Position numbers and translations under genes: made by a program. From the NCBI GenBank assembly GCA_964036045.1, contig OZ038383.1, positions 13,160,430 to 13,224,429 of the forward strand: a DNA stretch of 64,000 nt, in the 5' to 3' direction. Below, piece by piece: positions 1 to 64,000 of the stretch. The stretch comes from Eutreptiella sp. 'Long Island Sound 2002'. Lineage: Eukaryota > Euglenozoa > Euglenophyceae > Eutreptiales > Eutreptiaceae. Positions within the stretch are counted from its first letter, which is position 1. Each line of letters begins with the position of its first letter. The notes below the pieces were generated by a model, which worked only from the letters and a program-made list of their open reading frames with translations, was not told where the DNA came from and ran no database searches.

Positions 1-693
1 AAAGTGCGACTGCAATATTCTTTGGCGCCGTGTGCAAGGCATTGAGCGCAGCGCTATCTGCTGCCCTCGTTGGCATGACCGGCAGGGAGACAAGCGTTCT
101 ACCATGCTCTCCTCTTCGTGACTCATCTCTTTTGCCAGCGCAAGGTTTCGGAAACCACTCGACTTTCTGCTACTGAGTGCTACTCTGCTGATATTTCTCA
201 GCTTCTCAGCACATTGATGTGCCTTGATGTCTTATCTTGCTCTAGTCTACCGTGCTGCAATCTGCCTGTGTCCTTTTCCCCTAGGGGTGAAAGCAAGGCT
301 TTTTGCAAACTGCAGAGTGGGCAGGAAAACCAACCCACCTTTGGTGCAGAGACTCTGTGCCTACATCTATCTATTTTTGTACCGTCCTTTTAAATTTCCA
401 CAGGTCCTCTCTCCTTTCACTTCATCGACAGACCACGTGCTACACCACCAACACAACAGACAACACACACCAGCACACTTCTTCACTGAATCCCCACGTA
501 CAGAGCAAGTACACACATAACCAACACCACACACACACCAGTGCACACAGTAGACCACACGACATTTAGGCGAGTTCCACTTTGGGTCTCTGACCCTGAA
601 TTCTGCTCCGGGTTCCTCAACCCTTTACTTCTCTGACTTGTGCCCATCTCACAGCTACAACTATCATCTGTAAATTTCTGGACGTCTTCCTGA
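1..693. other. unassigned sequence, no gene recognised
   Basis: No open frame here has a recognisable domain. Positions 420-560 are rich in CA/ACAC. A run at about 606-620 (GGGTTCCTCAACCC) loosely resembles a Pol III B box, and the block ends in the LINE-type tail annotated next. It could therefore be the body of a SINE or of a 5'-truncated LINE, but this is weak and I do not claim it. Confidence 0.3.
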
Positions 694-745
694 GGGGGAC
701 GTCAGCCCCTGAACAAGTTGATGCGGTTAAGAACATTAAAAAAAA
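694..745 (+). repeat. 3' end of a LINE family (or of a SINE using that tail)
   Basis: This 52-bp segment is nearly identical (one mismatch over about 44 bp before the A-run) to the last bases of LINE-2, which lie on the minus strand at 28335-28383. It has a GGGG...CCCC hairpin around GACGTCA, then GTTGATGCGGTTAAGAACAT, then eight A's. A shared 3' hairpin plus tail is what a LINE reverse transcriptase recognises. Upstream sequence does not resemble LINE-2, so this is either a diverged family member or a SINE that borrowed the tail. Confidence 0.7.
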
Positions 746-773
746 GGTATAATTCCCTCATTACGTCCGCTCT

Positions 774-793
774 TTGCGCGAGGCCTCGCGCAA
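774..793. repeat. perfect 20-bp GC-rich palindrome
   Basis: TTGCGCGAGGCCTCGCGCAA is a perfect palindrome lying 63 bp upstream of the ATG of the unknown ORF at 856. The same core (GCGCGAGGCCTCGCGC) recurs at 1747 and in variant form at 1639 and, three times, inside the TIR element at 19034-20170. Function unknown. Confidence 0.8.
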
Positions 794-855
794 TAACTTC
801 TCCCTCATTGCTGACTCCGAATTATCTGACGTTTGGACCTCCTCAAGTAGAGGAG

Positions 856-1612
856 ATGGATCCTGTTGAATTTGGCGGTCACCTTCCGATAACGACGGTT
901 ATGTGGTATTTCGACACTCACCTCTTTCACCTGAAGCAGGATAAGACCTTCAAGCCTGTGTGTTCATTGATCATCAGCCGGATCTGGTGTGCAAGATCGC
1001 GTCCGTCGAGCTGAATTCTCGCATGTACCTTCTTGGTGTTACCTCCGACAATCTCTCCGATTGGGTCAACAGGGTGCAGACTCAGTTGAACCATGTATTG
1101 ACACAAGAGTCGAAACTGCACGCGTCTGGTGATTGGGACCAGCAAGCCAACTGGGCAAACCGTGGTATTCCCCTATGGGTTTGCGATGACAAGGTGGGTT
1201 ATGAGGCGTTGTCGCTGAAGGAGGAAGAGACTGTTGAGAAAGGTCAAGCTGCAGAAGCACTGGCCCCTGCGGAGCGGAAGTCTACTGGTGGGGAACCAGC
1301 CCCCAAGAAGAAGAAGACTGCCTCCAAGCCTCAGGCAGCGAAGTCAGTTACCGGTGCAGAATCCGACGAGAGCGATGGGGATAAAGAGGAGGAGAGCGAG
1401 GAAGAAGAGGAGGAGGAAGCGCAGGTCTCCCAGGGCAAGGCAGCGAAGAAAGGGGCAGCGAAGCCGAGGTCCGAGGAGACCGCGCTCCATTCAAGCAGCC
1501 AGGCTGTCAGTCCCAACCAAGAAGCGCGCCCGCAAAGCCACCTCCTAAGGGTAACACGTCCGTTGCTAAGGCTATGGGTTCTAAGATGCAAACTGTTCCG
1601 AAGAAAAAGTAA
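856..1612 (+). pseudogene. unknown acidic/lysine-rich protein, frame-broken
   Basis: The reading starts at ATG 856 (MDPVEFGGHLP) and ends at TAA 1610-1612 after a lysine-rich tail ending VPKKK. Two or more frameshifts separate the parts. One is near 958-962 in a GTGTG run, after which the frame gives FIDHQPDLVCKIASVEL; another is near 1530. The first ~120 residues look globular. The rest is charged: PKKKK near 1302, a glutamate run near 1390-1420 (EEEEEEE), then basic stretches. That resembles a nuclear or nucleic-acid-binding tail. I recognise no family. Palindromes lie 63 bp upstream and 27 bp downstream. It could be a decayed host gene, a transposon ORF or an integrated viral gene; no motif decides. 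Confidence 0.45.
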
Positions 1613-1638
1613 TTTCTTCGCTTGATCTGATATATTAT

Positions 1639-1654
1639 GCGCGAGGGCTCGCGC
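1639..1654. repeat. near-perfect GC palindrome after the ORF stop
   Basis: GCGCGAGGGCTCGCGC begins 27 bp after the TAA of the unknown ORF. Only the central base pair is off. It would form a stable hairpin in RNA, so a 3'-end processing role is conceivable but unproven. Confidence 0.65.
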
Positions 1655-1746
1655 TATGCATTCCTCTTCAACGACCTTTAGGCTGTCACCTTGTGCGGCA
1701 CATTTTTCTCTGTGATGCATTTTATGGCGCTGTTGTGTTGGTGTTG

Positions 1747-1762
1747 GCGCGAGGCCTCGCGC
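1747..1762. repeat. perfect 16-bp GC palindrome
   Basis: GCGCGAGGCCTCGCGC, third copy in this block, about 90 bp beyond the previous one. Surroundings are AT-rich, so the palindrome stands out in base composition. Confidence 0.75.
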
Positions 1763-2101
1763 AAAGAAGTGGTACCAAAAAATGCTTCTTGTGGTGCTGG
1801 GTGCAACATGGCTTTCGAAAACTGGTTTTCCAAAATATTGAAACCTCACGGGTGTTTTTATTGCAAAGCATAAATGGTAGAGGAAACAAAAAGTCGTGGT
1901 TTTCCCAAAAAAGAAGTTCATCTGGTGGAAATAAATCTTTTTCCCGGGCAGTCGGTTTTGTTGAAAATAAAGGAAGATGGACCAGTTAATTGCTTTTCAC
2001 GGGATTTTCGGTTCTTGCGTTTTACGTCCCCCCCAAAAGGACTATTTTTTCGCAGTGCCGTGGAGAGGCAGTTTTGGGCGCATTTTGACCATGCAACTTG
2101 A
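1763..2101. other. AT-rich spacer, nothing recognised
   Basis: I see runs such as AAAAAAG and CCCCCCC and short open frames without domains. The boundary with the Gypsy-1 LTR at about 2102 is approximate. Confidence 0.4.
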
Positions 2102-2725
2102 GCCGCCTAAGACTGTTTCGGCCGCCTAAGCAGGCAGAGCACTCCTTCCCTCCAAGCCCTGGCAGGGAATCGTGTAGTGAAGTCCCTGTTAGGCCACAGT
2201 CGCTTAGTAGCGCTGTGTTCCCCTGTACTTTCACATGTGGGCCAGCACGGCCTGGGACCTCTTCCTCAACAACGCCAGGTAGCATGTGCATGTAGGAGTG
2301 GTAAGCCTCGGTGAGGGCTTGAGCACAGCGCTCGCTCACCCTTCGAAGGCTGGTGCCACAGTAGTGAGTGTAGGACCTGTGGTGAGTGTGTCACTGTCCC
2401 GCCTGTTTCCTGAAATTTTACCAGGAATTTGGTGGGCAGTGGTAGCTGTAGTCTACGTTTTGGCCGTGTAGCAAACAGGCGTTTTGATGCCTTGTAGCTT
2501 TTGGCCACCCCTCCGCTGTACTAGGCAGGTAGGTAGGCAAATCAATACCTTGGCATTAGCGCTGGGTATTCCCCCAAGGAAGTCTGGTGCCAGCACAGAA
2601 TTTGGGCACCTAGGGGCGAAAAGACCCGGGGCGTGCCCCGTGGCACCGTGTAAGGACATCCGCCGGGTTTAGCAAGGGTGCAGACTTGGGTAAAATTAGG
2701 ACACCACTTCTGCAGCTTGCTCATA
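2102..2725 (-). repeat. Gypsy-1 3' LTR, U3 portion
   Basis: Read on the minus strand, this begins TATGAGCAAGC just after a purine-rich tract. It shares blocks with the Gypsy-3 3' end: GTGCCCAAATTCTGTGCTGG (compare 63720-63738), GGAGGGGTGGCC and CACCAGCCTTCGAAGG. The R/U5 part is not visible and the left edge is approximate. No matching copy is found at the 5' side near 23.3-25.4 kb. Confidence 0.6.
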
Positions 2726-2736
2726 GGTCCCCAGGA
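2726..2736 (-). other. Gypsy-1 polypurine tract
   Basis: The minus strand reads TCCTGGGGACC directly before the LTR start, at the position of the Gypsy-3 tract CCAGGGGGGAA (63463-63473). It is expected to prime plus-strand DNA synthesis. Confidence 0.5.
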
Positions 2737-2776
2737 TCATCACACACACACAAACATAGGCAGGTATAGGAAGGCT

Positions 2777-4166
2777 TCAGTCCCTAGGCTTCCTCTGAGA
2801 GGCAAGCGTTTCAGCGAGCCTCAGCAACTCTCCTAGGTTGTTCTGGGACAAGGAGTCTACCAGAACAGAACTCTGGCGTCCGTCAGGAAGCACAAAGGCA
2901 GAAAGGGGTTCCCAGGTAGCTTCCTCAACTCCAAACCCTTCCCAGAGGGTAAGGAAACGTCACCCTTGGCGATAGCGGTGTCGGATAACCGACTTCAATA
3001 GGTAGAAGCCTTCCTTAGCCATCTCCTCGGCATTCATGTCGGGAAGTTCTCCTTCAACTTCCATTGGGCTGGCAGCGCCCTGTAGGTCCAGAGCGGCGTT
3101 CTCCTGGTTGTTTAGTTCCCATTCCTCCACACAGAGGTCCTCCGGGTCATAGTAGCGCTTGTGCTGTTGAGCAGCGCACACCAGGGTCCCCCCTCGTGGG
3201 GGAGAACAGCGCACTGTGATGTGGTGACCATCCACAGACAGGATCTTGTAGTGGCCCAAAGTAGGGGTCATCGCTGGTGGAGCGAGGCCAGGCGGGTAGC
3301 CGACTGTGGTGCACCAGCACCCAGTCTCCCTCTTCATAGGAGGCAGGCACCCGGTGTTTGTTCTTCTTGTTCCACTGGCGCTCCCCCACTCTCTCGGGCA
3401 TAACCTTGGCCTTGTCCACCTTGTTTTGTTGCTCCTTCATCCACTTACCCACATTGGAGTAGGAATCCTCAGGATAGGGAGCGTGTCGGAACCACGCCGG
3501 GCGTCCCATGAACAACTCATGGGGCGTATAGCCTCGAGCCGAACTCTCTTGTGAGTTGATCATCAGGGATATGACGTGGAGTAGTCTCACCCAGTCTTTG
3601 GTGCGCTCAGTCTTGCAACATATCCTAACGTTCTCTTTGAGAACTAGAATCTGTCGCTCGCATAGGGGGTTACTCGTATGAGTGTAGGGAATCCCAGTTG
3701 ACACCTGGACATTGAGGGACCTCAGGACTCTCTTGTACCAGCCAGTGTCTGAGCGTATTTGGACGTCCTCGTCTGAGTTGATCTCTTTAGGTGCCCCATA
3801 GACACAGAACCACTCTTCCAGATGTACCCTGATGGTCTCCTCGCCGATGATGTGTTTAGTGCATCGGAACACCCTGGGAAACCAGGTCAGCCCACAGGTT
3901 ACCACTAGGGCAAAGTTATAGCCCCCGAACTTAGGCATCTGGGTGTAGTCCACGTAGAGAATACTGTTTGCAAAGTGGGGGATAGGAAGGGTCGAATCGA
4001 GACCTCTATCCCTGATATCCCCTGGTTTGCAGGACCGACACGGGCACTTGTGCACGATGGGCTGGATGGTTTTGCGCTGCTGATCGTCACTCCACGTAGA
4101 GTGGAACAACTGCTTGAACAGCCTCAGAGTACGGTCCGCTCCAACATGACCACTAGACTCATGCGT
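2777..4166 (-). pseudogene. Gypsy-1 integrase and chromodomain
   Basis: Integrase joins element cDNA to host DNA. The zinc-binding region ends HKCPCRSCKPGD near 4020. The catalytic core has D in ILYVDYTQMPKFGG, D in GAPKEINSDEDVQIRSD and E in NPLCERQ. The C-terminal domain (WVLVHHSRLP, DPYFGP) follows near 3300, where a frameshift moves the reading to KILSVDGHHITVRCS. The chromodomain (EGFYLLKSVIRHRYRQG, then RFLTLWEGFGVEEATWEP) would bind methylated histone tails and steer integration to heterochromatin. A TGA at 2960-2962 replaces the Trp that Gypsy-3 has there (QGWKF). The polyprotein ends at TGA 2777-2779. Length and order are normal for chromoviruses. Confidence 0.85.
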
Positions 4167-4993
4167 TCACTTGAGGAGTGCCGGGATACGGTCGCTAAGC
4201 ACGACTATCCGGTCCTCATGCCAGAGGTAGGTCTTGTCCCTTTTCCATTGTGCCTGGTTGACCAGGACGGGTTCCAGACGCTTCTCCCGGCGTTTGTAGA
4301 TGTCCCCAAACTCCTTCAGGTACTCGACTTGTTTGAGTCCATCTAGGAGTCTGATCCTGGTCATGTTGCGGTCCAGGTGTACATCCATACGCCTGAACGC
4401 CCCCTTGGCTAGCTCCTCAGACCTGGCACCAATCATGTCGTCAAAGTTGTTGCGGCTGATGTAGTCAGCACACTCGTTCTTGACGCCCTGGATATGATGT
4501 ACTGTGAGCAGTAGCTGGCTCAGATAGGTCCACCAGCGTCCGAGCTTAGCCTTCTCAGGTGGGGGTCTCTTCTGGAAGGTGCGGACTGGTTCTTGTTCAC
4601 ACAGCCAAACCACTGGGTTGCTCCCCAACAATTGGGACTGAGAGGATAGCACAAGGATACCCGCGAGCAGTTCCTACTGATAGGTAGAGTACTTCCCCGG
4701 GCCTGGTTCCATTTCCAGTTCCAGTGGCCCAGGGGTACCAGGACCCATTTGTCGTCCGGGTAGCTGTGCTTGAGGGTACCGTTGAGCCCATCAGTTCCCC
4801 ATTGGGACATGGCCGAGTCGAACTCCTCCTTCTCTAGTGCTTGCCACTCGAACAATGTTCCGCCTCCGCCCATATTGCTGGCGTCAGTCACCAGTATAAT
4901 TGCTCCTCGTGCTCTAGGCAGGGCCAAGCACTTGGCGTTGGCCACTTTGTCCTTGAGCTCGCAAAACGCTTGTTGCTTTTGAGGACCCCAGCG
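4167..4993 (-). pseudogene. Gypsy-1 RNase H region and tether to integrase
   Basis: RNase H degrades RNA in the RNA-DNA hybrid. IILVTDASNMGGGGTLFEW near 4890 holds the first catalytic Asp, and HWNWKWNQAR near 4710 is diagnostic of the family. A frameshift near 4690 moves the reading to SQSQLLGSNPVVWLCEQEPV. The tether TVHHIQGVKNECADYISR near 4480 is the conserved end of RNase H (D-x-hydrophobic-SR). The segment to 4167 leads into the integrase zinc domain. An early stop sits at about 4991, right after the RT part. Confidence 0.8.
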
Positions 4994-5278
4994 TCAGGTA
5001 GTACTCTTCTTGATGAGGTCCGTCAGGATGGCGCTGGTGTAGGTAAAGTTTTTGATGTGCCGGCAGTAGAAGTTGCAGGCCCCAATGAAACTGCGTACAT
5101 CATGGAGTCCTTTCTTGGGGTCTTCATGTCGTACCTTAGCATCCATCAGGGGTTTGGCCTTGGAGGCAGCAGGGGACCACCACCTGTAGCCAATGTCGAA
5201 CCCAAGGTACTGCATAGTCTCCTGCATGAACTCACACTTCTCCAGCTTGAGTTTGGTGTGGTTCTCCTGGCAGACTGT
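4994..5278 (-). pseudogene. Gypsy-1 RT, C-terminal half (left of Gypsy-2)
   Basis: The frame reads FTVCQENHTKLKLEKCEFM, then YLGFDIGYRWW and DVRSFIGACNFYCRHIKNF, which is the RT thumb/connection of Ty3/gypsy. Its N-terminal half is at 17315-17926. Joining minus-strand 17315 to 5278 gives LLREF followed by TVCQEN, matching Gypsy-3 LLRKFFIVCQENH at about 34430. This shows that Gypsy-2 inserted here without loss of host sequence. Confidence 0.85.
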
Positions 5279-6832
5279 GAAGCCGGTTCGGACCCCCGTG
5301 GCCATCTTTGGGTCACTTGGGGTGTGTATCTATGTGCCGGCAAGCCGCCATTGGCTGATATCATACTCTTCCATCCACGTGACCTAACCCGATGTGATAG
5401 TGTGATAGGTTTGGCCATTCCGGCTACGAGCGGCCATATTCAGTACCGAGGCGCCGCCAGCAGAGATTTATATATCAGAATATCAGGAATCAACAGGATT
5501 TTTTTATCATAATGTTTCCGTAATTTTTCAGCCTTCTGTTCTGATGGTCAATGTATCGGCGACTGTCAGTAGGCTTGCGATTTTGCGGTAACCGAATGGT
5601 TAACTGTTATTTACAGATATTTTGGCGGAAACCCCGATGAAGGGTCAGAATTCATCAGTAGAGGGTTCCTTGCTTCCGCAATTTTCATATTATGCACTCG
5701 CAAAATTAATCCGATTTTTTCAGACTGTCAGAATCAGATTTTCGACTTCGACATCGCCGCACTTGATATGACGAATCTCGAGTGGTCCGAAATTCTTCCC
5801 CGATCACGAATCAGCCTTCCTTTTCTTATGCCCTTCATTTGTCTTGGAGATATAGTCGAAACAAAAGTGATTCGTGAGACCACTTTGAAAGGTCATATCT
5901 CCGGCTCTCGGCGAGGTAAAACAATTTCGAGAATTGGGTTGGAACCGCCTTGGTCTCAACTTAATTGAGGAAGCATCAAACGGCTTTGGTGTGTACAGAT
6001 GCCCGGTGTAGCAAGGGATAGGGGCCAAGAGGGTAGAAAGTGGTTTATAACTCTTGGACCGTGCAACCGAATATTTTATTGCGACTTTCGAATGTACGGC
6101 ATGAGTGTTAGGGTTGCATAGATATTTTTCTTTGGGTTCCTACGTCTTTTTAACGTGAAGTTATGACCATGGAGGGGCATGGCATATCATGGTGGGAGCC
6201 ACATTTTGAGGGTATGTGTTATATGCATGGTATATGTCTTGATATGCTCACGCCCATGTTATACATCTTCGTGTGGCCGAAGAGATGGGGGGCCACACGT
6301 GACAAGTGTTTTTCCCATGTCCCAATTGTGGAATTCAAAGCGCTAGACCAAGTCTACCGTGTATGTATTGCTCATGGTATGTTTGGCAAAGAGATCCATG
6401 AGTGCACTCCCATTTTTATGGGGCATGTAGATATGAGTGGCGAAGGTATCTTCATGCGCCCGATTGGAGATCCAAGTGGAGAAATTGTTCTCAAATGGTT
6501 CCAATCATTTGTATATTGAACCATGCGCGGATATCATGGGTGAGCATAGAGATATACTGTCATGACAACTTTGTATTTGGACATATTGTCATGTTTTTGA
6601 CCTCAATTTTTGCTCATTTTGGCGTTTTGTGTACTTACCTGGTCGGCAAACAGCAAGAAGCCTATGGAGAGTCGAACCATGGTATGTTGTTCATATGTTG
6701 GCATAAGCTTTGGAGTTGAGCACCACCATATGCCGGGTCGCGTACTCCATTTAGCTTGGCGCACGAAGGATAACGAGAGTTGGTCTCAAGATCATGTGCT
6801 GACTTGGGTGGTACGTGGCGCCCATATCCGAA
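5279..6832 (+). repeat. Gypsy-2 5' LTR
   Basis: Direct repeat of 15762-17314, both starting GAAGCCGGTTCG and ending CATATCCGAA. Inside are AT-rich promoter-like stretches (TTTATATATCAG near 5467) and a 118-codon open frame at 6163-6519. That frame's protein differs at about ten residues between the LTRs, so it is not constrained. The strand follows the internal genes. Confidence 0.8.
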
Positions 6833-7537
6833 GGGGTTTCGAAGGTAAAGTGGGGATGTACATGGGCATTGACCTTTGGTCTCCATCCTCCATGAATACT
6901 GGACTTCGATTCCATGCATGCTTTGAGCCTTCTGATGAGTGGTAACTTCAATTTTGAGCATATATTTGATATATGGCCAATATGGTGTGAATTGGCAGTT
7001 TTTGGCATGTTATGAGTTCAAACTCATGGGGCATATCTCCAAGCCCATTCAACCCCAAGTCCAACCAAGGTTTTGTCAGGGTAGGGCATGGTCCTGAGTG
7101 CCACTCTAGACCATGATAAGCCACCTCCTTCTTTGGGCTAGGATTTAGAGGCTTGGGAGTGAACACATTTTCGGGGTTTGTGTAGTGACTTTTGACACAT
7201 GGCATTTAGCCATCCTATTTGACTGGGTTCAGGGCATCATGTTAGCGAGTCAAGGGAAGGCCTTGAGTCCAGGGAATGAGGGGTCTATGGCTGTGATTGT
7301 GTAAATTTCCATCTTTCCTCAACTTTGCTTGATATGTGTTCATATGCCAATTTCAGGGCTTTCTTCCTTGGTGCAATTCTTGTACATGCCTGCCACCGTG
7401 AGACGACCGGTGTGCTGAACGGAAGCCCGCAGTGTGGATTGGGTTATTGCTGTATTTGTGGGATCTGGTTGCTGTTCAGGGTTGAAGGAAGATAGTATTT
7501 TCTATATTTTTGGATTTGGAACCCTGGATTTTGATAA
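6833..7537 (+). other. Gypsy-2 leader
   Basis: Non-coding sequence between the 5' LTR and gag. I find no convincing primer binding site directly after the LTR (it starts GAAGGGGTTTCGAAGG), unlike Gypsy-1 and Gypsy-3, which show an iMet-type site. Confidence 0.5.
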
Positions 7538-10500
7538 ATGCAATCGTTGATCAGGAGCAAGTCAGCAGGGGTAACAGACGGAAGGGGCACAGCGGGGGCC
7601 GGTCCTGGTAGGGACCTTCTTTATGGTAGCAGAGGCGTACCTGCTGCCCCCACCTACCGCCGACCCGGGGACTTGGGCCCCTACGAGCCCTGCCCAAGTA
7701 CGCCCCGGGTGCGTATTGTGGACTCAGTGGAGACCACGCCGGAAGTTGAAGCCCGAAGAGAAGTACGACGTTCGGGAAGAGGAGGACTTGACATGGAGGA
7801 CCTGGTCTCCATGTGTGAGCATCGCTGCCGAAAGGCATGCAACCTCCGCTCCGCCGCGGAGGACTCTGAGGAGGCCTGCCATTCAGGCAGCAGGGGAGGA
7901 CGGGCCCGGCGCTACTGGAAGCGCGGGTCACCCAAGCCCGCGGTAGGGGACGCCGGGGCTATGGATACGGACCCCAGCCCGGTCAGGCCGCTGGAATCCG
8001 AGGGGCACTCCGATGGCTATCGGACTTGCTTCCCCTCGGAGTCGGAGGAGATGCCCGCGCCGACCGCCAGGGCACATACGGCCCCCGAGCCCGCCCTGAA
8101 GCACGACGCCGAGGGCTTGGAGAGGCCAGCCAGGGCCAGGACGGCACCTGTGCCCCGGCACACGGGACCAGAGATGGACGCCATAGGCGATACGCCCATG
8201 GGCGGTGAGTCTGAGGCGCCGGGAACCGCGGGATGCGCTGGATCAGGTGGAAAGCACGCTGAGTGCCACTGCGAGCACGTGTCCTTCCTCATGGGCAAGT
8301 ACCCAAAGATGAGGATGGACGCCATCGTGCATCGCCTCGACAGCCTGGACAACGCGAAGGACGGCCTAGAGGAGGACGTCGCCGGGATCCTGGATGACGA
8401 GTCGCCCGCGGAGAGAGACATGGCGGAGCTGCGAGCGGAACGGGACCGGTACCGGGAGAATCTGGAGCTGGCCCTGGAGAAGCAGCAGCGAGTGGTGGAC
8501 AGCCTCCTCCACCTGGTTGAGGACATGTCGGGGCGCCTGAAAAGGCTAGAGGAGCGACAGCCCCTCGCCTCGGGTCCGGAGCTCCCGGCAAAGCCGGCAG
8601 CGGCAGAGCTGGTGGAGCGGGTTAAGACCCTCCGGAGCGCCATGGATAAACCCATGGGCGGTCCTGCAGAGGCACCCCACGCGCCTCCGCGTGTTGACCC
8701 GGGTGCGCTGCCGTTTGTTCCCATGTTCAGCGAATCCACAATGCTCGGGGAACACACGGCACCGGCTGGGTCCATGCGGCAAGGGCACGTAACCACGGAC
8801 CCGAGGAGCGTGACGGTACAGATGTCCCATGCCGCCCAGGATCTACCGATTACTACGACTGCCCATGCAGTTTATGCGGAAGAGGAGATCCAGAGCCAGA
8901 CCATGCAGGGACGAACCATGGGAAGCGCCGACAGACATGGTCGAGGCAACCCAGGCGGAAACCTGTGGGCAAAGGACCCCAACACGGGGATATGGACAGC
9001 CGATGGAGCAAGTCCTTCCCGCATTCAAAACCACATAGGTTCAGGCCCAACCGGACCGCACACCATGGAGGAGAGGGACGTACGGGGAGTGTACTCGCAC
9101 CCCCCGGCCACAGGTGGTATCTGTCTCGGTGGAGTGGTGGCTGGGGACGTCGGAGATGCCATCAGGATTGACGACCTCAGGGGAATCAAAATCCCCTACT
9201 ATGATGGCAACCCCTCCAACCTGGACGACTTCATCCTGGATTGGGAGCACTTCGCCGAGGAGGTCGTCGGCGAGATGCGGGGAGCCTCGCGGGACAAGTG
9301 GGTATGTCGGACATTCCCACACCGGCTGGCACAGGACCTGAAGGAGGAGCTGCGGGATCAGATCCGGGAAGGATTGATCCATACGGAGCAGGCCTGCCTC
9401 CAGTGGTTGGAGGATGAGGAGCGGGTGGACGGTCCGAACCAGAAGCTGGAGGACTTGTGGTCCATCCCGCTGCAGCTGGACCGAGGTGAGTTGCGGGTCC
9501 GGGAGTGGAACCGGTATCTGCGGAAGTACCGACGGTGCCTCAAGCTGGTTGAGGACTGGAACAAGTCCAGCGAGATCCGCCACCTGCTGAAGGACGTCCT
9601 CCCCGGGAATTGGAAGAGGCGAGTGGAGGACGAGGAGAAGAAGCGAGCCAAGAAGCGGGTGGCGGTGAGGATCATGGCGGCGGAGGATACCCATGCGGGT
9701 ATCATGGAGTTCTTCAGGAGGAACCTGGGCGAGCCTAACCGGATGTTGGGACTGAAGAACGCCGTGTACGTGGAGGTATTCGGAGACACCATGGGGCAAA
9801 GGTTGCTGCGCCTCAACAACGTGGAGTGGAGGAGCGGATGCAGGTCATCTTCGCCCGCATGAGCCTGGACGAGATTGTGAAGTACATCACGGTGGACTTG
9901 AAGCTCAATGCGAAGAACGAGGCCCACGTGCAGGATCGACATGGTCATGGACAACGAGGCCAACGAGAAGACCGGCATCATCAGGAGATCCAGGAGGACA
10001 CGGCCAACTCCGCGGAGAATGGTAGTGGAAGTGGCCAAGACCACTGGACCTGGTCCCGGGAGGATCACGAGGAGGCCCATTTCTTCGCGTTTGTGGCGCA
10101 CAACGTGAGGGACCATGGGCAGGATCGGTCCAGATGGAGCCGGGTGGGACCCAAGAAGGGCAATGAGCCAAGGAGGATCGGGAACCCACCGCTCTCGTTC
10201 CGGGAGTACAGGTCTCAGCACGACGGGTGCTGGGTCTGTTATGGCAAGGGAAACAACCATGCACACGATCACCGTCAGTGCAAGGTGTATGAGGCGGACA
10301 AGAAGGCCTACTTCGCCGCCCACCCCGAGAAGAAGCCCAAGGAGCAGCGGATTGCCGATTGGAAGGCGAAGGGCGGAGACGGGGGAAAAGGCCAAGGCAA
10401 AGGCCAAGGGAAAGGCGGAGGAAGAGGCTATGGTGGTGGACCTGGCCAAGACCGACGAGTGAGGTCGATCGAGGAGGTTGCTGAGGACATGTTGAGGACG

Positions 10501-10584
10501 TTGGAGGAACTCAAAGCCCAGCAACGTGGTGGACAAAGTCCTGGCGGATCGCAGCCGGAAGGGGCTGCGGGAAGTCAAGTCTAG
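7538..10584 (+). pseudogene. Gypsy-2 gag (capsid, coiled coil, zinc knuckle)
   Basis: The structural protein packages element RNA into virus-like particles. The first frame (7538-9862, ATG at 7538) has a disordered N-terminus and a coiled coil around 8400-8560 (AELRAERDRYRENLELALEK). A retrotransposon capsid fold follows from about 9170 (IKIPYYDGNPSNLDDFILDW, typical of Ty3/gypsy gag). Near 9826-9862 the reading shifts to a second frame ending at TAG 10584. That frame contains the knuckle CWVCYGKGNNHAHDHRQC (about 10230-10283) and a glycine/lysine-rich tail (GKGQGKGQGKGGG). The protease follows in the same frame after the TAG. Confidence 0.8.
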
Positions 10585-11289
10585 AGGAGCCCCCACGGGA
10601 GTGGGAGCTCGGAGGTCTCTCATCCGAAAATCAGTGGAATCCCAGAGAAAGCGAAGGCACATCGGGTGCCAAAGAAGGCTCCAGAAGAGCCAAAACCACT
10701 GAGTTTCGCCACTCCCAACCCCTGGAGCGCCCTGCCAAGGGAGGTTTATGTGGGCAAGGGACGTGGCAAGAAGGAAGGAGCCACCACGGAGAGCCCCGTG
10801 GACGGGCAGGACCAGCCCAAGATCTACACCATCCGTGACCATACCCTCGAAGCCCTGATGCACCCGGACGTGCTAGAGTTGCATGCCGTGAGAGTCGTCC
10901 ATACACCGCATGGTGACGAGCGGCAGTTGCACTTGAAGGTGCGTGTACGGTGCGGACAAGAGGAGTTGGTGGTGGATGTTCTGGTGGATACGGGTGCCCA
11001 GGTGAGCCTGGTCCGGAGAGGGTTGTTCAAGGAGGAATCCCTGCAGCCCAGCCGGAGACCGGTACGCCTGAAGGTGGCCAATGGAGAGATCATGGGTGGT
11101 GGCACCCATGAGGCCACTATCAGTATGGAATTCTGGGAACATGAGCGCTTGAACCGCCCTGATCTGGCGAAGAGAAGCACTCTATCCGGGAACTTCTATG
11201 TGGCCGACATTACAGATTGGGATATGATCATGGGGTATGAATTCATCATAGGCAAACGCCATTGGAGCCCTTCCCCATCGTGCAACGCT
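10585..11289 (+). CDS. Gypsy-2 aspartic protease
   Basis: A retropepsin cleaves the gag-pol polyprotein. The active-site triplet is in VDVLVDTGAQVSLV (about 10968-11009), and the second conserved region is DWDMIMGYEFI near 11218-11250. It is in the same frame as the second gag frame and separated from it by the TAG at 10582-10584, so it is made by readthrough or was cut off by a mutation. A frameshift near 11260-11290 leads to the next domain. The core is intact, but the context is not. Confidence 0.75.
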
Positions 11290-12056
11290 GGTCCGGGAGG
11301 ATGATGAATGTCTCACATGGCTGTCCACGGAATATGCATGCGGATCATCCCAATGGAATGCTGAGGAAGAGGATCGGATCGTCCAAGCGGTGCAAGCTGT
11401 GGGTTCTAAGTCCAGAGGAGACCGTGGAGTTCAGCTCACGGAGTATGGAATGGGGCCGCAGGTGTATGCCAGGATGATCCAGACGCTGGGAGCCGAAGCG
11501 CCCGAGACGGACGTCTTTGCTTTCCGGGATGCCCCACTTCTGAGGAAGTGTAGGCGGCACTGGCATCGAGGAGACTCAGCCTGGCACCGGCATTGGGGTT
11601 TGAAGGAGTGGGGACCCATGTATTGGCATGGCTCCATGGACAATACCAGACGTACGGTGGAGAAGATCATCGCGGATAGGGCGAAGGGGATCCTGGTCAT
11701 AACCGGCATAGGATCCACCCCATGTCCGCTGGAGGGTCTCAAGTCGACGCTGGACTCCATCACCCTGAGCGAGATGTCATTCGGGCCAGAGGAGGAGTTG
11801 TTCATCGACGCCAAGGGACGACCGTGTGGCAGCCAAGAAGAGGCGGGCCATGGTCACATCTCCGCATTGGTGGGACGACAAGATGTTGGTCACCGGCAAG
11901 TACGCGAAGGACGAGTCCGTGGCGAGAGTCATGGATCACATCGCGGACCAATACGATGGTCCGGTTGGGTCGGACCCACCGACATGGGATTTTCCAAGAA
12001 TGGGTGCCGATAGCGACAAGAACCAGCCCGATGCCGCAAGTTTCTGAAGATTATCG
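11290..12056 (+). pseudogene. Gypsy-2 domain between protease and RT, methyltransferase-like position
   Basis: The frame 11390-12013 reads DVFAFRDAPLLRKCRRHW near 11508, then GPMYWHGSMDNTRRTVEKI near 11610 and AKGILVITGIGS near 11680. Order and spacing match the domain in Gypsy-1 and Gypsy-3 (VELFA, NPPF, P-x-W), but here the NPPF equivalent reads MYWHG. The C-terminal part (ITLSEMSFGPEEELFIDAKG) may be a linker. Function unknown; a degenerate N6-adenine methyltransferase fold is my inference. Frameshifts near 11290 and 11830 break it. Confidence 0.5.
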
Positions 12057-12923
12057 GTGGGAAGAGCTCCCCACGACGATGAAGACGGCATATCGGACGA
12101 GGAAAAGTCGGACTCGGACCCGGAAGAGGCCTATACCGCAGTGCGGTCGGTTGCCTCTATACCGAAGCAAGCGGCTGAAGAGGCCCAGGATAACCCGAAG
12201 GTCGCCGAGCTGAAGGAGAGGCTGATCAATGCCTATCCGCGGCTATTCAGTGGCGTCGCCAACAAGAACCCTCCAGATCGTGGGAGGTTTGGCACAGCTA
12301 AGATCAAGCTGAAGCCTAACCCCAAGATCTATCGTCATCGGGAGTACCAACTTCAGGGCGATCGGGCCGAGGCCATGAAAAAGCTGTTGGCCAAGTTCAT
12401 TGAGCGGGGATGGATCGAACCCTCCGACAGTGAGTGGGCCAGCCCAGCCTTCATCGTGCCCAGGAAGGAGAAGGGCGAGTGGAGGTTGGTGGTTGATTAC
12501 AGAGGTTTGAACAAGCAGACCGAGCACGACTCGTACTCGCTTCCCCTGATCGACTCCATCCTCCAAAAACAACAGAAAAAGCAGATTTTCACGGTGTTGG
12601 ACCTGAAACACGGTTATCACCAGATGCCGCTACACCCGGACTCCAGGCTCTGCACAGCGATGTCAACGCCGCTGGGGCCCATGCAGTGGAAAGTGGTGCC
12701 TATGGGCGCCAAGAATGGCAACGCCGCTTTCCAGCACATGATGGAGGACCTACTCGGTCCTGTCCGGGACTGTGCCGATCCCTTCGTGGATGACATCATC
12801 ATCGGGTCCGGCACGGAGAACATGACTGAGGACAAGCGCATCGACGCGCATGAGAAGGATCTGCGCAGAGTGCTCAGCGAGTTGGACAAGCACAACATGG
12901 TGTGCAAGCCCACCAAAGCCTAA
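12057..12923 (+). CDS. Gypsy-2 reverse transcriptase
   Basis: RNA-dependent DNA polymerase, palm and fingers. Seen in order: GWIEPSDSEWASPAFIVPRK, WRLVVDYRGLNKQT, FTVLDLKHGYHQMPLHPDS (first catalytic Asp), KVVPMGAKNGNAAFQHMM, and FVDDIIIGSGTE with the catalytic Asp pair (about 12784-12795). All motifs are intact. A TAA at 12921-12923 (KPTKA-stop-LFVKEVEF) cuts it from RNase H in the same frame; the expected Gln codon CAA becomes TAA by one C-to-T change. It was formerly part of one pol ORF. Confidence 0.9.
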   Translation: MGRAPHDDEDGISDEEKSDSDPEEAYTAVRSVASIPKQAAEEAQDNPKVAELKERLINAYPRLFSGVANKNPPDRGRFGTAKIKLKPNPKIYRHREYQLQGDRAEAMKKLLAKFIERGWIEPSDSEWASPAFIVPRKEKGEWRLVVDYRGLNKQTEHDSYSLPLIDSILQKQQKKQIFTVLDLKHGYHQMPLHPDSRLCTAMSTPLGPMQWKVVPMGAKNGNAAFQHMMEDLLGPVRDCADPFVDDIIIGSGTENMTEDKRIDAHEKDLRRVLSELDKHNMVCKPTKA

Positions 12924-14051
12924 CTCTTCGTGAAGGAAGTGGAGTTCGCGGGTCACGTGGTTGGTCACGGGCAACACCGTCCCATGCCTGGGAAGCTGGC
13001 GTCCCTGCACCACTGGGAGAAGCCCCAGACCATCAGTGAAGTCCGATCCTTCATGGGGTTCTGCAACTACTATTCGGGCTATGTCCGGATGTATGCAGAA
13101 CTGTCGGGGCCGCTGCACAAGATGCTGCAAGTCGGCAAGTTCGATGGCCGGAAGGGGAGCAAGAAGAAGCTTGCCTGGACCCCTGAGGCCGAAGATGCGT
13201 TCAGCCGCCTGAAGGAGCGACTCCTGGGGCAGCTAGGGCTATTCCTGGTTGACCCAGACAGGGGATTCGCGCTACGAACGAACGCCTCGGACTATGCTGT
13301 ACGAGCAGTCCTCGAGCAGATCCGGGACGACGGGTCGCACGTACCCATGGCGTTTTGGAGTCGAATCCTGGCCGAGGGCCAACGCCGCACCTGGACAGCG
13401 AGGGAGAAGGAGACGTACGCCATAGTTTGTGCGCTCAGGAAGTGGTCTGGCCACATCGGATTGCAACCGGTGGTGGTATGTACAGACCATCAGTCCTTGC
13501 AGAGCTGGCACAAGGAGCACGTCGACACCCCCTCGGGACCGGCGGCAAGGAGGGCCCGATGGCATGAGACGTTCGCCAAGTTCGACCTCAGCGTCGTGTA
13601 TGTCCCGGGGAAGGACAACACTGTGGCAGATTGCCTCAGTCGATGGGCCTACCCCGCGGGCAAGGCTTGGATGGACATATCCAGCCATGGGGACGCCAAG
13701 GAGACGGAGGAGGCCAAGCGCATCATCGAGATGGAGAAGGCCATGGAGCAAGAGGGGGTCAAGTGCTTTGTGGTGATGGCAAACCGTACGGACCTGGCCA
13801 AGTTCCGGGGTGCCCGCGTCCAAGCTATTCGAGAGGAAACCCTCGAGCAATGGATGGTGGCCCCTGTAGAGCTAGTCAGGTCGGTGCTCACAGAGGACTG
13901 GTCGGATGACTACGTGGCATCCGACCACTGGAGCAAGTACTGGAATGCTGTGAGCGCCCCGTCGGACGACGAATGGCCCGAGGGCTTGACCGAGGATGGG
14001 GACAAGTTGTTCCTCAAGGACAAGCTGCTGGTGCCCGAGAATCGAGTTTAG
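12924..14051 (+). CDS. Gypsy-2 RT connection and RNase H
   Basis: Continues the RT frame: VEFAGHVVGHGQHRPMPGK, then EVRSFMGFCNYYSGYVRMYA (connection). RNase H follows with GFALRTNASDYAVRAVLEQI, where the usual TDASD is TNASD, so the first catalytic Asp is Asn. Next are VPMAFWSRIL, TAREKETYAIVCALRKW, VVCTDHQSLQSW and VYVPGKDNTVADCLSRW. The tail to 14051 is a tether before integrase. The TAG at 14049-14051 lies in frame with integrase and can be read as a decayed Gln codon. Confidence 0.85.
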   Translation, partial: LFVKEVEFAGHVVGHGQHRPMPGKLASLHHWEKPQTISEVRSFMGFCNYYSGYVRMYAELSGPLHKMLQVGKFDGRKGSKKKLAWTPEAEDAFSRLKERLLGQLGLFLVDPDRGFALRTNASDYAVRAVLEQIRDDGSHVPMAFWSRILAEGQRRTWTAREKETYAIVCALRKWSGHIGLQPVVVCTDHQSLQSWHKEHVDTPSGPAARRARWHETFAKFDLSVVYVPGKDNTVADCLSRWAYPAGKAWMDISSHGDAKETEEAKRIIEMEKAMEQEGVKCFVVMANRTDLAKFRGARVQAIREETLEQWMVAPVELVRSVLTEDWSDDYVASDHWSKYWNAVSAPSDDEWPEGLTEDGDKLFLKDKLLVPENRV

Positions 14052-15378
14052 GAGCTCATTGACCATTGGCACAACGCCCAGCTCATGCACCCTGGCCGAG
14101 ACAAGATGCAGCAGGACCTGGAGTGGCGTTTCAAGTTCCCTCCGGGGTAGTACGCCATCCTGGATAGGTACTGCAGGGACTGTGCCGTGTGTCGGGCGAC
14201 GAAGAGCCCCAACCACTCCACAGCGGGCAAACCGGTGTATACAGCTATACCGGAAGCCCCTATGCGGTCCATGGCCACGGATGTATTCGCCATGCCTGAG
14301 GTTACCGTGGAAGGAGAGACCTACAACTGTGTCATCCTGGCGGTGGATAGGCACAGCGGGTATATCGTGGCAGTCCCTGGCAAGAAGTCCAAGAAGAAGG
14401 ACAAGAAGGACAAGCATGGAGTGGGTCTTCAGGCCAAGACCGTCGCTAATGCCATGATCAGGCATTGGCTGACGATTTTCGATGTCCCAGCTGTCATCTG
14501 CAGCGATCGGGGCAGTCAATGTGGGGACGTGGTTCAAAACGATGTGCAAGCACATGGGCATTCGGCACGCCAAGACAGTGGCGTACCAGAGCCGGTTGAA
14601 TGGCCGGGCTGAGGTGGCCGGGCGGCAGCTGTTCGAAAAGTTCCGCCAGCTGCACATCGACGAACCGGGCCGGAATTGGTATAATTCGCTGTGGAGAGTA
14701 CTCCAAGCGTATCACGACCTTCCGGGGCCCACTGGACTGTCGCCCCATCGCATCCCGTTCCTACGAGATCGAGTGTCACGCACTGATGGCTGAGGCGGAC
14801 GACACGGCGGCAAAGGTGTGCAAGGCACTTCAGGATGAGCATGAGAAGAGGGCCAGATACTTCAAGCAGGGAAAGGTCCAGAAGTATGCCCTCCAAGACA
14901 CCGTGTGGGTCGAGCGGCACCACAAGGATGTCCTGTCCAGGCATCGGCAGGCATCTTGGTATGTGCCGGGGGTAATCGTGCGGAAGGTCGGACAGGATGT
15001 GTATGCGGTTCGTGTGGGGGATAACAAGATCCTGGACCGCGACCATACCCAGCTTCGTCCCCGAGCACCAGACCCCAGCGGACGTCCCGTCACCTTCGAG
15101 TTCATGGCCGGCGATGTGGACTCGGACGACGAGGGTGAGGATGACGACTTCACCGCTGAGAAGATCCTGGCGGACAAGCCGGACCCGGGGACGCCTGGGG
15201 GGAGGCTTTATAAAGTCCGTTGGAAGTGATTCGCCGCATCCAGGGATTCGTGGGAGCCTCCGAGCAGTTTCGTGCCGAGGTATACCACGGTCTGGATGGA
15301 CTATCTGAAGAGAAAGAATATTTCTTTGGATGTCAAGGACGTGTTGGTCCATTTGGTTGCTGCTGTAGCACCGTAATG
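14052..15378 (+). pseudogene. Gypsy-2 integrase and chromodomain
   Basis: The zinc-binding part is HWHNAQLMHPGRDKM ... CRDCAVC (14064-14200) with one in-frame TAG at about 14148. The catalytic core has D in SMATDVFAMPE, D in VICSDRGSQCG and E in SRLNGRAEVAGRQLFEKF. Frameshifts fall near 14530 and 14760. The C-terminal domain reads YALQDTVWVERHHKDVLS ... WYVPGVIVRKVGQDVYAVRV. The chromodomain (VEKI-like EKILADKP, LYKVRWK, FAASRDSWEP) has a TGA at 15227-15229 where Gly (GGA) is expected. The frame then runs to TAA at 15376-15378. Confidence 0.85.
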
Positions 15379-15761
15379 GATCCCCCTTGGCATTTTTGTT
15401 TGTTTCTGTGCTTGGGAGACGGGTGAGGGCGTTCCTCCGGGGATTTTTGGGCCTTGATTGGCCATCTACCCCCTTCACTCGATCTCCACATATATATTTC
15501 ATTGTGGTATACTTATTTAGGTCGACCGACGACGTTTCTCTATCTTTGATCCGCTCAGTCCATGTTGTAGATCAAGAGGATACCGGATATGGCGTAGGGC
15601 ACCGATTTTCAGTGTCCTCACCCCTCTCTTGGGGCATGGGGGACGCCTACGACGTGTGTGGGGCCTCCATGTGTCCTTGGGACATGAGGGGGGGGGGTTG
15701 GAGCCCATTGGGGTCCTCCCGTCCTCTCTTCAATGACTTCCGAGCCGTAACAACGCTCTGA
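15379..15761 (+). other. Gypsy-2 3' untranslated region with polypurine run
   Basis: No gene. GAGGGGGGGGGG (about 15687-15698) looks like a polypurine tract, yet it lies some 60 bp before the repeat shared by both LTRs. Either the tract is elsewhere or the 5' LTR lost its first ~60 bp. Confidence 0.5.
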
Positions 15762-17314
15762 GAAGCCGGTTCGAACCCTCGTGGCCATCCTTGGGTCACT
15801 TGGGGTGTGTATCTATGTGCCGGCAAGCCGCCATTGGCTGATATCATACTCTCTCATCCACCTGACCTAACCCGATGTGATAGTGTGATAGGTTTGGCCC
15901 TTCCGGCTACGAGCGGCCATATTCAGTACCGAGGCGCCGCCAGCGGAGATTTATATATCAGAATATCAGGAATCAACAGGGTTTTTTTATCATAATGTTT
16001 CGGTAATTTTTCAGCCTTCTGTTCTGATGGTCAATGTATCGGCGACTGTCAGTAGGCTCGCGATTTTGCGGTAACCGAATGGTTAACTGTTATTTACAGA
16101 TATTTTGGCGGAAACCCCGATGAAGGGTCAGATTTCATCAGTAGAGGGTTCCTTGCTTCCGCAATTTGCATATCATACACTCGCAGAATGAATCCGATTT
16201 TTTCAGACTGTCAGAATCGGATTTTCGACTTCGACATCGCCGCACTTGATATGACGAATCTCGAGTGGTCCGAAATTCTTCCCCGATCAGAAATCAGCCT
16301 TCCTTTTGTTATGCCCTTCATTTGTCTTGGAGATATAGTCGAAACAAAAGTGATTCGTGAGACCACTTTGAAAGGTCATATCTCCGGCTCTCGGCGAGGT
16401 AAAACAATTTCGAGAAGTGGGTTGGTACTGCCTTGGTCGCAACTTAATTCGAGAAGCATCAAACGCCTTTGGTGTGTATAGATGCCCGGTGTAGCAAGGG
16501 ATAGGGGCCAAGAGGGTAGAAAGTGGTTTATAACTCTTGGACCGTGGAACCCAATATTTTATTGCGACTTTCGAGTGTACTGCATGAGTGTTAGGGTTGC
16601 ATAGATACTTTCCTTGGGTCCCTACGTATTTTTAACGTGAAGTTATGACCATGGAGGGGCATGGCATATCATGGTGGGAGCCACATTTTGAGGGTATGTG
16701 TTATATGCATGGTATATGTCTTGATATGCTCACGCCCATGTTATATATCTTCGTGTGGCCGAAGAGATGGGGAGCCAGACGTGACAAGGGCTTTGCCCAT
16801 GTCCCAATTGTGGAATTCAAAGCGCTAGACCAAGTCTACCGCGTATGTATTGCTCATGGTATGGTTGGCAAAGAGATCCATGAGTGCGCTCCATTTTTCA
16901 TGGGGCATGTAGATATGAGTGGCGAAGGTATCTCCATGCGTCAGATTGGGGATCCAAGTGGGGGAATTGTTCGCAAATGGTTCCAATCATTTGTATATTG
17001 AACCATGCGCGGATATCATGGGTGAGCATAGAGATATACTATCATGACAACTTTGTATTTGGACATATTTTCATGTTTTTGACCTCAATTTTTGCTCATT
17101 TTGGCGTCGTGTGTACTTACCTGGTCAGCAAACAGCAAGAAGCCTATGGAGAGTCGAACCATGGTATGTTGTTCATATGTTGGCATATGCTTTGGAGTTC
17201 AACACCACCATGTGCCGGACCGCGTACTCCATTTGGCTTGGCGCACGAAGGATAACAAGAATTGGTCTCAAGATCATGGGCTGACTTGGGTGGTACGTGG
17301 CGCCCATATCCGAA
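15762..17314 (+). repeat. Gypsy-2 3' LTR
   Basis: Direct repeat of 5279-6832 with a few percent differences and no large indels. It ends CATATCCGAA, after which the sequence returns at once to the Gypsy-1 RT reading frame (minus strand). Confidence 0.8.
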
Positions 17315-17926
17315 CTCACGCAAGAGGATTAGGTGGTCCTGCTTAGTATTTATTCCCAGGCATGGGTCGTCGATGTGTGCTTCCATCTGGGCGCCTCGGG
17401 ATATGAGTTGTTGCACCACAGGTTTCCGACGTACGATGAACAGGATCTTGTTCATCAGCTCTTGAAAAAGAGCGGGTGCGTTGGCCACGCCAAAGGGCAT
17501 GACCTTCGGCTTGAAAACCCTCCCCTGAGGGGTGATGAAGGCTAGGAGCTCCTGAGCATTGGGCGTCAGGTCCACTTGCCAGAATCCACTCCGCTTGTCT
17601 ATTTCCTCCTTGTAGCGGCAGGAGGCTATCTTCTTGAGGGTAGACTCCGTGTTAGGAATGGACCATGAGTGGTTCAGAGTCTTCTTGTTCAGCTCTTCAT
17701 AATCCACTACCAGCCGTTTGGCTGTAGACCCAGGCTTAGCCACCAGGAAACAGGCACTGCGATGTTGGCGGTAGTCTCCATCCTTGTACTCCAGGACCAG
17801 GCCAGTGTCGATGCATTCTTGTATTTGTCGCTCAATCTCATCGGCCTGCTCTTTGAGAGCCGGGTAGGGTCTCCTACGTATCTTGTGACTCAGAAACTCA
17901 GGCTTCAGCTTGAGGTCCATCTGCAC
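17315..17926 (-). pseudogene. Gypsy-1 RT, N-terminal half (right of Gypsy-2)
   Basis: Reads MDLKLKPEFLSHKIRRRPYP, IERQIQECIDTGLV, KRLVVDYEELNKKT, DKRSGFWQVDLTPNAQELLA and FGVANAPALFQELMNKI. It ends in HIDDPCLGINTKQDHLILL, where HIDD is the catalytic pair in the usual YxDD position. The fragment stops exactly at the Gypsy-2 junction; the remainder is at 4994-5278. It is largely intact and shares more than half of its residues with Gypsy-3 RT at 33722-34507. Confidence 0.85.
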
Positions 17927-18700
17927 TAGCTTGTCACAGGACGCTGGAGGGGGTAGTTCTCCGAATACTCCAGGTAGGTCTTGATCAACTTCTGTACTCT
18001 AGGGTCCAAGAGCTTTATCTTGTCCTCCATGTCCTCGTCAGAGTGTAGATTGCTTGCCCCTTGGTGTATAGAAGCGGGGACATGGTCCTCAACCGGCTCA
18101 GCCTCCTTGGTAGTATCCTTCAGCCCTTCGTAGGCGTTTAGAAGGTCCGGTTCCACAGCCTCAGGTGGTTGGTGACAACATAGGCACGCTCGAGGGGGTT
18201 CACATACGCATTCCTCTGAGTGTTCATCCTCCCCTGGCGTCCTCACATGGGAACCCCACACCCTCTTCATGAGCTTTAGATCCACCTCTTATTGCCAGGT
18301 GGTAATCTTCTGTTCAAGGTCCTCCTTCCGTTGGGAGATATCTCCCATAGACCCTTGCTTCAACGGCCATGAGCGGCGGGTAGGCCTAGCGTAGCGTACC
18401 TTTTTCGCCAGCAATCTCCTCTTGGAGTCCAGGTACTCTCTCAGCCTGGATCGGGGGTCCAACTCCTCGTCCAAGGGCTCCTCTCCCTTCATTGAGAGTA
18501 GGGGTTTCTGTGGGGCATCGTACTCGGCGTTCTTCACTTCCTCCACGCACGTCTGCACCATGAAGGCGTCATTCTCAGTTTCATCATCACAGTGTATTGA
18601 GCTGCGTAGCTCGGATAACCCACACTCTGAGACTACATCAGGATAAGGTACACGGCAGGGGGAGCTGGGGGCAACAGTTTCCGACATGACGTACTCATCT
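17927..18700 (-). pseudogene. Gypsy-1 linker between methyltransferase-like domain and RT
   Basis: Two overlapping open stretches (18687-18289 and 18285-17926) are acidic and low in recognisable motifs. The segment KIKLLDPRVQKLIKTYLEYS just before RT is conserved with Gypsy-3 (LDPRLKKLLLTYEEVFG at 33744). Probably a tether within the pol polyprotein. Confidence 0.6.
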
Positions 18701-19033
18701 CCCCCAGGAGTTGTTTCTACTGCATCTGGAGGCCGTAGTTGATTTTTCAGGAGGTCCGGGGTGTAGCCGCTGCTCTAACGTTGAATTTCCTGGACCATAT
18801 CATGGTCCAGATCTTCCCTGGGCACTGGGGCTAGGCCCCCGTCTACCACACTTAGCATGCTCCCCCATCCTCATTTCCCGATGGGCTTCTTGCGACCCAG
18901 AGGCACGTAGATGGCGTAGTCAGGTATTAGCTGGATCGAGGTGAGCGTCAGCATATCCAATAGAGTACGCCAGTACTCATTTCACCCATGCGCTCCCCAA
19001 TCGGAGGAGCACAGGACCACACGAGAACGTTCC
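18701..19033 (-). pseudogene. Gypsy-1 methyltransferase-like domain, C-terminal part (left of TIR element)
   Basis: Minus-strand reading gives VVLCSSDWG near 19000, followed by LLDMLTLTSIQL, AIYVPLG and MLSVVDGGLAPVP. This parallels Gypsy-3 AIMCTPDWG, YVPEDS and LSIVDGSPNPVP at 32830-33020. The N-terminal part lies at 20171-20823 across the TIR element. Several stops and indels are present. Confidence 0.65.
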
Positions 19034-20170
19034 ACTTAGCCCACGTAAACTGCACCCTGTTTTGCACCTCAAGGGCGGCACTTGTGTGCAAAAGAAATAC
19101 CCCCATTTTCCTCGTGTTTCCACCTGAAAAGTGAGGATTCCCAAACGGACGAATCTCGAAAATACTTTTTGAGGCTATCAGCAGAATACAAGTAGTCAGA
19201 CGTATCAAAAAACCATTTATTTGGCATGTTGAGTGGGCGAGGCCTCGCGCACTCAATTTTGTAGAATGTGTATTTTTTAACGGTCTGAACAAAGAGTATT
19301 CCATGCCAAATGAGACTCTGACGTCTCAATGGGTGCCTCATGTTGTACCGTTCGGGTCATGTCAGCAGCAAGAGTGGTCAATGAATGGAATTCTTGCTCA
19401 CGGCATGCACTATGTAAGGTGCAATGTATTTAAATAGCGGTGGGCTGTATAACAGTTTTTCAGAAGCGCTGGGTCACAGGGCGTATGAAACAAGGTGCCC
19501 TACAGGAGGAGTGTGTAAACGCCGCTCCTGAGCTCACTGTTTTCACAAAATTCCAGAAGGGAGGAATCTCAAAAAGCCTTCTTCATGCTATCAGCGGAAT
19601 GCAAGTGGTCAGGGGTATCGAAAAACATATTTTTTTTAGGATGTTGAGTGCGCGAGCCCTCGCGCACTGAGTGTTCCGCTGTGCAAGTCTTTAACCCATA
19701 TGAAATGTTGCAGTTTTGCTTTTGCTCCATTCTTGCTTCATGCCACTTGCGATATCAAAAACTCATTCCAAAAAGGCCTGAAAATCTGACTCCAGGTGAC
19801 TGAGTGCGCAAGGCCTCGCGCACTCAGCCTCATAGAATAATCATTTTTTCATGAGGACATGTACACGTTGTGTGAGCAGTGCCCATTGTTAATAGTTTTC
19901 CAGAAGCTGCAAAAATTGGTATTCTTGAAATTAGGCAACAAAATGTTTCATTCAGGTAAAATCACCGGTAGGCCCTCTGATTTGGACTGGAAAAGAATTC
20001 TTTGACCCCCCTGAAAACAGCAAAAAAAAATCGGCAAACTGAATAAGAAATGCATTTCTTGGGAGGGTGTGGAAAACGGTACCTTCAAACTGGCAAAAAA
20101 AAGTTTTTTTCAATGACCAAATTTTGGTGCTTCGGTTAAAAAAAGGGGGTGCAGTTTGCGTGGGCTAAGT
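19034..20170. mobile_element. 1.1-kb TIR transposon with GC palindromes, superfamily unassigned
   Basis: The left end ACTTAGCCCACGTAAACTGC and the inverted right end (GCAGTTTGCGTGGGCTAAGT) match for 24 bp with one mismatch. Flanking TCC/TCT (19031-19033 and 20171-20173) may be a 3-bp target duplication with one mismatch. Removing the element plus one triplet joins the minus strand as VALERSRVVLC, the same length as Gypsy-3 IAYEGGRAIMC. This fixes the boundaries. The interior is AT-rich, has no transposase and holds three modules each centred on a ~28-bp palindrome. Non-autonomous. Confidence 0.8.
19229..19827. repeat. three 25-28-bp palindromes within repeated modules
   Basis: Centres are at 19229-19256, 19645-19669 and 19800-19827. 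The last is CTGAGTGCGCAAGGCCTCGC continued by GCACTCAG, with one mismatched pair. The first two are preceded by similar text (CTATCAGC[AG]GAAT[AG]CAAGT, then [GT]ATC[AG]AAAAA) about 420 bp apart, so the element interior looks like degraded tandem modules. The core equals the palindromes at 774 and 1747. Confidence 0.7.
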
Positions 20171-20823
20171 TCTAGGGCCACCTTAGTCAGGACCTTCCCC
20201 TGTTCTCTGAACCTGGGGTTCCCGTAGGCCATCCTGAAGGAGGGCCAGTAAAATTTGTAACAGCAACTTTTCCCTATGCTGCAGTAGAGGTTCAGGACAT
20301 GTTGTTTGTCGCTGGCGAATAGCTCCACGTTCAGGTCTCCCCGGGAGTATCCCAACTCCTTCAGATCTTGGTCTAAGACAGCCCCAAAGAGCTGATAGTC
20401 CTCAGTTTTGGAGGCGACCATCATGGTGGAGGGCTCCTTCTTGCATACCCTCAGGTAGCTAAACGTGTGTTCAGACAGCTCTACTGGTAAAGATTCCCCT
20501 CCGTCACCATGGTCCGCTTGGAGGACGTAGGCTGCTTGCAGAGTGAGGGATAGAATCTGGGAATGCTCGACGAAGAAGTGGGTCCGCAGTACACAGTTGA
20601 AGGCTTTGGTGTCCATTAGGTAGAACCGATGGGCAATGCTCCTTGATCCCATAGGCACTTTGACCTCACAGTCCCCGCAACTGTGCACCACATGCCCATC
20701 TCCCATGCGGATGGCTGCGGTAGGGATGATGTTCTTCAGGTCCCCATGAGGTAAAACCTCCTTGGCCACTTTAGATATACTGGCCCCAGTATCCAGTACC
20801 CCTAGGGTATTCTCGTCTCCCAA
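20171..20823 (-). pseudogene. Gypsy-1 protease and methyltransferase-like domain, N-terminal part
   Basis: TLGVLDTGASISKVAKEVL (about 20806-20750) is a retropepsin active site; it is followed by IRMGDGHVVHSCGDCEVKVP and a degenerate second motif. From about 20330 the frame reads LNVELFASDKQHVLNLYCS, then CCYKFYWPS and MAYGNPRF, then KVLTKVALE. VELFA plus NP[PR]F matches the SAM-dependent N6-adenine methyltransferase pattern. Here the second Pro of NPPF is Arg, so activity would be lost. The reading stops at the TIR element. Confidence 0.75.
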
Positions 20824-20990
20824 GACGGATACGTACCTAGAACACCAGATCTGTAGGTCCCCCTGAGTGTCCCTGTCAGAACTCCGCGGGGCAGGTCAGT
20901 TCAAACCCCTTCCTCTGCAGTTTCCGCGCCATGCGCATCAAACGGGAACGTTTGCGGGAGTTGGACTGGTCCCCATCTTCGTTGGCACGC

Positions 20991-21509
20991 TTAGTCTCTT
21001 GTTCTTGTTGGGCCTGCGTCTGGGAACGGGTCGTAGGTCCCGGGTTTGGTTGCCCAAAGTGGGCTCAGAGTTTTCCCCTGGTGTAGGATTGGAGTTTCCT
21101 CCAGACTGGTCCGCGTTCTTGTCCTTGTCCGTCTTGCGGTCAGAGCCCCCTTGTCCACCTTTGCCCTTGCCACCTTGGCCTTTGCCATGGCCATTGAACT
21201 TGGCCTTACACTATCCTGGTCGGCGCTGCCCTTGCCACTGCCCTTGCCACTGCTGTTCTCGCTCTTGAGCTTCGCCGAGAGGCCTTGCTTGTGGTAGCAC
21301 TCATCCTTGTAGTGCCTCCTCTTACCACAGAATGCACAGGTGATTGTGCACCTGTAGTTGTCCGGCATATTGCCTTTGCTGGCGGTGTTGGTCTCCTGCT
21401 TCTTCTCCTGAACCACGAAGCAGTTACGCTGGTCGCAGTCGTGGGCATGAAGCAGGCAACCCTGCTCATCTGTGACATCACACCAGAAGGGATCCTGGAC
21501 ATTGCTCAT
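20991..21509 (-). pseudogene. Gypsy-1 gag zinc-knuckle region
   Basis: Nucleocapsid part of gag that binds element RNA. CAFCGKRRHYKDECYHK (about 21320) is a CCHC-like knuckle, preceded by a second Cys/His cluster (HAHDCDQRNC). It is followed by a glycine/serine/lysine-rich tail (SGKGSGKGS). Gypsy-3 has CGYCGKRRHYEDECHIKK at the same place. The frame differs from neighbouring gag pieces because of indels. Confidence 0.75.
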
Positions 21510-21607
21510 GAAACGAGCATTTTGAGGGGTAGTCCCCTGTCCAGGTCGGGGTCCTTGGTACCCCCTGCCATGGCTCCCAGAGCCGCCTCCTCCAGGGCGA
21601 TAGGCGT

Positions 21608-22367
21608 TCAGGTGCTGGCGCTTTCTTTCTCCAGCGCCAGCTCCAAAAGCAGCACAGACAAGTTCTCATAGGTGAGGGCCCTTGCCTTGCGCTCCGCTGT
21701 TGCCCGGCATTCCTCCAACACTTCTCTTCGAAGCTTGGCCACCAACCAGAAGAGCAGCTCGTTGCTGCCGTAAGAACGGGCTGTCAGTCGCCCTACCCAG
21801 TGGTCCAAGTCGGCCAGCAGCTCCGAAGTCCTGGCAGGCTTGGGGTTGTTGGGCAGCGCTGCCAGGTTCTGGATCTCGGCCCGGATGGAGAGGTCGGTCT
21901 CGTAGGAAGGGTACTGCCTCTCTAAGGCAACCAACACGTCGGCGAAGGTGGCAGACCTCCTCACGATCTGCTTGTCCTGCTTCCCCAGGTTATCGTCTTG
22001 CAGCACTGCAGGAGCAAATCGCAGTTCACGCGTCCACTAGCTCGGGTTTGGCCGGTCATCCTCAGGAACCGGCCGAAGTTCTCAGCGAGCTCCCTGAGTC
22101 CTTCCTTGTGAACTCCGGCAAGTTCACAACAATCTTGCAGGTGGCAATAGCCTTAGCCTCCTGAGACTTGCGTCTCTCCTGGCGTTTGGTCTTCCTCTTT
22201 TTCTTCTTCTTCTTGCCGCTCGGGTTCTCGGGGTCCTCAGGCTCATCGTCCTCAGTGGGTGAAGCAGACGTCAGAGATGGCGGCTCATCACCCGAAGGAT
22301 CACCACCCAGGTCACTAGAGCCGTAGGGCTCAACATCGACCATAGCCCTGAGGGCTGTCAACCCCAA
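21608..22367 (-). pseudogene. Gypsy-1 gag capsid region
   Basis: Frame 22006-21608 reads FADVLVALERQYPSYETDLS, then LADLDHWVGRLTARSYGSNE, AERKARALTYENLSVLLLEL and ALEKES. It aligns residue by residue with Gypsy-3 capsid (EVLQRLEKTFPVYETDLS ... SYDDLVDLLIELALERE). The upstream frame (22367-22062) is lysine-rich (KKKKKKRKTK) and acidic. Shifted frames show decay. Confidence 0.75.
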
Positions 22368-22697
22368 CTGGTCCAGCTTGGCTCACGTTGAGTTCTCCAC
22401 GTGGCTGTAGCGCGGCTGGGCTGTTCTTGGTACGAAAGGGCTCCTTGGTAGCACAGCAGGAGTCGGCATAGGTCGGCTCCTCAAGCCTCTCAAGGTGTAC
22501 GTCAGTCCCACCACCAAATGATTGGCTTGTAGACGATGAGGTGAAGCTCTGATGGTGGTGGGTGGCGCTTGGGGCGGAATCAGGGGCTCCAACTTGGCCA
22601 GACTTTCTTGAGTTAGATCGCCCACTAGGTCTGCAGTGGCTCCTCGAAGAGCTTCTCGTATCTCCGACCGTGTCAGGGACTTGTTTGAGGATCCTCC

Positions 22698-23252
22698 TCA
22701 TCCTCTGCTCCTTCCACCACAAGACTCAGGGCCATGTAGGCCACTCAGAGAGGTGGAGCCAGGTGCTCGCATAGTATAGCCAGGCTCAGGCGCCGCATAG
22801 CCAGGTATACCAGTCATGTACACACCCGCCGCGGGTCTGTGATAGTCATCTTCATAGCGGCGCGGCATAGACTCAGGAACACCGGTGTAGGGGGACCTGG
22901 ATGCCATTGGTTCGCTGACTGCAGCCGCCATAGGTGGCACAGTCGCGACTGGAGTCACACCGTAGGTGGAGTAAGGCATACCAGTAAAGCTTAGACCCTC
23001 AGCCATGGGTGGAGTGGTTGTGGGTGAGGAAAGCGCTGGATGTGTGGCTGGGAGTGTAGTGGTGGTTGGAGAGGGTATTGCAGGGTGATCAGAGGCGCTC
23101 GGCGCGCTCTCAACAGGTTTGTCTTCTAAGGGTTCCGCATCGGATGGTTCGTGTCCATCTCCAGGATATGCCTCTCCGACCCCCATATCCACTGCTACGT
23201 CTCGACGTACTGGTTGTACTGCATGGGGTTGCAGGTACGCAAAGACTGACAA
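22698..23252 (-). CDS. Gypsy-1 N-terminal gag region, Pro/Ser/Thr-rich
   Basis: A 184-codon open frame starting next to the primer binding site. It is rich in Pro, Ser, Thr and Met with repeated short patterns (TTTLPATHPALSSPTTT; YTGVPESMP; MTGIPGYAAPEPGY). No catalytic motif. By position it is the matrix-like, disordered start of gag. The coding start is uncertain and the region 22368-22697 beyond it is in another frame. Confidence 0.5.
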   Translation of the reverse strand: MSVFAYLQPHAVQPVRRDVAVDMGVGEAYPGDGHEPSDAEPLEDKPVESAPSASDHPAIPSPTTTTLPATHPALSSPTTTPPMAEGLSFTGMPYSTYGVTPVATVPPMAAAVSEPMASRSPYTGVPESMPRRYEDDYHRPAAGVYMTGIPGYAAPEPGYTMRAPGSTSLSGLHGPESCGGRSRG

Positions 23253-23253
23253 T

Positions 23254-23264
23254 CTCTGCTACCA
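23254..23264 (-). other. Gypsy-1 primer binding site (initiator tRNA-Met type)
   Basis: The minus strand reads TGGTAGCAGAG, complementary to the 3' end of initiator tRNA-Met as known from many retroelements. It lies right before the gag frame. Gypsy-3 has the same motif at 25434. Confidence 0.65.
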
Positions 23265-25433
23265 GAAGGTTAAAACAGGCTTTCACTGTTGACTGCTTTG
23301 ATGATACTGTTTTGTTTGTGCCTCTGCTTGCCCCTGCTGCTTCTTGGTGTAGCTCAGGCTTTCCAAATAAATATGTTTTGATGAAATCAACCAGAAATCT
23401 AAGTACCCCGAGTGCAAGCAAGGGACCACAGGATCAAATCCACAACATGAAGGGCTGCAGTCAAAGGAGATAGTGTATCAACAAAGGAAGTCACAATAAC
23501 TACAGATTTGGGAAAATATAGTTAGAGATATCCTACAATCATTGGAAAACTGCCCACATGGGCACTCTCTCTTTTATAGTGCCATCTAGAGATGTGCACT
23601 CTTGAATGAATGAATGATAGTTCTCACAGCTTGTCCATGGGCTGCTTCCCCATATAATCATACATATGTACAAAGCGCATGATAATGGTCAGAAGTCGCA
23701 TCAAAGAAGAAACGTTGAACCATAGGTTAGAACACAGGTCGAGAGACCATACAAAGGTTAAACATGTGCGAGTGGGAGGAACCGGCGCTTAAGTTTAGGG
23801 ATCAGGTGATGAATGGGTGAAGGGTAAATGGAAAGGTAGGTTGATGTTGGTCGTGAGGACGGGACTCAGATGGGTCCTGGGGGCTGGATTGAAGGACAGT
23901 GGCACTGCTGTTCTAGTGGGCGGGGGGGGGGGGGCTGTCCACGTGTGTTAACTGAGGCCCGGTACTGGGCGACACTTGCACAGACCAATAGCTGGCGCGT
24001 ATCTCCAGGGAAGAGCCCGCTGTTGCACAGGGGAAACACTATCGACAGGGGCAGCCGGTTCGCGTGGGGGGGGGCTGAGAGCGCCGGTTTACGGGCTGGT
24101 GGAGTGGTGACTGTAGTCAGTGCCTCGTGCCGGTGCGTTGTTGCCTGTGCTGTGGTCTGTCATTTGCCCCTGGTATTTGCAGTCTGACTAAGGCCTATCA
24201 ACCAGTTGAACTACCACGAAATCACTCGGGCAGGCCTGGACCTTACTACGTGGGCCCCTGGGGCTGTTGACAGTGGATGTAGTCAGCCGGACATCGCAAA
24301 GAAATCCAGACAGCTTATCTGAACCTGCCAGCCCCGAGTTACAGCATTTAGCCTGCGGATTTCCAGACATGTGTTCGGTTGCCAGCGTGGAGTCCCTTTA
24401 CCTAGCCCACTGTAATGCATTTACCACGGGGTCCACCTGTGGCACTGATCAGGGAAACACTGTGGAAATCAGGCAAGCAACAGAGCTGAAAATGGCGGCC
24501 CCAGGCCCGCTTGAGAAAATTCTGTGAGGTTTGTAAAAGCAATATTTTCAAATAGGCACGAATCATGTAGTTGTAGGTGGCTGACTGACGGAATGAATCA
24601 TGGTACAGAGACCTGGAAACGTGCTGAGATCTGTAGTCCTGGGCCTGCTTGAAACGCTCTCATCACTGGCTGAAATCTGGCTGGATCACTCTGTGTCGTA
24701 AGCTCCTAAGGTTGACCACTGGAACTAAGAAAAAGTCACTGCCATGTCTTTCGTGGAGGGCTTGATCCAGGCCAAGCCCCCCGTAAAACACTTCTGTTGA
24801 TGCCAAGACTTAATTAAGTATTTTGTTCACTCTTTTGAAGCTTAAAGTAGACTTTCTCAAAGTAACTGGGGTTATAACCCTAGCGCCCCCATGAAGTTCA
24901 TCCCTACCACTCAACTGAGCGGAGGTATCTTTCTTCATGGAGGTTATACCGAAATAAAATAGGCACTTCATGCCTAAGGCCTTGGAGGTTAAGCCTAGTG
25001 GTCTCCCACCCCAAGACCCCTATACTCAATTGTTTCTACCACTTATTGTGGTTCTACGTTTTAACTGTTTCTGAATTCAGTTGTTTGGCCAAGTCATATT
25101 CTGTGTCTGGCCTAACTCCTGTGCCCCATATTTCTAACCAGCTCCTTTTTACCCAAAAGAGTGCACATGAAGTGCTTGATGCTAACTTGGAGGCTAGAGT
25201 CAGGCCAGCTTTCACTTAAAAACATTTGTTTTATCCAATTGTGATTGAATCTTTGTATTTAAGCCTGCCTTGTCTATCTGCAGGCCTTCTGTGTTACGCT
25301 GGGCTTCAGAACTATTCATTGATTCGATCCACATCCTGTTCTTGCTCTACTTACTGCTTTGGTTTGGGTTTTCGACATCAAAACCTGCAGGATTTCATCA
25401 AAGTCTGTACGGCATTAATCAAGGACATCATTC
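23265..25433. other. LTR-like region between two divergent gypsy elements
   Basis: No gene. The 5' LTRs of Gypsy-1 (minus) and Gypsy-3 (plus) must lie here because both primer sites face outward. I cannot find the U3 blocks seen at the two 3' ends (for example TTCGAAGG next to CACCAGCC), nor any shared sequence between the two halves. There are a G14 run near 23922 and AATAAA-like strings. Boundaries are unresolved. Confidence 0.45.
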
Positions 25434-25445
25434 TGGTAGCAGAGG
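25434..25445 (+). other. Gypsy-3 primer binding site (initiator tRNA-Met type)
   Basis: TGGTAGCAGAGG, complementary to the 3' terminus of initiator tRNA-Met, located 73 bp before the gag ATG. The 5' LTR should end just upstream (ATCATTC). Confidence 0.7.
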
Positions 25446-25517
25446 CAAGCCCTGGGTACCTTTCGAGCCAACTCTGAGCGGAAGCACAAGAAAAGCACAC
25501 TGAAAAGCACATTGAAC

Positions 25518-27713
25518 ATGTCCACTCAACTGTCCTCCAGAACCTGGCCGATCAGAAGCGTACAAGTCCAACTTGGCAATGTAGCCCACCCAAAGAATGA
25601 ACCGCCACTCGGAGCTGCATCTGGGACTCAGGAAGATCCAGAGCACAAAAGGGCGAGTCGAGATCCACCCAGAACAATCCCTTTAACCATGGAGGCCAAA
25701 ACGGCCCATGGTGATGACAGCCTGCAACATCTGCGAAGGCGAGTCGCCGCCTCCATCGCAAGATTGGCCTGCCCGGCCTCTTCTTCTACGGCGTTTGGGG
25801 GTCCTGAATAACAAGAGGACCTACTAAGGAGGATGGACGAGTATATGCTCCATGAGGAGTACCGCAAGTCCATCAGAGGGGAAGATGGGGAAGTACCTGT
25901 TGAAGCCCTGGGGTCTCCGCCCCAAACAGAGATGGGGTCCTTCCCTCATTCGGGGCCATCTACAGATATAGCGGAGACAGTATCACTACCGAGACAACCA
26001 AGAGTACACGAGTACCCGAGAGCATGGCATCCAGACCTGCCGACAACTTCAAGGGCACCTGAGAAGAGTCTGGATCTTCTCCCCCCAGAGCCAACCCATG
26101 GGGCTCTGGATCGCACGGCCGAACTTTCGGCCAAGCTCCTATTCGGATCTGAAGACCCGGATGTGACAGGTCTGTCAGAAGCTGTCAAGGCAAAGTTGGG
26201 TATCACCTAACCCTTACCCAAGCCAGCACTACTCTCACCCTCACCCGGATTGAGCACGTTGGCTGATGATCTCAAAAGATCAAGGGTGTCCGGGTTGCTA
26301 CCCAAGGTCACTTGCCCCAGCCCTTTTCATCCTCGCGCTAGGACAGTCCCTATTGCTGAACGACAGGAGGTGCCTGTGACAGAGACTGAGAAAAGAGGGC
26401 TGTCAGCCCTGACACCCCTTACCGGCGTACCTCCCCCCCCTTCAGGCTCAAACCCAGGGGGTGGGAAGAATGGCAGACCTATTGCACAGGCAAACATCCA
26501 GCTGGAATTGCCGGAGTTCGACCCGAAGAATCTGCCCGAATGGGCAGAGGAATTTGCTGAGTTTCTTTTGCTAACTGGCCAATCCCATTTGGATGTGGCC
26601 ACTAAATGCTCACTGCTGAAACGCTCATGCAAAACAAAATTCTTGCAAAAACATAGGAAAGAGATTGTGAAAACATGTTTAACATGGGCCGAGGTACTCC
26701 AAAGACTGGAGAAAACTTTCCCAGTCTATGAGACTGACCTCAGTGTGCGCACACAGATAGAGGAGCTACCTATGCTCCCTGAGTTTCCCTCCGCTGCGCG
26801 AGTCTCGGAATACGTGTGCGACCTAGAGTATCTGTTTTCACGGATGAACGTGGGTTCCTATGGAGCCACTGAGCCCCACCCGTGGCTCATCAGTAGGATC
26901 CCTTCACGTACCTGGGATGATTGCCGCGCTACCTCTGAGAGGAAGAGCCGGACCCACTCGTACGACGACCTGGTGGACCTGCTGATCGAGCTAGCTCTTG
27001 AGAGGGAGAATGACTCAAACATGGAGAAATTCCTCAAGAAACACTTTGGTCGAGGTGGTACCCCTACCCCCGAATGTGGCGAAGGGAAGGGGCCTAAAAA
27101 TCCCACTAACGCCAACCAGGGAGGTGGTAAAGGAAGGGGTAACCTACGTGCCATGAATTAGGTTAAACCTGATGCATGTACACCCCCTCTGTTCTACTGT
27201 AAGCCTGTCAATGACATGGGGGGACCTTGTCATGCCCCTGACTGCGACTACCGCAGTAGTTGTATGCCGCAGATGAAACGACAGCAGCACACCAAAGATG
27301 GGAAAACTGTGACCCATTAGGACCATTTTAGGTGTACCATCACCTGTGGTTATTGTGGCAAACGTCGTCACTACGAGGACGAATGTCACATAAAGAAACG
27401 AGAGAGTGACAAACTCAAGCGGCAGGATGCCGAACGCCAGAAGAACCAAACACCCACCAGAACTCCCCAGAATGGGGATAAAGGTGGTAAAGGAGGTGGC
27501 AAGGGGGGTGGCAAAGGTGGAACCCCTAACCCCCAGAGGCGCCTATCAGCGCCCGCTACCACTCCCCCTCCTGCCGAAGGTGACCCCAAGAAGCGCCCAC
27601 AGGGGGATAACGCCTCCCCGGAGGGGAATAACTCCAAGAAGAGGCGACTGGCCTGGATGGCCAAGTCCCTCATGGCTGCAGGGGTGGATGTCAAATTCCC
27701 TGCTGAGGAGTAG
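25518..27713 (+). pseudogene. Gypsy-3 gag with zinc knuckle
   Basis: One frame from ATG 25518 to TAG 27711-27713 broken by in-frame stops at 25809 (TAA), 26208 (TAA), 27159 (TAG) and about 27318 (TAG). The N-terminal part is disordered. The capsid core runs from about 26490 (LELPEFDPKNLPEWAEEFAE; then ALERENDSN). The nucleocapsid has CGYCGKRRHYEDECHIKK near 27350 and GGKGGGKGGGKGG after it. The stops sit where Gypsy-1 reads through, so they are mutations, not design. Confidence 0.8.
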
Positions 27714-28334
27714 GGGGGCGGCTCCGAGGAGGAGGACTTGGTTTTCTGAATCCTCGTGAAATTCGGGGATCAAGGTTTTTGAGCAGTGCTTGACACCGGT
27801 GCAACACTTTCTATAGTGGCCCCGCGCCTGCTAAACAACTTCAAGAAAAATAAGACAGTGGCCATAAGAGTAGGGGATGGGCGTACCATCCATTCCTCGG
27901 GGGGGGGCCGATGTGACTATTTGTCTTGGCGACGAAACTGCTACTCAACACTGCAGAGTGCTGGACACCGACGCCTTTGACATCGTCATTGGTACCGACT
28001 TCCTGCGAAGAAACCCCAGGTAAAAATGCTGTCTTTCCAGCGCCCCTATTTTCTGCACTGCGACTTTGGCAGTGGGCTCTTCTCCGTACCTTTGGAGCTG
28101 TCAGGACGAAAAGAGTCTGGTCTGCGCTACGCGACCAAGACTAACTATCGTACTGAAAACTACCAAATGGCCTGTCACGTACTTGAAAATGGACTGGCGG
28201 CCCTTCAGGTGATCCTGGACGAGATCCGGGTAGAATTGTTTGCGAGCCAACAACAGCACATCATGCAGTTATTCTGCTCGAAACATTGGAACAACGCTTT
28301 CCGTTTCTTCTAGAAAGCAATGAGCCTAGTGTAT
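27714..28334 (+). pseudogene. Gypsy-3 protease and start of methyltransferase-like domain
   Basis: AVLDTGATLSIVAPRLL at about 27783 is the retropepsin active site, then IRVGDGRTIHSS. A shift in the G-run at 27900 leads to DVTICLGDETAT and DAFDIVIGTDFLRRNPR (second protease motif). From 28230 the frame gives IRVELFASQQQHIMQLFCSK and FRFF-stop-KAMSLVY. The TAG at 28309-28311 replaces the Trp of Gypsy-1 (KFYW). AMSLVY is encoded by the LINE-2 target site, so the domain resumes at 32747. Confidence 0.8.
28317..28334. repeat. LINE-2 target-site duplication, left copy
   Basis: GCAATGAGCCTAGTGTAT, 18 bp, identical to 32747-32764. Confidence 0.95.
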
Positions 28335-28441
28335 TTTTGAATGTTCTTAACCGCATCAACTTGTTCTGGGGCTGACGTCCCCCAATGAAAGTATTTACAT
28401 CAACATATAAAGATATGTACACGGCTGCTCTGATGGTTAGG
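28335..28441 (-). other. LINE-2 3' UTR and tail
   Basis: Minus strand: GGGGGACGTCAGCCCC hairpin, then AGAACAAGTTGATGCGGTTA, then a short A-run at the insertion point. Shared with 694-745. Confidence 0.8.
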
Positions 28442-31378
28442 TTAGATGAACGCTGATTTACCCTGTGGGGAAGGGGGGGGGTTCCGGAAGGGGCGGAGGG
28501 CTGGAGGGGCCGAGAAGAGGAGACAGAAAATCGCTGGATGGGCGAAAAAAATTCCGGATGTCCCGGGAGGCGTTGGAGTGGGGGGGGGCAGGGGCAGTCG
28601 GGCCTGGGCACCTAGTATGGGTGGGCCTTGAGGGGAGAGGTAGGCGTGTTTGACGGCAGCGTGTCTTGGAGCTTGGGGGTGGGAGGGGGAGAGCGGTCTT
28701 GGCGGGCTTTGGGGGCGCCCAAACGATTGTGGCCTGGTGGGTTTGTGGTGATCGATGGCGGTTTTGTGGTGGCCGTGGGCGTGAGTGCTGAGGAGGGCGG
28801 GGAATGGCCGAGGGGGGGGGGGGGGGCGTGGTGCGGATGCGCGGCTGGACGGGCGTCTGGAATTTTTCGGCGCGCGGCGGGTGGTTGGTTGTGCTTTGGC
28901 TGACGCTGGCTTGGACGGTTTTTTTAAGGCGTGTTTAGGGAGAGGTGGGGGGTGCTGGTATACGGGGCGGGTCCGAGGGGGCATGTGGACGGAGGTACTG
29001 AACGCACCGTGCGAAACCGAGAAGGGGTTGAGGGGGTCCGAGGGGTGCGCCCAAAGTATTGGGTCCCAAGGGAGAGGATTCGAACACAGCCAATCATGTA
29101 CTTCGTGGCCAGCCTTGTCCAGGTGCTTTACGCGTTCCTCCAGGGCTAGGCCAAGCATGGCTCTGTGCTCGGCGCGAGTGGAGCCCGGGATCGGCTTGGA
29201 GAGGCAGGACCATAGGGACTTTGGTACCAGAGTTCTCATGAAGTTCCTGCGGTCAGCTTTTGAGGGTCCAGAGAGCCACCAGTGCAGGACAATGGGGCTG
29301 AAAAGGGTTCCCCAGGAGGAGACGTATGCCTGGACGTGCTGGTCCAACGCTTTGCAGAAGGCCAGGCAAGATAAGGGGTCGAAAGGATGGTGCTGTCCGC
29401 ACCTTGAACAGTGGTAGTCGTGGAGCATATTGCTCCACTGGTACCCGTGCACATTGTAGCACCCGGACGCCAGTTTGAAAAACAGGGACGAAAACCAGGA
29501 AGTTTTGTTGTACAGGCTGAAGCTGGGGCCGACCGCTATGTTGCTATGGGAATGCCGCGGCAATAGGTGGCGGAATTGCTGTACCTTAAACTTGTGGAGG
29601 ACAGGCAGGTGGTGTACCGCCACTGAGCCCAGTGGGGGGGGCGGGAGGAGGTCTGGGGTAAAAATCAGGCTGTGAGCTGCCCATTTAGAAACATGGGCGC
29701 AGATTTCGTTGCCAATAAAATTGGCGTGACCTTTAATCCACATGATGTGGAGGGGGTTGGTAATGAGACGTAGGGCGCTGTGTACGGCGACGGTCCATGT
29801 GTCGTCTTGGAACGGGCTGGGCCTACGGACTTGGCATTTCTGGAGGGTGGACACCACCTGTTCGTTGTCAATCAACAAACATACTTCGTGGTGGGAAAGT
29901 TCCCTGTGGATCCAGCGAATGGCTGCTACCGCCCCCCAGAACTCCGAACCCAGAGAAGAGGGATGCGGTGAGGATAGGCACAGGACTCTGGTTGTACCGT
30001 CGGGTAGAAAGGCCGTGATGGCGGCCGCATGGCCGGACTCTCCGGAGGAGCCATCGGAATATAGCCACACCCGCTGTAGGCCGCGGGTCGGCGGCCTGGT
30101 TAGTGCCTCTGCGGCATCGTGGCATCCCCACTCGTCGAGAGACTTCTTCTCTAGGTAGTGTTGTGCCTGCAGAGCGAAGAGATGGCTGTGTTGGCTGATT
30201 CCCAGTGCGTGTGCGTTGTGCGGTGGCGATGGGGGTTCGGGGATGGTCTCTTGAGGGCGCAAAAATTCAGGGACTAGCTGGAAGTGAGAGGGGCGGGAGT
30301 AATCCATGACGGCGTGGCATGGCATGTGCATGGTGTAGGACGTGTGGGTATCCACCGAGTAGACCCCGTCGTGGAACGAGACGTTGGCCCATTTGGAGGT
30401 GGCCTCGGTCACTCTTCCTGTGGCCTGTCCTGACTTGAACCTAACGGTTAGCTGGGTACCAGGCGTTAGATCCCGAATAGCAGTGGGTCTCCACGCGCCT
30501 ATGCTGTGGAATAATATGCCAAGAGCATGGATGGAGTCCATAAAAGAGTATTGCACCGGGTCCGAGGCCCTCTGGTTCGAGCTAAGTAAAGACTGGACGT
30601 ACAGGGGGCCAACTGACTTTGGAGCAAGGCCGCAAAGGGCCCGTAGTCCATAGTTCACGGTGGCAACGTGGACGCGGTGCGATAGGAACTTCATTCCCAA
30701 CCCTCCCTTTGGGCGAGCCGCGAAACGGTCTTTCGGGGAGACTAGATGTGTGATGCTGCGAGACGCAACTCCCGCCCAGATAAGTGCCTGAAGCTTTTCG
30801 AGCTGGTTGGGGGAAAGAGAGTGGGTGATTAAGCGGTAGGCGAGTGCTGGGACAAGCTGAGAGTTCGTCAGTCGGACCTTCTCACTAAGTGTAAGAGGCA
30901 AGGGAGAGAGCCGGGCAAAATAACTCTGGATCTCCGCCTTGAGCATGTGAAACAGGCCCTTTGTCTGGTGGCAAGTAAAAAGATAAACCCCCAGGTATTT
31001 AGAGCATGTGTGCGGGCGACCCGTTTTTTTGTTGTACGTGTGGAACTCCGAGCCCCTGGGTGTCAGAAACTCTTTTTGGGGGGCTGTGCCATTGGCGTGG
31101 ACTTCGGTCTTAGACACATTCATGTCCAGTCCCCAGTCCCTGGCTGGCCCATCGAAGTAGTTGAGGCTGTTTTGGACGTAGTTGACGTCCTCACTTCTGA
31201 TCAGGATGTCGTCGATGTAGGCGTGGTGGCTAGTGCGGGCATTTGCCCGGGGGGGGAGGCACAGTGGCAAACAAACGGTGGAAGAGGGAGTTGAGATAGA
31301 GAATGAAGAGTAGGGGGGAGAGAAGACATCCTTATCGGAGGCCCCTGGTTTGGAGGTGTGCGTGGGGAGTGCGGCCAT
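28442..31378 (-). CDS. LINE-2 RT C-terminal half, RNase H, zinc finger, Pro-rich tail
   Basis: A 978-codon frame. HHAYIDDILIRSEDV near 31210 is the RT catalytic box. The thumb follows (LSEKVRLTNSQLVPALAYRL). RNase H starts at VWLYSDGSSGESGHAAAIT (about 30070) with Asp, then SLGSEFWGAVAAIRW (Glu), CLLIDNEQVV (Asp) and WIKGHANFIGNE. The last Asp of the usual GNExAD is missing (GNEICAHVSK). HCSRCGQHHPFDPLSCLAFC near 29420 is a Cys/His finger. The C-terminal ~170 residues are Pro/Ala-rich. The first ~45 codons before YIDD are out of frame because of an indel in the G-run near 31250. Confidence 0.9.
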   Translation of the reverse strand: MAALPTHTSKPGASDKDVFSPPYSSFSISTPSSTVCLPLCLPPRANARTSHHAYIDDILIRSEDVNYVQNSLNYFDGPARDWGLDMNVSKTEVHANGTAPQKEFLTPRGSEFHTYNKKTGRPHTCSKYLGVYLFTCHQTKGLFHMLKAEIQSYFARLSPLPLTLSEKVRLTNSQLVPALAYRLITHSLSPNQLEKLQALIWAGVASRSITHLVSPKDRFAARPKGGLGMKFLSHRVHVATVNYGLRALCGLAPKSVGPLYVQSLLSSNQRASDPVQYSFMDSIHALGILFHSIGAWRPTAIRDLTPGTQLTVRFKSGQATGRVTEATSKWANVSFHDGVYSVDTHTSYTMHMPCHAVMDYSRPSHFQLVPEFLRPQETIPEPPSPPHNAHALGISQHSHLFALQAQHYLEKKSLDEWGCHDAAEALTRPPTRGLQRVWLYSDGSSGESGHAAAITAFLPDGTTRVLCLSSPHPSSLGSEFWGAVAAIRWIHRELSHHEVCLLIDNEQVVSTLQKCQVRRPSPFQDDTWTVAVHSALRLITNPLHIMWIKGHANFIGNEICAHVSKWAAHSLIFTPDLLPPPPLGSVAVHHLPVLHKFKVQQFRHLLPRHSHSNIAVGPSFSLYNKTSWFSSLFFKLASGCYNVHGYQWSNMLHDYHCSRCGQHHPFDPLSCLAFCKALDQHVQAYVSSWGTLFSPIVLHWWLSGPSKADRRNFMRTLVPKSLWSCLSKPIPGSTRAEHRAMLGLALEERVKHLDKAGHEVHDWLCSNPLPWDPILWAHPSDPLNPFSVSHGAFSTSVHMPPRTRPVYQHPPPLPKHALKKPSKPASAKAQPTTRRAPKNSRRPSSRASAPRPPPPPRPFPALLSTHAHGHHKTAIDHHKPTRPQSFGRPQSPPRPLSPSHPQAPRHAAVKHAYLSPQGPPILGAQARLPLPPPTPTPPGTSGIFFAHPAIFCLLFSAPPALRPFRNPPPSPQGKSAFI

Positions 31379-32746
31379 TGATGATTGGGCTGTCTTGAGG
31401 GAAGGAGTATAGTTGTTTTATGAGAGAAATTGTGGAAGCAGAAAAATTTGCCCGTTCGAGGACGGTCCATAGTGTGCCATGAGGCACTGAATTAAAGGTT
31501 TTTATGAAATAGATGAACAGCGAGTAGCTCTTCTTCGATTTTGCATAAAGGGCTTTGGAGTGATACAGATGATCAGTGCATTGGTGGCCGGGAAGGCCAC
31601 CGTGCTGGATTTCTGAAAGGATGTCGTGTGCAAAAGCCTGAGCGCGCAGGTGTTTGCAGGCAAAAGTGGCCAAGAGTTTGTAAATACAGTTTAAGAGGGC
31701 AATAGGGCGGTAGTTTGAAGGGGAGAAAGGGTCGCCCTTTTTATAAAGCAAACATATTTTTGCGCATAGCCAGTGTGGCGGGAGCGGCGAGTGGAGGAAG
31801 CGGTTTAAAATGGAGTGGAAAAAACGTTGAATGGGTTCCGGACAGAGGGCCAGGATGTAGTTGTTTGTTTTGTCCGGCCCCCCGGCTTTTGATGGCTTAC
31901 TGTGCTTTAAGTGGTTCTGGAACTCCTGCCAGGTCACAGGAGGTATGTGGTCGTTCTTGGCAGAAACGGGGCATGTGGGGGAGTGGGACAGGACCTCGTC
32001 GACGAAGTCCTGGGGGGGGGCGTAATCTGGATGCCCTCCAAGATGAGGCAGGGTGTCCCCAAAAACTTTAGCTACATCCGCCGGGTCACTCAGGAGCTCT
32101 TTGGTGGCTGGATCCCTGACTACGAGAGGCTCTAGGTCTTTAGGGCAGAGGGTGCGAGCAACTGTGGTTTTCATCTGGACCCCTCGGACCAGACTACTGT
32201 GAAGCTTTCTCTTCGCTTTGGTTTCGTCCGAGGACCGTAGGGTGTTTACCACGGACTGAACTTCCGCAATGTGCTCAGGAAATGCTGGGGAAGAAGGAGG
32301 CGGGGGTGAGCGTAATAATTTCCTGAGCTTGCCGTAGCCCTCTTGGTCCTTGCGCTGCGGCTTCGGACGCGTGATTTTGTGGTACGCAGACCCAACCTGC
32401 ATAAGGAGGGAATCAGTGGCGGCGATGACCTTTTCCAATGGGGCCCTGGCAGGGGCGTCCTGGAGGTCCCGGCACCAGTCAAAGATGAGCCGTATGCTGT
32501 TGGAGAATTGTTGCTTTTCGTCACTAGAAAGCTTCCGAAAAATGCAAGGGGGGAGTGGGGGCTGAGACAGAAGGATCGGGGAGGGGCACTGGAAGACCGC
32601 AACCACTGGTTGGTGGTCAGAGATGGTGTAGTCCGTGAGGACCGACGCATCCAGAAGGGGAAAGTGCGACATTAGGCGAGGGGACGCAAAGATGTAATCC
32701 AGCTTTGCTTCGCTGTCCCAGCGGTCGCTTGCGTAGCGGGTGTACT
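31332..32746 (-). pseudogene. LINE-2 endonuclease C-terminus and RT N-terminal half
   Basis: It opens with the end of an apurinic-type endonuclease: KLDYIFASPRLMSH and ISDHQPVVAVF (the catalytic SDH). A linker follows, then RT: SKAGGPDKTNNYIL, ICLLYKKGDPFSPSNYRPIA, then YSLFIYFIKTFNSVPHG, where the usual Asp of FxDxxxAF is Tyr-Phe-Ile (FIYFIKTF), a loss. The stop at 31332-31334 is TAA in GLR-stop-GCLLSPLLF, where Gln (CAA) is conserved. The element lacks everything upstream of this point. Confidence 0.9.
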
Positions 32747-32764
32747 GCAATGAGCCTAGTGTAT
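32747..32764. repeat. LINE-2 target-site duplication, right copy
   Basis: Identical 18-mer to 28317-28334. In Gypsy-3 frame it encodes AMSLVY. Confidence 0.95.
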
Positions 32765-33721
32765 GCTAACCCTCCCTTCTCCCTGCTCGCGAAGGTTCTA
32801 ACCAAAATTGCTTATGAGGGAGGAAGGGCTATCATGTGTACCCCTGACTGGGGTTGCTCAGGTGAACACACTTATTGGGGCCGTATGCTAAACCGAATGA
32901 CCGTGGGAAGGGTGCAACTCCCCGACGGTCCCATCTACGTGCCTGAGGACTCAGACACAGCTATGCAGGCCCCTGAGTGGGCCAGTTTCCTATCCATTGT
33001 CGATGGATCTCCCAATCCTGTACCCCTGTGTGATCTAGATCAGGTGCTACTGAAAGAGATCATGGCCGAACGTTGTGGGCTGACTCTTTCTGATCTCAAA
33101 AAACGATCTTCTGAACACCTATCGGCCACACTTAGAGGGTGTAAATCTCCCGATGGCTATTCGAAACCTGCTGCTGCAAAGGAGGATGCTGACGACCAAC
33201 TGTCTGGGATCGCCAGCACTATCCCTCCTGTTGATCCCAGCTGTGTTGAACTAAAACACAGTGCCTTCCTGGCCCAGCTGTTGCTGGAGGAGGTAGACCT
33301 AGAGTCAGCCTCAGAACCAACCTCCCCTGTTGGGAAACCGGTGCTGCGGATGCAGCATATGCACTCAGGTGAACCTGTGGCCCAGAGTCCTGATGCTCTA
33401 GCGCGGCCTGCTTCTACTAACATGCCACTGTCTGAGCATGACACTCAGGAACTCCGACGGCTGTTGTACCTGAAGGCCGAAGGTATTGAGCGTCAAGGAA
33501 GGCTACATAACCTCAGACAGACCTGAAATTCCTCCATCTGGTCTGAGGAGGACGATGATTCCTACACGCTGCCTGACCCTGAGATACCCCTACTGTATTC
33601 TCTGCACTATGGGCAGCAATGTCCCCCTGAGTGAGACGATGGTTCAGTACCTGCCGAAACTGCTGATCGGCAGAAAAAGAAAGAGCATGGAAAGAGCAAC
33701 CTCCATGCTGAGGAGGATTTC
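32747..33721 (+). pseudogene. Gypsy-3 methyltransferase-like domain, C-terminal part, and linker
   Basis: The frame continues MSLVYANPPFSLLAKVLTKI (the NPPF signature at about 32769-32780), AIMCTPDWG near 32838, YWGRMLNRM and PIYVPEDS. The NPPF box plus the preceding VELFA and following P-x-W match DNA N6-adenine methyltransferases, as also found in DIRS retrotransposons after RNase H. Here it lies between protease and RT. The linker to 33526 is acidic and not recognisable; 33527-33721 continues in another frame. Confidence 0.7.
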
Positions 33722-34560
33722 TTGCAGAAAATGGAGAGTCTTAACCTTGACCCCCGACTGAAGAAACTGCTCCTAACCTATGAGGAGGTGTTCGGCGCCC
33801 TGCCGCCCCCCCTTTCTTGTAACAAACTGGTCCAGATGGACCTGAAACTGAAAAACGAATTTGAGAAGACGCGAGTGAGGCGTCGTCCCTACCCCGCTCC
33901 ACAGGAACGGGTTGAAGAAATCGAGCGCCAGATCCAGGAATGTATTGATGCTGGCCTCGTGGAAGAATGTAAGAGAGGGGACTACCCCCATCATTGCAGT
34001 CCCTGTTTTCTGGTTGCTAAACCAGGATCGACTGCCCTACGATTGGTTATTGACTATGGTGAGGTAAACAAGAAAGCCCAAAACCACTCAGGGAGTATTC
34101 CTAACACGGAAAATACCCTGGAGCATATTGCCAAATGCCGGTACAAGACCAAAATGGACAAACGCAGTGGTTTCTGGCAGGCTGACCTAACCGCCGCAGC
34201 TCAGGAACTGCTGGCTTTTATAACCCCTAAGGGTGGTGTATTTAAGTGAAAGGTCATGCCTTTCGGGGTGGCTAATGCCCCAGCACTCTTCCAGGAACTA
34301 ATGAACAACATTTTGGACATACTGAGGCGCAGACCTCTAGTACAGGAGTTGATTTCACGAGGTGCAGAAACGGAGGCCCACATTGATGACGTGAGTTTGG
34401 GTACCAATACCCAAGAGGACCATGTCCTTCTCCTCCGTAAATTTTTCATTGTTTGTCAAGAAAACCATCTCCGAATCAAACTGGAAAAACGCGAGTTCAT
34501 GAAGTAGGAGATGAAGTTTTTGGGTTTCGACGTGGGGTATTGCTGGTGGAAACCAGCCGC
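33722..34560 (+). pseudogene. Gypsy-3 reverse transcriptase
   Basis: LDPRLKKLLLTYEEVFG opens the domain. Then MDLKLKNEFEKTRVRRRPYP, LRLVIDYGEVNKKAQN, DKRSGFWQADLTAAAQELLA and FGVANAPALFQELMNNI, then HIDDVSLGTNTQEDHVLLL with the catalytic Asp pair (about 34381-34392). Stops: TGA at 34247-34249 (VFK-stop-KVMPFG, normally Trp in this position) and TAG at 34505-34507 (FMK-stop-EMKFLGFD, Glu in Gypsy-1). Otherwise colinear with Gypsy-1 RT. Confidence 0.9.
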
Positions 34561-35334
34561 ATCCGAGATGCAGCCCCTGCAGGACATGCAGATTCGCGAT
34601 GACCCTAAGAAGTGTCTACACGACGTGAGGAGTTTTGTGGGCGCCTGTAACTTCTATAGGCGTCACATGCACAGTTGTACCTACTCCTCTGCCCCCCTCA
34701 CTGACCTAATCAAGAAACATGCGCCCTGGAGGTGGACCACCAGAGAGGAGGCGTGTTTCCAAGAATTGAAGAAGAAAATTGCCTCCTCCAACTGCCTGGG
34801 AGTACCCCGCCCTAAGGGCAAGATAGTCCTGATCAGTGATGCCAGTGATGTAGGGGGGGCTGGAACGATCTACCAATGGCAGGAGCTTAACCCTGCTGAA
34901 CCAACCCACTGCCATTATCGTACTAGCAGACTGAACCGTTATAGCCCCTTGAAGCATGACTACCCTACCAGTGAGTGGCGGCTTGTGCCACTGGGACACT
35001 GGAACTGAAAATCGAACCAAGCGCGTTCCAATTACAGCACCTATGACCAGGAACTTCTAGCCGGTATGTTGGTGCTCTCGTCACAGTCCCGACTCCTGGG
35101 ATCTAACCCTATTGTTGGCTCTGTGACCAGGAACTGGTGAATTCTTTTCAGAAGGGCCCACCACCGGAGAAAGCGAACCTAAAGCGGTGGCGGACTTAGC
35201 TGAGCCAGTTCAGGCTGACAGTTCATCATATCCCTGGTATAAAAAATGAACTGTCTGACTATATATCGCGCAATAACTTCGATGCGCTTATAGGTGAGAG
35301 CTCTGAAGCACTCGCCAAAGAGGCTTTCCAGCGT
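34561..35334 (+). pseudogene. Gypsy-3 RT connection and RNase H
   Basis: DVRSFVGACNFYRRHMHS is the RT connection. RNase H starts at GKIVLISDASDVGGAGTIY (Asp near 34830). After VPLGHWN a TGA (35006-35008) replaces the Trp of Gypsy-1 HWNWKWNQAR. Then KSNQARSNYSTYDQELLAGM and, after a further stop (TAG near 35197, Tyr in Gypsy-1), LTVHHIPGIKNELSDYISRN. Several point stops but little indel damage. Confidence 0.85.
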
Positions 35335-36496
35335 ATGGATGTCCAACTTGACCTGTCCATGCGCACTGCTGGGATCCTCAAGGGTTGGAGCCTAGCCGAC
35401 TGCCAGTCAGAGTATAAAGAAATTCTCCAGACCCTCAGCACTGGTCTCAACCCCCGTGTCATTGACGGGTACCAGTGGTATAAAAACAACCAGTACCTCT
35501 TGTACGAGGATCGTATTGTCGTACCGGAGGCCCGACTTGATGGGTGCCTACAGTGGTCCCATCTCAGCTCAGGTCACACTGGCGCTAATCCCTCAGTGGA
35601 CTTCTTCCGCGAGTGTTTCTACTCTAGTCTAACCCTGACTGAACTGAGGTCTCGTATGCAGACCATTGTGGATGCTCTGGATGTCATGCCAGCAAGCAGA
35701 GCGACAGTAGGGATAGGGGACTGATTTCCAGCTTACCCATACATTATTGTACTAACTCTCTTCTCTATGTGGATTTCATCCACACCCTACCTCGCTTCGG
35801 CGGCTATGATAGTTGCCTAGTGGTCACCTGTGGCCTGTCTCGCTTCACCTGTGTGTTCCCTTGCAATAAGAAAAGCACAGGTGAGCAGACTGTGAAAATG
35901 CTGCTCGGACAATGGTTCGAACCCTATGGGGCACCTAAGCAGGTGCACTCTGATGAGGATGTACGCATCCGCAGTGACACTGGGTGGTACAAAGGAGTGC
36001 TGAATGCCCTCAGCGTGGATGTAACCACATGTGTGCCCTATACCCACACATCTTCCCCTCTGTATGAGAGAGAAAACCGTGTGGTGGAACAAAACCTGAG
36101 AATCCTGATGAAACAGGAGGGTACCAAAGACTGGGTACGCCTAGTGCCCTGGGCAGTGCTGACCATGAACTCACAGAGGGGCTCTTCTACGGGTTTCACC
36201 CCCCACGAACTGTTCCATGGAGGACGACCTGCTTGGTTCTTCAAAACCCCCTTTCCTGAGGACTTCAAGAGCCCTGATGGAGATTGGCTAGAACACAAGA
36301 AGTCTATGGCTAACCAAGCTGGGACTAACCTGAGACACATCCGTGACTGTGAACTGAGCCGGCGGAACCGCCTACGGCGACCTGCCAGCTTCAAGGTTGG
36401 TGATCTTGTTTTGGTTCACCATTCACGCCTACCCTCCTGGCCACGCAACTGCCTACAGGACCCTTATTTTGGGCCCTATCGTATCATCAGGATAGA
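35335..36496 (+). pseudogene. Gypsy-3 integrase up to the GiantLINE insertion
   Basis: WSHLSSGHTGANPSVDFF holds the zinc-domain His residues. The Cys pair is damaged (DVMPASRAT where CPxC is expected). After a shift near 35720 the core reads LLYVDFIHTLPRFGGYDS (Asp), GAPKQVHSDEDVRIRSDTGW (Asp) and SPLYERENRVVEQNLRI (Glu). The C-terminal domain VGDLVLVHHSRLPSW, DPYFGPYRIIRI stops at the 8-bp target site. It resumes at 62625 as DGSRIHVTCSP. Confidence 0.9.
36489..36496. repeat. GiantLINE target-site duplication, left copy
   Basis: AGGATAGA, repeated at 62625-62632. Collapsing the two copies gives codons for RIIRIDGSRIHV, an uninterrupted integrase C-terminal domain colinear with Gypsy-1 KILSVDGHHITV. 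Confidence 0.9.
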
Positions 36497-36512
36497 GGTA
36501 GGTAGGTAGGTA
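36497..36512 (-). repeat. GiantLINE 3' tail, (TACC)4
   Basis: Plus strand GGTA x4 directly abutting the target duplication; read in element sense it is a TACC microsatellite tail, a common 3' end of non-LTR elements. A short microsatellite instead of poly(A) implies a specific RT start site. Confidence 0.75.
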
Positions 36513-37069
36513 TCTTCGGGAGCTCGGGATGCCTCCTTTGACATTGCAGGAGGAAGGTCTTACCAAGGGGACGTCCTGTCCCTCCCACTGCCCTATGTCA
36601 GGTGCCTCTTGAGCCGCTCCCGCATGTGCTTGGGAAGGCATTGTCGCGGCCACCCGGTCCATGTGTCCCAGGTCGGAGGGTGTCCCCACATGTGTCCATG
36701 GGTAGGGCCACATGCCCCCTCCTTTAGGCGGCAGCTCTGGGGGCTGCCCAGCCGTGTGGAGCATCTCTCACCACAAGGGATATTGCTCCCGCTAGTCTAC
36801 GGTACGACCGCCTCACCCTTGTGGCTTGAGTTGCGGAGCCACTCTGCTTGGCAGGCGACCCCCTCCTGGACTGTGTACCGGCTCGCCTGTCACCGGTTGC
36901 TTCCATGGCTCCGGCTGACGTTTGCCATGGTCCCCGATGCAGCCTTGCCGGGCTCGGACCAGTGGCCTTGGAGTACCGCTCCTGCCACTGGCCCGGTGGG
37001 TCGCCTGGGTCGCCCCAGTGCGTCCGACCCATGGGGTGTTGGTTCTTTCCTGTCCCTCGGCCGCCCTAC
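36513..37069 (-). other. GiantLINE distal 3' UTR
   Basis: About 0.55 kb of unique GC-rich sequence between the 3' minisatellite and the tail. No convincing gene; long open frames reflect base composition. Confidence 0.5.
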
Positions 37070-37860
37070 GTGTGTGCAGTGTCCTGGGCCGCTTGGCTCC
37101 TGTTCACCGGTGTGCCCGCGCGGTTTGCTGTGTTGCGTCTGCGGTGTCCTGGGCCACTTGGCTCCTGTTCAGCGGTGTGCTCGCTCGGTGTGTTGTGTTG
37201 CGTGTGCGGTGTCCTTGGCCACTTGGCTCCCGTTCACCGGTGCGCCCGCTGAGTGTGTCGTGATGCGTGTGCGGTGTCCCGGGCCACCTGGCTCCTGTTC
37301 ACCGGTGCGCCCGTTCGGTGTGTTGCTTTGCGTGTGCGGTGTCCTGGGCCACTTGGCTCCTGTTCACCGGTGTGCCCGCGCGGTTTGTTGTGTTGTGTCT
37401 GCCGTGTCCTTGGCCACTTGGCTCCTGTTCACCGGTGTGTCCGCTCGGTGTGTTGTGTTGCGTGTGCGGTGTCCTGGGCCACTTGGCTCCTGTTCACCGG
37501 TGTGCCCGCGCGGTTTGTTGTGTTGTGTCTGCGGTGTCCTGGGCAACTCGGCTCCTGTTCACCGGTGTGTCCGCTCGGTGTGTTGTGTTGCGTGTGTGGC
37601 GTCCTGGACCCCTTGGCCCCCGCTCACCGGTGTGCCCGCTCGGTGTGTTGTGTTGCGTGTGCGGTGTCCTGGGCAACTTGGCTCCTGTTCACCGGTGCGC
37701 TCGCTCGGTGTGTTGCTTTGCGTGCGCGGTGTCCCGGGCCTCTTGGCTCTTGTTCACCGCCGTGCCAGGCCCTGGTGTCTCGTCCCTTTGTTGCCCTCGG
37801 TGCACGCGCGTGTGCGGTGTCCTGGCCCTCGTGGCGCCCGTTCACCGGTGTGTGCGGTGC
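37070..37860. repeat. 65-bp minisatellite in the GiantLINE 3' region
   Basis: About 12 copies. The unit contains TGGCTCCTGTTCACCGGTG followed by TGCCCGC[GT]CGGT and a GTGTTGCGTGTGCGGTGTCC tail, with CACCGGTG palindromic. Period 65 bp, so all three plus frames stay open; the resulting ORFs are artefacts. The unit is clearly related to the larger array at 60300-62495 and has the same orientation. Confidence 0.9.
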
Positions 37861-37920
37861 TGTTTGCGGTGCGCGTGTGCCATTGGTGGTTGTGTCCCTC
37901 TTCCTCCCCCCCTAATTTTC

Positions 37921-37969
37921 GTTCTTTTTTTTTCTTTTTTTTGGACCGAAAAAAAAAAAAAGAAAAACA
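37921..37969 (-). other. U-tract/A-tract hairpin in the GiantLINE 3' region
   Basis: Plus strand has a T-rich run (37922-37942), GGACCG, then an A-rich run (37949-37969). In element RNA this is a U-rich arm, a short loop and an A-rich arm of about 20 bases each, just upstream of the 3' minisatellite. Confidence 0.6.
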
Positions 37970-38232
37970 GGGGCGCTCGACCACTGCAGGCACAGGCACG
38001 GGCAGCTGGTGTGGCGGTGCATTAGTGTTGTGTCCTCTGGCGTGTGTCGTTGGTGCTGTGGCGGCGGTCACGCCCCAGGGGTGCGGCTCGCGCGTCCTGA
38101 TGTACACGGGCATGGGCCAGGGTGGGTTTGGTTAGGTGTCTCTTTGCTTCTGGAGCTGGCTGGTTAGGCGGCTGTGTGGGCTGTGGGTGTGGGCTGTGGT
38201 TACGTTGTTCCCTCCGCGGGCCTGGTTAGGAG

Positions 38233-39864
38233 TCAAGGGTTAGCGGTTTCGGGATGTGGCTCGGGTTTGATTTGTGTTTGGGTTTTGGCTCCGTTAGGCG
38301 GTTGCGACAGTAGCGGGCCTGGGTTCGGTGCCTTTGGGCGTAGTGGTGCCCGCTGTCGTGTGCAGTGCGTCCTTCGACGTCCGGTTCGTTTGGTGACTTC
38401 TGGGCGGGGCCTGGCGTGGCGCCCCGTGGTTGTGGTTTGCTGGGTATTGGGGTTAGGTGGCGGCGCCGCTGGCCGGGGGGTCAGGCGCGTCGTGTTGTGT
38501 GGTGCGCAGGGCTCCTGGGGTGCTGTGGGTGCCGCCGGTGTCGGTGCGCTGACGCTTGTGGGGTGGTGAGGGGTGTGTGTGTGCGGGGCTGGGCTTTGGG
38601 TGATGTCCAACAGGCGGATGCCGTCTCGCTGTGTCTCCTGGAGGGTCTCCCGCAGGCGCCTGAGGACATACGGGTGGTCCTGGGGCGCGGGGAGGTTGCG
38701 GGGGTGGACTCCCAGGGGGTGGAGCGCATCGGCCAGCATGGCTTCCCATGCGGCCTGCGGCATCCACCCCCCCACCGGCCAGAGGCGGCAGTTCTCCACC
38801 GACCCCTTGCGGGGCCGGTGGACCAGGCCCTTGAGGGAGGGCTCTCCCCGGGCCCATTTTCGCACCTCCCAGAGCTGCGTGTGGGTCCAGCGCTGCCACC
38901 ACTGTCCCTGGGCGGGGCCGCGGTCTTGGGCGGAGGAGTGGGCGTGGGTGGGTGTGACGGGGTCATGGGAACCGGTGGCGGTGGCGGGCCCGGGGGATTC
39001 CTCCTAGTCCTGTACCGTGGGGGTGCGCGGGGAGTTGGGGCGCGAGCAGATGTGGAGCCGCGGGTGTGCACGCACGGTCTCCACCTCGGGGTTGGGCGGG
39101 GACTCGCGGCGGCGGCGGTAGCGGGGCATGCGCTGTATGTGGGCTGTCATCGAGGGTTGGTAGGGGGCTGGGGACGCTGCTGGCGGACCCTGGCGTCGTT
39201 CTGGCCTGGTCGGGGGCGGTCCGTGGGCCTGGGGTGCGGGCTTTGAGAGTTGGCGGGACAAGGTGCGTCATGCTTCCGCCGCGGCGGGCTCCGCTATGAA
39301 GGTGGTGGCGGCGGCGTCAGTGACGGTGGGGGGGCGCCATGCTGGGCGCTGCTGCCTCCGGGCCTGGGACGGCTGGGGCTGAATGTCTTAGAGGACGTCC
39401 TCGGGGGGTCGGGCTCGCGCTGCCGTCGTGACGCCTGGTTTGGACTTGGGTTTGGGCTTGGCTGCGGGTTGCGGTCGTGGCGCGCTGACGGGTTTGGGTG
39501 GCTGTTTGGCGGCGGTCTTGGGTTTCGGCTGGGTCGCGGGTGTGGGCCTCGTCGGGGCGTGGGCCTTGGCGGCGGCCGGTGTCCCCCGCGGCCTGGGGGG
39601 TGGAGTGCTGGATGAGGACGTGGTGGTGGTGGTGGATGGGGTGGTCGTGGTGGTGGAGGTTGTGGGGTCGGAGGCGGAGGAGAGGGCTGTGGGAGATGGC
39701 GGAGGGCCCTGGGCTTCGGGGGCGGGCGTAGGATGCTGGGTCCTGCAAGTAGCGAGAACGAGGGTGCGGGTTCGGGCACCGGGCGTGTGCGCGCGTTTTT
39801 CCTGGTGACCGGTGCGTGCTGGTGCTGGTGTGGCGGCATTGTCTCCGCTGCGCGGGCACGTGGG
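38233..39864 (-). pseudogene. GiantLINE ORF3 region, C-terminal part
   Basis: No known family. The best protein-like stretch is 38865-38640: WARGEPSLKGLVHRPRKGSV, then CRLWPVGGWMPQAAWEAMLA and YVLRRLRETLQETQRDGIRL, with balanced composition unlike the Pro/Thr-rich surroundings. It ends at a stop at 38233-38235. Upstream (39864-38870) is Pro/Ala/Arg-rich with frame changes at C-runs. By position it is the end of the element's coding region. Confidence 0.5.
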
Positions 39865-42416
39865 TTACCCGGGGGCTGGCCATATCTGCTCCAGGACGTG
39901 CGGGTGTGTTTGCTGGAGGTAGTCGAGGGTGCGGAAGAAGCATCGCTGGATGCCGGGCATCTCCTCCTCTGTGAGGTGGGGGTAGTTTTCGGTGGGGGTG
40001 TCTGGGCCCTCCCAAAGCAGCACCATGAGGCGGGCTGCCACCATGTATGGGCAGCGCTGTAGGATGGGGGGGCGTGGGGGGGTGGGCCCCCTGCGGTTTC
40101 GGGGGGCTTCCCTCTGCTGGGGGCGCAGCGTGACCACCCACACCCACCGGTCCGTGGGGATCCCCTTGGTCCGTTGGGTCCACTTGGCGAGGCAATACAT
40201 CGCCCTACCAAGGCCCTGGCTGCCGCTGCGGATGGAGAGCAGCGTGTGGAGGGATTTGCGTTCCCACGTGCCCCAGATGTGGGGGTCGTCCGGGTCGTCC
40301 CCCCTGGCGTACGTGTCGAGGCCTGGGCTGTGTGGGGGGGGGGCGTAGTCGGCGGGGAGGAGGGAGTCGGTGCCGTGCACCACCCAGTGGTCAGTTGGTG
40401 CGTGGTAGTGGGTGGTGGAGAGGGTGTAGTGCAGATTGTACATGAGAGTCATGTACGTGGAGGGGGTTGGCTGCCGGTCGTTGGGGATGGGGATGTCTGC
40501 CGGGACGTGGTGCCGGAAGTTGCTCAGGGAGGCCATCCGGGCTACCAATGTTTCCCGCTCCCACTCTTTGGTGTTGTCGGGGGTGGCGCTGGGTGGGGGG
40601 TGGGCCATGTTGGGCTCGCGGTAGCGGGTGCGGCCCTGGGTGCTGTCTCGCTCCAGCACGGGGTGTCCGACTAGGTGTCCCCCCCAGTCAATGGGGGGCA
40701 CCCAGATCCGGCTCCCCGTGGGGGGCGGGCTCTCGCCGTCTGGGGTGGCGCGTGGGGGGCGGTCGTGTCGGGCGACGTGCAGGAAGGCGTCGAAGAGGAA
40801 GTTCCGGACGCCTTCCCCCAGGGTGGCCGCCTGGACCAGGGTGGTCGCCCGGATGCACTGGGTGGTGCTCGAGGTGCGGAGGCACAGCACGTCCTGGTCC
40901 CCGAGTCCCCGGAGGTGCTGCCGTACCGCTGCGGGGTTGTGTAGGGCGTAGCATTCGGCCGGTGCGGCGGCTGGTGGTGCGGGGTGTGATGGGGGGGGTG
41001 GTGTGGGTTTTGGGGGGTGGTCGTCGTTGTCGCGTGTGGGGTCCGGTGATGGGGTCTCTTGTGGCGGTCGCGGGAGGGGGGATTTGCAGTGGCGTGTGTC
41101 GGCGGGGGCATCGACGTCAATTGGCTGGTGCTGGCTGCCGCTTGTTGCGTCCGTGGCCTGGTCTCAGGGGGGGGGGGGGCGGGGGGGGGGGTGGTGTGGG
41201 GGTGGCACTGTTGGTGGGTGGGGGGGGCGGGGGTGGATGTTGTGCTGGCTCGGGGTCTGGCCGTCCCTGTGGGTCGTGTGGGTGTTGCGTCTGTGCGCCG
41301 TGCGGTCCTTGCGGTTCTTGACTGGTTGTGGTGCCGGGGTGTGGGTGGGAGGCGGCCGCATGGGAGTCCGGGTGGGGCTGTGGTCCGTATGTAATGGGTG
41401 GCTGCTGGTGGATGGTGCTCGCTGGTATGGCGTGTGGGAGGGGGGGCTGCTGGTGGTGGTGGGGCAGTTCCTACTAGGCCCTGGTGTTGCTGGTGTGCGT
41501 GTGCGGCTCCCCGTGGGTCCATGGGGGTGTACCGTGGCTCGTGTGTCGTGGACCCGTGTAGTGGGGGCGGCGGGTGGTGCTGGACCGCGTGCCAGTGGTG
41601 TTGAGGGTGAGCTGGTTGTGTGTGGTACCCCGGCGTTGGTGGGTGTGGTGGTAGGGGCTGGTGGTGGTGGAATACGTGATGGTGTGGTGCGGTGATGTGT
41701 GCCATGTGGGGTCGGTGGTTCGTGGGGCCTGGTTGTGCTGGGGCGTGGTGGGGATGTAGCTGGTGGGGGTCGCTGTAGCATGGGGGCATTAGGGGGTAGG
41801 GGTTGGGAGGGACGGGGGCGAGGTGGTGGTGTTGGTGGTGCCATGTCCCCTGGCTCTGCGCGTATGGTGGTCCTGGCATGGTGTGGATGTGTGCGGGCCG
41901 TGGTGGCTGACTGGGCTGCAGGGTTTGGGTGCTGCGGTACGGTGGTGGTGGTGGACGCTGGCGGGGGCGATGCTGTTGATGTGCCCCGGGGGTCTGGACG
42001 TGGGGTGGTGCGGTGTGGCTGGACCCGGGCCCTGGTCGGGGCGTCGCGCCCTGCTGGCGGGCACGCTGGCGGGCCCCCTGACCTGTCTTGGTCTTCTTGG
42101 CCTGGTGGGTGTCGGGGGCGGGTGAACCCCCCTGTCCCCGTGGGGGCGACGGGGAGCGGGCGTGCCAGCGGTGTGCCTCTCGGAGGCTCGTCTCGAGGCC
42201 TCTGACGTAGGTGCGCTGGTCCGTGAGGCCCATCCGTGTGGCGGTGGCCTCGTCGGGGGCGGCCAGGTGGGCGTCCCGAAACGACGCCCAGCCCTCCGGG
42301 GGTTTCAGTTGTGCGGAGTGGGGGTGGTGTGCCGGGTAGAGGAGTGCGCTGAGTGGGAAAGGTGTTCCTTTCCGTCGGCCGAGAGCGGTGTTGAACCGGC
42401 TGCAAGTGATTTAGAG
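39865..42416 (-). pseudogene. GiantLINE ORF3 region, middle part
   Basis: From 42416 the frame reads FNTALGRRKGTPFPLSALLY, then PEGWASFRDAHLAAPDEATA and RMGLTDQRTYVRGLETSLRE, then a long Pro/His/Thr-rich stretch to about 41000. Frame shifts in C-runs lead to 40890-39865: CLRTSSTTQCIRATTLVQAA, GVRNFLFDAFLHVARHDRP, RIWVPPIDWGGHLVGHPVLE, YMTLMYNLHYTLSTTHYH, MVAARLMVLLWEGPDTP. The latter 340 residues look like a folded domain with Trp/His-rich blocks. I recognise no family. It is contiguous in frame with 44390 upward once the hAT is removed. Confidence 0.55.
42409..42416. repeat. hAT target-site duplication, left copy
   Basis: ATTTAGAG, matching ATTTGGAG at 44390-44397 in 7 of 8 positions. An 8-bp duplication is the hallmark of hAT. 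Confidence 0.85.
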
Positions 42417-42786
42417 CAGGGTTGGTACCGAACGGCGTTCATGAACGCCTACCGTCCGGGAACGCGTACTATCCGGTATTAATACCGCACAGTACGTGTG
42501 CGGTATTGAGATGGTGCCGCAGACAGGCACCGCATTGCAGCACGCGCGCACGCTAGACGGAAAATTGCCAGATGAATTGAAATATTGCGAAAAACACGCT
42601 GCTGGATCGAAAGTTTACTACCGATGTTGGTAATTAGCATTATTATGCATTACGGCACCACTTTTAGTCTTGAATCGTAATGTCGCAGTTTTGGGAACAT
42701 AAGAACGAATTCTGCTAATACTAGTATTGTTGTGACCGCGTTGCAGATGCGCATTCAGCGGTGCATGAGTTATCAGCAGCGGTGCC

Positions 42787-43389
42787 GTGTACGCTGAGAA
42801 ACACTGCTCGCAAGGTTTTAAATCCCTCCTTTTAGAAGGGCCATGTGAGGACGTGCTCGTGCAGGACGCGTTCAAAGCCGTGCACAAGGACTATCGGAGA
42901 AGCACAAGCTGTGCAGGACGCGTGCAAAGGCTTGGACAACAAACGAAGAAGTACGTGCCGTCCTCCACAATAAAGTGGGCCCTCCTCCGCGATCAAAGGA
43001 TGAACGCGTCTACGCGAATGGCGCGCGCTCAGACGACGACACGTGCAGACGCGTCAACGCAACCCCAGTCCCCACAAATGGACGAAGACGCGTCGTTGAA
43101 CGATTATTGGGCAGAGGTGTTCAACCGTCAATGGGACATGGAGCGCTATGCAGAATTTCAGTGGTTGTGTGAGCGAACGCAGATGCCCTGTGTTTCTGGG
43201 AAACAATGGTTGCAGCTTGGACGATATAGGCAGCATGTGTTGATGCGATTGCTTCGAAGCATGGACAAGGCTTCAAGTGTTGCTTGCGCAGAACATGGCT
43301 CCTAGGAGCAGTGGGTTTCTGGAGGAGCACTTCACCTTTTCCGTTGCCACAACGACTGCAAGGACAGGAAAGGACTGGAAGTGTAAAGG
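42787..43389 (+). pseudogene. hAT transposase remnant, N-terminal/unknown part
   Basis: An open stretch to 43305 (172 codons) contains LNDYWAEVFNRQWDMERYAE and CVSGKQWLQLGRYRQHVLMR. No BED zinc finger or catalytic Asp motif is seen. By position it belongs to the transposase, but it has been shortened and shifted; only location supports the call. Confidence 0.4.
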
Positions 43390-43942
43390 GTGAAAGAACT
43401 GGTATCTGAAAGGTGGAAATTCTTGCATGTGCCTGTCCACAGTGCTGCCTACTGTTTCAATCATCAGCTCATGTCACCTGATATGGACCCTCTCAGTGAA
43501 AAAGAAATTCGTGATGACCTGAACAAAGTGTTTCAGGCCTTTGTGGGCCAGGAAAAAGTGGCACAGGCCAGGTTGGAGTATCAATCCTTCCTGATGCGAT
43601 CTGGGGAATTTTCTGAGCCAGCACTGTGGGACGGGGGGGGGTCTGACCATGAGCCCCCTGATGTGGTGGCAGGCCTTTTGTTATGATAATGCAACATTGC
43701 GTGAGTGTGCACTGCGAGTGTGTTCTGTAGTCAGTGTTGCGTCTTCAGCAGAGAGAAACTGGAGCATTTTTGGGTTCATACACTCCAAGGCCAGAAACAG
43801 ACTGTATGCAGGTAAAGCTGAGAAACTGGTGTACATATACAACAATATGCGCATGCTGCGCAAGGTACGGAACCCTGATTTTCAGGAGCCGTGTGTCCTA
43901 CCATACGAGAGTGACTCTGATGAAGAAGACAGTGTGCAGTAA
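43390..43942 (+). pseudogene. hAT transposase C-terminal dimerisation domain
   Basis: 43649-43942 reads MSPLMWWQAFCYDNATLREC, then VASSAERNWSIFGFIHSKAR and NRLYAGKAEKLVYIYNNMRM. This is the hAT dimerisation region with its W-rich and S-AERNWS motifs. The preceding frame (43390-43686) has EIRDDLNKVFQAFVGQEK. They join by a shift in the G8 run near 43630. The ribonuclease-H-like catalytic core is largely missing. Confidence 0.85.
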
Positions 43943-44389
43943 AGTCGATGTTAAAGCATTCTTTGTGCCTGAGGTGCAGGGTAGAGCTGAAAAGTCATTT
44001 GTAGGGTGTTTTAAGAAACATTGTCTTTTTGGCTGAGCTGCAGGCAGGGTAGTGCATAAAAGGGAACAAACAATTTAAGGTGTGAAACATTTGCAGGGTG
44101 TTTTGAGAAACATTTAAAACCAGAGAAGTGTTCCTCCGATGCTTGCCGGTTCACATTTTGAGGAGAGGTTGAGGACAAAAGCTGCATCAGGTCTGTGGTG
44201 ACAAATATTTGTTGAAATTTTCTGGTGTTTTTGGGACAAAGGTTTGGTTGTTGGAATCAGCTTGAATATATCGTAACACCAAGGAATCCGGACATTTAGT
44301 GGTGCCTCCTGGGCGATACCATACAGGACACCGGAGTACTGTATGGTATCGATACCGAACGGTACACGTACTGTATGGTACCAACCCTG

Positions 44390-44397
44390 ATTTGGAG
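44390..44397. repeat. hAT target-site duplication, right copy
   Basis: ATTTGGAG; see 42409-42416. Confidence 0.85.
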
Positions 44398-45072
44398 GTA
44401 GGCTGCTATCCTTTCTGGTGCCGTGTCCGCCCACGCTTCTGGTGTCAGGGCTGCTGCTTGGGGGGCCGGGAGTTGTGGGTCTGGGAGGTGTAGGTCACGG
44501 TGGTGGAGGTATAGGGCGAGGAGGATGTGGCGGGCCGCCACGTTCAAGCCGCCTGCGCTGTGGCGTAAGGGTGGGCTGTGCGGGGCCAGGGGTGTGCTGC
44601 CCGTGGCCACGTCTATGGTCCATGCGTGGTCCGCCGCGTCCGCCACGTAGTACCCTCCCAGGTGGTCCTGGAGGGTGTCGGTGAGTGGCCCGAAGAGGCT
44701 GGGGTGGCTTGCGGGGGGGGGGGGCACGGCTGGAGACGCGGGCCGCTCGGGGTGGTGGGGGTTGAGGTCCCCGCAGTGGGGGCAGTGGGTGAGGCGGTGC
44801 GCGGCTCCCAGGCAGACCCAGTGGTCTGGGTTGCAGGGCAGGGCCGTCTGTGGTAGTCGCTGGCGTACGCAGAGGGGACATGCGGTGGCTGGCGGTTGGT
44901 GGTACCTGTGGACAGACTGTGGCTCGGGGGGATGGGGGCTGGTGGCGCGGGCATGCTGGTTGGCGTGTGTGCGGTGCCTGTGGTGCCCGTGTGTGCCGTG
45001 CCAGTGTTGTGCTCGGTGGGGGGTGTGTAGGCCTGGTTGGGGTTCCGTGTTGGTATGTCACGGGGTAGGTTC
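44398..45072 (-). pseudogene. GiantLINE ORF3 region start, RING-like finger
   Basis: In the same frame as the RNase H region, past TGA codons at 45073-45075 and near 45058. A Pro/His-rich segment precedes CPLCVRQRL, then PCNPDHWVCLG and THCPHCGDL (44880-44773). Spacing C-x2-C-x11-C-x3-H-x2-C...C-x2-C fits a RING finger with seven of eight ligands; the sixth Cys is absent, with a His two residues later. Then FGPLTDTLQDHLGGYYVADA and LNVAARHILLALYLHHRDLH. A RING would suggest ubiquitin ligase or RNA/DNA binding; that is inference. The hAT follows at 44389. Confidence 0.5.
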
Positions 45073-46440
45073 TCATGGTTGGTAGAACAGGGGTTTGAGG
45101 AGGTGGGCTTGGTCTGTTTGGGGCAGGGTTGCTGCATGCTGCAGGTATTTGTGGGTGCGGTATGTGAGCTGCTCCGCTGTCTTGGCAACGGCCGTCCGCT
45201 GCATGTGCGCCGCCGTGGCCTGGGGGTCCTCCGCGTGGGTGCGTAGCAAGGTGTAGACGGCAGTGGGGTCGGGTCCCCTGCGGACCGCCTCGAGTACCTC
45301 CGTCTGCTTGAGGACGGTGGTGAGTTGCTGGGTCGCCGGGGACTGCGTCAGCCATCCGGCGTGCTGGGCGATGGTGTGGGCTGGGTTCCAGTCTGTGAGG
45401 GTGTCCAGTCCTCTGTACAGGGGGCACACCTTGAAGTGATCCCAGGTTTCTTCTTCCGCGTAGCCACAGATGCATTTCGGGTATCCTGCGGGGACGTGGA
45501 TCGAGCGGCGCGCATACCATCGGTGGTATCGGCTGAGGAGGGGACGCTGTTCGAGGGCGAGTTGGAGTCGAGGTTCTTGTAGGTGTGCTGAGAGGCTATC
45601 TGGGCGCAGGGCGGAGTAGTAGAGGGGGGTGTGGACGGACTCTTCGAGGCGTTAGAGGAGTTCGGTGTTCGCTGGGTGGCCCAGTGTGGTGGCCAGTTGC
45701 TGGATGGGTGTGGGGTAGTGGTACTGCTTGTCTCGATCTGTGTACGGCGTGTCCTCGGGCATCCATTGGGGGGGCTGTGTGGCCGGGGGTATCGGGGGCA
45801 GGTGCTGCAGGTGGCTGTGGTTTGGGGTGTCCAGTCGCACGTGTTCGAGCCCTGGGGTGTGGCTGGTGTTCTGGTGTTTGGCCTGCGTGTCTGCGTGTCC
45901 ATTGCCGTATGCGTAGCGGTGTGACTCCTGTTTGACGGTGTGTAGGGCGTCCTGGGGGTGCATGCCCCTGAAGGCCATCCATAGTCCCAACGCTTGTGTG
46001 GTGAGGCGGGACTCGAGTGCCTTGTGGAGGGGCAGGTCTGCAAGGCGCCTGGTGAGGTGGATGTCGACCGTGGCGTCCACGACTACCCAGATGTTGCGGG
46101 GCCGGGTCGTTGTGGGTGGCGGTGTGGCGGTGACGGCGTCTGCCATGGTGCGCAGTTCGCCGTAGGAGGACGCCCGAAAGATGGTTGCCCCGGTGTGGTG
46201 TTCCACGTGGAGGCCGTCCGCGTGCCGGGTGATGCGCACGGAGGCGCAACCGACCGTGGGGGTGCGTTGCTGGGTGCCTGATGCGTCAGTGAAGTAGATG
46301 ATGTCGGTGTCGCTTGGTATGGGTAGGCGGGCAATTGCTGTGGGGTGATAGACGTAGATGGGGTTCCCTTGGGCGGTTCTGGCACCGATTTGCGTGGGTT
46401 GTAGTAGCGGCGCTGCATAGACGCCTATCCCCTAGGTGAT
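45073..46440 (-). pseudogene. GiantLINE RNase H and C-terminal zinc finger
   Basis: DIIYFTDASGTQQRTPTVG (about 46305-46250) carries the first RNase H Asp. ASSYGELRTMADAV gives the Glu, RNIWVVVDATVD the second Asp, and YAYGNGHADTQAKH near 45900 the His-Asp pair. After a TAG (45652-45654) the frame continues to YPKCICGYAEEETWDHFKVC (45480-45425), a Cys/His finger in the place known from LINE C-termini. The frame ends LLKPLFYQP-TGA at 45073. A TAG at 46432-46434 separates it from the linker upstream. All stops are in one frame. Confidence 0.85.
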
Positions 46441-47976
46441 GATGGCCTGGGCTCGTGCAGTGAGGCGGAGGAGGCCCCTGTCTGGGCGCCCCTGGGTGAT
46501 ATACGCGTACATCAGGTCGAGGATGTATCCCGTATTGGGCCGGAACTTCTGGCACGTGATGGTCTGTCGCCGCTCTTTGTCGTCTTTGTCGCCGCGAAGG
46601 GTGGGGCATTCGTGCTGTAGGGGGCGCATGGGTGCCTCCTGAGGTCCTGCGCGGTGTGGGTCGCAGCGGTCGTACTCTATGGCCACGCTGTCCGGGTCTG
46701 CCTGCTCGTTGGTGAACGTCCATGTCGCCGTGGGTGTTCGGGTCCAGGCTACGTGCGCCGGGTGGTCTGGGGGTACCGTGTGAAACCAGGGGGAGAGCCA
46801 TGCCTGCTGGTCGGCGGTGGCGGCGGCGGTGGGGGTGTGGTAGTGGGTGAAGATGAGGTGTAGCAGGGGCCACGGAGTGTCGAGGGCTGCCGGGCCGCAG
46901 TGCCAGCACGTGCGTGGTATGCCCTGGTCACTGTGTCTGACTGGTGGTACATCAGTCTCCGCTGCATTGTGTTTGGGGATGGACCAGGGGGCATGGTGTC
47001 GCTGGACAGTGCGGGTAGCATGTTTGTGGCCGTTTGGTGCTAGTAGCAGGATGGTGGGTGGTGTCCAGCCTTCAGCTGACGGGGTGTGCTCCTCCTGCGT
47101 CGTGCCGCCGTCGTTGGGGGTCTTGTGCTCGCTCGGGCGGGGCCGGGGGTGCTGGCGCTGGAAGGGTTTGTACGCGGTGTCAATGTCCTTGGGCGCCGGC
47201 ATGTCGCGCCCTGCCTTCGCAGCACATGCGCGGAGGTACGCTTGGAAGACGTGGCGTGCTGGCCATTGTGTGTCAGAAAGGAACGGGGCGTGGTGGGCGT
47301 CGCACTGGGCCATGATCCTCATCTGTGTTGGGGTGATATACACTATGGTGACGGTGGCCCCCACGAGGCGCAGGGTGTCCACCTCGCCTGCCGGTTGTCG
47401 GTGGATGTCGGTGTGCGTGGCCACGAGTGGCCCCTGTTGATCGCAGTGGTGGTTTGTCAGGATGGCGTGCGTGTGGTGCGGTAGGAGGAGTTGTAGCTGG
47501 GCTCAGATGCCAGTGCCCACGGAGGTGGAGACGCCGTGTTTGGCCAGTTTCCACCGGGGGCAGGTGTTGCGGGCCATTTGCGCTTCTTTTATGCGTATGG
47601 CTTCCGCCTCGCGAACTTCAGGTTGGTGGTTGTGTGTCACCCTGTGTAGGAGGTGCGCTGCGTGTTTGGCATAGGCCATGTCGACCAGAGCGCCTGTATT
47701 GTCTCCGTAGTAGCGCCAGTGGGCCATCATGGCCTCCTTGGGGAAAGACGTGAGCCAGCCTCCGTGTTGCGCCCATGCCTTTGTCACCTGCTGTCGAGCG
47801 ACGCGTAGGGCGTCTTGGGGGCGCGGGAGGTGCAGGGCTTGGTGGCCGATGGCCGCGTTGAGCACCGCTTCCATGAAGTACGCCGGGCCCTGCGTAGACA
47901 GGAGGTCCCCCCTGGCAATTTGGGGTAGCCGGGCGAGGCTCTCTTCCAGCTTGCTTGGGAGTGTGATGTGGTGGTG
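46432..47976 (-). pseudogene. GiantLINE RT thumb and linker to RNase H
   Basis: One frame with in-frame stops at 47977-47979 (TAG), 47503-47505 (TGA) and 46432-46434 (TAG). The first part (AYFMEAVLNAAIGHQALHLP) resembles the RT thumb/connection. The second (47424-46435, 330 codons) has TCWHCGPAALDTPWPLLHLI and RPLQHECPTLRGDKDDKERR and no assigned domain. The size of this insert between RT and RNase H is unusual for LINEs. Confidence 0.6.
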
Positions 47977-48998
47977 CTACGTGGCCTGTGTGACTCCCAG
48001 GTGGACTGTGGTGTCTTCCAGGTGTAGGGGTTCACCTTTCCAGATGTGGGGGGTGGGGGTCCTGGCGTCGGCCAGCCCAACCAATTTGCGGGGGTGCACT
48101 AGGAGCTGGTGGGCGTCGAGGTAGGTTGTGGTGAGTTGGAGAATGGCGGACGCTTGCTCGGTGGTCGTAGGTAGCCCTGCGTTCTCAGGGTCGCGGTGGC
48201 GGGTGGCCGTAGTTAGGAGGTTGTCGTCCGCGAAGTTGATGAGGGGGGACCGTAGCGGGTATGGCGCGTACCCCGGGTATACCCGTGCTAGCTCGAATGC
48301 CAGTGGTAGGGTGACGAGGAGGTAGAGGAAGGGGCCTTGGGCGCCTCCCTGAGGGACCCCGCTGTCTGTGCCGGTCCAGAGGTGAGGCCTGCGGCTGTGA
48401 TGACGGCGTAGAGTCGGGGCTGGATGTACCCGGTCATGAAGGATAGGAATCGGAGGCCCATGGCATCCCATACCTCCGTGAGGAGCCGGTGTGGGGCGTG
48501 GGGGAACGCGCCTCGGACATCGAGGGAGGCGATAATCATCTCGTAGGGGTTCATGTCTAGTGCGGTGTCCTGGAGGAAGATGGCCTCGTGGGGGGACCTG
48601 CCGGCCATGGCTCCCCACATGCTGGCGGGCACGTGGGCAAAGACCGCCGGCGCGATGCGGCCTAGGATGAGCGTCCACACCAGCTTGACCTCGGTGGTGG
48701 CGCAGACTATGGGCCGCCAGTTCCCTGGCTGCGCCCAGTCCCCCTTTTTGTAGAGGGGGTGGACCAGGTTGGCCCATTCAGGGGGGATGGGCGTGGCGCC
48801 CGTGACGATGTCCCACAGGCGGGCTGCCAAGCGGCGTTTGACGGGCAGGGTGAGGCGTTGGTACGCTTCGGCCGGCAAACCGTCAACGCCTGGCACGACC
48901 CCCTTCTTCAGGCGGTCTAGGGCACGTTGCAGTTCTGAGATGCTGAAGGGGTCGTGTTCGATGGCGCGCCGCTGTTCCCGGTTGAAGACCGTGGGCAC
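47977..48998 (-). pseudogene. GiantLINE reverse transcriptase
   Basis: ISELQRALDRLKKGVVPGVD near 48930, then LVHPLYKKGDWAQPGNWRPI and MIIASLDVRGAFPHAPHRLL (catalytic Asp near 48520). A frameshift near 48378 follows. Then SGVPQGGAQGPFLYLLVTLP and LINFADDNLLTT with the catalytic Asp pair (about 48240), then HPRKLVGLADA and HLGVTQAT. All core motifs are recognisable. The domain ends at TAG 47977-47979. Upstream TAG at 49002-49004 separates it from the endonuclease in the same frame. Confidence 0.88.
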
Positions 48999-49001
48999 AT
49001 G

Positions 49002-50396
49002 CTAGCAGATGGTGTTTCTGGTGTGGGGGTCGAGCTCGGGGAGGGCGTCCCCGTGTTGTGCCTGGAAGCTGTCCAGAACTGCCTGGAGGACGGCGTCGGG
49101 GTCATTGGTGAGGCCTCCCTCGGGGGTGCGCACCGCGTGTATGGTACGGCGCCCCGTTTCCTCCAGGATGCGGCTGACGTACCGCAGGGACTTGTACGGC
49201 GTGTCGTTTCTGCGGTATCTTTCGCGTTCCTGGGCTGTGGCCGCTATGCGATGGGCGGGCCATTCCTGGAGTTGGTGGCGGCGGGTGGTGAGGAGCGCAC
49301 GGAGGTGGGCGTCCCGGTCTCGTGCCTCCGGTGTGCTGGGGCGTAGCAGGGTGGCGAGTTCCTCTTTCGTGGTCCAGATGTCATGGACGAGTTGTTGGAG
49401 GCCGAGGTCTGGTGGTGCTCCCGCGTGGCTGGTGTCACGCTCCATGTCGCATGCTTGTGCCGCCCGGCGCATGGCGGTCGTGAGTGTCGGTGTGTCCGGG
49501 CGGCGCAGGATGGCATGTAGGGCCCTGTTATACTTGTGCCAGGCACCGTGGTCGTCCTCGGCCGGGAACTGCAATGTGGGTGGGAGGCTGTCGTCTGGCA
49601 GGGTGGCCGCGGGTGGGGGTAGGTTGGGGATGATGAGGTTGATGTAGAGGGGTCGGTGGCCCGTGCCTGTGGGCGGGAGGTCCCCGTAGGCTGCTTCGTG
49701 GACGCGCACCGTGGTTGGGTCCCCGTAGCACGTGTTGATGCGGGATGGGTGGGTGCCGGCTTGGTGGGGGTATTGGGAGGGTGTGCCGGTGAGTCCTGCC
49801 GTGAGGTCGGTGAGGCCCAGTTGGTGCATGGCGTTCCGGACAGCTATGTCGGTGGCTGTGGATGGGCCGGTGCGGTCGTCGTCGGTGGGGGCGGCGTTTA
49901 GGTCGCCTATGATGATGGTGGGTGCCAGGAGGGAGAGTCGGCGGTACGCCAGGCTCAGGGTGTCCAGGAAGTCCTTGGTCTCCTCCCCGAATGGGACCTG
50001 CGTGAGTAGCACGTTTAGCTGCCATCCGGGCCCGACGCATTCGTACGCTCCGAGTCGACCATCCACTCCGAGGTCGGGGTGGGCATGCACCGTGACCGAC
50101 GTCTTGCGGTAGAGGGGCACCCCCCGTTGCCTGTGGGCGTGATATTTGTTCCCCTCCGGGTCCAGGATCGGTGCAGGTTCCGGTTGGTCCGCTCTGCGGA
50201 GGGCTTGCTCCAGGAACCCCAGGAGGTCTGCACCTTGGGGGTGTGGCCCGGGCATGGCTTGCAGTGTGGCGGCCTTGGTGGGGTCGTAGGTGACCGCAGG
50301 CTCGTTGAGGATGTTGATGCGGGCGTGGGCTTCCGCGGGTGCCGGTTTCTGGGGACCGGTAGTTTGGAGGGCGGGCGGTGTCCGGCCCTGGCCCCG
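49002..50396 (-). pseudogene. GiantLINE apurinic-type endonuclease and linker
   Basis: The nick-making domain of target-primed reverse transcription. ARINILNEPAVTYDP (about 50324) is the N-terminal strand, then GVPLYRKTSVTVHA, DLGVDGRLGAYECV and LNVLLTQVPFGEETKDFLDT. Next come APTIIIGDLNAAPTDDDRTG (GDxN motif, about 49905), SRINTCYGDPTTV and GTGHRPLYINL (the final His). The acidic catalytic Glu is in the N-terminal part and not securely placed. The linker to 49002 includes TRNTIC-TAG. The frame upstream is shared with ORF1 through TGA 50397-50399. Confidence 0.85.
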
Positions 50397-50413
50397 TCAG
50401 GCGTCGAGGAGGT

Positions 50414-50593
50414 CGATGACGCCCTGAGCTGCGGGTGCTCTGCGGTTCCGCTTCTGCGGCTGGGGTAGGGGCCATGCATTGTGGACTTCGCCCGTGTACT
50501 CGGCGCCGGTGAGGTGCTCCGTGTCGGGGGTGCACAGCTGCATGGGGACCATCTCACGACCGGTTCGGTCTCGCCAGAGTTCGATGGTGCGCC
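50414..50593. repeat. 180-bp duplication, left flank of PLE
   Basis: Matches 51900-52079 over 180 bp with about six differences. Codes on the minus strand for RTIELWRDRTGREMVPMQL and onward to AAQGVI, a piece of GiantLINE ORF1. Confidence 0.9.
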
Positions 50594-50728
50594 TGTAGTT
50601 AATAAAATCGCCTTGGATGTTTTCACCCTTGTTGTTGAAAAGCAAAATGCACAAAGTTAATGTCGAACTTTTTAATCACGGTGCAAAAGCATATAAAACA
50701 AACGTCCAACACTTCCAAAGTGTTAAAG

Positions 50729-50761
50729 TACGCGTTTCGCCTCCAGAAGAGGCCTCCTCAG
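50729..50761 (-). ncRNA. candidate hammerhead ribozyme of the PLE
   Basis: The minus strand reads CUGAGGA, then stem II GCCUC-UUCUG-GAGGC, then GAAA, then CGCGUA. These are the invariant hammerhead core (CUGANGA...GAAA), a stable stem II and the very short stem III typical of PLE hammerheads, with cleavage expected after the A of GUA. Stem I would be AGG/CUU plus UGUU/AACA across an internal loop, which is weak. PLEs are known to carry such ribozymes. Confidence 0.45.
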
Positions 50762-51141
50762 CCTGTGTACAACATGAAGAAAGATGTACATGGGACACAA
50801 AATAAAAATTCGAAACCTATGGGTATAGGGTTAGGAATTGACTATGTCACATGGTGGGAAATCTTGAAATGGATTCCCCCCACATCAAAACTTCATGTGG
50901 GTAAGCGATTTAACAATAGCTGCGCCAGAGTCGTGAAGACATCGCTCCTGCTGTGCTGCCGCGTCCTGTGCTTTGTGCGCGCACGCTGTATAAACAGCGC
51001 GCGCGAGCAAAACAGAACAGAAAAATTAGCATCTCGCAGGATTCTGAGCAAAGGATTGAACAGAACAAGAAAAGCCGCATCGAACGCAGTATTCTACAGT
51101 CAGATCCGTGACAGACGAATTTTTGCGTCGCCGCACGCTCA

Positions 51142-51899
51142 TCATAGCTCCTCCTTTAATGCTTGCATTCGCCTTGCGTGGAACAAAATGCGTAAATTGG
51201 GCGATGACTTCAAAGTGACTCGCACTTGCAAACTTGGTATTGACGGTAAGAGTTTATAACGAATACGGGAAATCATTGCACCCCATGGAATAGGCATAGA
51301 AGAATGAAATGGCACTCGAACAGCGTGCACAATCTCATTTACTTTGCCACGATCATGCACATACCTCCTCCTGTCACTCCATTGTCTTGGTGCCTTACGC
51401 CATGCATGTTTTGGATAACCTAGACGCATGAGAGCTCCTTGTAGTCTAGACCAACATGCATTGAAACAGTGTTCATGAGAACACAATCGTAAAAAACGAA
51501 TGCATTCGCCGGTGACCCACCCCAATTTTACATGCCGTGGTGTGTTTGAGCCCCACGAGATATAAGAACATGTGTGGGTTGGTTTAAAGTACACACTCGT
51601 TTCAAGTGGCTTCACCTTGACAATTAACAAATCCATGTAGGGGATGTTAGTCATGCGATTGAATGCTTCAAACTCTACCATCAAATGTGGAGGGTAAAGG
51701 CTTTGAATATCATGCAACAATTGCTCGCGAGTAACATTAGGATGGTGGAGGACAAGACCGTCATCAATGAAACGAGTCATGACATGGGAGCTTGGGGATG
51801 GGACACGGCTTTCATAAAACCGTAGCACCAAATTGGCCCATGTGGGCGCGGCATTAGTGCCCATCGCCCACCCCGATAGTTGAACATATACACCACGTC
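51142..51899 (-). pseudogene. PLE reverse transcriptase, C-terminal fragment
   Basis: LSGWAMGTNAAPTWANLVL is RT motif B'; VMTRFIDDGLVLHH near 51780 is the catalytic box. VEFEAFNRMTNIPYMDLLIV follows, and KPTHTCSYISWGSNTPRHVK with GECIRFLRLCSHEHCF is the PLE-type thumb. Fingers and the first catalytic Asp are missing, so the copy is 5' truncated at the 180-bp repeat. The frame accidentally continues into the ORF1 repeat. It is otherwise free of stops for about 250 codons, suggesting a recent insertion. Confidence 0.88.
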
Positions 51900-52079
51900 C
51901 GATGACGCCCTGAGCTGCGGGTGCCTTGCGGTTCCGCTTCTGGGGCTGGGGTAGGGGCCATGCATTGTGGACTTCGCCCGTGTACTCGGTGCCGGTGAGG
52001 TGCTCCGTGTCGGGGGTGCAAAGCTGCATGGGGACCATCTCACGACCGGTTCGGTCTCACCAGAGTTCGATGGTGCGCC
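51900..52079. repeat. 180-bp duplication, right flank of PLE
   Basis: See 50414-50593. This copy has TGA where the left copy has CGA (ELW-stop-DRT against ELWRDRT), a C-to-T change after duplication. Confidence 0.9.
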
Positions 52080-55000
52080 CCACCTTCTTGTCGTTGGGGG
52101 TGGCCGGGTCCCACTTGACGTGGATCTTGAACCCCTGGTAGTCCCCGGTGACGAGGTACCGGTGCTTGACCTCCCCTGCGGCCCATATCCACTTGGAGGG
52201 GCCCGCGGCCGTGGCGTACTCGAAGGGCAGCTGCACCCGGGTACCGATGGCGTATTCAGGATACAGGGCAGCGGCTTCCTCTTTGGTCCAGCTCTTCGAC
52301 TTGGCTCTTGGCTTGGGCGCGGGTTTGGCCTGTGCGGGGGCCTTGCGCTTCTGCGCACCTTGGCGGCGCCGGGCAGCGGGTTGTCCCTGTTGGGGAGGTG
52401 CGCCCTGGGGCTGCTATACGGGTGCGTGGCCCGGTGCAAACACGGGGTGTTCGCGTGCGGCTGGGACGTCGGGCTTGGACGTGGGGATGGGGTCCTTCAG
52501 CTGGAACACTTCCTTGGTCATGAGGCCAAGCACTTCCTCGGCCTCCTGCAGGGCGTCGGGCGGGTCTGTGGGCCAGGTGTGGAGCCGCCGCCCGGTGCCT
52601 GCCCCGTGGCGGCGCATGTGGGCCGTGTAGCGGGTGGCGTGGCGTGTCCACGCTGGGGTGCGTTCCGGGGGGAGGGGGCCTTCTGGCGCCCCCTGCGCCC
52701 AGTAGAGGGCGTAGTGCAGCGCTTCCCAGGCTGCCTCTGGGGCGTGGGAGATGCCTGCGGCGAGTCGCAAGCGGTCCCCTCGGGCGTGGTGGGGGCGGGA
52801 CCTCGTCGTCAGGGGCGTGTGCCGTTGCCCGTCTGACCTTGCTGTGGTCGTCCCATTCCACCGTCCACCAGGCGTCCCGGTGTTTGAGGATGAGGACCTC
52901 CGTGGTGGTCGGGGGGGCGTCCATGGCGTCCCAGCTGACGAGCTGGATGGGGCGGACTTCGGGGTGGGTCTTCGGGGGTGCTCGCATGTTGAGGATATGG
53001 TGGATGTCCTCGGCGGTAGGGCCCGTGTCGGTGGCGTCCTGCGCTGCCTGGGCTAGAGCTGGGGAGGGGCGGTCCTCCCAGAGGCGGGAGGCGGACGCCG
53101 TGGCGTACATGGCTGCGATCAGGACGTGTTCCGTCAGCCCTTCCACAATGAGGTGGTTTTCCCCCTCCAGGTCTCGGGGGATGGTGGCTTCCGCCTTTAG
53201 GGTGAGGAGTGCGATGGCGCGTTTGGGTCCAGGTGTGGCGTGCGTCGGCTCATCTGGCGGGCGTCCGTCGGATGGGGAGTGGGGGGGGCGCTTCTGCAAG
53301 AAGGATGGTCCCACCGCCAGGTGCTCGACAAGGTGTAGCGGTATGGCGTGGTGGCGGTCCGCTGCGGGCAGGAGGTAGGGGTGTGGGTCCCCGGGTATAG
53401 TGCCGAGGAATATGCCCCCCCTGTAAGTAGGGGTGGGCAGGGGTTGCTGCAGAGCGCCTGCGCATGGTAGCGCGCACCGGGGGTTGCAGTGGGTGCATTG
53501 GGCTGTTATGGGGTGCGGTACCGCGTACACGGTGAGTGGCCCTACCGCGCGCTGGATGTGGCGGGGGATGATGGTGCGCAGGTCCCCCACCCGTTCCGTG
53601 CGGCTTTCGCCATAGTATATCCAGAGTGTGTCCTCCAGTGCCGTTTTGGGGCGTAGCTTGCGGGCCAGTAGGTTCAAGGTGCTTTTGTGGGTGGCCTCGG
53701 TGACGATGCTGGGTCCAGCGTTAATGCGTGGGAGCAGGTGGTTTTGGTGGTGTGCCGCGGCCCTTCTGCGGGCTGTGTGGAGGGCGGTGCTCTCGGCGGG
53801 GGGGGGCGCGTGGTGGGTGGCCCTTTTGCGCGGGGTCGGGGCGACGTGTAGTGGGTGATTCCATGCCAGGTGCGGGTGGTGTTGCGGTGGCTGGAGGCCA
53901 GGGTAGGTGGTGAAGGTGTATATGGTGACGGGGGAGCGCTCATGCGTGGCCTGGAGGTAGTAGTGGTCGCGACCCGTGTTGTGGGTGACGATGACGTTTG
54001 GCGTTGGTATGTCGTAGTGGAGTGCGGTATTGGGGAGTTGTTTGGTGATGCGTGCCGTCGCGTCCCCCGTTTTGGGCGCGGTGTTGTGGGGCACGAGGAT
54101 GTGGACGGCCAACGCATCGTGGGTAGGGAGGTCGAGGTCCGGTAGGGTGGGATGAATGGGGCGTCCCCGGAAGTGTGCGAAAGCTGGGTTGTGACGTGCC
54201 GCCGTTTCTTTGATGATGGATGGTGCCCTTGGGGGTGACGCCCCAACTTGCTGGGCCATAGCGGCGACGGCGTGGGCGATTGCTGTGAGGTCTGGGCCGA
54301 TGCCAGGCTTGTCTGCCGGTGGCTGCAGGCCCCCTTCTGGTGCGGGGTGGTGCCACCATAGGGTGTAGCCCTTTTGCGTGTTATCGTCGGGGGTGTGCAC
54401 GAGGCCCTGGTGGTTGGAGATGGCAGTCTTGAGGGCTTTCGCTGCCTCGCGGTGGGGGGTGCGCGCGTAGGCCCAGACTCCGGTTGGGGGGGCCGCCCCA
54501 GTGTGGGATTCGGCCGTGGTGGGGGCCGGCTCAAGGGTGTGACTGGTGAGGGAGGGTCTGTGCAGCCCTTCGTGCAGGGAGGCGCACACGTGTGCCCACC
54601 TGTCCGCCCATCCCTGTTGGGCGCTTCCTGTGTCTGCCCCTGTGGGCAGTCGCACGATGACCACGTGCCAGGGGTGTGACCCCGGTACTACGGTGGGGGG
54701 TGTGGTGTGCTCGTGAGCGTGCAGCCATACTGCGGTGTCTGCGTTCGCCGTCACGTAGTCCTCTCCCTCCGCTACGTGGACGTTTTTAACGGCGGCCTCT
54801 CCCTCTAGGGTGAGGAGGAGGTGTGTGCCGGGGGGCTGCGTGTGCGTCTCCGCGTCCCGGAGCCACAGGTACGTGAGCGCCACGGTGCCGGGGAGGATTT
54901 TCCCCCACGTGAAGGTGCCTTCGGGTGATGCCCACTGCAGGGGCAGTGTGCGGCGTCCCCGCGAGTCGTTGGTGGCATGGTAGTCGTGGGGGAGGTGACG

Positions 55001-55720
55001 TTTGGTGAGCCGGTGCGGCATGCGTTCGGTGGTGGCTGTGGGGGGGTCCCAGTTACATTCCTCCGGGGGGGGGTGCGTCTGCGTCGTCCTCCTGGGGCTG
55101 GGCTAGCGGCAGCGCCTGTGCATTGGGTGTGGCGTCGGGTAATCCGCTGTGTGTGAGGATGTAGAAGCCCTCGGGGGTGAGTTGGAGGACGATGTCCCAC
55201 TTCGCCGTCTGCTCTGGGGACCACTGATGGGGTCCGTCCTGCGGTCGGTGGAGGCTGACCTGGTGGCCCCATCTCCAGCTGTGGTAGGCGAGGAGGCTGA
55301 GGACGGTGTCTTGCTCCGGGTCCTCCACGCTTTCCACGTATGCCGTCATGTCGGTGACGTCGACGGCGTACTCGTCCTCCCATTCTTGTGTGGGGGTGCC
55401 TGGAGAGGGGGGGGCGGTGGTGTACCCGTGGAGCCCCAGCCCCGTGACGTCAGGCAGGTCGTGCTCGAGGGACGCCCGGTACTCGGCGGGCCCTTTGCTG
55501 GCTTCGTGGGTGGGGTGGTGGCGCCGCAGGGCGTTGGACAGGTGCGTCCAGGGCGCCCGCTCGCGGGGGGGGGGGGGCGCGGGGGGGCATTATGCGGGCT
55601 GGGGTCCGCAGGGCCGCTTGCTGCGGGCTCGAGCTCCGGTGGGGTGAGGTCCATATGATGCTCCGTGTCCTCCGTGTGTTGGAGCTCCAGCTCTAGCAGG
55701 CTGTCGATGTCCAGGGCCAT

Positions 55721-58700
55721 GGGGTCATCGTGTGTGTTCACGTGTTGGGGTGCTGCTTCATGGCACGGTGGGCGTGTGATGCTGGTGCTCGGGGCACGTG
55801 CGGCGGCCGGTGCGGGGTCGTGCGCCGGTGTCCGGTGAAGCGCGCCGTTTGGCGTGGTTTTGGTGTGTGGCTGCTCGCTGGTGACTCTCCTGGCCGGTGG
55901 TGTTGCCCCTGTGTGTGGTTCGGGTTGTGGCCGGTGGTGGGCGTTGAGCTGGCGTGAGGTGTGCGGGGTTTCCAGGGGTGGTGCCGGTAGGGTGGGGTGC
56001 AGAGTCGGCGTGGCGCGGCTTCGTTCCTGTGTTGGTGGGCCGTGGTGTCCCATGTCCCCGGGTGGGGGAGGGGGGTGCGGTGTGGTATGATGGTGTTGTG
56101 TTGTGTGGTGGCGTTCCCCGTGGGGGGGGGGGGGGCACCGTGTCCATTTCTGGTTGGGTTGGTTGTCGCCCGTGGCTGGTCCTCTGGCGGTGTGGGGCAG
56201 CCCCGCGCGGTCTCTTGGTCGTCCTCCTGGCGTGTTTCAGTACATGGGCCGTGTGGGGTCGGTGTGGCGTGGGGCCTGGGGTCCCCTGGGGCGGGCCGTG
56301 TGGGACTGGAGTGTCGCAACAAGGGGGGTGTGGTCGTGTGGTGCTTGGGGGTGTCGGCCCACCGTTGAGTGGGCCCAGTGGTGCGGGGAGCGCCGTGTAT
56401 GGGCCACGCGCGGGCTATTGCGTTTGCGGGGTCCGCGGCTCGGTGGGTTGCGGCATCTTGGGCGTGTTGTGGCCCCGGTGCGGCGCCCGCGGGTGGTGAG
56501 TGGCGGTGTGTGGCTGGGGTGTATCGTTTCCACGGTGAGGGGGGGGCTATTTGCTCGGGTGTGGGGTGGGCCCGTGGTAAGCTGCCGGCTAATAGCGGGT
56601 GTCCGGGCCTCACTGTGGGTGGGTCTTCCGCGGTGTCCCCTTGGTGCGTTCTGTGGTGGTCTCTGGTCGGCTTGCTGAAGGGGGTTTTGGGGGTGTACCG
56701 CATCCATGGGGGCACCATTGTGTGTTGGCGCGCCGCAGCGGGGGGTGCGGTGGGTTGTGGGGGTGGGGCTTGTGTTGGTGTCGTCCGTGTGGTTGGCGGT
56801 GGTGTGTCGTGTGTCGTCCTCGGCGGCTCCTCATGGTGGTCTGTTGTTGTGGTGCCTGGGGGGTGGTCTTGGGCTTAGTGGTTCCTGGGAGGGTGCGGGA
56901 CATGCGGGGTCGGGTTGGCTGGGGGGGGGGGGGCGCGCGTGTGTGTGCCTGCGTGTTTGCCTTCTGCTCTCCCCGTGGTCTCTTCCTCTGCCTTTGCCTT
57001 GATCCTCTCTTTTCGCTGGCTTGTTTTGCTTTCTTTTTTTTTCTGGTTTTTTTTCTGGGGGGGGGGGGGCTGGCTGGGGTGCTGTGCGTGGGTGTGGGTG
57101 TGTGCCGGTGCCGGTGCTGGTGTGGGCGTGGGTGTCGTGGGGGACGGGGGTCGGGTGGCTGTTGCGCTCTGGGTTCCCTGTGTGTGCGCCGGCCCCCAGG
57201 CTTCCGGTTTCCAGGGCCCCGTTTAGGGGGCTGCTGACGGCGGGTGGTTGGCGGCAGTGGTGGCGTGGCGCTTGCGTGGGTGTTCGCGGCTCCCCGGTAG
57301 TGCCTGGGTGGCGTGGCCGGGCGCGGGCGCGCGTGTGGGTGTGTTCATGGCGTGGGCTGATGGGGTAGTGGGCAGTGTGGGCGTGGCTGGTTTGTGCGGG
57401 TGTCGGGTATGTGTGCGCCGCAGGCGCGGTGGGTTGGGCTGGGGCACTGTGGGTGACGCAATGAGTGGAAGAGATAATGGTGACGCCTACGGGGGGGGTG
57501 CTGTAGGCGTCGAAACGGGTTGGTGTTGTTGACGTGGGTGCTTCAGGTGATGCGCCGGGCGGCGACGGGGTTGGTGACGCTGATGGTGTCATAGGTGACG
57601 GGGCGGGCGCTGGGGGGGGCCTGCGGCTCCGGTGGTCGCGGTAGGTGGTGCAGTGGGTGGTGGCGTAACTGGTGATGTCGGAGGTGAGGGTGCTGCAAGT
57701 GACGTCGATGGTGAGGGCGCTGCGGGTGATGTCATGCGTGGTGGCGATGTTCATGTGGGTGTTGCAGGTGGTGTGCCGGCTGGTGGCGCCGCTGGTACTG
57801 TCCTTACGTAGGGTGGTGCTGGGGGTGCTGTGGGCGGTGGTGTTGTCGCTGGTGTTGATGATGAGGGGGACGCAGGCGATGCACCGGGTGACGGTGAGGC
57901 CGGTGTGTGCCGTAGGTGACGCGTTGGAAACGGGTGGTGGGGGGCTGGAGGGGGGGTTGCCGTTGGTGCAACGGGCGATGGTGGCGATGGTGCCGCAGGT
58001 GGTGGATCGGGTGATGGTGTTGTTGGTGATGCCGACGAGGTGATTTGTCTGCCTGTCTGCCCGTGGAGTCGGTGCCGGCGTTGGGCGGTTGCCTGTGCGT
58101 GTGGTGGTGGCGGTGGGGGTCGGTGCGCCGGGCGCTTGGTGGGCGTGGTTGGGTGCGGGTGCGCGTGTTGGTGTGTACTTTGTGCGGGTTGCGGGGGGTT
58201 TGTGGGCGGCGGGTGCGCTATTGCCGTGCGTGTGGCGGTTTCTGTTGTCTGGTGGAGCGTGGCCGGTGTGTGCTTTGCGTGGATGGTGTGGGGTCTAGTC
58301 GGCGTGGGTGGTGTCGGTGTGGGTGTTTGGGGTTGGGTTCTGGTTGTGGGCGTGATGGTGGTGCCGCTGGCGACGTCGATGGTGACGGTGCTGCAGGTGA
58401 TAAGGGTGGGACAGCGGTGTTGGCGGTTTCTGGTGTGGGTGCTGTGGGTGGTGTTGAGCGTGGGGGTGTTGCAGGTGTGGTGCCGGGTGGATGGTGGTGT
58501 GCCTGGCGACGGCGTCGTGAGTGCTGTCGGGGGGGAGGGTGTTGTTGGTGATGCTTTACGTGGCGGTGCCGCCGGTGAGAGGCTGGCGGAGAGGAGAGGG
58601 CGGTAGTGCGGCTGGGCGCGACGTTGGGTTATTCGGTGGGGGTGGTCAGCCGGTGGTGCGTGCGGCTGGTGGTGTGGCGCTCGGTGTGTGTGGCCTGTGC

Positions 58701-59322
58701 CGGGTATCTTAGGTGCGCTTGTTGGTGCGGGTGTGTTGATGGAGGCGGTTTGTCCGCCTCTCTGCCCGTGGAGTTGGTGCCGGTGTTGGGTGGCTGCCTG
58801 TGTGCGGTTTGTGCCGTTGTGTGTGGCGGTGGTGGTGGGGGTCGGTGCGCTGGGCGCTTGGTGGGCGTGGTTGGGTGCGGGTGTGCTCGTGGACGTGTAC
58901 TTGGTGGGCAGTTTGTGTTGTCTGATGGTGTGTGGCTGGTGTATGCTCTGCGTGGATGGTGCCGGTGTGGGTGCTTGGGGTTGGGTGCTGGATGTGGGTG
59001 CGTCGCCTGCGCGGTGTGGTGGGGCGTGATGGTTGGTTCCCTGATGTGTGTGGCCGGCTGGTGGCGGGTGTGGTCGGGCCGGTGTGGGCTGGGTGGTGGT
59101 GGTGGTCGTGGCTGGACTGCTTGGTGGTTGTGGTGTCAGTGGGCGGCCCTGATGATGGGCCTTGGGTGTGTGGTGGCGGGTGATGGTGTGTCATTGTCGG
59201 TGGTGTTGGGTGTGGTACTGTTGGGCGTGTGGTTTGCGATAACTGAGCACTCACTCCTCCGGGTGGCGCGGGCCCGGTGGTCCAGTAGCCCGTCCGGCAG
59301 GCAGTGCGTGCCCGCCAGGTTC
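55721..59322 (-). other. GiantLINE 5' region, Pro/Thr/His-coding low-complexity DNA
   Basis: Long open frames exist on both strands (for example 56718-55738 and 57754-56831, minus), but they are Pro/Thr/His/Arg-rich and follow from GC-rich GTG/CAC-like composition. I do not call genes. 57010-57062 has T8/T8 runs followed by a G12 run. 57470-59250 has repeated GGTGATGGTG- and GCTGCAGGTGA-like phrases, perhaps an old minisatellite. Probably 5' UTR/promoter of the element. Confidence 0.5.
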
Positions 59323-59800
59323 TCACGCGTCCCGCCGGACGGCGGCTGTTCCGTAGCCGGCAGGGGCTGGGTTCACTGCCGGGCGCACAAACGTCCCTCC
59401 GGACGGCGCCTATTTCGTAGCCGGCAGGGGCTGGGTTCACTGCCGGGCGCACACACGTCCATCCGGACGGCGGCTGTTTCGTAGCCGGCAGGGGCTGGGC
59501 TCACTGCCGGGCGCACACACGTCCATCCGGACGGCGGCTGGGTCGTAGCCGGCAGGGGCCGGGTTCACTGCCGGGCGCACACACGTCCATCCGGACGGCG
59601 GCTGTTTCGTAGCCAGCAGGGGCTGGGTTCGCTGCCGGGCGCACACACGTCCATCCGGACGGCGGCTGGTTCGTAGCCGGCAGGGGTTGAGTTCACTGCC
59701 GGGCGCACACACGTCCGTCCGGACGGGGGCTGTTTCGTAGCTGGCAGGGGTTGGGTACCCTGCCGGGCGCACACACGTCCATCCGGACAGCGGCTGTTGC
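59323..59800. repeat. 64-bp minisatellite, about 7 copies
   Basis: Successive ACGTCC starts at 59391, 59455, 59519, 59583, 59647, 59711 and 59775 give an exact period of 64 bp. The unit includes ACGTCCATCCGGACGGCGGC and TCGTAGCCGGCAGGGGCTGG, then GTTCACTGCCGGGCGCACAC. It contains a near-palindrome CGTCCATCCGGACGGCG. Copies are more than 90% alike. It differs in sequence from the 65-bp array. Confidence 0.95.
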
Positions 59801-60299
59801 GCTGTGGAGAGTGCGGGGCTTGGACTTGTTCTTGGCGGCTTGTTCGTCGTCGGGTGTGGGTGTTTGCCTTGGTGGTGTCGTGTTTTGTGCCGTGGTGCGT
59901 GCTGGCGTGCGGTGCTGCGCGTGTGCCCTGCTTGGCCTGCGTGTGGCGCGCGCTCCTTGCCCGGGCGTGCTGTTGCGCAGGCGCGGGGAGACACCCTCTC
60001 TCTGGCGGGCCCGTTTGGCTCCATGGCGGGCCCCGTTGGCGCCCAGCTGTGGCCCGGTGCGCGGCAGTGGGGTGTGTGTATGTTGGGGGGGGGGGGGGGT
60101 TTGGTTCCTCTCCCCTCGCCTTCCCCGCCTTGTCCCTCTGTCCCTCTTCGCCGGCCCGCCCTGCCTGCCTACCCTCTTCGTACCCGCTGGGTTGGCCTTG
60201 GCTGGACGGTTGGTCTCGGTGGTCTGACATGGTGCTTCTTTCCTGCATGGCGGCGTGGGCTGGGTTCGTTTTGGGGGCGGGTTGCTCGTGTGGTGTGCC
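59801..60299. other. unique spacer between the two 5' minisatellites
   Basis: GC-rich, with a G14 run near 60088. No gene. Confidence 0.5.
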
Positions 60300-62495
60300 G
60301 TGCCGCGTGTACGGTGTCCTGGGCCTCCTGGCTCCTGTTCAGGAGCGTTCATGCCCTGTGTGTGGTGTTGCGTGCGCGGTGTCCTGGGCTGCTTGGCTCC
60401 TGTTCACCGGTGTGCACGCTCTGTGTGTGGTGTTGTGTGTACGGTGCCCTGGGTCCCCTCGCTCCTGTTCACCGGTGTGCACGCTCTGTGTGTGGTGGTG
60501 CGTGTACGGTGTCCTGGGCCTCCTGGCTCCTGTTCACCGGTGTGGACGCTCTGCGTGTGGTGTTGCGTGTACGGTGTCATGGGCCTCCTGGCTCCTTTTC
60601 ACCAGTGTGCACGCTCTGTGCGTGGTGTTGCGTGTACGGTGTCCTGGGCCTCATGGCTCCTGTTCACCGGTGTGCACGCTCTGTGTGTGGTGTTGCGTGT
60701 ACGGCATCCTGGGCCTCCTCGCTCCTGTTCAGCGGTGTGCACGCTCTGTGTGTGGTGTTGCGTGTACCGTGTCCTGGGCCTCCTGGCTCCTGTTCACTGG
60801 TGTGCACGCTCTGTGTGTGGGGTTGCGTGTACGGCGTCCTGGGCCTCCTGGCTCCTGTTCACGGGTGTGAACGCTCTGTGTGTGGTGTTGCGTGTACGGT
60901 GTCCTGGCCCTCCTGGCTCCTGTTCACCGGTGTGCACGCTCTGTGTGTGGTGTTGTGTGCATAGTGCCCCGGGCCCCCTGGCTCCTGTTCACCGGTGTGC
61001 ACGCTCTGTGTGTGGTGTTGCGTGTACGGCGTCCTGGGCCTCCTGGCTCCTGTTTACCGGTGTGCACGCTCTGTGGTTGGTGTTGCGTGTACGGTGTCCT
61101 GGGCCTCCTGGCTCCTGTTCACCGGTGTGCACGCTCTGTGTGTGGTGTTGCGTGTACGGTGTCCTGGGCCTCCTGGCTCCTGTTCACCGGTGTGCACGCT
61201 CTGTGTGTGGTGTTGCGTGTACGGTGTCCTGGGCCTCCTGGCTCCTGTTCACCGGTGTGCACGCTCTGTGTGTGGTTTTGCGTGTACGGCGTCCTGGGCC
61301 TCCTGGCTCCTGTTCACCGGTGTGCACGCTCTGTGTGTGGTGGTGCGTGTATGGTGTCCTGGGCCTCCTGGCTCCTGTTCACCGGTGTGCACGCTCTGTG
61401 TGTGGTGTTGTGTGTACGGTGTCCTGGGCCTCCTGGCTCCTGTTCACCGGTGGGCACGCTCTGTGCGTGGTGTTGCGTGTACGGTGTCCTGGGCCTCCTG
61501 GCTCCTGTTCACCGGTGTGCACGCTCTGTGTGTGGGGTTGCGTGTACGGCGTCCTGGGCCTCCTGGCTCCTGTTCACCTCCGTGCACGCTCTGTGTGTGG
61601 TGTTGCGTGTACGGTGTTCCGGGCCTCCTGGCTCCTCTTCACCGGTGTGCACGCTCTGTGTGTGGTGTTGCGTGTACGGTGTCCTGGGCCTCCTGGCTCC
61701 TGTTCACCGGTGCGCACGCTCTGTGTGTGGTGTTGTGTGCGTGGTGTCCTGGGCCGCTTGGCTCCTGTTCACCTGTGTGCCTGCTCCGGTGTGCTGTGTC
61801 GTGTGTACGGCGTCCTGGGCCCCTTGGCTCCGGTTCACCGGTGTGCACACTTTGTGTGCGGTGTTCTGTGTGCGGTGTCCTCGGCCTCTTGGCTCCTGTT
61901 CTCCGGTGCGCGTGCTCTTTGTTCTGTGTCGTTTGTGCCGTGTCCTGGGCTTCTTGGCTCCTGTCCTCCGGCGTGCCGCCTCTGTGTGCGGTGTCGTGGG
62001 TGTGGTCTCCTGGGCTTTTTGGCCCTGTTGTGCTGGTGTGCTTGTGTGGTGTGTGTTGTGTTGTGTGTGTGGTGTCCTGGGACACTTGGTTCCTGTTCTC
62101 CGGTGTCGCAGTGTGTTGCAGTGTGTATGGTGTCCGGTGTGCGGTGTTGCTTGTGCGGTGTCCTGGGACTCCCGGCCTCTGTTCACCGGTGCGCACGCCC
62201 GGTGTGGGGTCTTGTGTGGGTGGTGTCCTGGGCCGCTTGGCTCCTGTTCACCGGTGTGCTTGTGCGGTGTGTTGTGTGGTGTGTGCGGTGTCCTAGGCCA
62301 CTTGGCTCCTGTTCACCGGTGTGCCCGCGTGGCGTGTGTTGTGTCGCGTGTTCGGTGTCCTGGGCCCCGTGGCTCCCGCTCAGCGGCGTGCTGCGTGCTT
62401 GTTCGGTGTGTTGTGTGTTGTGTGCGGTGTCCTGGGCCACGTGGCTCCTGTTCACCGGTGTGCGTGCTCGGTGTGTTGCGTGGTGTGTGCGGAGT
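60300..62495. repeat. 65-bp minisatellite in the GiantLINE 5' region, about 34 copies
   Basis: Exact 65-bp steps (ACGCTCTG at 60481, 60546, 60611, 60676, 60741, 60806 and so on). The unit is TGGCTCCTGTTCACCGGTG, then TGCACGCTCTGTGTGTGGTG, then TTGCGTGTACGGTGTCCTGG plus GCCTCC. Copies are nearly identical in 60480-61700 and diverge towards 62495, as expected if central units were recently homogenised. Long open frames in all three plus frames are products of the repeat. Related to 37070-37860. Confidence 0.95.
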
Positions 62496-62624
62496 GGGTG
62501 TGGGTGCGTGCTCGCGTGCGCCATACCGTTGCAGCGACGTTGCGGACTCTTTGTTTTTGTTTACACATGGACAGACACCCTGGGAATTGCCGCAGCGAAC
62601 TCGCCACTGGCATCCCGGCCACCA
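62496..62624 (-). other. GiantLINE 5' end
   Basis: The minus strand starts TGGTGGCCGGGATGCCAGTG right after the target duplication and leads into the 65-bp array. This is the presumed transcription start region, with a possible internal promoter. Confidence 0.55.
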
Positions 62625-62632
62625 AGGATAGA
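62625..62632. repeat. GiantLINE target-site duplication, right copy
   Basis: AGGATAGA; see 36489-36496. Confidence 0.9.
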
Positions 62633-63080
62633 TGGTTCCAGGATCCATGTCACGTGCAGTCCACTTCTGGGTGGTGAACTGCTTTGTGCACCTAAACAGT
62701 TGAGGCACTATCACTCCCCTGACGACTTGTCCTGGGATGAGTGGCGCCTCAGCGACAGTGAGGTCGAGCGCATCGACCTAGAGAACGCTGCCAGCACAGA
62801 GGAGGCAGATGAACTCGACGGGATGACTGCCGATGAGATGGCAGTCGATGGTTACTACGTGGTTGCAGGTATTGCTCGCCACGAGTATAAACAGGGTTGG
62901 AAATTCCTAACCCTGTGGGATGGCTATGGGCTATCTGAGGCGACCTGGGAACCCATGTCCGCCTGTATACAACCAGATGGTAGTATCAACCCCATCTTCT
63001 GCTCCTACCTGGTTGAGAACAACGAGGGACAGCTACTAACCCATGCTGAGACTCTGTCCCAGCGTAAAAAGAAAAACTAA
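62625..63080 (+). pseudogene. Gypsy-3 integrase C-terminus and chromodomain
   Basis: Continues the integrase frame from 36496: DGSRIHVTCSPLLGGELLCA, then the acidic linker DLSWDEWRLSDSEVERIDLE. The chromodomain is VDGYYVVAGIARHEYKQGWK, FLTLWDGYGLSEATWEPMSA, with aromatic residues typical of the methyl-lysine cage. The frame closes at TAA 63078-63080 after QRKKKN. This segment is intact; only the 26-kb insertion separates it from the rest. Confidence 0.92.
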
Positions 63081-63462
63081 TTTCGCTGTGTCAGTCTACT
63101 GACTGTATTCTAAAATTGCAGGGACAGTGAGCACTCTTGTGCAGATGTGCCTGTGTGTGTGTGAGAGAGCAGCTGTCAAAGCTGCCCCGCATTGCATCGC
63201 AGGACAGGACAGTTAGCCCCCCGTGACAACCACACCCTGGCCGAAGGCCATTGGTTTAACTCAGACCACTGCTTTCAGAGCACTGCACTTACCCTGTCTG
63301 TGCCCTGCAGTCCCATGCCTATGGTTTCCAGCGTGAACCAGGTGGCCGCTTATCAGGTTTGCAGCCACCCAGCGAGTGTATGCCTTATTGACCATGTGTT
63401 GCACGGGAACTGCCCTAATGTAATGACCTTGCTGAGCCAACGAAGAACGGTGGCTTGCTACT
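63081..63462 (+). other. Gypsy-3 3' untranslated region
   Basis: No gene. Includes a TGTGTGTGTGTGAGAGAG stretch near 63150. Confidence 0.5.
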
Positions 63463-63473
63463 CCAGGGGGGAA
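63463..63473 (+). other. Gypsy-3 polypurine tract
   Basis: CCAGGGGGGAA directly followed by TGACAAGC, the expected LTR start. Confidence 0.65.
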
Positions 63474-64000
63474 TGACAAGCAAGGTGTTATAAGGCAAGG
63501 TGTGTCTTCCCTCCTTGGGGACAGGCGAGCACACAGTTAGGAGCCCTGACTGGTCCAGACCCCAGCGGTTCTACCCTTCCTTACAGTGTTTACCATACCC
63601 CTAAGTGTGCTACGTATGTCTGTGTGTGACTCACTTCTCTCCCCGTTGTGGCTCCCGGAGACCGGGCTTCGCTGACGTCGGACCGAAGGTCCTAATCAGG
63701 TACTATTACCACTCCTATGGCGCCCAATTTCTGTGCTGGCGTCTATCCTTGGGGGAAGATGTCACAAGCTCTACCTACTAGAGGGGAGGGGTGGCCATGT
63801 GTGCTAACAGCACACAAAACGCCCATTTTTCCAAGGGCCAAAAGCTAACGCACTCCCCTGCCAACGTGGAAAAGCACGCGGGACAGGAGACACCACTACA
63901 AAACACTCACTAACGCCAGCACCAGCCTTCGAAGGCAGGGTGAGCACTCATCACTTGCACTCATCACCTGCCAGGCTTGCTGACCCTAACTCCTACACAC
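63474..64000 (+). repeat. Gypsy-3 3' LTR, U3 part, cut by window end
   Basis: Starts TGACAAGCAAGG and shares several blocks with the Gypsy-1 3' end (GCCCAATTTCTGTGCTGG; GGGGAGGGGTGGCC; CACCAGCCTTCGAAGG). It continues past the window. Confidence 0.6.

Follow-up and report, generated by a model that had tools for sequence, protein, structure and literature searches.

LINEs are regarded as compact elements, usually 4-8 kb in length. Dualen/RandI LINEs encode a large multi-domain LINE protein with an APE endonuclease. Giant retroelements have been described in other classes: a review of giant transposons in eukaryotes, published in 2019 (PMC6431247), covers in its relevant parts giant LTR and Penelope-like elements and enlarged DNA elements, with no giant LINE among them, and includes the Terminons of bdelloid rotifers, giant Penelope-like elements that can reach 40 kb and carry additional ORFs and tandem repeats. 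The telomeric elements HeT-A and TART of Drosophila are 6-14 kb, and TART carries repeats common to its 5' and 3' UTRs (relevant part of PMC5537684). The element reported here is about 23 kb; as originally predicted, this size is exceptional for a LINE, and none equal to it was found in searches of open-access papers.

In the window (the whole stretch of 64,000 nucleotides of Eutreptiella sp. DNA that was analysed), a 26,128-bp insert on the minus strand (36497-62624) interrupts a Gypsy integrase frame. The insert is very probably (about 0.88) one copy, decayed but close to full length, of a giant LINE of the APE type with a guest-free full length of about 23 kb. The 8-bp target-site duplication that had been noticed at its two ends, AGGATAGA, was found at 36489-36496 and 62625-62632. 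This 8-mer has three copies in the window, counting both strands, against 0.73 expected, and the chance of an exact match at two fixed junctions is about 1.5e-5. When the insert and one repeat are excised in silico, a single frame reads across the Gypsy junction, as had been claimed, and the other two are stop-rich. Subtraction of two guest elements leaves 22,661 bp, which agrees with the earlier figure of about 22.7 kb. The minus-strand element closes with the expected (TACC)4 tail (36497-36512), and a (TACC)3-5 tail is present in 20/20 fetched 3' ends; the 3' flanks vary, with T as the first base in 17 of the 20.

The ends of the insert had also been taken as the ends of the element. This holds for the 3' end, which recurs, but not for the 5' boundary. 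Position 62624 as the family 5' terminus was backed by 37 of 40 scored matches starting at base 1; it was rejected because the flanks of four copies are homologous upstream of this boundary and the true start was located 733 bp beyond it. Other copies extend 733-734 bp further upstream, so the window copy falls short of the true family start by about 733 bp. No inverted repeat pairs of at least 30 bp lie inside 36400-62700, and the element is thus without terminal inverted repeats. No self-match outside the tandem arrays links the two element ends. An LTR retrotransposon is rejected, since the ends differ, the arrays are internal to them and there are no long terminal direct repeats.

ORF2 (45077-50396, minus strand; about 1,773 codons) is interrupted in the window copy by five stops and, at about 48380, a single frameshift. 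The predicted endonuclease and reverse transcriptase (RT) are both present. In a database relative (P0001), Exo_endo_phos scores 29.3 bits (Pfam cut-off 24.5) and RVT_1 59.6 bits (cut-off 29.6). In the decayed window copy, the frameshift-split RVT_1 (48076-48749, minus strand) scores 33.8 bits, over its cut-off, and the APE domain (49698-50240, minus strand) 23.9 bits, just below. The APE lies upstream of the RT within one ORF and its catalytic-type residues align, with the conserved Asp of the SRID motif replaced by Asn in the window copy. The closest PDB relative of the RT is human L1 ORF2p (E 2e-4), and a scan of viral_contigs with an RT piece found no relative. Of the RNase H and zinc finger also proposed, motifs are visible by eye on the minus strand (RNase H-like at approximately 45867-46344, and zinc-knuckle-like, CxC...H...C, at approximately 45420-45474), but the RNase H found no support in Pfam, a PDB search or profile comparison. 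ORF2 is under selection; between 48.4 and 45.6 kb, 149 of 296 mismatches to an old copy fall in one codon phase.

The element recurs as one unit with the same two ends at many sites, which is the outcome that the original prediction had hoped to see, and the giant single-unit interpretation was largely right, the true element being about 0.73 kb longer at its 5' end. The exact 3' end was found at 3,580 places in the 2.28-Gb genome and the true 5' end (up to 3 mismatches) at 112, with no matches for either reversed control. The ratio of about 30:1 compares searches with different mismatch limits, and some of the 5' ends belong to deleted derivatives. Within positions 1-61.6 Mb of the 201-Mb contig C1, five of seven true 5' ends are followed, 23-27 kb further downstream, by a 3' end on the same strand (distances 23.0, 25.6, 26.5, 26.8 and 27.4 kb; the 5' end paired at 27.4 kb has another at 14.2 kb). 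The chance of such pairing is about 1.7e-7, assuming that the listed 3' ends split evenly by strand. For the other two, the matches listed include no exact 3' end on the same strand within 100 kb. Two of the paired, full-length copies were fetched with their true 5' flanks. Copy B (C1:55720908-55747392) has its own, different target duplication of about 16 bp, so duplication length is variable; copy A (22,994 bp), whose middle 10 kb is contiguous ORF1-ORF2-ORF3, showed none, and the expectation of different duplications at full-length copies is borne out by copy B alone. One copy on C1 is 5'-truncated (at 50262 in window coordinates), and two others (L035 and L010) are internally deleted. Both copies whose ORFs were inspected, the window copy and L042, are broken.

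That several ordinary-sized elements are nested, or joined by chance, at the window locus is very improbable. The window copy does hold two nested guests, and the T-poor sense strand makes long open frames cheap. One guest, assigned by eye, is a hAT-like transposon remnant (42417-44389, plus strand; 1,973 bp) with the terminal inverted repeat CAGGGTTGGTACC and flanking 8-bp repeats (42409-42416 and 44390-44397, 7/8 identical); it is missing from the copies that align across its site. The other, a Penelope-like RT remnant (50594-51899, minus strand; 1,306 bp), was also recognised by eye and has no Pfam match. It lies between 180-bp direct repeats on the minus strand (50414-50593 and 51900-52079, 174/180 identical) and is missing from L042, C3_158.7 and the protein P0120. 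Hidden internal target duplications, which had been named as a sign of several insertions, were examined, and those at insert boundaries belong to these two guests. Against a composite, L042 runs through window coordinates 55639 to 51900, 50593 to 44388 and 42411 to 42171 in one 10-kb stretch without guests. ORF1 is present in both L042 and C3_158.7, and the proteins P0120, P0002 and P0162 bridge the element's parts; L042 and these proteins contradict the idea that the RT part always occurs apart from ORF1 and ORF3. Together with ends paired at 23-27 kb and the second target duplication, the guest-free contiguous copies rule out a nested composite, unless the assembly is wrong at all these copies.

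Within the giant LINE, two further alternatives concern how much is translated, and by what route. The long N-terminal region of the original prediction is present and has no known domain, but it forms a separate ORF1 (50400-55720, minus strand; about 1,278 codons without the guest), terminated by a UGA (50397-50399) that is followed by CGG and a GC stem-loop. The odds that ORF2 is produced by readthrough of this UGA appear roughly even. A little short of even are the odds that the unit is real and ribosomes instead reinitiate after ORF1 or use a non-AUG start. Reinitiation is known in other LINEs, GC-rich sequence readily folds by chance (mononucleotide shuffles of the window stem-loop, which scores -26.0, average -22.0 with an sd of 3.3), and P0004, a database protein that has diverged, carries Trp where the UGA stands. 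However, ORF1 and ORF2 are in the same frame, no AUG occurs from the UGA to the conserved Asn of the APE domain, UGA CGG stands at the junction in 3/3 genomic copies read there, and the stem-loop is stronger in the other two (-30.1 versus -22.1 and -34.5 versus -24.5 for shuffled sequence). ORF3 (41119-45057, minus strand) is an open frame of about 730 codons without the hAT guest. It is unlikely, on balance, that its region is a 3' segment, untranslated or captured, which would leave only about 9 kb of coding sequence, although it has no AUG in its first 280 codons, no Pfam match and changes of frame. From about 45.3 to 41.4 kb, 36 of 69 informative sites coincide in phase with third codon positions of ORF3, and 19 related proteins, some 61-68% identical, retain the frame in part. 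As claimed, ORF1, ORF2 and ORF3 are all on one strand, the minus strand. Coding is weakly supported downstream of about 41.1 kb: what may be a second portion of the ORF3 region, in a different frame (39867-41470, minus strand), is doubtfully coding, with even codon phases (24, 17, 24) at 41.1-39.6 kb. Since T makes up only 11.4% of the sense strand, open frames are by themselves weak evidence of coding. Structure predictions were too low in confidence for use (mean pLDDT 27 for ORF1 and 36 for an ORF3 piece).

Taken as a giant LINE, the element combines the features of the APE-type group (L1, I, Jockey and kin): RT with APE upstream, an upstream ORF1, neither LTRs nor TIRs, variable target duplications, a constant 3' end with a simple tail, and 5' truncation. 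It differs from that group in size, in its ORF1 of about 1,278 codons without a known domain, in its third coding region and in the arrays in both UTRs. As in Dualen/RandI, a large multi-domain LINE protein with APE is encoded, but no second, restriction-like endonuclease was noticed by eye in the element. Long UTRs with sequence common to both are shared with HeT-A/TART. In contrast to those smaller telomeric elements, the paired copies lie inside the chromosome arm (38.8-55.7 Mb of C1) with differing 3' flanks, and the window copy interrupts a Gypsy ORF and is flanked by a target duplication; a telomeric reading is therefore rejected. Terminons are likewise giant, with extra ORFs and tandem repeats, but their RT is Penelope-like and they are endonuclease-deficient and telomeric, whereas copies here are dispersed. 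The LINE-type RT and APE in ORF2, the (TACC)n tail and the varied flanks exclude a Terminon or other Penelope-like element.

The proposed cycle would start from a long RNA with a 5' region of about 7.6 kb, followed by ORF1, ORF2 and ORF3. The APE would nick target DNA and the RT would copy the RNA, beginning at its (TACC)n-tailed 3' end, by target-primed reverse transcription; second-strand synthesis would then yield short target duplications and frequent 5' truncation. ORF1 and ORF3 may serve the RNA particle. More tentatively, with odds somewhat under even, the element may represent a giant LINE class in which ORF1-ORF3, in one frame and UGA-separated, give a readthrough polyprotein of about 3,700 residues, and in which paired UTR arrays both work for the 23-kb element and bring about the movement of internally deleted partners about 8 kb long. 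If so, target-primed reverse transcription driven by an APE would have been demonstrated at sizes beyond 20 kb. That a single genome holds 112 closely similar 5' ends of a 23-kb LINE indicates that template length does not confine LINEs to about 8 kb and that LINE-type elements can reach a far greater size than thought, and raises the question of how an RT copies 23 kb of RNA. The ORF1-ORF2 junction is a natural setting in which to test whether a LINE makes its enzyme by UGA readthrough. In annotation, such an element would be broken into unrelated families by repeat libraries assembled from fragments.

Two features are new relative to the original prediction: arrays of 65-bp units that are homologous between the two ends, and a partner of about 8.3 kb with an internal deletion. 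The 3' array (37072-37766, minus strand) has about 10.7 copies of the 65-bp unit. The 5' array (60305-62492, minus strand) has about 28 well-matched copies up to 62106 and looser ones beyond; with a second array of 64-bp units (59324-59798, minus strand), it lies in the 5' region ahead of ORF1. Rfam gave nothing at gathering scores in the window or in five loci carrying 5' ends. The arrays common to both ends might act as promoter or template-switch modules and might allow deleted partners to be mobilised. Identity between the arrays at opposite ends is 80-82%, and L035, which is internally deleted, has the same 5' and 3' array consensus units as the window copy.

In the window (C6:13160430-13224429), the insertion (36497-62624, minus strand, 26,128 bp) is bordered at both edges by AGGATAGA (36489-36496 and 62625-62632), an 8-bp target-site duplication (TSD). 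When the flanks are rejoined with a single repeat, one frame is open through the Gypsy junction and the other two are stop-rich; the duplication and the closing frame of the original prediction were thus both seen, as was its (TACC)4 tail, the sense strand terminating in GAAGA(TACC)4. Two later insertions, or guests, lie inside. One, at 42417-44389 (1,973 bp), has termini CAGGGTTGGTACC and 8-bp flanking repeats CTCCAAAT/CTCTAAAT which, judged by eye, appear to be those of a hAT-like element; it is missing from copies aligning across the site (e.g. L016, L024, L027 and L042). The other, at 50594-51899 (1,306 bp), was read by eye as a Penelope-like element (PLE)-like RT fragment, and its ORF has no Pfam match. 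It is bracketed by 180-bp direct repeats of ORF1 sequence (50414-50593 and 51900-52079, 174/180 identical), an unusual length for a target duplication, and is missing from the genomic copies C3_158.7 and L042 and from P0120, a protein relative of ORF1. Without guests and duplications the window copy is 22,661 bp, in agreement with the predicted ~22.7 kb. By its anatomy and the tests possible, the element is an APE-type LINE.

Further copies with the same two ends, as predicted, are abundant in the genome (2,280,300,865 bases in 2,205 contigs). There are 3,580 exact matches to a 29-base 3' pattern (none to its reversed control), and a 30-base pattern at the 5' boundary of the window copy is present at 205 places (≤3 mismatches, control 0). 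A 504-bp 3' probe gave 751 first-look candidates, with 97-100% identity among the 40 scored. Around 20 of the 39 other scored matches, 10 kb was retrieved: all 20 end in (TACC)3-5, T directly follows the tail in 17, and the sequence beyond varies except for a common flank in L017 and L018. These two 3' copies (C5:61.16 and 61.14 Mb) lie 20.8 kb apart with identical match pattern and flank; they may have been duplicated locally in tandem, or else only in the assembly.

Copies at 42.9, 47.1, 55.7 and 85.7 Mb of contig C1 are homologous to each other upstream of the window 5' boundary, so the window copy is 5'-truncated. The similarity of the 42.9- and 55.7-Mb copies ends at one common point 733 bp farther upstream, and a 40-base pattern from this true 5' start occurs 112 times (≤3 mismatches, control 0). 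Pairing of ends was confined to C1 up to 61.6 Mb, where the exact 3' ends are completely listed; an eighth true 5' end (61611601) falls outside this range and was excluded. Of the seven true 5' ends, five are followed downstream by a 3' end on their own strand: at 23.0 kb for 42935870, 25.6 kb for 47137601, 26.5 kb for 55720908, 26.8 kb for 38826658 and 27.4 kb for 51780881, which has a further one at 14.2 kb. For the minus-strand 5' ends 49178336 and 57804588, no such 3' end lies within 100 kb. The chance of at least five pairings in seven is ~1.7e-7, assuming 50 3' ends on the same strand over 61.6 Mb and pairing allowed up to 30 kb. Different TSDs around full-length copies were found in part: copy B (C1:55720908-55747392) lies between TCCGGTACTAGCAAAC and TCCGGTACTAGCAAGC, 15/16 identical, and around copy A (C1:42935870-42958863, 22,994 bp) a TSD was looked for and not found. 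The middle 10 kb of copy A (L042) matches window 55639-51900, 50593-44388 and 42411-42171 at ~95%. Two more copies of inner 5' sequence lie on the same strand 3.2 and 5.5 kb past the window's right end (C6:13227606 and C6:13229897).

Relatives were sought in three protein database searches with ~8,000 candidates scored in each: 119 were found for the APE-RT piece (including P0001, a cluster of 425 members), 31 for the N-terminal piece (including P0120, 377 members) and 19 for the third region. Almost all come from ENA contigs of 0.1-7.8 Mb. P0120 maps to 55585-52292 and then 50591-50400, P0002 to 53149-52799, 52478-51900 and 50351-47506, and P0162 to 47202-44392 and then 42407-42309. These proteins bridge segments of the window, so the parts of the element are adjacent in other copies.

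Shorter copies also occur. C1_43.7 ends at window coordinate 50262, and C3_158.7 extends to 52712, followed by Gypsy sequence. L035, which starts at a true 5' end at C1:85738804 and is ~8.3 kb long, retains the two ends and the two arrays, with ~57120 joined to the 3' array; in L010, which is missing the 5' terminus, 57047 is joined to 37204. The 65-bp unit consensus of each array is identical in the window copy and L035, whereas the 5' and 3' consensuses are 80-82% identical to each other; the arrays are thus parts of the element, with a fixed difference between its two ends. In P0156 (6.49-Mb ENA contig), reversed 3'-end and array sequence precedes ORF3 in sense orientation, as expected of an inverted copy of the kind twin priming could make. 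Within the ORF3 region, ~1.2 kb (window 41464-42408) fails to align in L009, L013, L015, L021 and L022, which may form a subfamily with this stretch divergent or replaced.

On the minus strand, ORF1 runs from ATG 55720 to UGA 50397-50399 (~1,278 codons, no Pfam match) and ORF2 from 50396 to 45077 (~1,773 codons). Of the predicted endonuclease, RT, RNase H and zinc finger, the first two hold: APE and RT exceed Pfam cut-offs in P0001, and PDB relatives of ORF2 are L1 ORF2p (E 2e-4) and R2 (E 0.006). RNase H and a zinc knuckle were found by motif reading, and three kinds of test gave no support for RNase H. The window ORF2 is broken by one frameshift and five stops and has SRIN where P0001 has SRID; L042 is likewise broken. 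Between the window and an old copy, one codon phase holds 149/296 mismatches (48.4-45.6 kb). In a 10-row comparison ORF3, also minus, is open from 45057 to 41119, with no AUG in its first 280 codons, and then in a different frame to 39867. At ~45.3-41.4 kb, 36/69 informative sites lie in the phase of third codon positions; the counts per phase are even (24, 17, 24) at 41.1-39.6 kb. Since the sense strand is 11.4% T, open frames are cheap, and coding capacity is well supported for an estimated ~11-12 kb rather than the predicted ~14 kb.

ORF1 is closed by UGA CGG in all three genomic copies read (window, C3_158.7 and L042), and ORF2 follows in frame. Some plant viruses use UGA CGG as a readthrough context. 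P0120, P0130 and P0138 terminate at this UGA; P0004 has Trp there and continues. Readthrough is the favoured reading for the production of ORF2, at a probability of about one half, its rivals being reinitiation and a non-AUG start. The first ORF2 AUG (50255) is downstream of the conserved APE-domain Asn (LNEP), and P0052 and P0097, of related families, start just ahead of this Asn. A GC stem-loop directly after the UGA folds at -26.0 in the window copy and at -30.1 and -34.5 in the other two, against mononucleotide-shuffled means of -22.0, -22.1 and -24.5, the window value being just ~1.2 sd from its shuffled mean. ORF2 and ORF3 share a frame as well, with two UGA codons between them.

To our knowledge, the size and layout of the element lie outside those of known LINEs, and no comparable case of giant, longest or largest LINE or non-LTR elements was found in the open-access literature. 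HeT-A and TART are given as 6-14 kb (PMC5537684), as against ~23 kb here, and the giant Terminons are Penelope-like (PMC6431247), whereas this element is an APE-type LINE. Two related LINE families are represented by P0036/P0040 (46-50% identity) and P0089 (33%, 352 sequences). On the plus strand, window 26163-26771 aligns at 81% with residues 1-201 of P0078, whose remaining part is an RT from a related LINE family (54%); a sister element may thus have left a fragment here.

Elsewhere in the window, a 1.56-kb direct repeat (5275-6832 and 15758-17314, 95% identical) encloses protease, RT and RNase H domains at 10588-14051, the layout of an LTR retrotransposon with paired LTRs. A further retroelement ORF pair at 28442-32765 (minus strand), with Pfam RT and weak RNase H matches, is matched by the JGI protein P0117 at 31%.
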